Of a stretch of 64,000 bases of DNA, positions 1-64,000 are shown one piece after another. The translations under genes were made by a program, and so were the position numbers. Positions within the stretch are counted from its first letter, which is position 1; each line of letters begins with the position of its first letter. The notes under the pieces are model-generated. The model did no database searches. It was given only the letters and a program-made list of their open reading frames with translations, and was not told the origin of the DNA. Source of the DNA: Haliotis asinina (taxonomy: Eukaryota; Mollusca; Gastropoda; Lepetellida; Haliotidae); the NCBI RefSeq assembly GCF_037392515.1, contig NC_090280.1, forward strand, positions 18,540,001-18,604,000. The letters run 5' to 3'.

Positions 1-39
1 ATCGTTGGCTTGACTTTGTGTACTTTATTGATACTTGCT

Positions 40-300
40 TGGGTCTCCTACTTCTTTTGCATCAGAAAACGGATATAAGATCTAATAGCAGCTTTATAAT
101 CAGAGTATGAAATCAGAAGTGATGTTACACAAGATCAGCCATTGCGTTACCAGAGACTCTAAAATGGCTAGGCAACCAACAAGGGACGATGTCGCATTGG
201 CCAGTAGCAAGGGCATTATACAATTCAATAATGTCTAATAAAAGTGAATGCTTGCAAGAAAGATTCTTAATAGCCTGAAGGCACAAAATAGTCAGACAAG
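40..300 (-). mobile_element. Decayed fragment of I/Nimb-like LINE (RNase H region)
   Basis: The stretch matches, base by base with many differences, the RNase H part of the large LINE at about 11810-12070. Shared runs include 'CACTTCTTTTGCATCAGA', 'TATAAGATCTAATAG' and 'TTCAATAAT'. It is more diverged than the other copies in the window and holds no open frame, so it is an old 5'- and 3'-truncated relic lying on the minus strand. Confidence 0.7.
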
Positions 301-309
301 AGTATGTAT

Positions 310-836
310 TCAGTTTGTTTATATTTGGAGTGTTCGGGTATGTGCCACTAAAGCAGAATTCCCTAAAGATTCAGGGCTTCTACTATGATGGAAATAGTTC
401 TCTTCACAGTTAATGGGAAAGTGAAGACGTCAATAGGTATACTTTCACTCTGCCTTTTTCAATCTGTCATAATTTGTATGTCTTGTTTGCTTTGCTATTG
501 ATGTCATATACACTTGGTTTGTTAAAATAGGGAGTATTTAGAAAGGCATTATTTAACATAATTTGTACAGACTTATCTGGTTATCAAGAGTGCTTGTGTT
601 TGAAACATAGGTACGATATCTAATTCCTCCATCTCTTGTATCGCACTGTATTTGTGACCATTTTGTTTGTTTTTCCCTCATGGGAAACATAACAGCTGGT
701 TGTCACCGTTCAATAAGAACAAAGCACACGTAGATAGAATTACAATATAGGATGACATGCTAACATTATATTCAGTTACGCCCGCTAGTTCACAGCGACA
801 GTATGTGTTCTTAACGAAAGTCTGTAAATCTACAGA
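310..836. other. Non-coding 5' flank of the first cluster gene
   Basis: No gene is visible. From about 690 onward the sequence resembles the 5' flank of the 30240 gene and the reverse complement of the region above 60816, so it belongs to the duplicated upstream region of this gene family. Confidence 0.5.
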
Positions 837-870
837 CCTATCACGTTACGTGAAATGAAATGTATAAATA
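837..870 (+). promoter_or_regulatory. Conserved core promoter, first sushi-kringle copy
   Basis: A TATAAATA box lies at 863-870, 42 bases before the ATG at 912. It is preceded by 'CCTATCACGTTACGTGAAAT', which is nearly identical at 30165-30198 and, on the minus strand, at 60783-60816. The 'CACGTTA' block and the TATA box are the best-preserved non-coding bases in the flanks, which argues that this is the functional core promoter inherited by each copy. Confidence 0.65.
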
Positions 871-911
871 TCTGAATGACCTCATTCCGCTTTCTGGCGA
901 TTCCTGCTGAC

Positions 912-1045
912 ATGGAGAAGACATCGCTCTGCGTGCCCCTGGTCACTGAGTTTGCCTTTAAAATACCTCGCATGTCTGCAAATTTCCAGGCATCATATTT
1001 GTCGAGTCAGGCTAGTGTTTCCAGTGGGAGGAGGCCCCATGCTAG
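912..1045 (+). pseudogene. Signal-peptide exon of decayed copy 1
   Basis: The ATG sits where it does in the two intact MEKI-type genes, 42 bases after the TATA box. The product begins 'MEKTSLCVPLVTEFAFKIP', against 'MEKILLCMLMATEWVFAF' in the 30240 gene. The donor is 'CTAG|GTAGTA'. Length 134 breaks the phase-1 rule of the family. Confidence 0.6.
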
Positions 1046-1303
1046 GTAGTATATGACTGAGGTACTCATTCAACAATTTAAGCGCCAGTTAAGAGATCTA
1101 AAACTTATCTCATTCCTTTCAAAGTAATCTTTTTGTATTCTCTACTATTGTGAAAATCAAACTCGAAAGTTCATGCACGAAAACGGTTTAGCAACTTGTT
1201 CGAGGAACTGCGTCTTCATATATTATTGTTTATTGACCTTGATAATAAGGCCATACGTATGGACAAGCTTTCATGAAATGCCGATGCATATTTTCTCTTT
1301 TAG

Positions 1304-1387
1304 AGACATCAGGATCTGTTATTGCCACGATGAATCCGGCTGTATCAAACTTGGCCAAGCGTGTCGAAAAAGACAGGGAAGATGAAT
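1304..1387 (+). pseudogene. Helical exon of decayed copy 1
   Basis: Acceptor 'CTTTTAG|AG' and donor 'GAAT|GTAGGT' bound an 84-base phase-1 exon ending 'KRVEKDREDE'. The equivalent exon in the 30240 gene is 72 bases and ends 'KRINELEKDREDE'. Confidence 0.6.
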
Positions 1388-1389
1388 GT

Positions 1390-2089
1390 AGGTGTTTTAT
1401 ATATTTTATTTTCACATTTTGACTGTTGAGACTAAATTAATTACAATTTCAGCTGTCACATTATCTTTTTCATATTTATATCACAACACTATCGTACACA
1501 TGTCAGTAATATCTTAGGAAGGTCATATATTCATTAAAGAGGAAGGCGAAACAAAAATATCATTTTAATACATTTGATGGAATGCTGGGGACGGACTACA
1601 GTCGTTCTGATGGAACAGAGATTGTCAGTCAATATGTCTCTTGTACAAACATTGCAGAGTGCGAGAAAATGATCTCTTCACTCAAATGTAACACACTAAT
1701 GACACTTAAATCGTCACAATTGATAACAACAATAACAGAGACAGCACTGTGTCTTTGATTCCAAGATGAAACTGTATTTCAAATTAATGGAGAAACGCAA
1801 CGATATTTTCCTTGAACTCTCAATCAACATAGATCACGAACTACTCGAAAGTTCTGGGTTATCGCAATGATATGCACGGAGAAAAAACAAAACAGACGAC
1901 ACCAGTCAGTATCCGAGATCAGGAGGCAACTATCAGGAGGAAGGGGCGCTAGCATTACGTTTTGTCACTCACTTAAATTACCGGGCAAAAGAAATATGTT
2001 ACTGACGTACGTGGCATCTATGAAATCACAAACAGAATTCATTCTGACTGAAAATTATTTGTATTTATCTTAGCTCATTAAGAGTCTAT
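1390..2089. other. Intron of copy 1 without further gene
   Basis: AT-rich intronic sequence. It aligns loosely with 30640-30860, after the equivalent exon of the 30240 gene. No open frame has support. Confidence 0.4.
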
Positions 2090-2760
2090 GGATCAAAATT
2101 ACAACGTTACAATTACACAAATCAGAATTCATTGAGAAAGTTCATAAGACTCACACAATGACGCCAAAGTGAGGGACAAATTATCAACGGTGACTGTGGC
2201 CACCCTGGGTATCCATGCAAGCCAAGACAGTGTCTCATTGACAGCGTCAGTGGGGGATGACGTCAGCAGGAAACCTGTTCCAATAGTCCAAGCAAGTCAG
2301 TTCAAGCTCCCGTCGGTTCGTTGGAAGCGGTACATGCTGTCCCAGTTCATGTTTAAGATGGTGAAGCTCCCATAGATGTTCAATGGGTTCATGACTGAAG
2401 TAGTAGGTATTCCCGAACAATTCTGGCAGTGAGTCCTCTTGGCTGTTGTCGACTATATGGCATCAACTCTAGAAGTTTTTATCTCTGTACAGCTTTGCAG
2501 CCAAGGACGTTGAGTTCGTGTCCATTTCAGTCTGCGTTGACGTAGAAGACGGATCAATGTCGTTCCCTGGGGGCATCGGCAGGCTTGCATACCAGACATA
2601 TCATATCGTCGAGGGACTGTTCGTCTGTTGATGGCATGTCCTTGTGCTGTCTTCGCCATTGACATCTCTGTGATGTATTTGTTCTGGAGGTGGATCTGCT
2701 GGGAGCAGCGGTGTTTGGTCATGACTCTTGCATTTAACGATCTTGGGTCTGGTTTACGGA
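2090..2760 (-). mobile_element. Tc1-like transposase fragment
   Basis: Read on the minus strand, 2453-2722 gives 'IRLLRQRRLKWTRTQRPW', which matches the linker between the HTH and catalytic parts of Tc1/mariner transposases and resembles the fragment at 6914-7273 ('RRLRWARTVRRWQRRDW'). Stops and frameshifts are frequent and no terminal repeats were recognised. It lies in the first large intron of copy 1 and is an old relic. Confidence 0.55.
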
Positions 2761-3527
2761 ATCTTATGCCGTTTTAGGTGCGTTTGGTCGATATGCTTTT
2801 TCATCAGAAACCACACTGATGTTGATTATGAATGCCAGTTTGGATTGGAAAAAAATGTTAACAAAACGAAACAATCACGCTAAAACACCATTTTGTAAGA
2901 AGAAATTCTTCCATTTGGTTTTGAATAGTTAGGTTCCTTTCGTGCTTTAGAATATATAAATGTGTTTGCGTTAACCATGTCAAAGGAACTCCTCCAATCC
3001 TCAGTTAAACTTATTGAGGGCAAACTGACAATTAAAGAATATTCAAATTGCGAAAAGGAAGAAACCCTATAGTTTATTCACAAAAGCGACCATGGTAATG
3101 TACTGACACATTTTGCTGATAAACGTTGTCAGTTGATGCTAGCTTTTTCTGGCATGGAGTTATCTACAAGTCAGACAAGTATCGATAACCAAGCACTATG
3201 TCAATATCTTGTATAACTTTCGGGAACTGCAATAACATCACTCAACCTCCATCAGTTATGATATCATTCAGACTGCACTCAAACCCAATAATATTTATGC
3301 CGGTAATATCTAAGGAATATACTTTTATACTGCGTTTTATGTGCATAAGTGACTGGCCGTTTGTGACGGGTACCACTAGGACACACTCACTCAGCAGGAC
3401 ACCTTTCTCCTTTGTGTAAATGCATGTATTGAAAATGGTATCGACTGATAGCAGTTATTTCAAAAGATGAAAGCATATTAGTCAAAATGGAGAGTCAGTA
3501 TGTGTAAAGTGATCAGTTTCGTTGCAG

Positions 3528-3590
3528 AGAAGATGTTAAATGCCACCCAAAACAAAGAGGTTCGTCTGAGTCACATGAAGACGGTACTAG
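3528..3590 (+). pseudogene. Second helical exon of decayed copy 1
   Basis: Acceptor 'GTTGCAG|AG' and donor 'CTAG|GTAATG' enclose 63 bases (phase 1 on both sides), the same length as the equivalent exons at 34339-34401, 47597-47659 and 51234-51296. The frame is open and encodes '...NKEVRLSHMKTVL'. Confidence 0.6.
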
Positions 3591-4015
3591 GTAATGCATT
3601 GCTAAATCAGATAACACAGTCTTACCTACATAGTGCATCATAACAGGTATCATACAAACTTCAATCCCGCGGGGTGGAGATGAAGGAATTTGAGGCCTTC
3701 ATGGGCAGAGTTTGTTAAACGCAAGTACATTACTAATATTAACCCGCTAATTCCATATTTATACCACCATATAGCTTGAGTATACCATTTTTCTGTGTTT
3801 AGGTAATTAATTGTGATGGTGCCACCATTTGAGCAGGACATTCTTTTTGGTAAAACTGATACATCATAGTGTTACCACATTTGATGGTGATTTGTAAGGA
3901 CTTGAAAATGAATAGTCTGAATAGAAGCATCGTATCCACATTAAAACTGTTTTTAAGATAGGGTTTTCATTTTCTTAGTGAATCTTATTTGTATGAGTCC
4001 AAAGATAGCAAATAT

Positions 4016-4089
4016 TTCCAAAGATGAAAGCAGATTTGTCAAAATCGAAAGTCAGTGTATGTAAAGTGATCAGTTTCGTTGCAGAGGCA
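4016..4089 (+). repeat. Duplicate of the 3454-3529 intron end and acceptor
   Basis: About 70 bases, ending in 'GATCAGTTTCGTTGCAGAG', repeat the intron end and splice acceptor that precede the exon at 3528. After the acceptor the copy runs into unrelated purine-rich sequence, so it is an orphan acceptor with no exon. Its surroundings (3840-4010) match the sequence before the helical exon of the 30240 gene. Confidence 0.6.
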
Positions 4090-5502
4090 GAGGCAATTCA
4101 CAAACCCATCAAGAAAGGTGACCACCAAGTGACCACAAACATAACCTCAGTCTAAATCAAACAACAAACGGATGACCTGAACCATGACTACTGTCTTTTT
4201 AGCCAGAGCTTTTCAGTTTATTGAAAGTAAAGTACATCAGTTTGATTTAAATCAGTTCTTTTTCTCATGAGAACCACCCGTGACCACGATCCATATTAAT
4301 TCATGGAAAACATCATTTAAAAAACTGCAACTCAGAAATCTTAGACGGTCTTGAGTGTGACTCTAATGACATTGTGTGACATTGACGGCAAAGTCTTTGA
4401 TGGCGCCGCCGTTGTTCATAGAGGTGATTCCAAAAAGCGTTGTGATTTCTGTGACTTCTTCTTCCAATCGACGAAGAGACAACTGCAGGACTGCCGTCGT
4501 GGCGACGTTGTTTGGAACAACTACAACGACGGTAGCCTGAAAGAAAAACGAAAACAACGCAGTAGAAGAGTATCTATGTCTATGATCTTTGCTCCTTTTC
4601 TAAAAGAATCCAAGGACAAAAAAGAACACTTTGCATTCTTAACAGATGATGTGGCTAGCAGATCCAACCAGGAAAGGTAGTGTTAATAACAGCTTTGGAG
4701 TCAGTGGGGACAGTAGGGAGTGAAGAGTGAGTGAGTGAGTTAATATTTAAGGTCACAGGGAGTGAAGAGAATATGCAAATTGGTTGAACTAAAGTCTACT
4801 GTTGAGGGTGCCATTTGGACAAGGGAAACACTTCAGATATTGTCATATCAACACGCACGCACGCACGCACGCACGCACGCACATACATACATTCATATGA
4901 ATCAACTGAATGCAAGTAACATATGAGGTGCTGTTAATCTCAGCTGACCTGCACCCTCTAGCAAATATAACCCATTCCAGACACCTTACTGTCGATTCTT
5001 ATACTGTTAGTGACATGAAGCATGAAAGATTTCTGTTTTATGTAAACGAAAATATCATACAAGAATCTTTTGAGAAAAAATTGTTTTATAGTGCCTTTGG
5101 AATACGCATTTCACGCAGTAAATCTTTTTTTACTTTGTATTGGCGGCTCTGTTCTCGAGGTGCCTCATTGATCCTGCCCATTGTATCAATCTCAAAAATC
5201 CTCGATTCCTCGTTGTCCAAAGCAACCCACATGCCTTTGAATATATTTACCCTTGAAAACTGTCGCCTTCAAACATGGACGTTGGCGGACAGATAAGCGT
5301 ACATCCAAATCTCGGCAGCCATTCCGTATGCACCTATTATAGAGTTCAGGAGAATCCCAGCTGAAGTCACGCTACACTACGACCATGTAAATCACTCTAC
5401 GACTCTGTGACGTAGAAATTACCTATAGCTTCCACCGGACGCAAAGCAAACAAGGGGCAGGTAACTCACAAGCCCACTTTCAACGGTTGAGAATGTATTG
5501 CC
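4090..5502. other. Intronic sequence with microsatellites
   Basis: No gene has support. A (GAGT)n run near 4725-4741 with 'TTAATATTTAA' is a tiny LINE 3'-end fragment. A (CACG)n run occupies about 4853-4881. From about 5100 to 5270 the sequence resembles the intron before the sushi exon of the 30240 gene (34700-34880), so open frames there are chance. Confidence 0.45.
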
Positions 5503-5512
5503 AATGCTTAAG

Positions 5513-6404
5513 TGAGTGAGTGAGTGAGTGAGTGAGTTAATATTTAACGTCACATCGGCAATATCTCAGCCATATCGTGACAAGGACACTTAAATGAACA
5601 CTTAAAAGAAATATATGCACATTCTAAAAATCTGTCAACGAAGGACAGTAAAACAACTAGAATATCACAAGTTTAATTAAAACCCGCATGAAAAGTTAAA
5701 CCCAATATCACTATTTAGACAATACAACATAAAATCAGGCCATGGATCGACAACAACAGATCACCACACTAGGGACCATGAGGACTTACAGTACCTTTGC
5801 TACCTGCATGGACTCTAGTTGGATTTACATCATCCCTTCAGCTGCTGGCGAGTGTACAAAATGCTAGACAAAATTAAAACAACAAGAATACTACGATTAA
5901 AATCCTGGTAGATTTAAATTTACATCGAATGTTTTGGGACTTACGGACCCTCTCAGGAGGACAATAATTTTACAATACTTCAACTCCCTTTGAGGGTACA
6001 GCCACTAACAATTCTAATTACTAATATAAACTACCAATCATTAAAATACATCTATTTACAGCATATACGTACTATTCATAATTCAATCAAGAAATCAATT
6101 TCCTTCAAAAAAATCGATGATTAAATGAGAATTAAAAAGATCCTTGACAGTTTTGATATTGAAATATTTATCCCTTGTGATGGAGAATTCAACACAGTCG
6201 AGCAGGATATGCTTGACTCTCTCATCACAAGGGATACAAAACGGAGGATCCTCACCTTTCAATAAGTATGCATGAGTATATCGTGTATGGCCAATACGAC
6301 ATCGTCTTAAAATAACCTCTTCAAATCTGGACTGACAGCCCAAGTAGGTGTAACCAATATACGGTTTTATTTCATGTAATATATTTATACCTACCTGGGT
6401 GCCA
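5513..6404 (-). mobile_element. 5'-truncated I/Nimb-like LINE with target duplication
   Basis: The minus strand carries the LINE's C-terminal zinc-ribbon part (6095-6343, 'GCQSRFEEVILRRCRIGHT' then 'C-I-P-C...H-I-L-L-D-C') followed by the 3' UTR and a (GAGT)n tail at 5513-5537. The 10-base target duplication AATGCTTAAG lies at 5503-5512 and 6405-6414. The element is about 890 bases and lies immediately before the sushi remnant of copy 1. Confidence 0.85.
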
Positions 6405-6459
6405 AATGCTTAAGATCTGAGTTCAAATTCCTAACGTTGGTGACCCATCCTAACGTTGG

Positions 6460-6560
6460 TGACCCATCCTCTAGAAGGCACAGACATAGTTTTCTACAGT
6501 TCTACAGGTCTTCATGCCATTGCTTTCTACAAATGCAAGAAGGGATTCCTTAGTTAACTA
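6460..6560 (+). pseudogene. Sushi exon remnant of copy 1
   Basis: The run from 'AGAAGGCACAGAC' to 'TGCAAGAAGGGATTC' aligns with the middle of the sushi exon at 34911-35117 (encoding 'EGTDVLYSSTGLHA...'). The first and last cysteine regions are missing. A 19-base tandem duplication ('TAACGTTGGTGACCCATCC') precedes it. Confidence 0.65.
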
Positions 6561-6734
6561 CCGGACAAAAGTTATCACCAACTTTAATTGGCTCAATAGT
6601 AAACACAGTAGCGTATATGAGATTTCTGACAACTGATGTATTGACAGAAATCATTTTCTGATAATTCGAATGAAAATTCATTGTCATGTCACTTTGCAAT
6701 ATCCCGCAATACACGAAGAAAGAGTCAAGGGGTC

Positions 6735-7340
6735 CAAATTAAAAACTACACAAATCACAGTTCTTTCAAAAAGTTCATAAAGAGTCATTTTATGGCACAG
6801 AAGTCAGGAAACACTTCATCAAAAAATGGGTGTCAATGCACACCAACACACGCCTCCTCATTGTTGATAACCACAACAGGTCTCAACACTTCATCCCTGT
6901 ATCGCTGACCAAATCAAATCAAATTTCCACGGATGATAACCAATTGTGTTGTCACTTGGCCACAGATGCCACTCCATACCATGACGTCGCCACCTCCAAA
7001 TGGTTGAACTTCTCTCACGCAGTTCGGTGTCAGTCGCTCGCCCCTTTGTCGAAAAACCCTAACCCTGCCATCATTCCTGAAGAGACAGAGCCGATTTTCA
7101 TCTGTAAAGAGCACCCTTTCCCAGTCGCGTCGCTGCCATCGACGCACAGTTCGCGCCCATCGCAGTCTGCGTTCACGGTGTTGACGGGTCAAGGCCATTC
7201 CACGGTAGGGTCGGTAGGCTCGTATCCCGGTCAACAGAAGACGAGCGTTTGTGAGAAACGAACAGTGTGTCAACGGGAAGGGTGCAACCTAGTTTAATGT
7301 CAAAATGGAAACTTCTTGAGCTTTTGTTGAAATTGTAAGT
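6735..7340 (-). mobile_element. Tc1-like transposase fragment
   Basis: The minus strand is open at 6914-7273 and encodes a recognisable Tc1/mariner piece: 'RRLRWARTVRRWQRRDW', then the first catalytic Asp in 'VLFTDENRLCLF', and 'DVMVWSGICG' before the second catalytic region. The region to the left resembles the tail of the 2090-2760 fragment. The catalytic triad is incomplete, so it is inactive. Confidence 0.75.
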
Positions 7341-7529
7341 AAAGTATATCCTCCTCGATTTCATCTGCTCCGTCTCGTCCAAAAGTCACGATTGCAAAAT
7401 GAACCCGTTACTAAGTCTGATTTAATATTTACATTGTGATAATAACAATTACTTCCTCTTCTTCTTTTTCTTTTTCTTCTTCTGCTGTTGCTACTACTAC
7501 GTGGGACTTGATATCATAACTCACTCACT

Positions 7530-7532
<3 letters not shown>

Positions 7533-7596
<64 letters not shown>

Positions 7597-7606
7597 ACTA
7601 CGTCAT
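7533..7606 (+). repeat. (TAC)n/(ACT)n microsatellite before kringle exon
   Basis: A trinucleotide run grading into GACTAC repeats ends 13 bases before the kringle acceptor of copy 1. The same repeat type sits in the same intron of the 30240 gene (35287-35390) and of the minus-strand gene (45535-45595). Confidence 0.85.
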
Positions 7607-7619
7607 GTTTCCTCGACAG

Positions 7620-7895
7620 TATCTGACTGTTGGGCGGCACATGCTGGAATAGCGCTATATACCGGACACGATCAACAACGGTAACCGGCAAGGTCTGTCA
7701 GCGATGGGATTCTCAGATGCCACAAATCCACGAATATGTAGACGACGATCAGTTCACCATCCACAAACTGTAAAGGATCTGCTAACTACTGCCGTGACCC
7801 GTCTCGTGACGGGTTTTTATCGTGTTACACAACGGATCCACACATACGCTGGGACACGTGTGATGTCCCTAAGTGTGAGATCCATAACCACTGCC
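7620..7895 (+). pseudogene. Kringle exon remnant of copy 1
   Basis: The acceptor 'CTCGACAG|TATCTG' and the start 'SDCWAAHAGIALYTG' match the intact kringle exons. The 'CQRWDSQ' region and the 'RWDTCDVPKCE' end are recognisable, but they lie in different frames because of a one-base loss near 7670 and a loss of about 20 bases in the centre. Confidence 0.7.
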
Positions 7896-7899
7896 TTAC

Positions 7900-9982
7900 A
7901 AATACAAAACTGGGTTGGGAGGAATTCTGATTTATCAACATTAAAATCTGTCAGTGTGAAACAAATGATGGTTATTCTCTTCTTTTTAAAGGTTTTTGCA
8001 TTGTATCTGTTATTTGGGCCAAGGGTGGTAAGTGTCGACCTTCATACCTCTGACAGCAATGCTCAATCTAAATCCCTGTGTCTTGAGAAATCTCCAGTTT
8101 CAGTCGCATTTTATTAAATGCTTACGCTGGCTTGACGTCGTGGCAGTTCATGCTTACGACGGGAAGTTTCAGATTAATGTTTCGTTATAGTTCTTGGTGC
8201 AATACAATGTTATGGTTTTAAACAGACTAAGCTGAGAAACAATCTTCAACAGTATCACACACAACAGAAGATGGAATCAGATCCAAATTTTAAAATCATT
8301 TTGCCGTACAATTTAGATCTAGACATAATATACTCACAGGCACAGGTTATGGTAATTGACTTGGAACTAGCCACGAGAATTAATAACTGATATATTAATG
8401 ATGAGATAGTTTTCAAGAAAATCATTGCAGGATTGCAAAAGGCACCTTTTAAGCTTTTTCTGGCTTTTGAGATCAAAGTGAGATGTAACTATTAACTACT
8501 TCTATTATTTTCAATGTACCTCACTTACAAGCGAGGTACATTTCATTGTACCCTGCTGCCAATGGCAACTCATTCGGTACTTCGTGGTAGAACTTCTTTA
8601 TGTCGAACGACATTGAATCACGCATAATGCATGGAAATGATCGAGGTTTTGCAAATGCAAACCTATGGAAAGGAGATAACTCTAAATCTTTTTTTGTGAA
8701 GTCTGATGTAGCGATGACTATTAAATCGCACTCCAATAATTAAATGTTGACATAACGTTCAAATGTAGTCCTTGTGAATATTAAGAAGGTGCATTACACC
8801 GCGGCAACTTTACTTAACAAATACCTGGCTGAAAAAAAACCACGTTGGCTGAAATGTACGATCCGATACCCTTGCTTCAAACAGTTCAAAATTAACACTG
8901 AGGTGTTCGGGAAGATCAATACGTTGTTCACTGGTCACGAGTGGGGCAAGGGCTGTTTATGTTCCCTAATATTTAATCATTGGCCATATCGCTGACCAAT
9001 CGACATGCTAAATCCCGACTGTGTCAACTCGAGCTGTTACGACAGCTTGTGTATTGTAATCATAAATCACCATGAAACAACGTGAACAAAAATGCTTAAA
9101 ATACCTGTAAGTGGTTAAAATCTAATAATTTTGGATATTACTTCTGTCAGTATCTAAGAATTATGAATAATTATTATCTGTTTCGCAACAAACATTGTCA
9201 AAGATGTTTTGATAATCCCCCATTTTTCTCTATTACATTTGCAAACGTTGCTTAGCGGTAACATAGCTATCTAGAACACCTTCTGCGCGGTGTTTGTATT
9301 TGGCTTGACTTCTTATAATTGAACAACAGTAATAGACAAGTGTGCATATGTAGTGGCGTTAGGATGGGTTACTTCTCGTGGGCAAGAAGCACAAAGCGAC
9401 TGGGATGTGAGGTAATGGACGTTTATTATAATGTAAGACTAATCAAGCCAGGTTGGTATCACTTGAGCCGTCGGTATCACTTGAGCTGTTCCATACATAA
9501 AACTATACGTCTACGTCTACGTGATCATATCAACATGAAATAGTCCAGATCACCACGATCTTGATTCTCAAGAATATCACAACGTGTGATGACCGCCACA
9601 TAAGATACTGACGAAGAGATTGGATGAAATTTACCTTTAAATACTTGGATACCTTATACGCTTGGGTGGACAGAGACCAAAAGAAGCAACACACAAGCCT
9701 TAGCAAGGGACACGCTTTAAAGGGAAGCAGTGCAAATGATGAGTATGGTTAAAATAGAATTAAGAGCATTGCTACACTAGATGGGTGTTAAGAGGGTTAA
9801 GGATACGATGTAAAATGTAGAATGTAAAATAATTGATAAAGTGGTTAGATCTAGATTTTTTAATTAAATTGTGTATCTCATCAAAATGTGACACGCAACT
9901 TTTAAAGATTGATATGTTTATTATATATACAACTACATGCAACACGAAGCTGACGCTGCCATATATATTTTCAGATATGACT
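7900..9982. other. 3' flank of copy 1, no gene
   Basis: From 7920 to about 8270 the sequence matches the 3' flank of the 30240 gene (36160-36560), for example around 'GTGTCGACCT' and 'GGTTCGTTATAGTTC'. The part from 8280 to 9930 has no partner there and no supported gene. Short open frames on both strands look random. Confidence 0.5.
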
Positions 9983-9994
9983 TAATAACGAGAC

Positions 9995-10449
9995 GTCCTC
10001 CTGAGAGGGTATGTAAGCCCCCAAACTCCCTAAGTAAATTTCAAGCTTACCAGGATTTTATGCGTAGGATTTTTGTGATTTTATTCATGGCTAAATTTGA
10101 CACCAATCGCTGGCGGGCGGGGAATGATGTAAATCCAGCTAGGGTCCATGTAGGTGGCAAAGGTACTGTAAGTCCCCATGGTCCTTAGTATGCTGATCAA
10201 CCTTCAGTTGCTAGTGATCTATAGCCCGTTCTTAGATTGTGCTGTTGTATTGAGGTATATTTTTTATGATAGCGTTCTAGTTTTATATTATGAGCTGTGA
10301 TATTCTAGTAGTTGTACTGTCCTTTAATGACAGGTTTTTATCTAATACATTTAACGGGGTAAATATTGATATAAACTGTTCTCGTCACGATATGGCTGCA
10401 ATATTGCCGATGTGACGTTAAATTTTAACTCACTCACTCACTCACTCAC
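9995..10449 (+). mobile_element. 5'-truncated I/Nimb-like LINE (3' UTR only), plus strand
   Basis: The sequence is the reverse complement of the LINE 3' UTR seen at 10934-11440 and ends in '(ACTC)n'. The 12-base target duplication TAATAACGAGAC is at 9983-9994 and 10450-10461. A single unfilled copy of the same site lies at 37023-37034 in the paralogous flank. Confidence 0.85.
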
Positions 10450-11525
10450 TAATAACGAGACTCCCCAAATCACCTTTGTAACAACGCCACGTGGCGTGTT
10501 ACGTGAATGAGAACATAATACATGCACATCAGAGCTTCAACAGGTAAACAAACTGTAACCGTTGATGTACGGATGGGCATTTCTGTTATAATTATTCACC
10601 ATCACAGTGTTTAGAGATTGCTTAAACGATTGATTTCTTTTAATGGAACTATAGACGTTTTGACGTGTAGTAATGACAGCTGTTATGGATAATAACATCT
10701 TATGTTTACTGCAATATTTTGATGCAGATTCACGTATATTGTCGAGGAATGATACAAGAAGGTACATGAATCTGCATTGAAACGCGGCACTCAAGAAAGT
10801 TGTCCAGATAACTTTTCATTTTTGCTCAAATTGTGACTTTCAGATCAAGACCTGCGACCTTTAACTGTGCTCTATTTGTGTTGAGGTGTTAGCCAAAGTC
10901 AATACAAGTGATAAATAAATAGAACACTATGGAGTGAGTGCGTGAGTTAATATTTAACGTCACATCGGCAATATTGCAGCCATATCGTGACGAGAACGAT
11001 TAATTATAAAAATACAAATGAATTACGAGCACGGACATTGCAAAACCCTGTCAGCGAAGGACAGTAAAACTGACTAGAATATCACAGAATAGAATATAAA
11101 ACTAGTGAATAGACCTAAAACAATATATCAAAGAGGACAGTACAATATAAAAATGAGCTATAGGTTGCCAACAACTGAAGGTAGATCACCATACTAAGGA
11201 CCATGAGGACTTACAGTACATTTGCTTCCTGCATGGACCCTAGCTGGATTTACATCATCCCTTCAGCTGTTAGCAATTTAGACAAATCTAGCCATAAAGT
11301 AAAAACACACTTATTCTACGATTAAAAGGCTGGAAAACTTAAATTTACTTCAAATGTTTCTGGACTTACGTACCCTCTCAGGAGGACAATTGTTTTACGG
11401 TACTTCAACCCCCTTTGAGGGTACAGCCACTAACGATTTGAGTTACAAATTTAATCTTCCAATTTTAAAATATTTATCTATTTACAGTTCACTTAACAAA
11501 TTTAATTCCTTTAAAAATGCAATAA

Positions 11526-12518
11526 TTAAATGAGGACTAACACTGTTAAAAAGATCCTAGTTTGTGAATTAAAATACTGACCCCTTGTGATGGAATACTC
11601 AACACAGTCAAGCAAGATATGCTTGACTGTGATTCTTTCATCACAAGGGATGCAGAACGGAGGATCCTCACCTTTCAAAAGGTATTCATGTGTATATCTG
11701 GTGTGGCCAATACGACATCGCCGCATAATGACCTCTTCAAATCTGGACTGACAACCCAAGTAGGTGTAACCAATGTAGGGTTTTATTTCATGTAATTTAT
11801 TTATACCCACTTGGGTGTCCCACTTCTTTTGCATCAGATCACGTATATAAGATCTAATAGTAGGTTTAAAATCTGAGTACGGAATACGAAGTGGTGTCAC
11901 AGACTTGTTGAGTGCTGCCTTGGCAGTAAGATCGGCCATCACATTCCCAGAAATGCCTACATGGCTGGGTAACCAACAGAAGACGATGTCGTATTGGCCA
12001 GTGGCAAGATTATTATACAGTTCAATAATTTCAATTAAAAGTGGATGTTTACAAGAAACATTTTTAATAGCCTGAAGGCAAGAAAGAGAGTCGGAATATA
12101 TTATATACTGTTTACGTTTCGGGTGTCTTTCAATATATTTAAGAGCTGTTAATATGGCGTTAGCTTCTGCGGTAAAAATAGAGCTGCAATCTGGTAATCT
12201 AGAAGATATTGTTCTGGATCCAATGACAGTGGCACAAGCAACTGCGCCACCGTCCTTGCACCCATCTGTAAATAAGGATTTGTAATTGTTATATGTATGT
12301 TTCAATTGATTATATTCTTGTTTATATTGTAATTCATTCGTTTCAGATTTTTTAAATGATGTTAAAGTTAGGTCAACCTGTGGCCTAACCAACTGCCAAG
12401 GGGGAGAGGAAAGAAGACGGAAAGGAGCTACGTTGTCCAGCTCAATACCACCAGCAGCAATAAACGGCTTTATTCTGAGCCCAAGAGGTGGAATAAGTGA
12501 AGACTTTTTGTTAAACAA
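11526..12518 (-). pseudogene. LINE ORF2, C-terminal part: RNase H and zinc ribbon
   Basis: The frame is open for 330 residues. RNase H motifs are in order: 'LFTDGCKDGG' (first Asp), 'TAEANAILTAL' (Glu), 'IIYSDSLSC' (Asp) and 'PSHVGISGNVMADLTA' (His...Asp), so all catalytic positions are present. A Cys/His cluster 'CIPCDERITVKHILLDC' follows. It is joined directly, after a deletion near 12530, to the N-terminal part of the reverse transcriptase, so no full polymerase can be made. Confidence 0.85.
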
Positions 12519-12529
12519 ATCCTCATAAG

Positions 12530-13814
12530 GGGGATCGACGCACTAAGTGATCGACAGTACTTCTGTTTTTACGGAAACCACATTGTATATCTGTTATAAG
12601 GTTATTAGTTTCCAAGTACCAAACAAGTCGATTATTTATCATGCGTTCCATGGTTTTGCAAACACAGCTAGTTAAAGAAATAGGTCGATAATTAGAAGGA
12701 TCGGTAAGATCACGTCCAGGTTTAGCAATTGGAACAATTGTAGCATCACGCCATGAAGAAGGAAATTCCCCGGATGTCCAAATACTATCAAAGATATTTA
12801 AAAGTGTCTCTAAACACGATTCTGGTAAGTGCTTCAGGAGCTGATAATGTACGTTAGCACTTGTAGCAGTATCGTGAGCTTGGTAAAGAGCTTATGAAGC
12901 TCGTAAATAGAAAACAATTCATTATAGTCTTCCCCGTTATCCGTGTCGAAATTAAGAGGTTTCTTTTCTTGTTGCAGTTGATATTTTTGAAATTGGGGTT
13001 CATAGTTAGAGGAGGAAGAGTGTTTAGCTAAAGTTTCGCCTAATTTATTGGCAATATCTGAAGTATCTGTTAATATTTCATTTCCATTTTTAAGGTGGTG
13101 GATGCCAGGTTTAGAGCCTTTACCTTTGATTTTTTGTACCATATTCCACACCTTGGACATGGGCGTGCGTGAATTGATTTTTGACACATAATTCTGCCAA
13201 GATTGACGTTTACTTTGTTTAAAAGTACGCCGAGCTTTCGCATTTAAGATCTTAAATTTATTGAGATTATGGACCATGGGATGGCGTCGGAAATAGTGTT
13301 CAGCCTTTTTCCGTGCCTTTCGTGCCTGTTTGCAGTTGTTATCAAACCATGGTTTTCGTATGTGAGGAACAGCAGAGGACTTAGGTATACATACATCAGC
13401 AATTATATTTAGTTCATCCGAAAAACATTTGATGGGATCAGGAATGCCAATGAAAAGTTCGGGTTTCAATTTATAAGTGCAAAGAGTTTCATATAAATGC
13501 CAGTCAGCTTTTTGGAAATTCCATTGTGATGACGGAGGGACATCAGTTGGGGACACAGGTTGCAATATAGTTGGGAAGTGGTCACTTCCACAGAGGTCAC
13601 CGTGGACTGACCATGTGAATTCATTCAACAAAGTTGAATCTGTGAGAGACAGGTCTAAACAGGAATGTGTACCTGTACCAGGATGTAGGTAAGTTTCTGA
13701 TTCATCATTAAAGATGCACAAGTCATTATCAGATATGAATTCTTCAATCACTTTTCCTTTTTGATTAATATTTGAACTACCCCATAACGGATTATGTCCA
13801 TTTAGGTCACCCAT
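12530..13814 (-). pseudogene. LINE ORF2, middle part: endonuclease end and start of reverse transcriptase
   Basis: It is open from 13814 to 12834. It starts 'MGDLNGHNPLWGS' (the APE endonuclease G-D-x-N motif) and contains the final 'GSDHFPTIL' motif. After a frameshift near 12870 the minus strand continues in another frame with 'PESCLETLLNIFDS', 'GRDLTDPSNYRPISL' and 'CGFRKNRSTVDHL', which are the first conserved blocks of LINE reverse transcriptases. The sequence then jumps to a post-polymerase region. Confidence 0.8.
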
Positions 13815-14200
13815 TATGATAAACGGTTTAGGAAGCTGGTCGTATAACTGTTGAAGTTCAAGTTTCTGAATATTTGAAGAGGGAGGAAGGTATTGAGAAC
13901 AAAGTGTGAAGGCAATGTAAGACGAACTGCTACAGCTTGCAGGTTTGTTGTCAGGGGAATAGGACTGTGAAGAACACCCTGTCGTACCAGAATTGAAGCT
14001 CCACCAGTAGCTCTATCACCTGGTGGGGAAAATGAATGAAAAGAATTATAACGTCTTAGATCACATCTATCTGTATGTTTTAGGTATGTCTCCTGTAAAC
14101 AAATAGCTGATGGACTTAGACCTGCTGTTAATAATTGCAGTTCATGGAAATTATGTTTAAGGCCTCTGCAGTTCCATTGAAGAAGATTGGAATGGCTCAT
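13814..14200 (-). pseudogene. LINE ORF2, N-terminal endonuclease part
   Basis: It starts 'MSHSNLLQWNCRGLKHNF' with the N-terminal APE motif (Gln/Asn-W-N-C-R-G) and carries 'ICLQETYLK' (catalytic Glu). The ATG overlaps the stop of ORF1 in an ATGA arrangement at 14197-14200, a layout that favours re-initiation. The frame is lost near 13900, and the rest of the domain is in the next open stretch. Confidence 0.8.
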
Positions 14201-15438
14201 GGTGGTTCTATCGGTGAACGCTCACGTGACCGCGAGGAGTAGTTACTAGAACTACTACTCCGTTCTGAAGAAGGAGCAAAATCCATCTCAAGAGGGTCAA
14301 AAAAGTTGTGTAGATCTACTGATGATGATTCATTAGGACTAGGAATCTTGGTTTTAATTTTCTTGAGTTGTTTTTTCTTTTGTTTGGACAGTTCAACCGA
14401 TAATTTTGTTGAAGCTTTTGTTTCAGGAACAGGTGTAGAGTGAGATGCACATTCTTCACAGTCTGAAACACTCGTCTGGCTGATAGATGATTGAATTGAA
14501 AGCTTTGGGTTTTCCGATTTGGCCCAAGTCAGATCAGTCTGACATGCAATCGAGTTAGTGGAGATAGAGCGGGACACGGCTGCTGCATATGTTTGCTTTG
14601 AGTGAGGTAATCGGCCAGCAACTACCTTTTTCGCTTCTTGAAATGAAATGTTGTTTTGACATTTAACTGTCAACACATCCTTTTCATATATCCAGGAAGG
14701 GCAAATTTTGGATGATGCGTCATGTTGACCCTTACAGTTTACACAGTGGAGGTCTGCTGTACAACCAGAGCTGTCATGACTCCCTCCACAACGATAACAC
14801 ACAGCCGGACGATTGCATGATTTGGAACCATGTCCAAATTTCTGACAGTTGTAACACCGGAGTGGATTTGGGATATACACCTCCACCCCGATGTTAAAAT
14901 AGCCTGCTTTTATGGATCTATGGACAGATGACAAAGAAAATGTAAGCAGATAGGTATTTGTTGGGACAGTTACTTCTCCATCTCTTCTCGAAAATCGTTT
15001 AACTGATGTGACGTGCTGTCCTTTAAGTTCTGTTAGTATTTCATCCTCTGTCATTTCTGCTAAGCAACGTGCTCTATCACGAATGATCCCCCGACTGGAA
15101 TTTAACGTTCTATGCACAGAGACAGTAACTTCAGTGTTTGCAAAAAGTGAACATTTCAAAAGATTGGTTGCTTGCTGCTGTCGTGCGCACTCCACTAAAA
15201 GAGCACCACTCCGGAGGCGTGAAACATTTGATACCTCGCCACAAATACCTTCAATTGCTTTGGATATTGCAAAAGGGTTTATTTTCAAGGGGAGTCCACT
15301 TTTAGATTCTACAACAAGAAATCTTGCCCAAGAATTTGAAGTCTGTGGAAGAGAAATATCATCATCAGAAGACAATATCGCAGCCTCCAAACGTCTCTTT
15401 TTCTCATTTCGGTTAGAACCAGAATAATTGTGAGCCAT
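14197..15438 (-). CDS. LINE ORF1, gag-like nucleic-acid-binding protein
   Basis: The open frame starts at 'MAHNYSGSNRNEKKRR' (an upstream in-frame Met at 15495 lies in the 5' UTR and is less likely). The middle resembles an RRM-like fold, and three zinc knuckles follow: 'CYNCQKFGHGSKSC', 'CYRCGGSHDSSGC' and 'CVNCKGQHDASSKIC'. The tail is Lys- and Ser-rich. In related elements this protein coats the element RNA and brings it to the nucleus. The frame is intact here although ORF2 is ruined. A shadow frame on the plus strand (15008-15427) has no support. Confidence 0.8.
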   Translation of the reverse strand: MAHNYSGSNRNEKKRRLEAAILSSDDDISLPQTSNSWARFLVVESKSGLPLKINPFAISKAIEGICGEVSNVSRLRSGALLVECARQQQATNLLKCSLFANTEVTVSVHRTLNSSRGIIRDRARCLAEMTEDEILTELKGQHVTSVKRFSRRDGEVTVPTNTYLLTFSLSSVHRSIKAGYFNIGVEVYIPNPLRCYNCQKFGHGSKSCNRPAVCYRCGGSHDSSGCTADLHCVNCKGQHDASSKICPSWIYEKDVLTVKCQNNISFQEAKKVVAGRLPHSKQTYAAAVSRSISTNSIACQTDLTWAKSENPKLSIQSSISQTSVSDCEECASHSTPVPETKASTKLSVELSKQKKKQLKKIKTKIPSPNESSSVDLHNFFDPLEMDFAPSSERSSSSSNYSSRSRERSPIEPP

Positions 15439-16058
15439 GATTATGTGAAAGAGATTCGGCAGCCCTGCTCCCCACCCACCATGGAGTGTCAACAAGGACA
15501 GTGTCTAACCGCATCGGATTTCCAGCATGCAAACACCAGGGATACAGGAATGCTATACTCCAGCGAATATGACATGAATAGCTATACCTGTTTACTAAGT
15601 TTATCGTCCATAACAATAACTTAGAAACGTATAGAACACAGTGGTCAACATCACCAGATTGGCCCATGAGCCACCGCCTTCTGGCACAGGACTCTAGGCA
15701 ATTTAACATCAGGAATAATTGTAATTTCAAAAAGCCAAGACCAAAAATATATTAAAATTGTGCAATACTACTCACTATGCACAGGGCCTGGCATGACCAG
15801 CCGATTGGTAGAACCGGGCCCATTCTACCACCCGTCTAGGTGAAGTCAGGGCCAAAGTGGTGTGTTGAGCAACAGGAACACGGTTCCAGGAACCTATTGC
15901 CCTCAACCACCAGGATCCCCTCCTCCACCGACACAGGGCCGCAACCCACGGCAAACGGGTTGGTGGACCAATAAGCCCCCGGGTCCACAACGGGGGTGTT
16001 GGCGAGCTCTTGGCGTTACCCAGCACCCACCACGAGGAGGTGGCTCGCCACTGGTGCC
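15439..16058 (-). promoter_or_regulatory. LINE 5' UTR, GC-rich internal promoter region
   Basis: The 620 bases between the ORF1 start and the 11-base target duplication are GC-rich at 15780-16050, unlike the surroundings. Elements of this group carry an internal promoter here; no defined motif was identified. Confidence 0.55.
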
Positions 16059-16142
16059 AACACTATGGATATACAAGTGGTAGAGAAGTGGTGGGCAAGT
16101 ATGCGAACCATGGGGATGATTTGCATTTTATCAATCTTGTAA

Positions 16143-16285
16143 AATCTGGTCCAGACAATTTAGTGATGAACAGCAAGAGCATCGATCCAGGAAACTGGGT
16201 TACGGCGACAAGTGTCAACCATGACAGCTAGCCTGACCACTCGATCCCTTTAGCCGCCTCTTCCGACAAGCAAGGCTTGCTTAAA
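16143..16285 (+). mobile_element. Abalone-type SINE fragment
   Basis: It matches the distal half of the SINE at 23573-23838: 'TGGTCCAGACAATTTAGTGA', 'GAGCATCGATC', 'TAGCCTGACCACTCGATCCC' and 'GCCGCCTCTTCCGACAAGC'. The head is absent. Confidence 0.75.
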
Positions 16286-16289
16286 TCAC

Positions 16290-16960
16290 GGTTGCGTGAA
16301 TCTATTTATTTCACTGAAAACGTAAACTGGTAAGCAAAGAAACTCCACCCTAGGTCAGATTACAAATGATGACATATATCTCATGTCATGAGTTGCTTTA
16401 AAATTGAAATTGTAATGCTTCAGACGTGTAAAAGAAAAGTACAATTAACACTAAAGTATATGTGTTTTTAGACAAGGGATTGGATAATGAAGGGTTTGTA
16501 GTAAATGCAACAAAAATGTCACGCTTTTACATCTGTGTCTGTTTCACACGTTGCAACATGTAGTAAAACAGGTCGGTGTTCAGTATGCACATATTTAGTC
16601 CTCCTCTTTACTAGACACACAGATGTACAGACATGTTATGATAAATTTTAGCAATGGCCAGAACATACTTCAGCGTTGCCCTCTAGATTGGAACCATCGA
16701 CCTTAAACTGTGAAATTGTGTTGAAATGTCAACGACGGTACAAGTGTTCGATAGGTACTATACAGTGGACAGACAAGTGCCAGACAAGTGATAGACAAGT
16801 GGCAGACCAGTGTCATGAGGAGAAGGATACCAAAGACGGCCACGATGATAGCCTACTTCAGTCACACTGAAAGTTCACTTGATGTGGTACTGTTTGGCAG
16901 TTCATTGTACAAGCACTGGGCGTGTAATGCAGCGTGTTAACAAGAGTTACCATCAAGCAT
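16290..16960. other. Intergenic, 5' flank of the 17076 gene
   Basis: No gene is seen. A short direct repeat of 'CAGACAAGTG' (about 16766-16812) lies 260 bases before the start codon. The last 100 bases match the flank of the relic exon at 37490. Confidence 0.4.
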
Positions 16961-16962
16961 AC

Positions 16963-17039
16963 TCGAGCAGAGTATTTTGATTGACAGTCCAGTTATAGAT
17001 ATATAACCACGCTTCACGCCCAAGCGCACAATCACTCGG
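16963..17039 (+). promoter_or_regulatory. Putative promoter of the MVFR-type gene
   Basis: 'GCAGAGTATTTTGATTGACA' is shared with 37501-37520, and 'AGTTATAGATATATAA' at about 16991-17006 offers a TATA-like box 70-75 bases before the chosen ATG. It is unrelated to the CACGTTA/TATAAATA promoter of the MEKI-type genes. In the relic at 37540 the second half of the TATA-like run is altered. Confidence 0.45.
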
Positions 17040-17075
17040 ATGACAGACGGTCTGTGCAGTAAAGGCCCTTTCAAC

Positions 17076-17244
17076 ATGGTGTTCCGACTTTGCCTGTTTG
17101 TAGTCATAATGTTTGCTTGTGGATATGCCAGCAAATCCAGTGACTACTGTCGGGTTCTGGTCAACTACGACACATTTAAGACATCCGTGGACCAATTTCT
17201 CGGTTCCTGGGATGAAACCTGTGAGAACACGGACATACGCAGTG
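17076..17244 (+). CDS. Exon 1: signal peptide and cysteine-bearing N-terminus
   Basis: The donor is 'AGTG|GTGAGT', phase 1. Likely signal cleavage is after 'ACGYA', before 'SKSSDYCRV'. The region after cleavage contains 'DYC' and 'ETCEN' and no recognised domain. Confidence 0.75.
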
Positions 17245-20200
17245 GTGAGTATGAAACTGTTGTTACTTTGTCATCCAGTTAGCAATTTAATTCACGTTGT
17301 GAGTGAGTTTTTGTATAAAGTTTATACATTTTAGGCTAAATAAAAAAAATTGAAATGGTTCTCGAGCATCGGCGCATGACATTTTGTTTCGGGCGTAACA
17401 ATCTCTGATCGTAATTAAACACATAATTTTGACTTGGCCGCGTCCCGATCATCCATTTCTCCACTATAAGAATAAGTGTCTGTAAGAACGAATGTGATCG
17501 AATCTACAAATAATTAGCATGTGCTTCCCAGGATGTGTATCTGCGAGAAAAATAAAATATGTTAATCCCTCGTCCCCTTTTTTTTCTATCAAAGTTTTAA
17601 ATAAGTCTTACCGTCACTTTTGAAAAAAATGTGCGCGAGAAACTTTAATATTTTTATGCAGCCTTATCATGTCAGGTTCTCTATATACCTAATATGGTAT
17701 CTGAAAAGTCGTGTTCATCTTTAATTCGTGAGATCCGAGAATTATTATACATTGAAATTATTTTCTTAGTGACCTTAAGTTCATATACAATATATATGTC
17801 CGTGAGCTTGTGAGCATCTATTTTTGATAACTGCTTAGTTGTTGACTCCGTATCCTGAATCAGTAGGAGTTGTCAGGAGTTTTCTTGGTATTTTGCATAG
17901 TAAATTGTATTTTCAGAAAGCAAAGCAACCTGCCTGACAACTTTGGACAAGCGTATTAATGACCTCGTGAAGAAAGTCGGTACGTAACCTTTTCTCAGAT
18001 AACATTATGATGTTCGGTCCTACTGGTGTAAGGTTGTCACAGTGGTCTAGCTCATAGAGAAGAAGCCTTTTTTTCAGACCGTTAGTCTTGAACTCAACTT
18101 GGGAAGGTGGTGAGGTTTTCGTTATGTTCTCGAAGTAAAAAGTACTTGCAATTGTTCTTGCAAGTGCACAAAGGGGTAGAACATAATCCTCCTGAACTAC
18201 GTCTTGGCGGCATACGTCTTCCAAATTGCGTGATGTCACTGATAGCATTACATCCGAACGTTCTAATGCTATATTGTGACTTGCACCATATCATATTTTG
18301 TAGTGACCCGACCCGTGTAGGTCCGGGTAGAATAAGCCTTCAGCACCCCATTCTTGCCATAAAAGTGATTATGCTTGTCGACTAACGGGTCGGTGGTCAG
18401 GCTCGCTGACTTGGTTGACACATGTCATCGGTTCCCAACTGCACAGATCGATGTTCATGATCGTGATTACTGGTCCAGACTCGAATATTTACAGACCGTC
18501 GCCATATAGCTCGAATATTGCTGAGTGTGCCGCAAAACTAAACTCACTCACTCACCGGTAGTGGCCCAGATTGACTTGCAAATCCACAAATCATATCTAC
18601 TTTTAGCAGATATTTTCAAAGATGAAAGACTGCTTGTTTCAGTTGCCTATAAAAAATCGAGGGTCGATACATCGCCTCGGTCCCATGGACACGGCACTGG
18701 GTAATGCATCTCTGAATCAAATAATACAGACTAACTAACATAGCTCTTGCTTACTAACATCTTCAATCACGAGGGTTGGGGGATGAGGGAATTTTGAGGC
18801 TTACGTCAACAGTGTTTGGTAAACGTACACACAATACTACATGTAATATGAACTGATATACAAAAATCCGTGCAAATGTATAAAAAAAATTCTGTTACAG
18901 TCCAAGGTACACACACCCACACAACGATCTAATAAGTTTGTCCCTATCTGAAGAACACATACACACCTGCACACACGCGCGCGCACGCACACACACACAC
19001 ACACACGTTGTTATCGAAGGCTGTTGAATTGAGGTAAAACAACCAGACAGACAGACAATTCCGTATTAGACTACAGGCGCAATATGCATTAATATTTTAC
19101 ATGAACTTACGTTTGTATTTTCTCAACAATATATAATAATAGGTGTAAATTATTTATAACATCTACGTTTGTTAAAGACAAAACTGTTTGAGATAAAGCG
19201 TGTTTCAAATATTTATCAAGACATTTATTCCCTTTATCTAGGTAACCTTTACAATAAAGTAAAAACTGGAATTTTTTTCATTTAAATTAAGATTAATGGG
19301 GTTTGTTTTGGCTAAAGGGACACAATCTTGAATCATAACGGGTATTCATCTCCCGGCGTCTGAACTTTTGCTAATTCTAAAATTACTACATCTACATTTT
19401 GTCAAACAATTTCTTAAATATAGGGCAATATGTAAACTGAGATACTTTTCAACATTTAGAAGGGACGTGAAGAGTGTATGATTAAAACACCCCAGGATGA
19501 CTTTATGACTGAAAATCAGAATGTTAAACGTTTCATAGATTTAGGTGAACTGTATAGTATTGATGAATTTTCAAAACCCAGAAAGTCGCAAGATGAAAAA
19601 GTAAGTAAGTATGGTCTATTGTTGTTAAGATTATGTAAACAGCTAGATGTGCATATTGTGAATGGTAGAACTCCTGGAGATTTGTGTGGCTCATTTACGT
19701 ATGTTGGACCATCCGGAACAAGTTTGGTTGATTACTTTTGGTGTCAACTGGGTGTTTTGGTAAGGTAATAAACTCGTTTGTACATAGCAGAACAGATTCG
19801 GATCACTTACCCGTTTCTTGTCAGATCTCTTTTGATATTCACCATGCTGCTAGTTGTGAGACAGGTTTGCAGGGTACGTGTGACCAGTACATCTGGTAGA
19901 GATGTTTATATGGAAAACTATAGCAAAATATCTCAGAAAACCTAAACATCGTTTTTACGCTGCATTCATAGATTTTCGGAAGGCTTTTTGATTCAGTTGA
20001 CAGTAACAAACTGCTATATCAGCTTCTCCAACATGGAATTCATGGAAAACTTTACAAAGTCTTAGTAAGCATGTATGAAAATGTTCGTGCTTGTGTTAAC
20101 GTTGGAAACTCTATTACAGGCATGTTTTCCACATCTAGTGGCGTAAGACAAGGCTGCATGCTGAGTCCCTTATTGTTCATATTTTTTTATAAATCAGCTT

Positions 20201-22348
20201 GCTTCTGATCTGCAAAATGACGATTGCAATGGTATCTTTGTCAATAATCCTGTTGAAGTTATTAAGCTACTTTTATTTGCAGACGACATTGTGTTAGTTG
20301 CAGATTCTGTGGTTGACTTGCAGAGGAAGTTGAATGTTTTAGAATTACTTTGTAGTAAATGGGGATTAGTGGTTAATATGGAAAAGTCAAACATTATTGT
20401 ATTTCGTAACGGTGGAATGATTAGAAATGTTGAAAAGTGGTATTATAATGGCATCCAAATGAAAACTGTCACGTATTATAAATATCTAGGTGTAATATTT
20501 TCTTCACGACTGTGTTGGTCAACAGCCTGTGAAACTCTTGCAAATCAAGCATCGAAAACCTGTTTTCCTATCTACCAACTCATGAAAAGTTACCCAGATC
20601 TTTCTTTGAAGGCTATTCTGTCCATATTTGATACAAAAATCGCACCCATTGCATGTTATGGCAGTGAGACTTGGGGGTTTAACTTTAGGGAAAGTATAGA
20701 AAGAGTTCAGAGTAATTTCTTCAAACATTATCTTGGTTTGTCGAAACGATCTTCATCAAATGCAGCTCTTGGCGAGTTAGGACGTTATCATCTATCAGTT
20801 AATTACTTCTGCCGGTGTGTTGGTGTAGATTGATCCATATGGACTCCACACGATACCCCCGTGCTTGTTATAATATGCTTAAAGCCCATGATGAAGCTGG
20901 CAGTGTAAACGGGACTTCTCATGTCAGAATGTTGTTATTTCAAACTGGCTATTCATATGCTTGGATTTTTCAAGAATGTGGAAATGTATGTCATTTTATG
21001 ACTTTGTTTAAACAGACAGGTATAGAGTTAAACATTCGGTGTTGGAATGGGGAAATAGAAGCATCTTCATTCTTGAGAACCTACTCTTCTTATAAAACTG
21101 TCTTTGAACAAGAAATTATCTAAATGCTGATACTGATAGAGATTTGATTAAAACACTTGCAAAGTTTAGATGCATATGATATTGTTAAGAAATTCAAAAC
21201 CTGCGTTCTAACAAATGTACTGATCAGAGTGATTTGTTTTGTGAATGCTTCAATCTAAAAGTTATTGAAGATGAGTTTCATTTCGTACTTGTCTGTCCAT
21301 ATTTTAAGGAAAGTCGAAATAATCTCCTACCAAATATTTTTGGCAATATCCAACAAGAGATAAGTTTATTCAATTGATGTGATGTACAAATAAAAACATT
21401 ATGAAAGGTCTAGCCATTTACCTTAAAAGGAATATGTATAATTGTACTTAATCTCCCACATCAAAATGTACATTTACAGAATTGTATGAATATATGTTCA
21501 GTGAATAGTTTGTATTTGCACTCTGGGCCACGCGGCCTCCAATGCTGAAATAAAGTCTCTCTCTGATTAGAATAATTGATTGAGTCATGATGAGTACCAG
21601 TCTTGTAAAACTATCATAATGTATTAACTTTTAGCAGCAATCGGCCTCACAATGTGTTCTTATATCGATAATCGTAACAGATTCTCCTTATCAAAAGTTG
21701 CCCGTAAATGTCTCCATGTATGCTTACTTTACAGCCAGTCTGACGTCGGAACTGAGTGTAGACTGTGGTTCTCCAACTCCAGTAGAAGGCACGGAAGTCG
21801 TCAACAGTTCAGCACGTCTTCTGGCCAGCTACAAATGCAAGACAGGTTTAGTGAACATCCATCCTGGGGAACAGACAACAAGCTTGTGTCAGAAAGACGG
21901 GAATTGGACGACGGTCAACATGAAGTGTGTCAACCGTAAGGATGCAATCTATATATTTCGATGTTAAAAATGAAATCTTCTGAATTAGTCATGTAAATTT
22001 CGTTTATTTATTCAGTTGGGATGACTCTATTTATTAACTAATTCATGTTTCTTGACAGTATCTGACTGCTCGACGGCAACTGCAGGGAGACAGTTGTACA
22101 CCGGAACTCGATCAACAACCATCACGGGCAAGGTCTGTCAGCGATGGGATTCTCAGTATCCCCACACCCACACCAAAACTAAAGACGTGAAATTCTGGAT
22201 CCCAGGATTCGACACTCCCCAAACTGTCACGGGATCTGCCAACTACTGTCGTGATCCAGACCGTGACGGGTTTTTATGGTGTTACACAAAGAATCGAAAT
22301 TCGCGGTGGGAAAAGTGTAATGTCCCAGAGTGTAACATCCAAGGTTGA
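17076..22348 (+). CDS. Secreted sushi-kringle protein, MVFR type (4 exons)
   Basis: Exons 17076-17244, 17917-17979, 21735-21935 and 22059-22348 have lengths 169, 63, 201 and 290 and join in phase 1, giving a frame of 240 residues. A signal peptide ('MVFRLCLFVVIMFACGYA') is followed by a short region with three cysteines, a helical exon ('LDKRINDLVKKV'), a sushi domain with its four cysteines and Trp, and a kringle with six cysteines. The ATG at 17076 was preferred to the in-frame one at 17040 because it starts the signal peptide and the upstream one is not kept in the 37.5-kb relic. The first exon is unrelated to that of the MEKI-type genes, while the last two exons are clear paralogs. A LINE sits in intron 2. 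The secreted location is inferred; ligand and function are unknown. Confidence 0.8.
17917..17979 (+). CDS. Exon 2: helical segment
   Basis: Acceptor 'TTTTCAG|AA', donor 'GTCG|GTACGT', 63 bases. It encodes 'ESKATCLTTLDKRINDLVKK', a short amphipathic helix, paralogous to the 42-base exons at 33887, 48862 and 56448. Confidence 0.75.
18301..18556 (-). mobile_element. Abalone-type SINE
   Basis: This is a near-complete minus-strand copy, from 'CCCGTGTAGGTCCGGGTAGA' to 'GCCGCAAAACTAAACTCACT'. Candidate imperfect target duplication GTAGTGRCCC lies on both sides. It lies in intron 2 of the 17076 gene. Confidence 0.85.
18643..18700 (+). pseudogene. Relic of the second helical exon in the MVFR-type gene
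   Basis: The intron before it ('TTCAAAGATGAAAG') and the donor 'GGTAATGCAT' match the exon at 3528-3590. The remaining 58 bases are not a multiple of three and the acceptor is degraded, so the exon is probably skipped in this gene. Confidence 0.45.
18962..19006. repeat. (CA)n/(CG)n microsatellite
   Basis: A run of CA with an internal 'CGCGCGCGCA' segment, inside intron 2 of the 17076 gene. Confidence 0.9.
19450..21565 (+). mobile_element. Second LINE family, decayed copy (endonuclease, RT, C-terminus)
   Basis: The first open part (19478-19768) ends 'VGPSGTSLVDYFWC', an endonuclease C-terminal motif. The reverse transcriptase follows with 'GVRQGCMLSPLLF', the catalytic 'LLLFADDIVLVADS' (FADD at 20276-20287) and 'YYKYLGVIFSS', then the family's extra C-terminal region ('ACYGSETWGFNFRESIE'). 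Frameshifts occur near 19990, 20190 and 20820, and part of the RT N-terminus is missing. The 3' end 'GCTGAAATAAAGTCTCTCTC' closes near 21563. It lies in the same orientation as the gene whose intron it occupies. There is no RNase H, so it differs from the 10934-16058 family; the clade is uncertain. Confidence 0.8.
20291..20833 (+). pseudogene. LINE reverse transcriptase, thumb and C-terminal region
   Basis: This is the longest open piece of the 19450-21565 element, beginning just after the FADD box. It covers 'KWGLVVNMEKSNIIVF' (motif D region), 'KYLGVIFSS' (motif E region) and 'CYGSETWGF', which recurs as 'LYGSEIWGFE' in the copy at 51815. Confidence 0.8.
21735..21935 (+). CDS. Exon 3: sushi/CCP domain of the MVFR-type gene
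   Basis: Acceptor 'TTTACAG|CC', donor 'AACC|GTAAGG', 201 bases. Four cysteines stand in 'VDCGSP', 'SYKCK', 'SLCQKDGNW' and 'NMKCV', with the Trp before the last cysteine, which is the sushi pattern. It is two codons shorter than the 207-base paralogs. Confidence 0.9.
22059..22348 (+). CDS. Exon 4: kringle domain of the MVFR-type gene
   Basis: Acceptor 'CTTGACAG|TATCTG', stop TGA at 22346-22348. Six cysteines are present ('SDC', 'KVCQRW', 'NYCRDPD', 'LWCYT', 'EKCNVPEC') in kringle order. The loop 'CRDPDRDGFLWCYT' keeps two aspartates at the positions that bind lysine in plasminogen kringles. Confidence 0.92.
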
Positions 22349-22429
22349 TGGGGTTACAATACAAAAATCACCCTGCTGATTTCTGTCCTCATCCTCAATA
22401 CTAATGTAAGCAGTTTTGTCTATACTATC

Positions 22430-22775
22430 ATGCCTAGCCGCTCAGTACCTCAACTTCGGGGTTTCAGCAAAATGGTTTAGATATAAGAGATGTAAATTCA
22501 ATTTTTTTCCATTCAGAAGTGACAAGCTATCATACAACTGGTATTACAGAACGGATCTAAATATATGCTGGGTAAAATGTAATGTCTCTAAGTGTAATAT
22601 TCAGGGTTACGGTTCATTTGATCCTCATTCAGTATGCTTTCGTACTAGTACACAGTTGTGTATTTATTATCACACCAGCTCCATACTCCTGCTCTGGGAT
22701 GTCACCAAAATGGCTTAGATCTGTGACCTGTAAATTCAAGTCTTCTTTTCATATTGAAGGTGATAAACTGTGATG
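22430..22775 (+). repeat. Decayed tandem duplication with kringle-tail relic
   Basis: Two diverged units about 236 bases apart (near 22436 and 22672) share 'CAAAATGG.TTAGAT' and a following 'TGTAAATTCAA' run. Between them, 22539-22612 matches the last 75 bases of the kringle exon ('GGTAAAATGTAATGTCTCTA' against 'GGAAAAGTGTAATGTCCCAG'). Confidence 0.55.
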
Positions 22776-22809
22776 TAAGTGGAAAACTGTTCACAGTAGG
22801 GTTTGTACA

Positions 22810-23275
22810 TTCACTTTCTTTCACTGTAGGACAATGTGGGCGTCAAATGTTCAAGTCTGCTTAATTAATGATTTTGGTTTTGGATATGTCTGGTTCAGCC
22901 AAGATGTTGGTGATGTAAAGATTATAAGTATATTTAAACAAAAGTTGTTAGATAATTTAAAAAAGTGCTGGCTCTCTACCCTTGGTAATTCCTCCAAATG
23001 CAGCTATTATCAGTTTTTAAAATCAGCGTTAAGTGTGGAATGTATCGCTTAACCTTTCCACACATTTAAGAGCTGTTTTAGCTGTTTAGGAGTAGTAGAT
23101 CTTCTCAAGAATACTAATGTAGACACTGTAAAATGTGTTGCCCTGAATCTAATTCATGTTAAAAACATAATTACAAACGCGCTTGAATGATCGATATAAC
23201 CCCGACTGAATCTCATTTTGAATGGAATCTGGGTCTATGGCCTTTCACTGGAATAAACTCTGTCTGTCTGTCTGT
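22810..23275 (+). mobile_element. Fragment of second LINE family (3' end)
   Basis: It encodes 'NDFGFGYVWFSQDVGDVK', which matches 'NAHGFGYVWYSQDVGDIP' in the copy at 52052-52681. It ends 'TGGAATAAACTCTGTCTGTC' with a (CTGT)n tail. Internally rearranged and without a long frame. Confidence 0.7.
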
Positions 23276-23572
23276 CTTTAGTTGAGAGTTATGATGTGAC
23301 ACATACTGTAGTGGAGAGTGTTCGTCAGTCTTTGTAAGATAATCACGGATGAATGAACACAATATGGTATCTTTTCCAACATTATGGTGTTCCCAACTGA
23401 CATATATTCTGGTATTACGTCAAAGTTCAAAAAGTTCAATTTTCGTTCCCCATGCTGATAAAATTTGTTGGATGACAGAGATGTGCCCAGAGAGCTGAAT
23501 ATTGACTGCTCCATCCACGAGCATGTCAACCTATCGCTGAATCCGTGAGCTCTGGTCGTCCCAGAGATTGGA

Positions 23573-23838
23573 GTGAGTGAGTGTGGTTTTACGCCGCACT
23601 CAACTATACTCCAGCTATATGGCGGCGGTCTGTAGAGAATCGAGTCTGGACCAGACAATCCAGTCATCAACAACATGAGCATCGATCTGCGTAATTGGGA
23701 ACCGATGACATGGGTCAACCAAGTCAGCGAGCATAACCACCCGACCCCGTTATTCGCCTCTTACGGCAAGCATAGTCGCCTTTTATAGCAAGCATGGATT
23801 GCTGAAGGCCTGTTATACCCCGGGACTTTCACGGGTTT
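23573..23838 (+). mobile_element. Complete abalone-type SINE with target duplication
   Basis: It is 266 bases long. The head is 'GTTTTACGCCGCACTCAAC' and the end is 'CGGGACTTTCACGGG'. The exact 12-base duplication CCAGAGATTGGA flanks it at 23561-23572 and 23839-23850. The target is itself a unit of a degenerate repeat that continues to 24240. Confidence 0.9.
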
Positions 23839-24240
23839 CCAGAGATTGGAAGGTCGATGCTTCCATCACATAATTTCCAACATAAGGCTGACGGGTGGAT
23901 ATCATAATAGCGATTGACAGGTCACCTCCATGAGCTGGGAGGTAGACACCAGTGCAAAGATCGGAAGTTCGCTGGTTAAATCCAGTTGTACCCACCATGG
24001 GCTGATGGATGGATGTCATACCAGAGATTAGAAAGTCGATGGTTCGATACCGTGGTCACCTCTGCTCCATCAGCACAAAGAAAGTAGGATCGTTGGTTCC
24101 ACCTGAATCCGTGGGATGGCAGATACAGAGATTGGAAATCCGATGCAACTATAACCAGGTGCGATAAACGTCAACCTTGAAAGCGGAAGGTCGGTGGATC
24201 GATGCCCTGGTCAACTTCACAGACTGGCAGACAGACGTCT
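23839..24240. repeat. Degenerate minisatellite, unit about 50-65 bases
   Basis: Motif 'AGAGATTGGAAGGTCGATG' recurs in altered form near 23841, 23958, 24024, 24080, 24128 and 24180, usually followed by a 'GGTTC...CC.GGTCACC' run. The SINE at 23573 split its first unit. Confidence 0.6.
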
Positions 24241-25540
24241 GCCCAGGAACTGGAGTTTTACAAATTATAACTTGGGCTGAATCTTTCATACTCCCCGGAA
24301 CGAAGTGGGAAAAGTACGTAGGATGAGCATTGTCCGTCCATACAGTATTTACTGCAATTCCTTCATAGATGGTTCTCTTGCCCCGCATGGTCTCCATGTC
24401 TATAGGCTGGAGGGGAGTCCATGTTTTAAGACGATGAAATATCCTCGTGTTAGCCAAAGTGACACCTGTTCTTCTAAAACGTTTTTGTATCAGTTCCATT
24501 AACTGAGCCAACGTTAGCGAGTGTCGACCTGATTGAGTGTTGCTGTCAGAAGTGTGAACCGACAATTTAAATCACTGTGTCTAAAATAATATACAGATGT
24601 GTTCACATCTCATTAACCGCTGACATAGGCATGATGGCATGCTTATGACACAAAGTGAGAATATTGATTCGTGATGGTTACACACAATATATTGACATTC
24701 ACATAGTAAGATGGGGGTAGTCGGGAGTAGTCACAAAATGAACATCTGTATTACTTTAACTGTAACTAATTGTTACAGTTTTTATTTTCAAAAGCCCCCA
24801 TTCGTACACCTGCAATAGGAACAAACAACTCAGACCTGTAAAATGCTAAACAGACACAAAATCTGGATACTGAGGCTAGCAACAGTTGTTTAATGTAAGA
24901 GAAATTCATTACTATGCCAAAGCAACAAAGTTCCTTGAAAGACACACGAAACATGGATGAAGATGAATACATACATAACAACTTCTTGTCATTCTTTATA
25001 CAACGTAACCCAACTTATTCTTGGTGCTTCACATATCAAATGAAACGTTTCACGTGTCCAAGCCTCTTGACAAATCAATATTCAGGCCATTTTGCAATCT
25101 GTCCACACGGTCCTGGTAAGTGAGACCAACTCATTGTCTCTGAACAAAATGAGAGATGACACCGAGATATTGTGGATGTTCCGGCATGAGGGCCACATCA
25201 TTTCATTCGGAATTGTTCCAAAACAACTAAAGTAAAAGCATACCTCCACGAGGAGGTAATTTTATCACTGCATGACAGATTTACTCTTGTTTTGATGTTA
25301 TTCATAAATTCATACTAATACAACGAATCAAAACAAGAATAGCATTAGTGGAAAGAGGTAAGCAATGAAACTCAATATATTGAGTGAGGAATCAAGGTTA
25401 TGTATTTAGCTCAAGACTCTCGCCAAAGCTGGCTAAATACAAGAGTTGACATGGTTGACTCGTCGTCGATGAAATGTATAAACTGACGTTTGCATTTGAA
25501 TATGAACACTGCTTTGACGCTTGTATGTAATACTAATAAA
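24241..25540. other. 3' flank of the MVFR-type gene, partly shared with 39.3-40.3 kb
   Basis: 24370-24440 ('GTCTCCATGTCTATAGGCTG...GGGAGTCCATG') matches 39390-39440, and 24630-24700 matches 40225-40300. A 417-base open frame on the minus strand overlaps these shared non-coding blocks and is rejected. No gene is seen from 24720 to 25540. Confidence 0.45.
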
Positions 25541-26090
25541 ATACAATCTATAGGCCGCCAGTGACCAAAGCCAGACCACCTTGCTGGGGATCATGGGCGA
25601 CAGTACATTGGCTTCCTGCATGAACACCAGCAGGATTTAAGCCATGCCTTTGACCACTGACAGTCTATTGACAAGCTAGCCGTTATTTAAACATGTCAAA
25701 ATGTGTGACCATAAAATCCTGGATATCTGCAAAGTACCACAATATCATTGGCGCTATGCTCTTATCAAAGGACAATCTTTATACAATACTTCAACCCCAT
25801 TAGATAACAATGACATAATAATATTTATCAATTGGGTCAACCATAGTTAAAATACATTCCTTCAAAAGCTAGTGTACCATCATATTTCTTTTTAAAAACT
25901 TTAGATTAAATGAGATAGATCTTGTAAGTTCGAAACTTTGTAATAAGTATCCCTTATGACAAAAATATCTACACGGGGAAGCACATAGTGCTTAGCTGTG
26001 CTTCTCTCATCACAAGGGGCACAGAATAGAGAGTGAAAGTAATACCCATGCTCTTAGGTAATCACCAATGTTTTAGATGAAACCATACCA
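25540..26090 (-). mobile_element. Old, diverged copy of the I/Nimb-like LINE 3' end
   Basis: 25590-25640 ('GGGGATCATGGGCGACAGTA') and 25960-26030 ('CTTCTCTCATCACAAGGGGC') align with the LINE 3' UTR and zinc-ribbon region (11200-11260 and 11640), but with much more change than the other copies. It is an older insertion or a related subfamily. Confidence 0.6.
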
Positions 26091-26453
26091 GCTTTGTTCT
26101 GTTCATACCTGAAATGCAGTGTATGATAAATGTTTTCAAATATCAAGTTCAACAGTCAAATCACCTCTTCGGTAATTCTTTACTTTAGTTATATATCTAC
26201 ATAAGGATTTCTACTTTTAAATCCGCTTTTCAAGTACTGTACAGATTTACTTGCCAATTTCATGGCTGTAGTTACGCTGAATTTCTCTGATCTGTGAGTT
26301 TTGCACTTTTCATGTAGCGGACAGGGCAACAGAGTGGATTTTAAACTCTGAGCATTTCCAGTGCATATTTGTTCCGATTGTTGTGACCTTTCAACATGAT
26401 CGTTGTGTCGGTTCCTGTCTGGATATTTGATGGTATCTGAGAGGTTCTTGAAG

Positions 26454-27275
26454 TGGGGATACGGAGAAAACGGAGCCCAGCAAAAACGGACCCCAGAAAA
26501 TAGAGAAAAAGGTGGTATTATTTATCCTAAATAATAACCTTTTGTCGGTGTAACCTCTGAAGATTGATCAGTTGTTTTTCATAGTTATGATGAACAAGCC
26601 AATGTGATTGCCTGTAGATTTTACAGTTAAGATAAATTGGACATGGGGAAGGAGGAAGTTTATATTGATCAGCGGATTAGCTGAAGATTAAACGACATTA
26701 GAAGTTACTGAGGGAGTCTGTTTTAACTAATTCTTGCCGGTTTCTAGTTGACTGCCTTTTAGATTTTACAGTTAAGAATAGTTGGAGATGGAGAAGACGC
26801 CATTAAGGAAGTGTTTATATTGATCAGCGGATTAGTTGAAGATTAAACGACACTGGCTTCTAGTTGTAAATGTATATATAAGACTGTTACGATCATGGTA
26901 CGGCATATCACAAGTCAACATGAGACCAAAATGTGCGTTTTGCCAGTCATTGATTACGTTTTATAAACTATGAAATCACAGAATGTGAGAAGGCCAAACT
27001 GCAATCAGAGAGAAAGTGATAAAGTGATTATAATACCGAATGGAGGAAGAGAATGTGTGGATGTTATATTTTTATAATATTGAAGGAGAAATTAAGAAAG
27101 AAGAAAATGTGCAAATGTGAGACAATGTTACTATTGTTATTATAATACTGAAGGAGAGATGAATAAAATCAACTACATGTGGTTTTCTGTTATAATGGCC
27201 GTTTTCTCTGAACTTAGGGGCCGTTTTCTTGTGTGCGGTGGCCAGTTTTGCTAGAGTCCGTTTTCACTATACCCC
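26454..27275. mobile_element. Non-autonomous DNA transposon with imperfect inverted ends
   Basis: The left end 'GGGGATACGGAGAAAACGGA' and the reverse complement of the right end 'GGGGTATAGTGAAAACGGAC' are alike, and both continue with 'CAGCAAAA'/'TAGCAAAA'. CTTGAAG stands at 26447-26453 and again at 27275-27281, a possible target duplication. The inside has a diverged direct repeat (about 26590-26700 and 26745-26860, 'TTTATATTGATCAGCGGATTAG') and no transposase. The superfamily is unknown. Confidence 0.6.
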
Positions 27276-27288
27276 TTGAAGAGAAGAC

Positions 27289-29287
27289 TAATGTCAAGAA
27301 CATACCTGGCATTGGACTGATAATCGTCTGGGAAAGCCTGTATATAACCAAAACACGACTTGTTCCATGTGGCGTCATCACAGTCACCTGGTGGAATTGT
27401 ATAGATTGAACATGACGCTCCTCTTTTGCAAAGTCGACAATGCTGCCGACTGATCCTTCACCCATGCACCTTTTCCTGAACCTGCTTTTTTCTGTTTTGT
27501 GACAGGCAGCGTATACACTGTATATATCTCTTAATGAAACAGCCAGTTCATTGCAATCAACGCAGTTGCATCACCCGCTCGCTTATGTTCCAGTATACAT
27601 CATTGCAAGGACTGTCATCTGCAAACGAAACAGTTAAAAAATTTATAGGAGACAAATGCGGTAATTTATTCACTGGATCAGGATCATTGTCAGGTGAAGT
27701 CCTAAGTCTGTTAGCTCCGGAGAATCTTTCACGAGTCAGCTGGTCACATCCAATGTGGACACTACAGTTTTCACCAAGATCAAGTCAAGCTTTTCCATAC
27801 ATTTCTGGGGTCAAGGACATCAACTACACCATAGTAAGCATGTTTGTTCTTTGGAAGCACAGGGAGGGGAATAACACTATGCTTTGAGACGATTAGCATG
27901 ATTTTGGACAATAATCTCAGGGGTAAAGTGGTTGAGAGATATAACTAATGGGACGTGTGTAGTAAGAACTCTCAGTATTAGAGTAAGGTAGTCCTCTCTT
28001 ATATCTTTACCTAGTCATGCTTGTTAAGACGAACACATACTCTGCAGACATATTGAACAGGACATGTCGTGGTGCACCAGGTGGAAGGGAATTGAAATGA
28101 TGATTGCTGCAGACCCAAACCAGTGTCATGTTCGCTGGTTGTTTTTCACCATATGCCCGGAGATCACATATGTCCACCAGAAAGTTTACATTAACCCCGC
28201 AAGTCTGATTTATTTCCCTTCTTTGATACACTTGACATGCATGTCCTGAAAGTGTCCACTGATACTCTGGGTACATGAGGAAACCATGTGTGAAAGAGAC
28301 ACTCCTAAGGGCTGTGTTGTGAAATCCTGGAATATTAACCATGGACCCAGTGTGTAGCTTTGCACGTAGTGTTTCATCGTCAATTTCTGTATCCCCCCCT
28401 GTTGAAAATATCTGTCTGACCTTTTCTTCAGGGAATTTGACAGGTGGTGAAAAATGCAGAAACCAAAGCCGTTAAAGAACATTGTATTACTACGAGACTA
28501 CAGGTAATCCATCCAAAGACATTGTTGTTTAAAATCTTTTTCGTGGTATGTACACAATGTACTCAGGAGAAATACTTTTACTTTATTCCATTTCTACAAG
28601 ATCTATTTTGTGTATGTGATTGCAGTTTCAAATGTTGAAATACCAAGTGATCCAAACTGTGTGGTGAAGTTTCAGTGATAAGTAAAGGGGTGAATATGTT
28701 ACCTGTCAAGCAGGACAACTGGAATGACTGGCTCAGTCTGGCACTCAACGAATGCATCCAAGATCTCATGTGTTGACACCAGCATGTTCTTGGCTCGCAG
28801 TTAAATATACATACATGTTTTTGCCTGATCAGCTGAATAATTAATATAAACATGATGTTGAAACGAAAGTCACAACCGCTGCTTGTCATTATTATTGACT
28901 CACCACCGCAACATTTCGTGTATGCAAATCTCTGACATCTCTGACCCAAAATTAGGGTTTATACAATTTACCACTTTGATGTTTCATTCACGAGGTCACC
29001 GTCAACTTGAACCAGGTCATTGGCCTTGATCGGGGTTAGCCTAAATTCAACAAGTTTGAAGACTGAGCAACATTTGTTTCTGTGGAAGGTGTGATACAGT
29101 CACGTCAGTGGTGACTTAACACCTTTAGCAGGTATCTTGCAGTTTCTATTTCCCAGAATTCAGGTTTATCAACAAACCGGTTGTAGGAATTAAATGACTG
29201 TAAAATTCTTGTCACTCTTCCTGTTAGGTCACCGTCAACTTGAACCAGGCCATTGACCTTGATTGAGGTTAGCCTAATGGCGGCCAT
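27289..29287 (-). other. Unidentified block of exon-like open stretches
   Basis: I do not recognise this gene. On the minus strand, 29287-29123 starts 'MAAIRLTSIKVNGLVQVDGD' and stays protein-like to 'IETARYLLK' before a possible donor. 28800-28707 offers 'NMLVSTHEILDAFVE' with donor 'GACAG|GTAACA'. The longest, about 28450-28010, reads from 'PPVKFPEEKVRQIF' to 'YVFVLTSMTR' and ends at 'CTAG|GTAAAG'. 27440-27305 offers 'CSIYTIPPGDCDDATWNKSC' with donor 'CCAG|GTATGT'. Amino-acid composition looks real, but I could not join all the pieces in phase, so this may be a decayed gene or unknown element. A 50-base direct repeat (about 28996-29047 and 29225-29277) carries the codons for 'RLTSIKVNGLVQVDGDL'. 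Confidence 0.35.
27534..27887 (+). CDS. Unidentified open frame, plus strand
   Basis: This is a 117-codon frame whose central part ('VKKFIGDKCGNLFTGSGSLS', 'VSWSHPMWTLQFSPRSS') has balanced composition. It ends near a possible donor ('CCATAG|TAAGCA' region). It lies among minus-strand exon-like stretches and has no recognised relative. It may be chance or part of an unknown element. Confidence 0.2.
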   Translation: MKQPVHCNQRSCITRSLMFQYTSLQGLSSANETVKKFIGDKCGNLFTGSGSLSGEVLSLLAPENLSRVSWSHPMWTLQFSPRSSQAFPYISGVKDINYTIVSMFVLWKHREGNNTML

Positions 29288-29289
29288 GG

Positions 29290-29860
29290 TTGTTTACAAA
29301 CACTGCAAACAATTGTTTTGGTTTTATTTCAGGTTATGTATTTTAAAAATACTATCATTTGTAACAATTTCACTGTGAAATAATAATGTCTCATGAAAAA
29401 GTATTCATTTTTCAACTTTTTTGTTTTCCTTTTTAAATCTTTGAATGTGTGAATACAGCACGTTCTAATGATCAATGAAACGGTAAAAGTTTATCAAATG
29501 AAACGAATTTCTTTTAACCAATCATAATGCCTCTCTGCAGCTGACCAATCAATGTTGAGAGTCTCTGAAAAACACATGTTCCATTATCACAAAACTAATC
29601 GAAAATACCTGTGTATCCCAGTCTGTATGGGTTATGACAACTGGTTGTCAACGGTCCTGTTCTTGTATGTCCGGTATCATCATTAACTACAGTGATTGAC
29701 GAACACAAGTTATTGTATGGTTGGAATCATACAGACAGGATTGAACAGAAACAGGAAGGTCTAATGTTTTTACGTGTTTATTGTTTAATTCACATTCAGC
29801 AATATTAAATGACGGTGGTCTTACACGAAAACTACTAATATCATATAAAGAAATACTTTC
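29290..29860. other. Intergenic, nothing recognised
   Basis: AT-rich sequence with no supported gene. From about 29860 it becomes similar to the reverse complement of 60960-61080, the shared upstream flank of MEKI-type genes. Confidence 0.4.
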
Positions 29861-30164
29861 AACAATACAGTCACAAAGGCTGTAGCCTGGTCGAATCAAT
29901 CACCATATTTGTCATTGTTCTGTTCTGCTGTTTAGCTGGCTACACATATACTACACAACCGTGAATATAAACACAAGATCAATACATGACAAGAGCTAAT
30001 ATCGGTGCTTTACACTGACTTCACCGGACATTTTGAAAGTGGGTGATATTAATATGAACAAAGCTCACAACCACAGAATTACAATATTGCATGATATCGT
30101 CAGTTACACATGCCAGGTCACAGGGTCAGAGTGTGTTTTTAACACACGTTTGTGAATCCACAGA

Positions 30165-30198
30165 CCTATCACGTTACATGAAATGAAATGTATAAATA
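30165..30198 (+). promoter_or_regulatory. Conserved core promoter of the MEKI-type gene
   Basis: 'CCTATCACGTTACATGAAAT' precedes a TATAAATA box at 30191-30198, which lies 42 bases before the ATG. Block and spacing are kept at 837-870 and in the minus-strand gene at 60783-60816. Confidence 0.7.
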
Positions 30199-30239
30199 CC
30201 TCAATGATTTTGTTTCGTTTTCTGTTGATTCCTGACGAA

Positions 30240-30369
30240 ATGGAGAAGATACTGCTCTGCATGCTAATGGCCACTGAATGGGTGTTTGCCTTTGAAATGC
30301 CTAACCTGTCTGTGCAGTTCCAGACACCATTTTTACCAAAACAGACCAATATCAAGAGAGGGAGACTCG
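30240..30369 (+). CDS. Exon 1: signal peptide
   Basis: The ATG is 42 bases after the TATA box. A hydrophobic core 'ILLCMLMA' is followed by 'TEWVFAFE' with likely cleavage after VFA or AFE. The donor is 'CTCG|GTAATA', phase 1. Confidence 0.85.
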
Positions 30370-33300
30370 GTAATATTTGGGCGATGTACTCATTCAACAA
30401 TTCAAGTCATCTCATAGAATTTCTCATAGTTGTAAAGTTATGTTTAATACCCTCTGCTATTGTGAAAAACAAAGTAAGTAGTCAAGAACGAAAACTATTT
30501 GTTCCAGGAAGAGCGTCAAATAACGTTATTGTTTATACTCATATTTTCGCTTTTAGAGACTCTGGAATCTGCCTTTTCCACCATGAAAAAGCGAATCAAC
30601 GAACTTGAAAAAGACAGAGAAGATGAAAGTAGGTGTTTTAATGTTTTTAATTTAAAAGTTTGGCTGTTAAGACACAATTAATGTATTCTTAATTTCAGTT
30701 GTTGCCATGATATCTTTTTCACATAACACAATATCACACATATGGTAATTATCTTGGAAAGGTAAAATATTTAAAGGAAGGTGAAAAGAAGTCATCATTT
30801 CGATACGTTTGATGGATTGACGGGGACGGATTTAAGTTGTCCCGTGGAACAGAAATTACCAATACTTGTGTCACATGTGGCACACTTGTTAGGCGTCCTA
30901 GTAGAAATGTCATGAAGTTTAGGTGGCACATTTGAGTGGCGTCCACACGGAAATAGCCTGAAGTCTTAGTCGCACACCTCGGTTGCGTCCACATAGAAAT
31001 ATCATGAATGTTTTGGTCGCCCACTTGGGTGGTGTCCATTTAGTAAAAAAGCTATCCTGATGTCTGTTTGGGAGCCTGGCATTTTCACATTGCGAAATTG
31101 ACAGAAAGACTTTTATCGTCTTATGTGTTATAGAGTCTAATTCGGGACAGCCGTCACCCAGTTATTTCCTAAGACTACAAACCATGTAGCCAAACCACGT
31201 GAGACATATTTGTATTTATTAAATCTGCATTCTTATTCCCTATAACTACCACTTTGTACCTTGTTTTGTCAGCCACCTGTACCATACTGTCTGATTCCTG
31301 GTGTCATATATGTATAATATTGAAAAGTGTGAGTGGCAGATTGGAGGCCGACTGTCTGTGTAGGGACGACCGCGAACAGGTTTTGGCCGCTCGTAGGAAA
31401 CGACCTGGGGTTGAGCTGGAACGCTAACCCCATTCAGGTATATCCCATCCTTGTACCAAGCGTTAGCATATGCATAATATTTAAAGCTTCATTTCCCATC
31501 CTTTTACATAGCTACCCTACAACATGGGTTCACATAGGGGCAGTTTGAATAATGAATTCTAGTGAATGTGTTTAGAACGGAGTTTTACATCTATTGTTTT
31601 AACCCTTGAGGAAGGTAATTGAATTAAAAAAATTTTGAACCTGTGGTCCGGTGGTCCGGTGGTGAGGCAGTCACATGTCGGCCTAGGAGTACATGCCCAT
31701 ATTCTGTACCAAATTAAACACTTATTATATAAACGTGAGAACCGATGGTTCGGTGGTCCGGACGACATCTGTCTAAAGTACCAGAATGAGCGCATTTTTG
31801 CGCTGCGTGAAATCACTAATGTCGTATGTTTGTATTCAGGGCCCTTATTTTCCAAACTTTCGTAGTCCTAAGAATTCGTAACTTTGATCTTAGCCAATGT
31901 CTTAAGAATGGGCTTACGAAGTTCGTAAGGTTACGAACGTTTCGAGAATAACCTGGCAAGTTCATAATGTTAACAATTTAGCATGTAAACTTTAAACCAA
32001 TATTGTTGACTAACCAATGTTCAGAGTGGACATGAAACTTTGCATTGTCGTTTCAGGTAATATACGTATACAGGCGAGGATGTGAGTGAGTGAATGAGTG
32101 AGTGTAGGTTTTATTTACACCACCTAGCAACATATTTCATATTTTACCTGGGAGCTCAGTTTATTTGTCATCTTTCATGTCATCCGTATTATATATTGTT
32201 TTGGTATGTTATTTCTATAATCGTGTACATGTAATACAGTACGTACCAGTGAACTCGCCAATAGATAATATATATTGTTCCATGAGCGAGTGTACATATA
32301 TTAGACATTTTCTCTGTTAGCACCCGTATATGCTTTATACATTTTACCTGTGACCAAACACAGCCCCGTGAAGGTCCGGAGTAGAATAGGCCTTCAGCAA
32401 CCCATGCTTGCCACAAAAGGCGACTATGCTTGTCGTAAGAGGCGACTAATGGAATCGGGTGGTCAGGCTCGCTGACTTTGTTGGAACATGTCATCGCGGT
32501 TACCATTCTTTATCCCATAAAATGTTTTCTGGTGAACGAAACATCATAGAAAACTTTATTTACTGGAAAAATGACACCTCATTCCTTTCATTGCTTGTCA
32601 AAAGAAACCAGCAGACAAAATTTGATGAAAATTTATGACCCGATGAATAAATGGGTTAATCAGAATCGAGCACGACCACGTGACCACGTGTAAGATCTGT
32701 AGCGCAGGACTGGTATAGATGGGTACGATAGCATGTGTCAACAAAGTCAGCGAGCCTCACTAGCCGATTGCAATTGTAGCCTCGTACGACGAGCATGGGT
32801 TTCTAAAGACAAGAACTACCATTTACAAAGACCTGATCCACTAACACGAGAGAAGAAACTTTCTACTTTACCATAAACTACGCAAGAGTCTCATCGCCGC
32901 CACCAGGATTGTGCAGGATTCCTGGTCAGATATTGTGTAAGTAGCTGTCTCCACTCTGCAGGTGCTGGTTCTGTACACGTCCCTTACAAGGCGTCAGTGA
33001 CGATGAGCATTCTCGGCTGCAACGTAGTACACAGTGGAGGCGGTGGGGTAGTCTAGCGGGTCAAGCGTTCGCTCGACACACTGAAGATCCTGGTTCCATT
33101 CCCAACATGGACACAATGTGTGAAGCCAATTTCCATTGTCCCCGCCGTGATATTGCTGGATTCTTGCTAACAGCGGTACAAAAGTACTTACTCTCTACAC
33201 AAAAGATGCACACAAAATGGGTGGAGACATGGGCTTAGTGACTGGTCAGCTTGTTCTATTTGTTTGTTTGTGTGTGTATCTCCATAAAGAAGACGTCTTA

Positions 33301-35285
33301 TGAAGAACGTGATTCTCGAAATTGCATACAAGCGATGGACAATTTTGATGTAGTGTTAAGATGTGGGCATCACCGCCGACTTGATACACATTCAGGGCAG
33401 TTTGATGGCACACATAACACAGAAGAAAATCTGCGGCAGTACGTCATTTCCATTTTGCACCAATCATTTTTCAGCCGCACAACGCCCGACCTTACACGGC
33501 GAAATTTACAAATGCCATTTTGTGGAACCGCTATGCCACCATATTTAAGCTTCATCGAACAGTTCTGGGATGCTCATGGTCTGTGTCAGCGATCACCTCG
33601 GCAAGAGTCACATAACCTCTACCAGTTGGCACAAACACTACAGAAAGAGTCGGTGAATATTCCGCAGGCCACAATTCGTAACAAGTGATGCCAGGCAGTT
33701 CTGGACTCTCATGGTGGCTATGCACGATACTGAGTACAGAAAATTTCACCTTCAGATCTTATAACCATTAGAGAACAGGTTTAATTGTATAACTACCCAG
33801 GAAAGTAATAGATATGGCTTAGGAATTGCCCCAAGAAAGTAATAGATATGGCTTGTTTAATTGCATTGCAAATTATTCTATTTCAGAAAGCAAAGAGAAG
33901 CTTGTAGATGACCTTGGGATTAAAGTCGGTAAGTACTTGTAAAGTTTTCTCAAATCAAAATTATGTTATTTGTCCATACTACTTTATGGTCGCTGCAGTG
34001 ATATTTTGTTTAGTCACCTTGATTTTAAGGTGGAATGGTATCGTTTAGTTGGACATATACAATGTTTTGTTCTCGCATCAGTTGTGATGCCAGTCTGTAA
34101 AACTGCACACTGATCCGATACCACTCAGCATATCGCAGGAGTATAACGCAAACCAGGAGACCTTCTCCTTTGTGTAAAAACATATTATCGTAGTGTTATC
34201 ACGTTAGATAGTGATTCATAAGGACTTGCAAATGATACAGTCGGAATTAAAGAATAGTATCTCCATTAGAAAATGTTAAAGAGTGTTTTTTCCACATGTA
34301 TATGGAAATAGAAAGTACGGACATCGTTGTTGTTGCAGACAAACTGGCAAATGACAGCAAACACATAGACATTCGTCTCAAGGACATAGAGGCATCCCTA
34401 GGTAATGTATTTGAAAATATGGTTTACATTCTTACCAACATATCTCATTACTACAAGACTCTTAAATACTTTGGGTTGGACGCGTGTTTGAGAGTTTATG
34501 ACAGCTGGGATGTGGGAAAATTGGCCCTTGAGGGTCTGGAGTGGGATGGATGGGGCAAGGGAAAACAGGGAGTAGTTAAGTAAACTTAAAACTTGAAAAT
34601 GCCTCAACACCCCATATTGTCCATGTTAAACATGGGTGAGTAATTCTTGGGAATACCTAAAATACAAGTGTACAAAGTATGTGGTCTTTAACCTACTTTT
34701 GAAACATGCATTTGAAGCAGTAAATCTCTTTTTATTTGTTGTGACGCTAATATTAAAGGCTCTGCCCTGGAGGCTAAAGGATTAATAGTGGTCATATGAG
34801 CAGCAATTGATCTCACACATTGTATGCATATCGATAATCATAACAGATCCTCGTTGTCAAAAGCAGCGCTTACCTTCGTAATGTCTGTACGGAAAACGCA
34901 TACATTACAGCCAAACTGGCGTCTGAGTGGAGTGTAGACTGTGGTCCTCCCACTCCCCCAGAAGGCACAGACGTCCTCTACAGTTCAACAGGTCTTCATG
35001 CCATGGCCAACTACAGATGTAAGAAGGGTTTTCTTGACATCCAGCCTGGTCAACAAATGATGAGCGTGTGTCAGAAAGATGGGCACTGGACCGTGGTCAA
35101 CGTGAAGTGTATCAACAGTAAGGATATAACAAAAAATGAAATCTTCTATAAGTGTTGAAATTGTAAGAACGATATATGCTCATGGTGTGTCGAATTCACT
35201 TGCTCATTCTCTTCGAATAATCACGATTGTAAACTGACACAGTAACTATGGCCGATATATGATATTAACGTGTGATAATAATGGT

Positions 35286-35321
<36 letters not shown>

Positions 35322-36103
35322 AGCTGTTACTACTACTGCTTGTGCTGCTACTACTACTACTACAGCTGTTACTACTACTACGTCTACTAGGCTTTATACT
35401 GCTGCTATAACTATCACTAATCATAATAACATTGTTTAGTGTTTGTTGTTTTCTCACCGAGTGAAATGTACAGATTTCGAGAATAGAAACGTAACATACT
35501 ACAACTACTTCTACTATACCCGTGAAAATCCGGGCTAGAATTGGTCTTCAGTAAGCTGTGCTTTTCGTAAAAGGTGACTAGCACGATCGGATGGTCAGGC
35601 TGATTAACGTGGTTGACACATATCTTCAATTGTGTAGATCGATGCTCATGTTGTTGATCACTGCATTGTCCGGCGTAAACAACCAACTATTATCATTTAC
35701 TACTGCTGCTACTACTGCTCTTGGAAAGGAAGGAGAAGAGCAGGATACCTTCTAAAAGACCCGTAATGATTTGTAAATCTTTCTTCACTGCTTCATGTTT
35801 CCCTTGACAGTATCTGGCTGCTGGACGGCACCTGTTGGAAGAGTGCTGTATACCGGAACTCGATCAAAAACCATAACTGGCAAGGACTGTCAGCGATGGG
35901 ATTCTCAGAAGCCACACGGTCACGGCAATGCGGAAGACGTAAAGTTCTCCATCCTAGGATTTGACACTCCCCAAACTGTCTCAGGATCTGCTAACTATTG
36001 CCGTGACCCAGATCGCACAGGGTATTTATGGTGTTACACAACAGACCCCAATTCACGCTGGGAAAGGTGCGATGTCCCACAGTGTGAAATCCAGAATTTA
36101 TAG
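30240..36103 (+). CDS. Secreted sushi-kringle protein, MEKI type (6 exons)
   Basis: Exons are 30240-30369, 30557-30628, 33887-33928, 34339-34401, 34911-35117 and 35811-36103 (130, 72, 42, 63, 207, 293 bases). All joints are phase 1 with GT/AG ends, giving 268 residues. Order: signal peptide ('MEKILLCMLMATEWVFAF'), three helical exons ('MKKRINELEKDRED', 'KEKLVDDLGIKV', 'DIRLKDIEASL') that likely form a coiled coil, one sushi domain, one kringle, stop. It is the most complete single-module member of the cluster and has a conserved TATA promoter. The first large intron holds SINEs, a MITE and a Tc1-like fragment, and a (TAC)n run precedes the kringle exon. A possible poly(A) signal AATAAA lies near 36976. 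The function is unknown; an extracellular binding or defence role is only a guess. Confidence 0.85.
31841..31953 (+). mobile_element. Foldback MITE, copy 1
   Basis: About 110 bases whose two halves are inverted repeats: 'AACTTTCGTAG' near the left and 'TTACGAACGTTTCGAGAA' at the right. The reverse complement of 55585-55712 is a second copy sharing 'CCTAAGAATTC' and 'AACTTTGATC'. There is no coding capacity. Confidence 0.7.
32355..32508 (-). mobile_element. Abalone-type SINE, truncated
   Basis: Runs from 'CCCCGTGAAGGTCCGGAGTA' through 'GGCGACTATGCTTGTCGTAA' to 'GTTGGAACATGTCATCG', where it breaks off; the head half is missing. Confidence 0.8.
32690..32815 (+). mobile_element. Abalone-type SINE, truncated
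   Basis: 'GTGTCAACAAAGTCAGCGAG' and the following bases match the distal half of the SINE at 23573. Diverged and without the head. Confidence 0.6.
33038..33186 (+). mobile_element. tRNA-derived SINE
   Basis: A pol III box A-like 'TAGTCTAGCGG' (33049-33059) and box B-like 'GGTTCCATTCC' (33092-33102) are 32 bases apart, as in a tRNA. The non-tRNA body 'CCCCGCCGTGATATTGCTGG' follows. It is not a tRNA gene, because the acceptor stem does not close. Confidence 0.8.
33250..33740 (+). mobile_element. Tc1-like transposase fragment (C-terminal part)
   Basis: 'QYVISILHQSFFS', then 'PPYLSFIEQFWDAHGLCQR' (the last catalytic region of Tc1-type enzymes, normally P-I-E-x-x-W-D), 'LAQTLQKESVNIPQATIRNK' and, in another frame, 'RCQAVLDSHGGYARY' form the standard C-terminal order. 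The N-terminal half is absent and there are frameshifts. It lies in the first large intron of the 30240 gene. Confidence 0.8.
34911..35117 (+). CDS. Exon 5: sushi/CCP domain of the MEKI-type gene
   Basis: Acceptor 'ATTACAG|CC', donor 'AACA|GTAAGG', 207 bases. Cysteines are in 'VDCGPP', 'NYRCKKG', 'SVCQKDGHW' and 'NVKCIN'. Confidence 0.92.
35287..35400 (+). repeat. (ACT)n microsatellite before kringle exon
   Basis: Two ACT/TAC tracts with interruptions lie in the intron between the sushi and kringle exons. A serine-rich open frame on the other strand is a product of the repeat. Confidence 0.9.
35518..35682 (-). mobile_element. Abalone-type SINE, truncated
   Basis: 'CCCGTGAAAATCCGGGCTAG' to 'TTGATCACTGCATTGTCCGG' on the minus strand; the head is missing. 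It lies in the last intron of the 30240 gene. Confidence 0.75.
35811..36103 (+). CDS. Exon 6: kringle domain of the MEKI-type gene
   Basis: Acceptor 'CTTGACAG|TATCTG', stop TAG at 36101-36103. Cysteines are in 'SGCW', 'KDCQRW', 'NYCRDPD', 'LWCYT' and 'ERCDVPQC'. The loop reads 'CRDPDRTGYLWCYT', so only the first of the two ligand-binding aspartates seen in the 22059 kringle is present. Confidence 0.93.
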
Positions 36104-36109
36104 GGTTAT

Positions 36110-37490
36110 AAGTACAAAAATGGTCCAGTTGGCTTTTGTCCTCATCCGCCCTCCTTCTATACAGTCTTGTCCAAACTATTTTGAGATCTTGCTTGGCTGT
36201 GGAGTTGGAGGAATTTGCAATGTTGAAACATTAAAATTGATCAGTGTGAAACCAATGGTAGTTATTCTGTTGTCATTAAAGGTTTCTGTATCGGTTGAAA
36301 TATTTGAGTCAAAGGTGGTTTGTGTCGACCTGTTTGTAGGTTCGCGCCTCTATAGGTAAATTTAAATCACTGTCTGAGAGTATCCAAGTTTAGTCGTATC
36401 TCATTAACTAGTCACAAATGTATACTGTTATGCTTGTGACAGAAAATTTCACAGTAATGGTTCGTTATAGTTCATGGTGCAATATATGGGTTAAGACTGT
36501 TACGACTATTGTGAAAAACAGGCTTCGGCAGATCTCAGAGGTAACACACAACACTGTACATTACTGTCACAAACAAATATTTCCATAACTATCAAATGTC
36601 CATAATATCAACAAAATATCAACAATGTTATCATTTACGCGTGCAAGTTTGCGCTACGACCTGGAGGAATATGATTAAACAGACATAGACAAATACATTT
36701 TCTCCGTGATAATTGATGAAATCTGGTTTGTTTCCAACACATTTCTAATAATACATCTATATTATTTCTTATTGGTGTTCACACATTAATATTGTTGTTT
36801 TGTAAGTGTGTGTACTGTGGTAAGAGGGTGTTCATGAGGGTGTAGAAGTATAGTATAATGCTATTTATCATGTTAAGGTATTCATTATGTATGTGTATCT
36901 TAATGTTTTTGAATGTCTCATAAGACTAATGACCAGATGCTGACATTTTCATCATGGCATATAATGTGGCGCATAAATAAAATATTTTTTTCATATTCTT
37001 ATCATATTGCAGTTCAGTAAATTAATAACGAGACCCCAAATCGCCTTTGTAATATCGTATAATGATTGGTTTATCCTTTCCTTGTCACAATTACATAGAC
37101 TTTCGATGTTCAATAAACATACAGTAACTGCAACCGCTGATGTGTACATATGCTTTCATATGTTCTGAGAAAAAATCATACGTGTACATACTAATGGATA
37201 ATGTCATGGAAAATGTGTTACGGTTTTACCGAGACAAAAGGTTTAAGATATCCCCTCCGAACCGGCAAAATATAAAACGAGAAGTCTAAAATTTTCGATA
37301 TTTTACATTGAGCAAAAACAAAGGCAAGATACAAAGTCTCACAATAGAAGTTTCATGTACAACGCAACTGGGTCAAATCTGGTCTTTGAAGGGCATTTAG
37401 AGATCATCTTAAGGCCATCTAAAGTAACGAGGCACAAATAAATATAATCCAAATTACATATCCGTTTTGATGAGATTCAGTCTTTGAATA
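36110..37490. other. 3' flank of the 30240 gene
   Basis: No gene. 36160-36560 and 37000-37160 match the 3' flank of copy 1. At 37023-37034 lies the unfilled form of the site that in copy 1 received the LINE at 9995-10449. Confidence 0.6.
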
Positions 37491-37665
37491 CTGTTAGAGA
37501 AGCAGAGTATTTTGATTGACAGTCAAGTTATAGATACTGAACGGGGCTTCACGCCCATACATTCACTCTGATGACAAGCAGTGTGTACAGTTAAAGGCTC
37601 TGTCAACATAGCGCAGTCTTACTTTTTGCGTGTGGATATGCCAATAACTCCAGTGAGTACATTAA
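37490..37665 (+). pseudogene. Relic first exon and promoter of an MVFR-type gene
   Basis: 'GCAGAGTATTTTGATTGACA' and 'GGCTTCACGCCC', then 'AAAGGCTCTGTCAACAT', match 16963-17076 at the promoter and start of the 17076 gene. The start codon region is interrupted by a deletion that removes most of the signal peptide, after which 'GTGTGGATATGCCA' and 'TCCAGTGA' return. No sushi or kringle exon of this copy survives before the shared 3' flank at 39.3-40.3 kb. Confidence 0.75.
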
Positions 37666-37669
37666 GGAG

Positions 37670-38635
37670 CGTCAAAAAGAACCACTCATTGAAAACTGCC
37701 GCTACCTGATTGTACCAGGAAAATGCAGAAGAGCAGATGATTTGTGAAACTGCAGGTACAGTAGTTACCTACATAGTATGTTACTGAACACTAACATGTA
37801 GACCATCGTTCACTATAAAGATTTCAAGCACAGAAAAACACCTAACTTAAACAGGAAGTATAAACATGAATTTCAAGCGATATACGGTCGTTCCAAAATA
37901 TTGATTCTGAAGATTTTTATCCTTTTAGGACACCGAAGTTACACGGTACGCTGCTACAAAACGTGTCGGATGAACAAGGCTAGGTCGACCACAAGAACAA
38001 ACAGAAATATGAAACTGTTGCTAAAGAGCGTCAGATGAACAAGGCCTGGCTGGTGACCTCTCTTTTCATGTGCTGGCTGGAATGACAATGAAATCTTTCT
38101 GTGGTTTAATGGTCTAAGTTTATGGTTCACTGCAAAACCTGTATGCTTACGATCAAAAACATATCATCATCATCCTAAGACTGATATTCATCCTAGCTCG
38201 GTAGGTGACTGGAATGTATACTCTTGAATGCGAATGAATGTGTATAGCCTGAATGTTGTCATTGTCTTGAGAATGAGGAGGTTACTTGAAGGAGTGAAAG
38301 GAATTCCTTTGATCTTCTTAGGTTCTTCTTGGTATTCTTTTGTCTTTGTGGAAGAATGCAAACATCTCCATCAGACATGGTACGTTGAACTGAACTGAAT
38401 GAATAAAACAATAATGTAATATTTGTATTTATTCACTACCGTCTGCGACACCCGTGCTGTTTTTTCTCTTTTGAGTCAACCCCTCCTATCTTTTTCTTTT
38501 AGAAGTGATAGTCAGACTCCAAGGTACCTACATCCTTAATAGTTTCAGTATTATAGTTGTCATTATTTTCAATGTCAGCAATCATTTGTAATGAAACTAA
38601 GTTTAATTTCATAATGATCAGCAGAAAAAAGCGAT
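37670..38635. other. Remains of the lost MVFR-type gene, no open gene
   Basis: AT-rich sequence without supported frames. It occupies the place of introns and exons of the lost second MVFR-type gene. Confidence 0.3.
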
Positions 38636-38639
38636 TGCA

Positions 38640-38815
38640 ATAAAAGGCGACTCTGCTTGTCGTAACGGAATCGGGTGGTCAGGCTCGCTGATATATGTCA
38701 TCAGTTCCCATTGAGGAGATCTATGCTCATGCTGTTGATCACTGGTCTGATTCAGACCACCGCCATATAATTGGAATATTGTTGGGTGCGGCGTAAAACG
38801 AATCTCACTCATAAT
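38640..38815 (-). mobile_element. Abalone-type SINE
   Basis: From 'AAAGGCGACTCTGCTTGTCG' to 'GGGTGCGGCGTAAAACGAAT' on the minus strand, with the middle shortened. Confidence 0.8.
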
Positions 38816-38819
38816 GAGC

Positions 38820-40560
38820 ATTTAAATGTGTCCATAGTGATACAATATCACCGCATATTAATTTGTGTATAGCCATTGTGTTTTGCAAATAAGTCCCTTT
38901 GCTTATTCCTGCACTAATCTCTCCTCAATGAAGTCATTTTTTCTACGTTTCCTACCCCTTACCACCGACACCGTTGTTAGGCCGAACTTGGCCTATTTAA
39001 CACTTTCACATATTAACTACTTAAATTGTAGATAGAGATGCCAAAAATAGGTATATTTCCGACAGTACTTTAGTTGTCTGAGAAAGCAAGGTTACGCTTT
39101 TGAGTGTATATGTGATACAAAAAGACACATTTCATACCTCAAGTTCAAACCATTTTTTTTTCAATTTCTTTCCACTCTAATATAATACATGTATTAATAT
39201 TAACTGATATTTTTTCAACGATTGGCAGCGTGTTTATTTCACGAGACAGAGCATTTATTAAAAACTGCAATTCACTGACCATCGACTTCTTCCCTGGGTC
39301 ACGTGATACTAGTCCTCCTTTCCTCTTTTTATTGTAAATTCATAATCAGGAAATCAACGCAAATCTTTCATTGAAGGCTCTCGTGCCCTGCATTGTCTCC
39401 ATGTCGAAAGGATGGAAGGGAGTCCATGTGTCAAGATGATGACGTTAGCAGATTTCATTCTGTATATATCACAGCCATAGCAGTTCACGTTCCTGAAATT
39501 CTTCTTCTTCTGCGTGTCGACGTTAGTCAGTAGATCTGTTCTTTCTAAAGCTTTCTGTATCGGGTCTATTTATTCAGCTAAAGGTGGTGAATGTCGACCT
39601 GTTTGTCGGTTGACGCTTGTGACGGCTAATCTGTGTCTCGAAACAATTTCCAGATTTGGCTACATATTATTATGTGCTGATGACTCTATAATGAAACACA
39701 AAAGAACTGTCGCACTGACAGCGGTTTCCTGATGTACTCAGTTTGTTTCATTACGAAAGGATCAGACTTGACATTTATGGTTAACACATTGCCAGGAATC
39801 ACATTCAGAGTTCACACAAGCAAAGTCACCAAAAATGCTATCATTAAGATACCCTAAAGTAAGTATTGTGTGTGGACTCCATGTGCATGTAGTACAGGAC
39901 TACGATATGGTCTGCGCACGCAGAAGTTACCTCCTTGGAAATGTAGACGCACTGTCTCGACATTGATGGGTCTGTTGTGAGATCCAGTGGTCTGGTGTGC
40001 TGTTTCCGTCGTCACGTTATGCACGTGCATTTTCATTTTCACGAATGTAACACGGAACCTTTTACCAACTCTGCCTTTTCAGGCACACGCTGATGTTGGT
40101 AATTACTGTCAATTTGGATTGGAAACCATGTTGACGAACCGATACAACCATAATAAAAACACCATTGTACAAGAATAAAATTCTGCATTTGGTTTTGAAA
40201 TGCGATGTTTCTTTTGTGGTTCAGTATATGCTTGTGACAGTCCGAGAGTATATTGGCTCGTGATGGTTTCACAAAAATATTGACTTTCAAAATAAATACT
40301 ATTCGTTACCATCACACCAGTACCATATATTTTCGTGACTACACTGATGGGCTAAAGAAAGTGAACGTTTTTACGTTTGAATTTTTGGCAAAGTTGTTTA
40401 GGTAGGTAAAATCCTTGTAGGGCGAAACAGTTCGCCGACACCTGACCAATCATGTGCCCACATGCAGCACGTTGACTGTGTTGAAACACGAGAATTTGCG
40501 GAAAATGGCAAAGAGTCATCCTCGGAGAGTTTGCAAAATGCTTATCGAGAACTGGTATAC
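38820..40560. other. Flank shared with 24.3-24.7 kb and 2.8 kb
   Basis: 39390-39720 and 40225-40300 match the 3' flank of the 17076 gene. 40085-40210 matches 2810-2930 ('TTTGGATTGGAAA', 'AAAACACCATT'), which marks a small unnamed repeat. No gene is seen. Confidence 0.45.
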
Positions 40561-40599
40561 AAGGCAGCGAATCGGTGGCCATCCATCTCAGCTGACAAA

Positions 40600-41510
40600 A
40601 AAAACACCGAAATAATACCACGGCTAACATGACAGAGAGCTGACCCTAGGTATGAGGCAGATGGGCGCCAACAACAGCCTCATTGCAAGGGTCTTTATCT
40701 ATACACGTGGTACCATCGTTAGGCTGTTCCAGCGTTACAGGCAAACCGGCAGCATCGAAGACAGAAGTCGCGATCAGACATACCACGTGTGACGATCCCA
40801 CAGTAAGACCGCTGTTTGCGCACTCTTCACCTGCACAACCGCCTCATCACGGCAACAGAAACAACGGTAACGGCTCTAGAACATGTCATCAGTCCACGTA
40901 ACGTGTTACGGCGTCTACATGCAGTAGGTAGAAGAGCTCGACGTCCTCTGTGTGGAATGGCATTGACCCAGGAACATCGTCGTCTAGGTTACAGTGGGCA
41001 ACGACTGTACGTCGCTGGAAGGTACTAAATTGTCAGCGAGACGTTTTTACAGACGAAAGTCGATTCACCACGTTCCATAATGATAATTCGAGTATACCGT
41101 CGCAGGGGAGGAAGACTAGTGCCGAACTGCGTCCAATAAATGCATCCTTTTGGAGGAGATGGTGGTGTGTGTGTGTAGGGGGGGGGGGGGGGGAATGTGT
41201 GGGAATTAACGTACACAATTGGTCGTAATACGTGGAAACAACGGAAGGCCCCAAACAGCGCCAGTTTTCCAGAACCTCTTGAACTCCTAAGACATCCAGT
41301 ACGCTCACCGGACTTAACCCCCATAGGGCACTTATGGGATGACCTCAGTCGGCACGTGAGAAGACGACCACGACCCTAGCGAACCCACATGATGTTCTCA
41401 GCTACGAGCAGGACAGGATTCCGGATGCAGCTATTTGCCAGCTGACGACATCGATAAAACGGCGAGCCTGGGCGTGTATTGCTGCTAGAGGTCGTCACGC
41501 TCGTTACTGA
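40600..41510 (+). mobile_element. Tc1-like transposon remnant
   Basis: In order and in changing frames: an HTH start ('LTLGMRQMGANNSLIARVF'), a second DNA-binding part ('VLRRLHAVGRRARRPLCG'), 'RDVFTDESRFTTFHND' with the first catalytic Asp, and 'PPIGHLWDDLSRHVRRRPRP' near the last catalytic residue. A poly-G run (41170-41193) has grown inside. Several frameshifts make it dead; no terminal inverted repeats were identified. Confidence 0.8.
41168..41193. repeat. (GT)n plus poly-G tract
   Basis: A short GT run followed by about 18 G residues inside the Tc1-like remnant; prone to slippage and G-quadruplex formation. Confidence 0.85.
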
Positions 41511-41837
41511 GGATGTGTATGCACGGCCAGAGAATGGCTAGGTTGTAGTATTTATTTCTCCATTTGTTCAGACGACGTCACTCTGACAAGAATTTTTCGG
41601 AAGCACATATTTGTCATGTAGATTTTGTAGATAAAGACAAAACCATCTTGTTTGCTATAGTTAATATTAGGAACTGAGTTGCTGGTATATCTGTTGAACG
41701 TTCATTTCCTCTATGTGAATGTACGAATTACCGAAGTAATGATTCCAAATGAAAGAGGCATATATCGAAGATAGATCGGACATGTCTATTTCTGAACGTA
41801 TCAAGGTTTATTTACTGCTGCAAGCCAATGTTTGACA

Positions 41838-41892
41838 CACACACACATATACATATGTATATATAAATGTGTGTGTGTGTGTCTGTGTGTAA
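41838..41892. repeat. Palindromic (CA)n-(TA)n-(TG)n microsatellite
   Basis: CA repeats, then 'TATACATATGTATATA', then TG repeats form a nearly perfect inverted repeat able to extrude a cruciform. Confidence 0.85.
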
Positions 41893-42289
41893 ATTGAAGA
41901 GTCATGTCAATGTAAAATGCAATGTTTCTATCATAGATGTTTATGAAAAATGATATTTTATTAACACTAAATTACAGAATACAATAAATTTTGTTTGGAC
42001 CTTAAACTGACTTTAAGGTGTATTTCGGAAATGATGTGGAAGATTCTGAACTGGTCCCTCAACCAACTCTGGAGAAGGATGCAGGCCACAAGCCTGTGTT
42101 CGATACCAAGAGGAAACAAGATCGTCCTGACTAAAATACAGACACATGTAATGTGAAAATGAAAACGGCAATCAAAAAAGGAATGACAAGTGGACTGGTG
42201 ACAGAGTGTGACTGCTGAAGGTCTTTACAAACAGATATGTCCTACCAGAACTTTTATTTCATCTTTGCTTCTGTGTGACGTTTGTTCAC

Positions 42290-43090
42290 TCCTATCAGGA
42301 TTGACAAAGATGTTTGAGAGGAGATATCTAGGCTTTAGTCTTGTTGATCCTCAGATGAGGCTTGGCATCTTTGAAAAAGATGAAGGAAAAGCCTGGTTCA
42401 TACCTGTGCCGTGTGGATCATTTTGGAGAACCTGGAGAAAGTTGGTAGCAGGAGAACAGATGTCTCAAGGTCAAAATCTCTGTTCTTAGATAAACTGATG
42501 GAGAACCTGGAGCAGAGACTGAAGATCACCCCCATCATTACAAATTTATCTCCACTTGATCTGAGGAAGGCTGGAGACTCACCAATCCTGACATTCCATG
42601 GCGATGCTGATTTACTGGAAATTAATTCTATAAAACATATTTTGTAAATTATAACAGTTTTGTTGTTGAAGATGTAAATGTAAGAGATGAAAACCAGCAT
42701 GAAACCATGAACTTGTACTTTACTGAAATTTATTCCAATCAGGCCTTTTTCACATTTTCATATATTCATATTATATGCAAATTTGGCAGATTACAGAGTT
42801 GGCAGAGCACTTTGGCCTTGATAAAGATAAGACACGGTTTGAGTGGAGCCAGGCCAAGTTAAAACTCCTGAGCATTCAAACGACTGTGATCCTTTCAACA
42901 TCGGAGGTTGAGAGTCTTCTCCCACCTGTGACAGACCATAGGAATAGGCTGAAAACTAACAACTGCACCAATGTATTTATGGTCATCATGACTGCTAAAA
43001 CCCCTACTGACATTGACTTGAGGAAGTGTGTGGCCTAATTCATGGCAAGAGAAAAAGGAGAATATGATAAGGAACTTACATCAAAGCATG
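42290..43090 (+). mobile_element. hAT/ZBED-like transposase fragment
   Basis: Pieces in order resemble the C-terminal half of hAT-derived proteins of the ZNF862/KIAA1586 kind: 'LTKMFERRYLGFSLVDPQ', 'LDLRKAGDSPILTFHGDA', 'AEHFGLDKDKTRFEWSQAK', 'STSEVESLLPP' and 'RNRLKTNNCTNVFMVIM' (dimerisation region). The conserved 'CERxFS' part is missing. Frameshifts separate the pieces. The match is from memory of the family. Confidence 0.5.
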
Positions 43091-43439
43091 CCAGAATGTG
43101 AAACCTGGGTATTGCCAACAAAAGCCTATGTTTTAGACGTCCTGTCTGCAATTCTAGACTTGACACATCAGTTACGAAAACACCGATTTCCTATTTCCCT
43201 GTTTGACTTGTACTGTGTGTTCACGTGTACATTCAGATAAACAACTGTCACGAATAGTAACATTGGAAGTGTGGTCAAGGAATACAGACATGTGGTTAAT
43301 CTAAACTCCGAGAAGATACTGCAAAAAACTCGATATGAACTCGAACGTGTTCCTTACTGTGAATATTGTGTGCTTGGTACTTGTACCAAGTGAAGATGTA
43401 AGGGAATGTGCATGATTCCCCACCTTCACACTCATAAGC

Positions 43440-43444
43440 GCGCG

Positions 43445-43494
<50 letters not shown>

Positions 43495-43497
43495 TTT
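43440..43497. repeat. (CA)n-(GA)n compound microsatellite
   Basis: Alternating purine-pyrimidine CA units grade into GA units. Confidence 0.9.
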
Positions 43498-43734
43498 ACG
43501 CTGTTAAATGTCACGTTTATTTAAGCATTCATATAGACGGTATTTTCTTTTGTCTACACAAAACTTGTATCACCACAATAAGCAATTTTAAATAACATAA
43601 CATACAATACATACATAATCTAGCATAATTTATAAAAAAATATTTTCCGCATTACATATAGTCATACAAATGAATTAAATGAAATAATACAATGGATATA
43701 TGGTGAACGCAAAATATACAGGCACCACAGACAT

Positions 43735-43975
43735 ACCAGAACCAAGAATCAGGCGCACAACAACTTCATAGAATAGGAGGCATTGTCCCGTCTGAACTTC
43801 ACGGTGTCTAGTCGTCTCTCCAAATCTCTGTACTTCTTCCTTTTCGGGGCAGTCCTTGGCCGGCATTGCACTGAAGCATCTTTGCCTCGTTTACGGTTTG
43901 CCAAGAACTTGGCCATCTCGAAAAGGTTGGGATGTTGTTTTCCCAAGCCAAGCCAACCCTAGAGGTCGTTGTTTG
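43735..43975 (-). mobile_element. MULE/FLYWCH-type transposase-like fragment
   Basis: On the minus strand 'GKQHPNLFEMAKFLANRKR' and 'KRKKYRDLERRLDTVKFRRD' follow the pattern 'HPN-F...L...+KKY-+L..RL' found after the catalytic part of MULE-type transposases. It is short, with the catalytic region absent. This is a family guess from memory. Confidence 0.4.
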
Positions 43976-43979
43976 TGCT

Positions 43980-44640
43980 GGGACCATCGGTAATTTTAGT
44001 ACAGTCGAAAAGTGCCACCTTGATTTTGTTGTGTACAGGTCCATGGTTGTAGCCTTAACGAATGTTTTGGAAATTATGACATTTACTGTTGACACTCATC
44101 AGAAGACTTACTTAATGCATCCATTCTCCAATGTCAGTTCCAATATTCTTATAGCATGCACGTTTATGTAAGGAACTGAATTATGAATTCAGTGAACTAA
44201 ACTCATTCACTAAATTAGCTGGTTTACATGTCAACCTGCTGCATAAACAGGAACAATCTTTTACCGATACTGCTAAACACCACACTTTGTGAGGAAGAAA
44301 GATAATAGGCTTCTTAGGAAACAACATTATACATTGAGACACTATTTACCGGTTACGGTAATCCATTAATTAATGCGTCGATTGGAAATGTGTCCTAGGC
44401 AACTGTCATTTCTTAGATGTAGCTTTCCCGGCCTGTCACCGCTGGTACACATCATTTTTCGTTGCCTGAGGGGACACATCTCACCTTTTGTGAAAAAAAA
44501 CAGTGTCTTACTCCCTTAAGACAACACCATTTTCACAACATCAAACATTAAACCTTGTTTACCTGGACCCAAAAGGCCGAACGTATGGGACTACGGGGTA
44601 GAGTATTGCTGTTCGAGAGGCGAACATACAGACCACTCCA
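43980..44640. other. Intergenic, nothing recognised
   Basis: Low-information AT-rich sequence downstream of the minus-strand gene; no supported frames. Confidence 0.35.
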
Positions 44641-44644
44641 GATC

Positions 44645-44876
44645 CTGTTTGGGATTGGTCTTCAGTGACCCACGTTTCTCGTAAGAGGCGACTAAAGGGA
44701 CAGGGATGTCAGGTTCACAGATTCGATTGACACATATCGCATCTCAGTGACCTAGATCGATGCTTTTGATCACTGGATTGTCTGGTCCAGACAATTATTA
44801 ACGGACCGGAACCGCTGCGCCATAGCTGGGATGTTAATTAGTGTGGCGTAAAACTAAACTCTCTCACTTAAGTGAA
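44645..44876 (-). mobile_element. Abalone-type SINE
   Basis: 'TTCTCGTAAGAGGCGACTAA', 'TTGATCACTGGATTGTCTGG' and 'GTGTGGCGTAAAACTAAACT' identify a near-complete minus-strand copy. Confidence 0.8.
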
Positions 44877-45123
44877 CCTACAATCAGGTCGACACTCATC
44901 ATCTTTAGGCCATTTGTGGGAACCGAAACAAAACAAAAATTAAAAACCCCCAAAAACAACAGGACAACCATCATTTGTTTCACGTTAACTGAGTTTAATG
45001 TTGCAGAATCACGAATTCTTTCCTACCCACAACAAAGAAATATTTCAAGTAAAAACAGCACTGATCAGTGGGAGAGTGGATGCGGACGGAAGGTAGCTAG
45101 GCCAGTTTCGTACTGTAACCCAA

Positions 45124-45413
45124 TTAACCCTGGGAGGAACACTTTGGGACATCACACTTTTCCCAGCGTGAACCTGGATCTGTAGTGTAACACCACAAAA
45201 ATCCGGCATGAGATGGATCACGACAGAAGTTAGCAGATCCTGTGATAGTTTGGGGTATGTCAAGTCCTGGTATGGTGAACTGCGCGTCATTTTTAAATCT
45301 GTGGGTGTGTGGCTTCTGAGAATCCCATCGCTGACAGATCTTACCGCTTATGGTTGTTGATTGATTTCCAGTATAAAACGCTATTCCAGCAGGCGCCGTC
45401 CAGCAGCCAGATA
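45124..45413 (-). CDS. Exon 8: kringle domain of the minus-strand gene
   Basis: Acceptor 'TTTGACAG|TATCTGG', stop TAA at 45126-45124. Cysteines are in 'SGCW', 'KICQRW', 'NFCRDP', 'LWCYT' and 'EKCDVPKC'. The loop reads 'CRDPSHAGFLWCYT', with neither ligand-site aspartate. Confidence 0.92.
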
Positions 45414-45536
45414 CTGTCAAAGAAAACATGAAGCAGTGAAGAGAGAGACATGGCAATCATTACTGATCTTTCGTGGATAGTCCGCTGTTTGATCCCCTTT
45501 CCAGTTGTAGTCTTAGCAGCAGTAGTCGCCGTCCTC

Positions 45537-45596
<60 letters not shown>

Positions 45597-48500
45597 ACCT
45601 TTATAACCACAAATGTTAATATCAAATATAGTTACCATAGTTACAGTGTCAGTCTGCAATTATTGGACGAGAATGAGCAAGTGAATTCGACACACAATGA
45701 GGATATATCGTGTACTAAAACAATTGCCTCATCAAGGGTAATAGCTAATTGTTATCATTTCAACAGAAGTCCAAGAAGTTATAATTTTGACATTAACTAT
45801 GTTACATCCTTACTGTTGACACACTTCACTTTGACCACGGTCCAGTGCCCATCTTCCTGACACACGCTCATCATCTGTTGACCAGGGTGGGTGTCAAGAA
45901 AACCCTTCTTGCATCTGTAGTTGGCCATGGCATGAAGACCTGTTCTTCTATAGAGGACGTCTGTGCCTTCTGGAGACGTTGGAGCACCACAATGTACCTT
46001 CAGCTCGGACGTCAGGTTGGCTGTAACGTCGTAAACATGATATTGATCAGAAGTGCGTTTAGACCTACATTTAACCGCCTTCAAAATTAACATCTAACCA
46101 AAGTACCAAAAAATATTACTGAATCAAATGATTTTCAAAAGGGATCACATATGTTAATAATACTAATTAATATGGATATACAACAACTCGATTCTGTATG
46201 GACGACACGATATGGGATACACGAGAAGTGACAAGACTTCCTTGCATCTGCTCACCTGGTTTCGGATCGTATATATACATTGGCCGAAACCAGGCCTGTG
46301 AATGCTTTGGACGATGTTTTAGGTCGTGAGCAGAAGTAAATGTTCCTCGAGAATATTTCTGTACAGCTTATTGTTCATATTGCCTTCAACTACACAGAGG
46401 GGCGCTCTACCTAACACAGACTTGCCATCCCACACGTTAAATGTCGGACAGTACCTTGGGCACTGTACTTTGCTGACACAAAAGTTTTTCAGTTTGTTTG
46501 GTCTAGAATTTCAGTGTATTAGGAAACAGCCACACACACCTTTAATCCGAGGAAATCACATTGTCCCTGTTAAAATTTCTATGCAGTTAGCAGCAGTTCA
46601 ACGTTCGTTCCTTTTGTTTAGGTTTCATGATTGGCGATTGCATGCAGCTAAGTTGTAATTGTCTCCTTATAGACAGCCACAGTTCCTCTATCAATCATAT
46701 CCAGCCTTAAGGTTTCTAAATTCCTTTGTTTGTTTTCAGATACAAGAATGCCTAGACGCCTCCTGTCACCGACAGTCAATTTACCTGCACTTCCCTGGTG
46801 CTCAATGACATATCCATTTGCAATATTTTGTAATTGCTTTGATATCATAATTGTGTTGCATAGATGTTGTTAATGCACTCACGAGTCACCATGAACAACA
46901 ATGCTAAACCACATGGTTCATGTGTTGTTGGCGAATATGTTATCGCCAAAGAACGCAGAAACTACATCATGGCCCGACAGGTGTCGAAGCCGCGATTTCT
47001 CCAAACAAACGTAAGTCTGAGTTTTTACTCCAATTGAGAAAAAGCATTTTGCAGAATCAACTGAAATCGATTTTAAACATTGGAGACAATTTGAGTTTGG
47101 TAAATAGAATGCTTAAGTTCATTGGGCTTTTATTTTCATTGGGCTTTTATTTTCAAAATGCATCTGAGTGAAATAGTCATCTGTTTCAAATTGTCAAACT
47201 CGGGACCAGATCTTAAACCCATGGGGTATGTTTGGGACATAAGAGAGATCCTCCATAGCAAAATGTTGATGTATTGGACCAGTCATCCATCAGAATAGAG
47301 CCAAATATTTCGACGCCAAATTACACCCCAATGAGGAGAAGGGAATGGATGATTTTGCAGTAGGCAGGCATTCTTCGGGTATTGTGCTCGGCATTGGTAC
47401 TTGTAGAGGACTTTCTGATATTATATCTTTTGCCGTGATTGCTTGCTTAGATATGCCATTTAAATAGCATTGGAGGGTTCGTGTGTCCAGATGGTAAGTT
47501 CAGCTAAGGTTAACCTGACCCCGACAGATGTCTTTAAGGGTCCGTGGTAACTAGTAAGGAGTTAACACCGTAAACTGTAATTGAAGGATTCATTACCTAG
47601 AGCTGTCTCTATCTTCCTGAGACGAATATCTTTGTTTTTCTTGTCATTCAACAGCTTCTCTGAAACAATAAAATGAACGTAAATGTATGGACGCTAGACT
47701 TTAATAAAACTACTAGGAAAATTGTGTTCTATAATATTGGGAACATCTGTTTAAAGTGGATTCTTCGATTCTGACTATGTCGATTCCATGATTTATTTTT
47801 TATGAATCACTTTCAAATAGGATAAAACAATTTTATACTGTAATGTACACTCACAAAGGCGAATGTATCACGCACTACTGGTGGCACCTATTATGAACCA
47901 ACCCACCAGCTAGCCAGCCGACCGACCGTCCGGCTTTATATCTTGTTTGAAAGAGTCAATGATTCAACTTATGCCTGCTCATAAATATCCTTAAGTACTT
48001 GAGTCCGTGGCATGATAAAATTAGGGTATGAGATAACGTTTTGGTCATACCATGCGTTTACCAAAACCATGACGTAAAATACAGCCTTACTCCCAACTGG
48101 CTTGTAAACGTTTTTAGAGATCGCTATTTTGTCTTACACATACCTTTACATTTTCATAAATACTGAATTAATTTACCTAATCAAACCATGCATTCGTAAA
48201 GGATTCCATATTTTATTTCCATTTACCGAGAAATCTACAAAAAAGCATAAAATTTACCAACTTAAGTACTTAAACATTTTGTACAATTGTTTTGAAGACA
48301 AAAAATATTGTCAACTGCTGAATATCCCGCTTGCTCTTCATTTGTTTTATCCAGAATGTCTCCCGATTAAAGTAGTCGTGTATTAATGATGTAAGTAAAA
48401 ATGTTACTAAATATGGTAGGTTGGGTAATCCCTTTGTAATGATTCATACTATTTATATTAGCGTGTTTACGCCAGTTGACAGACATTGTGTGAAAATACT

Positions 48501-51500
48501 AGTTTTGAGAATATCTTTAAATATTAATTCATAATATGGTATTAATATATCCACTGAATTCTTGAAACACTAAAGTCACATGCTAAAAAGCCAGTTATTT
48601 ACCAAAAACATCTTACCGTGTGGTGGAAATCACAATATGGAATTCCTGCGCCAGATTGGTATCACAACGGATTCGAGAACAAAACTCAACATTGTTAGTG
48701 GCAAACTATGCCACTATAGGTACTCAACCCTGACGTCCGTTGGAATGAAATGGACAGGGAAGAGAACCACTTGGATTCTATCCACTCTTTCATTTCAACG
48801 ACCGCACAGAAATACGAAGAAATAACATTATGGTATTTGAGGAATGTTTCCAGGTACTTACTGACTTTGTTCTCGAGGTCATTGACACGTTTGTCCTTAC
48901 CTCCTGAAAATAGATATGCCATGTAGTAATGCAGGAAATATCCCAACAAGTACTTCCCCTGTGAACTCTATGATTCTATGGTCCCATATGACATGCTTGC
49001 AATAAGAAGACGCAGCTGCACAGCAACGGTTAAGGATCTTCTAAGATCCAAATATCAGAAATGATAATTAGATGCACATGTATATCGTGCAGGAAATATG
49101 CATTATCCTGTATTTTGACCAAATTAATTCCTTTTTAAATGAAATTCTGAACTCTATCCGAAAAGAACCTTTCTAATTTGATAGAGCAAGAATTTAACAT
49201 TTCAAAAAATAAAACATAATAATTGAAATTACCATGTACGTCTATTAGGAAAATTGCCTCTACATGCATTTAAAACAGTCGGGTTTGTTTTTTCTTTCCC
49301 AACATACTACAAACTAATTCAGTAAAAGCTGATTTACACACAAAACAAATATATTTTAGCTGCAATTATCAGTATACACCGAGAAGTGTTTATTCAATAC
49401 AATGCACTCAAATCATCTGATTTATTCCAAAATCTTGTTATACAACAGAATTTGTATTTGGGTAGAAGTGCAATTTAATTGTATACTTTTAGCGTGAGAG
49501 GAATAGTTATGAGAGGTAAAAATTCTGTCTATTCAGCATAATGTTTCATTATCATTATATGTTTTTATCATTATCACAAGTATTGTTGTGACAATTGGAG
49601 CAGGTTTAGTCGATCGTGATTATTTAACGAAACTGAGCAGAAGCCAACCATATCTTATATATGTTACTGTCAAATTTTGAAATCAGTCATTTCGCGAAAG
49701 GAAGAAAAAATCAGTGATTTCATGAATGAATTTAAGCGCCTGTTGCACTTCAGCTTGGCTATGAAACATTTACAGCTAAGTGCGTGTCTGTGTGTTGGTG
49801 TCTACTAGTACTCAACAGAACTTCATGAATATATATTTTGACCTAAAATAGGTTGCATTCTTACTGTTGACACATTTCACGCTGACCATGCTCCATTGCC
49901 CATCATTCTGACAAAAGCTCATCATCTGTTGACCAGGGTGGTTGTTAAAGAAACCCTCCTTGCATTCGTAGTTGGCCATGGCATTAAGACCTGTTGAAGT
50001 GTAGGCAACGTCTGCGCCTTCTGCAGGAGGTGGAGAACCACAATCTACACCCGACTCAAATACGAGACTTGCTGTAATGTAAACATACATAAATACTCTT
50101 CGAAGGTACAATCTGCATTTGACAAAGAGGATTTGTTATGATTGAGGATATGAGCACAATGTGAGACGGATTCCTGATGATATTTATTTTAACCACTTAA
50201 TACAGTAAAAGATTGAACAAGATGAATAGGTGGAGTGGGATTAAATTCCTTCTGGTGAATTCATTGAGCTATGGAAGCATATGAAAACACAACATTTACA
50301 GTTGTTGAAGTAATGTTCAATACAATTTGGTCGAGGAGTTCTGTTATTTTGTCTCTGATACTCTCTACTTACATTATCTTAAACTCCTAGACGGCGCTTT
50401 CAGGTTAAAAAACTAACACAAAATTCAAAGTTAGTTAATTCTAAACATAGGCATTCAAAGGTACGTTAAAAAGCAATGTCTCTCCAGTATTTTGATCTTC
50501 ATAAATGACCGCTCACAAACGAATATAGATAGTACTGTCTGGGTTAATCCCCTACCATTGCTAAATCCCCGGAACCAGATCTCGTAACGTCTTATATCGA
50601 CAAACCATTCCAAACGTCTCTGTCTTTTTAAAATTGCCAGGGTATTAACTCAAGAGCAAGAACATCTTTGTTTTGATATTTGAGTTCACTTGCCATGCGT
50701 CTGTCCTTTCAAACAACTACCAGACACAACTAAGAAAGCATCCATAGGAAAATCGATCACGAGTCTTTGGCGTGACAAGCAAGCACTTTAAGTACTAGGC
50801 TATTCCGTCGTCCACCCAAACGTGGATGCCTGAACAAAACAACTCCTTCCCGATGAAAGGACGATTTCATTAAAAATTCAACTGACAAAACTGTATGAGT
50901 GGGCGTGTCAAGATGTCCTAAATATCACAAGGCAGTATCTAACAGCAATGGTAAACAGCATCGTGCTCGTGCGGTCCGTGATTGTTTCACCTCCAGAGAT
51001 GGAAGCACCACTACCCCTGGAGTTGTGCAGATAGATAAAGTGAGGTTTGGCTGAGTTCCCTTGACGTGGGTCCTAATGTGTTTATACTGGCGGTGCGTTA
51101 CTTTTTCTGTGTTTATATTTGTTGTTCTAGTATAGTTAACAGGATTTTGGTCCATCTTTCTCCCTTCTCCCACCCTCCACCTCTACCACATCGGATATGC
51201 GCAAGTGTTTAAGAGATTTTAAAGATACATTACCTAAGGCTGCCTTCATGGTCCGGTGACGAATATCTTTGCTTCTGTGGTCATTTAACAGACTCTCTGT
51301 AACAAAAAGGATGACAGGACTCTCACGTGCATTCCTTCGTCATTGGAAACATCTCCTTAATGTGAATAATCTTCGTCTATTCCGACTCTATCATTTGCAT
51401 GTCCTTAGAAATTACATGAAAGCTGACAACACTATGATATCATGTATTTACACGAAGGATAAAGTGTCCCGTTCAACTGGTGGCACAGTCAGCTATATGG

Positions 51501-54500
51501 TGGCATTACTATGAAATTTTCATAGAAAAAAGACAGGAATAATGCATTCTTTAAACTTTGGATCACATTCCTCGATTCCAACGATATATATTTCCAGTGT
51601 GGCAGAGGTTTTGGTATTTCGCAACGGTGGATTCCTTCGTTCCTATGAAAAATGATTTTACAATGATATTTCAATCAAAACATCAACATACTATAATTAC
51701 CTTGGTATTCTATTTTCTACTCGGCTGTCCTGGACAAAGTGCACACAAACTCTAGTAGGTAAGGCCAGTAAGGCACTTTTCTCTCTGAAGGTCTTATTTA
51801 ATAAATACCCTAACATGCCTGTAAAGTTAATGTTCAAATTATTTGATAGCAAAGTTAAACCAGTGTTATTATACGGCTCCGAAATCTGGGGATTTGAGGA
51901 AAGGAAATCGATCGAAATGTTTCATACTAATTTCTGTAAATATGTTGTTGGTGTTGGAAAACATGTCTCCAGTAATGGTATTTTAGCAGAATGTGGTAGA
52001 TTAAATATTTATGTGGATTACTACTAAAGGTGTATCATGTAATGGTGTAAATTGTTAAGGGCGTCTAAGGATCGTTACCCCAAACAGTGTTATTTACTTA
52101 TGAAGAAATTAGATTCAGCTGGTCGAGTGACTTGGGCGACATCAGTTAAATATCTTTTAAATGCTCATGGCTTCGGGTATGTATGGTATAGTCAGGATGT
52201 TGGTGATATTCCCCATTCCATTTCCCTTTTTAGGAAAAGACTTCTTGATTGTGATAAGCAACGTATTCTCGGTAATATCAGAGAATCTGCCCATTTAGGA
52301 TACCTTAAAGAAGTTAAGTCATTGTTAAATACTGAACATTATGTCTCTTCCATCAATCAAATAGTTATCAGAAGAAATGTATGTTTGCTCAGATTACATT
52401 CACTTCCTTTGAGATGTAATATTCGAGATAATAATTTTGATAAGATATGTAAAATGTGTGACTGTGGCTCAAAAGAAGATGAAATTCACTTCATGTTTGA
52501 ATGCAAAGCATATGATTTTATTAGGGATAGGTATTTTCCATATTCTAGAATGGATAGCAAACAGACTAAATATTTTTGTTTCATAAGTAGTACTTGTATC
52601 CACACACTGTCTAACGGTTCAAAATATATTACAGAAGCCCTTACTTTTAGAAATTCCATTACATCCTCTGCTACAAGTTAACTCAATTCCGTCTATGTAA
52701 TTTGCTACTCTTTATGTTGTAAATTGTTTTCCTTATTGTACATGGGCCAACAGCCTACAAAACCGAGATAAAGAAACTGAAAATCTTTCCAGTGTGTGAA
52801 ACGCCTATAAATCCCAAGAAGCCCACAGGGCTGATAACTGAAACATCTTGCTGGCCCTGGTAACATATAACCAGAGTCGTAATCCGATGGCAGTTTTGCC
52901 GAAAATGCGTCTGAAAGGATCGAAACCTTCACGCCCCTCTTTAAAAAGACAGCGACGGTCGCGCTAGAGCCATGCGTGGATGTGACACTGACCTCGCCAG
53001 ACCTAGACCCGATGGTTTAAACGTAGGCTTAATATTTGGCTACGACATGCTGGGGTTGTGGGTATGCCATGAATTCGTCGAAGTAGATTAAGGAGTGCGG
53101 GGCGGCGCTTGGGGTTCGAATCACCAGGCAGAATCGAATGGCCGTATTGCTATTTTGCCCACGGGATGTAGATATTCTAAGAGCCATGTTTGGAAATTCA
53201 AAGTTAGCTTTCGTTGATAATAGTACTAGACATCTTCATGCCCGTTTGCGCTTAGACAGGACCCAGTCGTAAACATGGCCACGAGAGGGGTACGAGGCGC
53301 CATCCGGCTTGGCGGAATGACACGGGTAGTTACGAATGCCCGTAAGCGCTGACGACACGTGATCGTCGATCGTGTTCAGATAACTTTGCCCAGCCCCCGG
53401 ATCTGGTCGTGTTTTAAAGCTTTCGCTGGAGCCGACGTGAGATGAATTTAAGTGTGATTCCTGCCAGCCCCAACCCCAAGGCGGCTATTTCCATTCCCAG
53501 GACAACGTGGGCGGCCACGGTGGTAGACGACAACCTGACACCTGACACGCCCAATCCCATGTAGTCGGTCACGAGGGCTTTATCGACCCCATCAATCACA
53601 TAAGTCACCCTACAGTACTTCTTGTGTAATCCCACTTGCAGGTCGTGTTTCGTTGCATTTGGTGTTTCATGTCACTAATCTGGTGCAAACGAAATCCGTC
53701 CACGGTTTTAAGCGTTTAAGTCATGGCCGGTTACAATCCCATGCCGAGTATAATGTCAGTAATAATAATCTTTAATTGGTACTCGGTCAGTTGTGGATGA
53801 ATGTACTTTAAGCTGATGAAGAGTGTATGCTCGGATAAATGAATGTAGTCGAGTGAAAGGCTGTAGAAAACCGTGCCCCCTCGTGGCTTGTGGTGGGAAC
53901 TCTTCCTGGTTGTGTGTATATACGACAAATCCATGCCAGCATATTTTTAACCCATTTAGAATTGGTACCTCTTGTGCGGGGTCATCTCTCAGAAATACGT
54001 CAATAATAAGTGTAGAACCTGATATCACTTTGATCAACGTTTCTGGGATTTCATAATTATTTTTTTTAATTATATTGTTTTAATCGCATCAGTTTATTCG
54101 GGTTCCGGACTAACATATCACCTGTTTGATCAGATAATGTTGATAGGTACACCGTTTTGTTTTTGTTTTTTTGTTGTTTTTTTTGTTGTTTTTTTTTTTT
54201 TGTTGAATGAAATACAACTGTCCAGTTGACCCCCATTATTTTCTAGTTCGATTAGCATCATCCATGATGATATAGGGGTAGGTCAAGACCAGATTAATAA
54301 TGCAGTTCCATTCGGTGATGACTTCTTGTCGCCTGTACACGTTGTAAGTGCACGAGGTCCCTCGGTGTCTCCGAGATTGGATAACGAGATGGTGGCGCTT
54401 TGATTCATGTTCAACACACTGATGGGAAGATTATATGTAATTGATTTCCCTTCAATCGCTGTTCGATGTTTTAGAGACCGATCGAGCTGAGATCTTCATC

Positions 54501-57500
54501 CAGGTGAATAGTCCAGATCCTGGTTGTAGAATGAACAGGAAAAAAATGGTCAAGGACACTCACTCGTATCCGTTGCATTATAAGTGCGGGAGGTACAAGG
54601 TGTTTTCCTTGCAGGGCAGATCAATCCCTCGCTGTCCCCGAGATAGCCGCGTGTGACGTTGAGATGATGGTTCATCGTGGACTACGTCCATTACGAAATA
54701 GTTTCCAATTGGTTTTCCGATAATTTATCGGACGTCCACTTAACCCCCGTGAGATGGATGTTGCTGGATACGAAAATTTTATGGAGAGAGATTGTGTCTT
54801 CCACGGTCACACCCCTTCCACCTCCACCCTGCAGCCTGGTGTAGGAATCGACCTTCACCCACACGTAAACGTAGCAAGTGTGGTACTGTTGTTTAGTTCA
54901 CCGGGTTTTGATCCCTTTCACGATTTCGACATTGCTGACTGATGGTTTCCCAAGGTAGACTTGGATGACCAGCGTGGAATTCGCCAACATATTTTCCAGG
55001 ACGTCAACCACGTTGTCAAATTCTGACACCACTTGAAATCCGTTTTGCGTCCCTGGTTCACTTGAGAGCGTTTGGGGTATTTTACGTGAAACTATGTTAA
55101 CGACCATGCTCCGGTTTTACGTCGGGGCGTAAGCCAAGAGCAACGTTGCATTGTTGACGTCTTTGTTTTCCGTGAATATGTACGGAGACCCCAGTGTGAG
55201 GTTGGGAATCAAATCGATCTTAGAGAACACAAACATCCATCGGTTGTTGGTGGTGAAGATAAGCGTGTATGGCTTGTCTCGAGTGACGACATCCTCTCGA
55301 CGTCGTCCAGGTCGCATGCCGCTGAACGCCATGGCTATCGTCCATTCGTCCTCATCGCTGTGGAGGAGGTCGTACTGCGCGTGGCTGTTCGCTCCTCCAA
55401 CGTCGACGACATCGCCTAGGACGCTTAAGCTGTCGGATCTACTGCCGTCGGCGGGAACTTCGATGTGTTTGTAAATGCCGGGTATACAGTTTGCCCTCGA
55501 TGCCGGGTTCATCGAAGCCGCTCCTGTCCTCGATGTGAGAGATCGCCAGGTTGGTGCATTTTCTCGGGTTGGCGCATTTTTTTACCGTTCCTGGCTAGCT
55601 ATTCTCGAAACATTCGTACCCTACGAACTTCTTAAGCCCATACTTAACAAATTGGCCACGATCAAAGTTAAGAATTCTTAGGGCTACGAACGTTTCGAGA
55701 AAAACGGCCCTGGACCCGAAGACTGAGTCATGGTTTGTTTGATAATGGTGGTAGAACCTACACCAAAACGTTGATCTCACAGCAATAAAGAAGTTGTTCA
55801 TCTATATATTGTCATCCTACGTTACTGTACGCAGCAAACCATGGTATGGAACTGAAGAATGTGTGTGATACGGGCTGGCATTACAACTGATTCGGAAGAC
55901 ATCGTTCAGAAATCGAATTGTAACCGCATTATATTGACTAGCCCTTACAAAGTAGTGCTGGGCATTGGCAAAATTTTCATATATTGTGATGCTTTGATGT
56001 ATTGCAATATGTATTCCAAAATATTGTGAAAGTGTAACACATGGTTTAAGGGAAAGAAATTGCTGTCTCCTTTCTTATGAAATAATGCCACTGGCTACTG
56101 GTAGGGTTCAGATGTGACTGTGCAAAAGATCAACTTAAAATGCTTCCAACCTAACGAGTTTGCTTTAAAGTTTAGAACTCGAGACAAAGCATCTGCAGCG
56201 GTGACCGCACTTTTGGTTTGTTTATACCGACAACGAGTTCCCGTATCAATCAATATATTTATTTTTATGATTTGAAAGTGCAATTATATGACCAATAAAC
56301 GTTCTAAAATCTCTTAACCGGTATTATAGACCACCCTGCTACAACGTCGGTAATACTGAGATGCCAATCGACCTTGTCGTCCATTGAGATTTAACAGCTT
56401 GACCATGAAACATAATGGTATACGAAAAACAGTGTGCAAGTACTTACCAACTTTGTTCTCGAGTTCATTAATACGGTGGTCTCTGTTTTCTAAAAACAAA
56501 GAATTTGCCAGTTACCTCCCTAAGAATTATTATTTTTGTCTCTAAAAGTCTATTCTACAGTAACAGTTACGCCTGTTGTCACAATAAATCAGATGGATAT
56601 ATACACATATACATTAACAATACTTCTTATATATGACGGTGGAAAATGAAAATAAGAACTAAAATTGTTTAAACATAACATCATTTTATATTATTGCGTA
56701 GCTTGGAAGCAAAACCAAAATCGTAATCCGCTCTGACACATCAATTATTAAAATAACTGTTGACCTATTTTTAGTGATCGCTTCAGTTAGATCTTTTTTT
56801 TTCAAACAAAACCTTATTGTTAGCTAGGGGTAGCTTTAGATCCTGATCGCCAGCCATCATGATGTGGCATGAATCAGCATAAGGAAGGAATTGTGGTAGC
56901 TTCAAACACCACGTTCCCTGCGTATGACCACACAGTTAGCTGACAACAACCCTCAACAGCAGCCAGATCACCACGAGTGGGTGAATGAGTGAGTGACTGA
57001 GTTGATATTTAACATCACATCGGCAGTATTTCAGCCATATCGTGACGGGAACAAAACACTAAAATGGAATACATGTGTGTTATAAAAACTTGTCCACAAA
57101 GGACAGTAAAACAACTAGAATGTCACAGAAAAGAATGTAAAACTAGTACCTATATACCTAAAACAATTTATCTATAGAGGACAATACAATATAAAACTGT
57201 GCTACAGATTGCAAACAACAAATTCTACCATGAAGTCGATTTCCTGTAAAAACCAATGATTAAATGAGAACTAACAGTTGTTAGATCCTTGATAGTTTTG
57301 ACATTGAAATGCTTATCCCTTGTGATGGAGAATAGATCACCATGAGCTGACAGCTTACAACCATAGCCAGGTCACCATCAGCTGACAACAACTTACAACC
57401 GTGGACAGGTCGCCATCAGCTGACAACTTTCAATCGTAGCCAGTTCACCATCAGCTGACAACAACTTACAACCGTAGACAGGTCACCATCAGCTGACAAC

Positions 57501-60500
57501 AACTTACAACCGTAGACAGGTCACCATCAGCTGACAACTTTCAACCGTAACCAGATACCATCAGCTGACAACAACCTTCAACAGCAGTCAGACCACCATC
57601 AGCTGGCAACAACCTTCAACTGTAGTCAGGTCAACATCTGCTAACGACAGCTAGCCCCTGAAGTAGCGAGGTTTCATGGTATCCAGTGTATGGCGACTCA
57701 TACATACACTGACCAGTGTCCTTTTGTGCATGCATTTTTGTGGCAACCGTAAGCGCGATTGATAGTTTAAGGACAATGTCGTTACATTCATCATGTGATT
57801 TGAAAATGTAATTTCGTCTTGGAATGAAAGACAGTGTGTTCTTTCACAATTTTTCCTCACTAGCTGCTGCCTTTGTTTATGTTCTCGACAGTTTGAATGG
57901 TTTGATGAGTTTTATATATTTGGTATATTTGAATAGATAATATACTTTCGTTGGACTCCATCAGAACGATTCTAGACTGTCATCAGCAAGCCATAAAATA
58001 CACTAAATGTTATGTTTTCGTTCCACCTTTTCTTACCAACATAGCTACGTATGTCATCGTCACGGACTGCATGTGCCATTATATTATGTAAAAACTTTCA
58101 GCAAAGGGGCCTTCAAAGGCCTTCAGTGGAGCACGAAGAACAACTTCAATCTGTCCCTAGGAAACTGTACAGTGTACTAAATTTTATGCTTTCGTTCCAC
58201 CTTCTTTTACCAAAATAATTACGTATGTCACCGTCAAGAGCTGTATATGCCATAAGGTGGGTTTCAACTAAAATTTGGAGGAATTTATTTTGTCGTAACA
58301 GTCATAGTAAAATATAAATAATAATTGAAATAACCAAAACAACGAGAAATTTTGCTACAAAAATAGTTTATGCTACAAAAGGCTTACGAACAAGATCAAA
58401 GACAGAAATATAATGTTCTGTCGTTCTACGAACAAATAACCCAAACCCTTTTTCAGAATAATTTATTTACTTTGTTTTTTGCACTAGCACAGCGAGGAGA
58501 AATGATTTTCACTATCATGGGGAATTATGGAAGGTGAAATGAAGACTGTTAATTGTACTTTAATACGAAGCACTTGTGAGTGAGTGGGTTAACAATTAAC
58601 GTCACATCGCCAATATCTCACTTGTGAGTGAGTGGGTTAACAATTAACGTCCCATCGCCAATATCTCACTTGTGAGTGAGTGGGTTAACAATTAACGTCA
58701 CATCGCCAACATCTCACCTGTGAGTGAGTGGGTTAACAATTAATGTCACATCGCCAATATCTCACTTGTGAGTGAGTGGGTTAATAATTAACGCCACATC
58801 GCCAATATCTCACTTGTGAGTGAGTGGGTTAATAATGAATGTCACATCGCCAACATCTCACCTGTGAGTGAGTGGGTTAACAATTAATGTCACATCCCCA
58901 ATATCTCACGTGTGAGTGAGTGGGTTAACAATTAATGTCACATCGCCAATATCTCACGTGTGAGTGAGTGGGTTAACAATTAACGTCAGATCGCCAACAT
59001 CTCACTTGTGAGTGAGTGGGTTAACAATTAACGTCACATCGCCAATATCTCACTTGTGACTGAGTGGGCTAACAATGTCACATCGCCAATATCTCACTTG
59101 TGAGTGAGTGGGTTAACAATGTCACATCGCCAATATCTCATTTGTGAGTGAGTGGGTTAACAATTAACGTCTCATCGCCAATATCTCACTTGTGAGTGAG
59201 TGGGTTAACAATTAACGTCCCATCGCCAATATCTCACTTGTGAGTGAGTGGGTTAACAATTAACGTCACATCGCCAACATCTCACCTGTGAGTGAGTGGG
59301 TTAACAATTAATGTCACATCGCCAATATCTCTCACTTGTGAGTGAGTGGGTTAATAATTAACGCCACATCGCCAATATCTCACTTGTGAGTGAGTGGGTT
59401 AATAATGAATGTCACATCGCCAACATCTCACTTGTGAGTGAGTGGGTTAACAATTAACTTCACATCGCCAATATCTCACGTGTGAGTGAGTGGGTTAACA
59501 ATTAACGTCAGATCGCCAACATCTCACTTGTGAGTGAGTGGGTTAACAATTAACGTCACATCGCCAATATCTCACTTGTGACTGAGTGGGCTAACAATGT
59601 CACATCGCCAATATCTCACTTGTGAGTGAGTGGGTTAACAATGTCACATCGCCAATATCTCATTTGTGAGTGAGTGGGTTAACAATTAATGTCACATCGC
59701 CAATATCTCACTTGTGACTGAGTGGGCTAACAATGTCACATCGCCAATATCTCACTTGTGAGTGAGTGGGTTAACAATGTCACATCGCCAATATCTCATT
59801 TGTGAGTGAGTGGGTTAACAATTAATGTCACATCGCCAATATCTCACTTGTGAGTGAGTGGATTAACAATGTCACATCGCCAATATCTCACTTGTGAGTG
59901 AGTGGGTTAACAATTAACTTCACATTGCCAATATCTCATTTGTGAGCGAGTGGGTTAACAATTAACGTCACATCGCCAATATCTCAGCCATGTCGTGAGG
60001 AAAACAAATTATATTCGATGAAAGAAAGCATTTTGAAGAATAAAACATGTCACGGTGGACAGTAAAAGTATAAGGATATCTCAGATATGGATACAAAACT
60101 AGCATGGAAAAGTAAAACATTCTGGTTATTAAAGCAAACAATACAGTATAGAACACAGGCTATAGATCGCCGACAACTGAAAGATCACTTTTAGATCACC
60201 AGACTAGGGACCATGGGGACTTACAGTACCGCTGCTACCTACATGGACCCTAGCTGCATTTATAACATCTCTTCAGCCGCTGGCGAGTGTAAGAAATGCA
60301 AGACAAAATTAGAATAACAAGAATACTGCGATTAAAAACGCGGTAGACGTAAATTTACTTCGGATGTTTAGGGACTTACGTACCCGAAGCACTTGTGATA
60401 CATGTGGTCTCACCATAGGCAAGTGAATTTGTTCACTCAGCAGTAAATGGGTACCCGGTGAAATAAGTCGTGAGACTATTAACCTTTTCACGCCGAACGG

Positions 60501-60741
60501 ACAGCTTGGGTTATCCGGGGCATTCATGATCAGACTGTTCGCCTTGAGCAGGATATCTAGACACGAAAGGTTCGATATAAATATTCAATTGTAACCAGAA
60601 TGTCAGTGATATATCGTTACCTTGCATGAGGCCCGCTGTCCTGGGTAACACACTGGCCTGTCTCGGCAGAGATGGTGAAAATCCTTCAATGACAAACGCC
60701 CATTCAGTGGCCAGCAGCACGCAGAGCAATATCTTCTCCAT
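45124..60741 (-). CDS. Secreted protein with two coil-sushi modules and one kringle (8 exons)
   Basis: Exons in order of translation: 60741-60621 (121), 56489-56448 (42), 51296-51234 (63), 50071-49865 (207), 48903-48862 (42), 47659-47597 (63), 46020-45814 (207), 45413-45124 (290). All joints are phase 1 with GT/AG ends, and the sum is 345 codons including stop. The product is a signal peptide ('MEKILLCVLLATEWAFVI'), helix-helix-sushi, helix-helix-sushi, kringle. The repeated 42-63-207 exon set shows an internal duplication. The first set has no kringle and the second set has no promoter or signal exon, so one gene is the simplest reading; two broken genes is the alternative. Introns contain a 30-unit minisatellite, LINEs and fossil elements. 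The kringle lacks both aspartates of the usual lysine site. Confidence 0.75.
45535..45595 (-). repeat. (TAG)n/(CTA)n microsatellite before kringle exon
   Basis: About 20 uninterrupted trinucleotide units stand about 120 bases before the kringle acceptor on the minus strand. The poly-Thr/poly-Val open frames here are repeat artefacts. Confidence 0.9.
45814..46020 (-). CDS. Exon 7: second sushi domain of the minus-strand gene
   Basis: Acceptor 'GTTACAG|CC', donor 'AACA|GTAAGG', 207 bases. Cysteines are in 'VHCGAP', 'NYRCKKG', 'SVCQEDGHW' and 'KVKCVN'. It is closest to the sushi exon of the 30240 gene. Confidence 0.92.
46310..46860 (-). mobile_element. Tc1-like transposase fragment
   Basis: On the minus strand 'KLTVGDRRRLGILVSENKQR' and 'RGTVAVYKETIT' resemble the second DNA-binding subdomain. 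Broken frames follow that resemble the region around the first catalytic Asp ('VWLFPNTLKF'). It lies in an intron of the minus-strand gene. A short plus-strand piece near 47190-47290 ('GPDLKPMGYVWDIRE') may be another such fragment. Confidence 0.6.
47597..47659 (-). CDS. Exon 6: helical segment, second module
   Basis: Acceptor 'GTTTCAG|AG', donor 'CTAG|GTAATG', 63 bases, encoding 'NKDIRLRKIETAL'. Confidence 0.8.
47665..48860. other. Intron, nothing recognised
   Basis: AT-rich, with no supported frames or repeats. Confidence 0.4.
48862..48903 (-). CDS. Exon 5: helical segment, second module
   Basis: Acceptor 'TTTTCAG|GA', donor 'GTCA|GTAAGT', 42 bases, encoding 'GKDKRVNDLENKV'. Confidence 0.75.
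49865..50071 (-). CDS. Exon 4: first sushi domain of the minus-strand gene
   Basis: Acceptor 'ATTACAG|CA', donor 'AACA|GTAAGA', 207 bases. Cysteines are in 'VDCGSP', 'NYECKEG', 'SFCQNDGQW' and 'SVKCVN'. Confidence 0.9.
50110..51230. other. Intron, nothing recognised
   Basis: No supported frames; no known repeat seen. Confidence 0.35.
51234..51296 (-). CDS. Exon 3: helical segment, first module
   Basis: Acceptor 'GTTACAG|AG', donor 'TTAG|GTAATG', 63 bases, encoding 'SKDIRHRTMKAAL'. Confidence 0.78.
51570..52790 (+). mobile_element. Second LINE family, 5'-truncated copy
   Basis: From the thumb region onward it carries 'LLYGSEIWGFEERKSIE', 'GECGRLN'-like 'AECGRLNIYVDYY', then, after a break near 52025, 52052-52681 with 'GFGYVWYSQDVGDIP' and a zinc-ribbon 'CKMCDCGSKEDEIHFMFEC'. 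The 3' UTR 'CATGGGCCAACAGCC...GATAAAG' corresponds to the end of the 19450 copy. It is inserted antisense in an intron of the minus-strand gene. Confidence 0.8.
53050..55580 (-). mobile_element. Fossil block, possibly Polinton-like (structural part)
   Basis: A GC-richer block stands out from its AT-rich surroundings and carries several short open stretches on the minus strand, the longest about 130 codons (55117-55512). One (53414-53635) has a glycine/valine-rich hydrophobic segment followed by a basic patch, of a kind I associate from memory with Polinton-type elements. There are signs of an internal duplication. It is clearly broken, with perhaps five or more breaks, and looks old. The assignment is tentative; it may instead be another element class. 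Confidence 0.3.
54155..54204. repeat. Poly-T/(GTTT)n tract
   Basis: T runs interrupted by single G residues, inside the fossil block. Confidence 0.85.
55585..55712 (-). mobile_element. Foldback MITE, copy 2
   Basis: The ends 'TTCTCGAAACATTCGTA' (left) and 'TACGAACGTTTCGAGAA' (right) are inverted repeats. The middle matches the MITE at 31841-31953 in reverse. It abuts the fossil block. Confidence 0.75.
55715..56445. other. Intron, nothing recognised
   Basis: AT-rich sequence without supported frames. Confidence 0.4.
56448..56489 (-). CDS. Exon 2: helical segment, first module
   Basis: Acceptor 'TTTTTAG|AA', donor 'GTTG|GTAAGT', 42 bases, encoding 'ENRDHRINELENKV', with hydrophobics spaced as in a coiled coil. 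Confidence 0.8.
56925..57650. repeat. Minisatellite, unit about 35 bases, split by a LINE
   Basis: Unit near 'CAGGTCACCATCAGCTGACA' plus 'ACAACTTACAACCGTAGA', repeated about ten times with length variants at 57334-57650. One or two units lie at 56925-56976, left of the inserted LINE end. Confidence 0.8.
56977..57333 (-). mobile_element. 5'-truncated I/Nimb-like LINE inside a minisatellite
   Basis: (GAGT)n-type tail and 3' UTR ('CATCACATCGGCAGTATTTC', 'AAAGGACAGTAAAACAACTA'), ending in the zinc-ribbon coding part. AGATCACCAYGA lies on both sides (56965-56976, 57334-57345), as a target duplication or as neighbouring repeat units. Confidence 0.8.
57655..58560. other. Intron, nothing recognised apart from a short direct repeat
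   Basis: 'TATGTTTTCGTTCCACCTTT' near 58010 and 'TATGCTTTCGTTCCACCTTC' near 58185 begin a diverged duplication of about 75 bases. No gene. Confidence 0.4.
58573..59990. repeat. 30-unit minisatellite derived from a LINE-target junction
   Basis: Counting the 'GAGTGGG' core (and its 'GAGTGGA' form) gives 30 units. The full unit is 48 bases ('CTTGTGAGTGAGTGGGTTAA' + 'CAATTAACGTCACATCGCCA' + 'ATATCTCA') and a short form of 44 lacks four bases. The unit begins with target sequence (CTTGTGA) and continues with the LINE 3' end. The last unit runs straight into ordinary LINE 3' UTR at 59985. Confidence 0.92.
58580..60384 (-). mobile_element. 5'-truncated I/Nimb-like LINE carrying the expanded array
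   Basis: The 3' UTR at 59985-60384 ('AGACTAGGGACCATGGGGAC', 'GGACTTACGTACCC') belongs to the same family as 10934-16058. The exact 14-base duplication CGAAGCACTTGTGA flanks array plus UTR at 58566-58579 and 60385-60398, so the array lies within one insertion. Confidence 0.85.
60621..60741 (-). CDS. Exon 1: signal peptide of the minus-strand gene
   Basis: ATG at 60741-60739, 41 bases after the TATA box. 'MEKILLCVLLATEWAFVIEG' has a clear hydrophobic core. Donor 'CAAG|GTAACG', phase 1. Confidence 0.85.
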
Positions 60742-60782
60742 GTCTTCAAGAATCAACAGAATATGAAAAGAAGTCATTGAGG

Positions 60783-60816
60783 TATTTATACATTTTATTT
60801 CACCTAACGTGCTAGG
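60783..60816 (-). promoter_or_regulatory. Conserved core promoter of the minus-strand gene
   Basis: On the minus strand 'CCTAGCACGTTAGGTGAAAT' precedes TATAAATA (60790-60783). It is the third instance of the block seen at 837-870 and 30165-30198; similarity to the 30-kb flank continues for at least 250 bases upstream. Confidence 0.7.
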
Positions 60817-61119
60817 TTAAATTTATAGACTTTGTTCAAAACGCACTCTGCCTCTGTGAACTAGCGACTGCGACTGAATACAACACTGACATATGTAATT
60901 CTAACATTGTGGGCTTTGTTCATATTCACATCAACCACGAGGTCTTATCATGCATTGATAATTATGTTTTGTTTCTCTTCAAGGTTGTGTAGCATATATG
61001 TGTTGCCAGCTACAACAGGACAATAAACTGTGGGGTTGATTGATTGGCCCAGGCTACAGCCTTTGTTGTTGTATGTCTTAAGGTATTTCTTAAGACGATA
61101 TTAGTACTTTCTTGTGAGA

Positions 61120-61345
61120 AGTTTGAGTGATTGAGTTTAGTTTTACGTCGCACTCAGCAATATTCCAGATATGTGGCGTCGGTCCGTAAATAATCGAGTC
61201 TTGACCAGACAATCCAGTGATCAACAGCACGAGCATTTATCTGCGCAATTGGGAACCGATGACATGTAAACCAGGTCAGCTAGCCTGACCACCCGATACC
61301 TTTAGTCACCTCATACGGACCTTCACGGGTCCCTCCAAACTAGAT
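61120..61345 (+). mobile_element. Abalone-type SINE
   Basis: Head 'GTTTTACGTCGCACTCAGCA', body 'CCAGACAATCCAGTGATCAA', end 'GGACCTTCACGGGTCCC'; a short internal part near the 3' end is missing. Confidence 0.88.
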
Positions 61346-61349
61346 GCAA

Positions 61350-61990
61350 GAGTTGTGAATGACGTTTATATGTTTTTTGTTTCTGCTTTTCACATAGCCT
61401 TTAAATAGCATCGTTCAATTGTTGATTTCATACTGCTTATATATACTCCCTCATATATGATGGAGTCTTTGTGGGGAAGTTCATCATCTCCGCTACACGA
61501 TTTCAGTATAAAACAAATACAGGCGACCTAGCTTTAAGAATCTGCAGGTGTTTACAGATAGTAGTATAATTAATAGTGGCACGAGACCACTATTATTTGA
61601 AGGCGAGTGCGTGCGTGAGAGTCAAAACACTTAATTCTCTGAAAAGGAATATGTAACTAACAATACAGATATGGACCATACTAACTACCTGTCGTGGGTA
61701 ACCAGTCCTATTTTCGATGCTGGCAAGTATGAGAAAGAAGCCTTTCATTGGTTGAATGTTTTCATTACCATCCACAGAGAAAATTTGAGGATAGGGGTGG
61801 CCCGTGCCCGCAAGTAGAGAATAATATAATGCTTCAGAGCCTCATTTGAGATTGATTCTTCACAAACCCAGCCTTATAATACAGATTTGTGACGTCATCG
61901 TACACTTCCTGAAGTCATTGATCTTTCGAAATGACCTTGTGTCGACAAACGATCTAATTTTTAGTTCACGGTCGCCCACACACTGTCCCC
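61350..61990. other. Intergenic, nothing recognised
   Basis: No supported gene between the SINE and the fossil element. Confidence 0.35.
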
Positions 61991-61993
61991 ACT

Positions 61994-62235
61994 CCCATCC
62001 GCCCCCTCCCCCAAATGCACCTCATTAACGGCATCAGTGTACCTAATGACTTTCTATTTTTTATATATTTTTTTCCAGTGATGCACCTAGCAACACTATC
62101 GACGTACGTAATTTCCCATCCGCCCCCTCCCCCAAATGCACCTCGTTAACGGCATCAGTGTACCTAATGACTTTCTATTTTTTATATATTTTTTTCCAGT
62201 GATGCACCTAACAACACTATCGACGTACGTAATTT
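61994..62235. repeat. Two tandem 121-base units at the edge of the fossil element
   Basis: Units 61994-62114 and 62115-62235 differ at only a few bases, so the duplication is young relative to the element it borders. The unit begins 'CCCATCCGCCCCCTCCCCCA'. Confidence 0.9.
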
Positions 62236-64000
62236 CCCACACTCCCACACCCAAGTGCTCACCTAGTTTACGTGCCAAAGGGGTGGGAATTATTGTTAAC
62301 ACAGATGTGAGACAGAGACAGGGTCGTCACTGGATTGCCATGTATTTCAAAGGCAAGAAAGCAGAACTCTTTGACAGTTTAGGGGAGCAGCCTTTTGATA
62401 AAGTGTTTGATCACTATATGAAGTACGAGAATGGAGACTCCTACACTCGCAATACAAATCAATTAATACCTTCCAATTCTGATGTATGTGGTTTGTTTGC
62501 ATTGTATTTTCTTTTGAGTAAATTCAAAGCTGGCTTAAGCATGGGTGATATTGTGCGGCAGTTGGGTGGGAACGATCATTTCGTCAATGATGAATACGTA
62601 TCTAGGTTCATTTGTCACTATTTCAAATAAGATTCGTCTTAACCATATGTTACGCAAACGTGTGCGAAATATTGCTGAATGTTGACTTGTGTTCCGCATG
62701 CTATTCAACGTACGGTAGTCAATCCTGATTGTTATAGTGTTATATGTGTATATGTCCTGATATTGCTGTCGCTGAAAACATCAATGAAAAATAAAAAAAG
62801 AATAAAAAAACCATTAAAATAGAAAAATTGCTTCCTGTTGTGAATGTGAAAACGTGGTGCATAGTCCGTGTGCACGGGCCATGGTGAGTTGGCACGGTAC
62901 AGCAGCCGTCATGGATCACTCTAGCGATGGATCTACTGTTGCTTATTACTGTTTCCTACACCTACAAGCGTATCAGTCATTGGAGGAAGTTCTTCTGGCA
63001 AAAGCCATCTGTTAAAAAGGATGTTGGAACAGGCTAAGGACATGTTTGAACAATCGCCCAACTTGATAGTGTATTGCTACGCGGTTTGGCAAGACGTGTA
63101 CAGCGACATGCGGCATTCCATTCCAGCATTCGATTTCACGACACCCTTCCCACGGAAGACGAACTGAGATCCTGGTCTGTTCAGTCGGGAAAACGTGTGT
63201 TGTTGGTGTTTGATGACTTAATGATTCAGATATCTAGGAATCCGCTCTTGCTGCATCTATACACTGCTCTCTCTCACCATTTAGGCATCACGGTGATCAA
63301 CATTCAATAACTGGCTTGTCCCAACCGCGAATGCAACAGAACCTGAACCACGTATTATTCCGCTCTGCTCCCTAATCCTAGGTCGGCTCACAAATACAAA
63401 ATTTTGGCCTCTCAAATGTTCCATGGACAAAGCAAGTACTTCAGCGAATCGTTGAAAGATGCCATAGAGGGGAATAATTTTAGCTACCTACTCGTCAACG
63501 CATCTCCCTATGCCGACGAGCGCTACGGTCGTTTACGTACAGGTATATCTCCTGGAGATGGGTGCACTGTGTATTTACCAAAATAGCTATATAGCAGAAC
63601 ACATCTTGAATTAATAATCAGTTTGTGAAAGGAGTGTGGACAAGAAGGCATACTCTTCAGTAGCAGTGGTTCACACATGAACAAGGAGAGGACTCTTCCT
63701 TCACTGTGAAAAGTGGTATACCAGAAGGTCGCAAGCTATCGACGAGCTTTCAGGTGTTGTCGAGGTATCGAATCACTGGGGAGGCAAGATTCTGTTTTAC
63801 GACTGGAGGGGTAAAATTCATCTGTGACAGCTTAGCAGGCATCTGAACCACGGTTGTTTCAATCCTACATCATGAGCGAGCCAGTGCAAAAACACGTGTC
63901 TTTTCTACGCTTGTTCGAACGGGTCAACACCAAGCAAAGGAACGCTTTGCTGACACACCTTTCTGGTGAACAATTTAAATCTATTATCACGACGATATAT
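62000..64000 (+). mobile_element. Fossil Polinton/Maverick, partial at window edge
   Basis: Parts in order on the plus strand: an adenovirus-type cysteine protease (about 62240-62630; motifs 'GRHWIAMYF' and 'SDVCGLFALYFL'), then remains of a packaging ATPase of the FtsK/HerA kind (about 62900-63590; 'VLLVFDDLM'), then the beginning of a further frame from about 63870 to the edge. The protease part looks open; the ATPase part is broken, with several breaks. Ends and terminal repeats are not in view. It looks moderately old. Confidence 0.75.

Follow-up and report, generated by a model that had tools for sequence, protein, structure and literature searches.

Sushi-kringle genes of Haliotis asinina and a front end shared with neighbouring fibrinogen-related genes

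Several families of secreted proteins have been described in which a similar front is joined to differing C-terminal recognition domains. The FREPs, CREPs and GREPs of gastropods have one or more IgSF domains and a fibrinogen, C-type lectin or galectin domain at the end, and FREPs are said to diversify through duplication, exon shuffling and gene conversion (PMC10875847). The sushi-kringle genes of Haliotis asinina described here resemble them in this layout, but no IgSF match was found in the four sushi-kringle proteins scanned or in the neighbouring gene F4, the shared front consists of a promoter region and a short leader with two cysteines, and a coil, a sushi domain and a kringle form the alternative tail. 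The fibrinogen-related (FReD) genes of the same cluster have a first exon and upstream block in common with the sushi-kringle genes K2, K7 and K8, whereas in F4 the fibrinogen domain (195 bits against Fibrinogen_C in Pfam) follows the leader immediately, with neither coil nor sushi. From the comparisons below, the locus appears to be a natural case in which the front end of one protein family, promoter region and first exon together, has been placed on another.

Other kringle proteins are more distant in their architecture. Plasminogen and HGF have the same six-cysteine kringle, and among PDB entries K3 is matched best by plasminogen kringles, but the sushi-kringle proteins carry a single C-terminal kringle after the coil and sushi and are without a protease domain (no trypsin match in the four scanned with Pfam). 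Among mollusc kringles, a Mytilus transcriptome study names a MACPF-kringle protein, in which the partner is a perforin domain (PMC4581086), and limpet P-vulgata_14 is presented as a metallopeptidase that also bears ApeC, CUB and two sushi domains (PMC7333891). The first-pass annotation held that the present layout is not known from named families, and this was not contradicted, as our literature search, judged mainly by paper listings, gave no pointer to a coil-sushi-kringle family.

Gene content and exon plan

The window is the whole stretch of DNA analysed, 64,000 nucleotides of contig NC_090280.1 (18,540,001 to 18,604,000), and its parts are as follows.

912..1031, plus strand: K1 (decayed), leader B first exon (tblastn E 1.8e-7 to leader B)
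1327..1386, plus: K1 (decayed), coil exon (tblastn 52% to K3 coil, E 0.01)
6468..6563, plus: K1 (decayed), sushi remnant with in-frame stop (homology)
7619..7876, plus: K1 (decayed), kringle exon with stops inside (homology)
16792..17075, plus: K2 5' region alignable to FReD genes, -284 to -1 (-317 with F2) (blastn)
17076..17244, plus: K2 exon 1, leader A, FReD-type (signal peptide and two-cysteine segment)
17917..17979, plus: K2 coil exon, 63 nt (exon model, heptad test)
21735..21935, plus: K2 sushi exon, 201 nt (exon model, sushi profile)
22059..22348, plus: K2 kringle exon including stop, 290 nt (exon model, Pfam)
22521..22607, plus: kringle 3'-end remnant directly after K2 (tblastn 48%, E 1.3e-5)
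30240..30369, plus: K3 exon 1, leader B (exon model)
30557..30628, plus: K3 coil exon c1, 72 nt (exon model, heptad test)
33887..33928, plus: K3 coil exon c2, 42 nt (exon model, heptad test)
34339..34401, plus: K3 coil exon c3, 63 nt (exon model, heptad test)
34911..35117, plus: K3 sushi exon, 207 nt (exon model, Pfam, sushi profile)
35811..36103, plus: K3 kringle exon including stop, 293 nt (exon model, Pfam)
37595..37666, plus: leader A fragment, decayed (tblastn 54%, E 3.4e-4; blastn to K2)
60621..60741, minus: K4 exon 1, leader B (exon model)
56448..56489, minus: K4 coil exon c2, cassette 1, 42 nt (exon model)
51234..51296, minus: K4 coil exon c3, cassette 1, 63 nt (tblastn, exon model)
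49865..50071, minus: K4 sushi exon, cassette 1, 207 nt (exon model, Pfam)
48862..48903, minus: K4 coil exon c2, cassette 2, 42 nt (exon model)
47597..47659, minus: K4 coil exon c3, cassette 2, 63 nt (tblastn, exon model)
45814..46020, minus: K4 sushi exon, cassette 2, 207 nt (exon model, Pfam)
45124..45413, minus: K4 kringle exon including stop, 290 nt (exon model, Pfam)

Models based on homology and splice consensus give two intact single-sushi genes in the window, K2 and K3, and a third intact gene, K4, whose eight exons hold a coil-coil-sushi cassette twice and a kringle once. The decayed material amounts to one gene, K1, plus fragments. The family reaches beyond the window, with kringle copies K1 to K10 (n = 10; K1, K5 and K10 decayed) spread over about 168 kb, and FReD genes, in an array of about 18, flank it on both sides. 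The proposed cluster of secreted, modular coil-sushi-kringle proteins was confirmed, with the corrections that K4 is taken as a single gene, that two first exons are in use and that the cluster extends further than the window. Genome-wide there are at least 84 kringle matches, with loci on C12, C16, C8, C9 and others; Rfam at gathering thresholds gave no match in the window.

Exon lengths are 169/63/201/290 in K2, 130/72/42/63/207/293 in K3 and 121/42/63/207/42/63/207/290 in K4. All placed introns had been claimed to be phase 1, and this holds for 15 of 15 in the window, each with AG and GT, and likewise for 15 of 15 in the four models outside it (K6 to K9). Because the boundaries were set by homology and splice consensus, several of them by hand, AG/GT is partly built into their choice, and it is the open frame across every join that provides independent support. 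A stop codon follows directly after the kringle in K2, K3, K4, K7, K8 and K9, and K6 runs on.

The kringle (PF00051) scored 61.9 to 66.5 bits, against a cut-off of 34.3, in all four proteins K2, K3, K4 and K7, and its six cysteine columns are invariant in the seven intact copies. For the sushi domain (PF00084, cut-off 20.7 bits), two of the four passed, K4 with 35.2 over two copies and K7 with 20.8, while K3 narrowly missed (20.3) and K2 was clearly below (14.4). We consider the assignment sound because a profile built from eight sushi exons matches PDB structures of complement sushi domains, with E down to 8.9e-10; the four sushi cysteines are invariant in all eight exons. AlphaFold2 models of the sushi exons (pLDDT 61.7 from 8 sequences) and kringle exons (52.2 from 7) were too poor for support, and Foldseek with the poor sushi model returned nothing at E <= 0.001. 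The coil was assessed with a home-made comparison of heptad registers with shuffles, rather than a standard predictor, in which the best register was equalled by 0 to 2 of 500 shuffles in each of eight segments.

The minus-strand pieces from 45124 to 60741 are, in our best reading, one intact gene predicted to encode 344 aa with two sushi cassettes. They might instead be two broken neighbouring genes, one without a kringle and the other without a leader, given that the remaining copies carry one sushi only and that the two K4 sushi exons are only 77.3% identical, hence not a recent doubling. We find this unlikely, since the eight exons are all open, the seven introns are all AG/GT and phase 1, and searches gave no leader or kringle match in the stretch between the cassettes. 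With K4 as a single gene, its doubled coil-coil-sushi cassette bears out the earlier idea that phase-1 modules can be duplicated; weaker support comes from a second sushi-kringle locus (C1:45.05-45.06), where repeated coil-like matches are read as matches only, splice sites aside. A first-exon candidate at C1 45050023, with its donor at 130 and in phase 1, is like leader B in nothing but length and phase and was not counted as homologous.

First exons and the shared upstream block

The sushi-kringle genes use two different first exons, leader A and leader B, the latter on K3, K4 and K6 as well as on the decayed K1. Leader A, the FReD first exon, is present on five copies (K2, K5, K7, K8 and K9), which agrees with the earlier suggestion that phase-1 modules can be swapped. 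It matched 24 sites in C1:18.37-18.71 Mb and seven remote ones on C2, with no further match at E <= 0.01 among the 32 scored candidates. By position, the C1 sites divide into 15 in a plus-strand array, four in three minus-strand FReDs and five in sushi-kringle genes. Within the plus-strand array, a fibrinogen match precedes the next leader in 14 of 15 cases, among the matches listed, and the fifteenth leader, that of F1, carries fibrinogen-type motifs.

In K2, K7 and K8, the blastn match to FReD genes starts 253-415 bases upstream and stops at the exon-1 donor, +175; for instance, F4 and K2 align with 73.5% identity over 499 columns, reaching +175. Alignments of F1-F5 with K2 and K7 end exactly at +175 (10/10), those with K8 end at +175 in three of five and at +145 in two, and those with K9, covering mainly exon 1, end at +174 (5/5). 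Matches among F1-F5, in contrast, extend to +215 to +1499 in all ten pairs, and those among K2, K7, K8 and K9 to +191 to +383 in all six. The comparison covered the leader-A copies, and among these the block of upstream sequence plus exon 1 is present in K2, K7 and K8, mainly as exon 1 in K9, and as exon 1 only in the decayed K5; the K9 upstream region has a poor likeness to the FReDs (51-59% in a forced alignment). Since K2 intron 1 loses its match to the other K genes 16-30 bases beyond +175, the contrast at the donor is weak for K2 and rests mainly on K7, K8 and K9. Moreover, the introns of K genes have no relation to those of FReDs past the donor, and the end of the match therefore does not fix where the original capture junction lay.

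Selection, the kringle pocket and possible function

The domains are under purifying selection, with dN/dS below 1 in 21/21 kringle pairs, 28/28 sushi pairs and 36/36 leader-A pairs. Positive selection found no support, as no pair has dN/dS above 1, and diversification of the pocket rim thus rests on residue variety, not rates. We took the kringle numbering and 11 lysine-type pocket columns to apply to these kringles. With a column set picked with the alignment in view, the rim columns hold a mean of 4.00 residue types against 1.77 elsewhere in the seven intact kringles; for all 11 pocket columns, 435 of 100000 random sets were equal or better. The floor residues W62, Y64, R71 and W72 are invariant in the seven copies. 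Both acidic lysine-site residues are kept in one of the seven, and K35, D55 and D57 occur together only in K2.

Our overall reading, to which we give a probability of roughly 0.7, is that this is a tandem family of secreted sushi-kringle proteins, some of which gained an FReD front, forming oligomers through the coil, binding through a kringle head, regulated like lectins and acting in recognition. The genes would first have carried leader B, and some would then have gained a block of about 0.4-0.6 kb from the FReDs, comprising the promoter region, signal peptide, two-cysteine segment and exon-1 donor. The coil would join chains into oligomers, perhaps helped in A-type proteins by the two-cysteine segment that they have in common with FReDs; the sushi would be a spacer, and the kringle the head that binds the ligand, its lysine-type pocket having a floor that is fixed and a rim that varies. 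The FReD promoter region may bring A-type proteins under the regulation of the lectins. These are best read as putative secreted binding proteins without enzymatic activity, assembled through their coils and in part regulated together with the fibrinogen lectins, and their role would most likely be the recognition of microbes or damaged surfaces.

A defence role is probable by argument from the neighbours, and the argument is strengthened by the first exon that five copies have in common with the surrounding FReD genes. The first-pass interpretation is in this sense partly supported: duplication and swapping of modules have held up, and defence has become firmer while still being inferential. 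Secreted tandem families are also common in mucus, shell, adhesive and reproductive fluids, and there is perhaps a minor chance that the proteins belong to such secretions and are not immune. A limpet adhesive candidate that combines a kringle and two sushi domains with a metallopeptidase points that way, but it is a different protein, a metallopeptidase of several domains that include ApeC, CUB and lectin-like ones (PMC7333891), and the FReD first exon on five copies and upstream block on three suggest regulation with the lectins. Recognition being the role we favour, a bolder and rather doubtful extension is a combinatorial cluster, in which one 5' cassette of promoter, signal peptide and two-cysteine segment would be passed between the fibrinogen lectins and the sushi-kringle proteins, and chains of the same cell with different heads could form mixed oligomers via their shared N-terminus. 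It is predicted that leader-A sushi-kringle genes, unlike leader-B ones, are expressed in the manner of fibrinogen lectins, and their chains might also pair with those of the lectins.

Direction of the transfer

It is most likely that the sushi-kringle genes acquired the FReD front, because a second fibrinogen array has relatives of leader A and because K9 keeps what are probably the remains of a B-type front. The remote relatives, 33-47% alike, lie in this array at C2:80.46-80.50 Mb, and in the one of the seven that was read, a phase-1 first exon leads into fibrinogen exons. In K9, a B-type 5' end, its start codon now ACG, lies upstream of leader A; we read it as the probable remains of an older, different front, though another gene, since deleted, could also have left it behind.

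The front of K7 seems to have a further history. In trees of exon 1 and of upstream region plus exon 1, K7 groups with the FReDs (UFBoot 100), whereas in the intron-1 tree it groups with K8 and K9 (UFBoot 100). Of its fixed-difference sites in exon 1, 11 agree with the FReDs, one with the K genes and one with neither; the corresponding counts are 12, 4 and 3 in the upstream region and 3, 10 and 1 in the intron. The upstream region partly matches K2 too (blastn). We infer that the FReD-derived front of K7 was replaced a second time, in a later conversion that stopped close to the exon-1 donor.

The differing histories of K7 exon 1 and intron 1 also speak against there having been no swap, with both families descending from a common ancestral leader-A gene whose C-terminal parts were replaced once. 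The exon-1 plan, phase and upstream block are indeed common to both families, but the same bodies also carry leader B, and the second sushi-kringle locus (C1:45.06) has no leader-A match, so that we regard this account as improbable. Least credible is that leader A was originally that of the sushi-kringle genes and was taken over by the FReDs: both families carry it and lie interleaved, but its remote relatives are in the C2 fibrinogen array, with no kringle match there among the matches listed, it is on about 18 FReDs against five sushi-kringle copies, and the sushi-kringle family has an alternative leader B, remnants of which precede leader A in K9.

Front-end exchange between immune gene families has mostly been inferred from domain charts across species. 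If the sushi-kringle genes did acquire the FReD front, one cluster brings together the array that gave the front, the copies that received it, a second exchange in K7 and what is left of a replaced front in K9, with an outgroup array to indicate direction. Separately, K3 and K6 are 95.7% identical in their kringle exons, 88.4% in their sushi exons and about 73% in the 5' region, which may point to conversion between them.

Gene models and constraint

Ten kringle copies (K1-K10) of genes encoding a leader, a coil, a sushi and a C-terminal kringle were found at C1:18.547-18.715 Mb, using tblastn with exon seeds across 264 kb and searches of the genome (1.14 Gb, 159 contigs) that score best candidates only, so that counts are lower bounds. 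In this genome the window covers C1:18540001-18604000. Two types of first exon occur: K2, K5, K7, K8 and K9 carry leader A, and K1, K3, K4 and K6 carry leader B, with K10 assigned by position only and a sixth leader B sitting ahead of K9.

Gene copies and debris, with models based on homology and splice consensus
K2, plus strand, 240 aa: leader A, a single coil exon, then sushi and kringle
K3, plus strand, 268 aa: leader B, a coil in three exons, then sushi and kringle
K4, minus strand, 344 aa: leader B, coil-coil-sushi twice, kringle
K1, window 912-7876: decayed, stops in sushi and kringle
K5, outside the window: decayed, in-frame stop in kringle, leader frame-shifted
K10, outside the window: decayed, sushi exon frame-shifted
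Window 37595: leader fragment, debris (tblastn)
Window 22521: kringle 3′ remnant, debris (tblastn)

The first-pass annotation placed every intron in phase 1, and this is borne out by 15 of 15 introns in K2, K3 and K4 and by 15 of 15 in four models outside the window (K6, K7, K8 and K9), all bounded by AG and GT, an agreement partly built in because K4, K6 and others had their boundaries set by hand. The reading frame is open over all exon joins, which manual boundary setting does not build in. At the usual leader-A start K7 has ATA, and its reading frame begins instead at an ATG farther upstream in the same frame; K6 is open, with reading continuing beyond the end of the model. The first intron of K4 contains a 48-bp tandem array of 30 copies (window 58571-59986).

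In the four sushi-kringle proteins scanned, Pfam gave a clear kringle in each (61.9-66.5 bits), a sushi that is weak in single copies, passing the cut-off in two, and no protease, IgSF or lectin domain; several rows below the cut-off, which seem coil-driven or due to chance, were left out. Searched as a family profile, the sushi is clear, and all eight coil segments passed a simple heptad test. Nei-Gojobori dN/dS is 0.22-0.69 for the kringle (21 pairs), 0.21-0.96 for the sushi (28 pairs) and 0.12-0.69 for leader A (36 pairs). All three are thus under constraint, and the genes are therefore in use now or were until lately. Residues W62, Y64, R71 and W72, which we take, by kringle numbering, to be the floor of a lysine-type kringle pocket, are unchanged in all seven kringles. 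Seven rim columns, picked with the alignment in view, average 4.00 residue types vs 1.77 elsewhere (equalled by 0 of 100000 random sets); when the 11 columns assigned to the pocket are all taken, 435 of 100000 random sets did as well. K35, D55 and D57 occur together in K2 only.

A front shared with fibrinogen-related genes

The cluster is interleaved with lectin-like fibrinogen-related domain genes (FReDs). Where a leader-A exon lacks a sushi-kringle body, fibrinogen exons or motifs come next, as read directly in six (F1-F6) and judged by position in the remaining plus-strand array. At least 15 plus-strand leader-A exons precede K2, and in 14 of 15, F1 being the exception, a listed fibrinogen match comes ahead of the next leader. 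Three FReDs beyond the window lie on the minus strand, among them F6, which is broken up. The layout at C1:18.37-18.72 Mb is head-on, a setting that could favour conversion: the plus strand carries FReDs and K1-K3, the minus strand K4-K10 and three FReDs.

We ran blastn on the 1.5 kb flanking the leader-A start in both directions; exon 1 ends at +168/+169 from that start, and +175 is this end plus the donor site. With K2 and K7, matches of F1-F5 stop at +175 every time (10 of 10 comparisons); with K8 they stop at +175 in three and at +145 in two of the five, and with K9 at +174 in all five. On the upstream side, K2, K7 and K8 match over 253-415 bases ahead of the start. The main K9 piece extends no more than 0-8 bases, and small extra pieces lie farther upstream. 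Within families, the first block extends to +215 to +1499 among F1-F5 (10/10 pairs) and to +191 to +383 among K2, K7, K8 and K9 (6/6), the earliest ends being those with K2 (+191 to +205). F6 is split, and its match comes in two pieces. Therefore, the two families share a block comprising upstream sequence and leader, with nothing seen after it. Exon 1 identity between families is 69-88%, and the leader cysteines in DYC and ETC are present in all nine genes (K2, K7-K9, F1-F5).

Probable direction of transfer and proposed later exchanges

Several observations bear on which family had leader A first. At least seven remote relatives of leader A, 33-47% alike, lie in a second fibrinogen array at C2:80.46-80.50 Mb; in the one read (L029), the first exon ends in phase 1 and fibrinogen exons follow, and no kringle on C2 is among the genome matches listed. 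Leader B is confined to this cluster (6/6 hits among best candidates). Ahead of its leader A, K9 has a similarly oriented stretch made up of a B-type upstream region, a leader B whose start codon is now ACG, and a coil exon of kind c1, which aligns with K1, K3, K6 and K10. Finally, a second sushi-kringle locus (C1:45.06-45.11 Mb; sushi 44-48% and kringle 54-57% alike) has coil-like matches of kinds c2 and c3 in a local search (best E 2.9e-4) and no leader A match among scored genome candidates. From these observations together we infer, with good support, that the sushi-kringle body is older than its leader A, which came from FReDs. At this sister sushi-kringle locus (C1:45050001-45061500), several repeated coil-like matches may mean that stalks are longer.

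K7 appears to have undergone a second exchange. In exon 1 its identity is 84-88% with FReDs vs 70-77% with K2, K8 and K9, whereas in the first intron it is 69-71% with K8 and K9 vs 43-49%, the background, with FReDs. Trees show the same split, K7 going with FReDs for exon 1 and with K8 and K9 for the intron (UFBoot 100 on both sides). Fixed-difference sites (FReD/K/neither) number 11/1/1 for exon 1, 12/4/3 for the upstream region and 3/10/1 for the intron. F6 was left out of all these trees and counts, K2, with its intron start at background (45-48%), out of those for the intron, and K9 (51-59%) out of those upstream. Conversion from a FReD, ending about where homology ends, fits this pattern best. 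Separately, the kringle exons of K3 (window 35811-36103) and K6 (C1:18636190-18636488), on opposite strands, are 95.7% identical, their sushi exons 88.4% and their 5′ regions ~73%; a recent conversion of the kringle exon is possible.

Possible function and neighboring elements

Gene structure, domains, constraint, the shared 5′ block and the discordant K7 history are shown by the data. As a mechanism, we propose that the chains would be secreted, since their leaders resemble signal peptides by look, and that the coil would join them into oligomers, A-type chains also oligomerising through the two cysteines supplied by leader A. The kringle would bind a ligand, and regulation might be shared with FReDs, in a putative defence role. 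FREPs, CREPs and GREPs are defined, with remarks on exon shuffling, in PMC10875847; a kringle protein with MACPF is described in Mytilus (PMC4581086), and a limpet adhesive candidate combines a kringle with two sushi domains (PMC7333891). Titles and abstract starts in the open-licence literature, which leaves most subscription journals outside, pointed neither to a family with the coil-sushi-kringle layout nor to any leader shared with FReDs, which is weak evidence in either case.

Mobile elements are also present in the window:
11526-15495, minus strand: non-LTR retrotransposon remains, with one ORF matching RNase H at 41.9 bits, one matching endonuclease at 54.8 bits and a further ORF with zinc-knuckle-like motifs by eye and no Pfam match
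20291-20833, plus strand: retroelement fragment; the reverse transcriptase match at 20291 is weak, its 16.4 bits falling short of the cut-off
52052-52681, plus strand: retroelement fragment, judged by eye only
62136-62630, plus strand: ORF matching Peptidase_C5, an adenovirus-type protease (22.8 bits, cut-off 21.3), as in Polinton/Maverick-like elements

Elsewhere, C16:2.748-2.806 Mb holds another kringle cluster, with 24 closely packed matches to kringle exons spread over the two strands.
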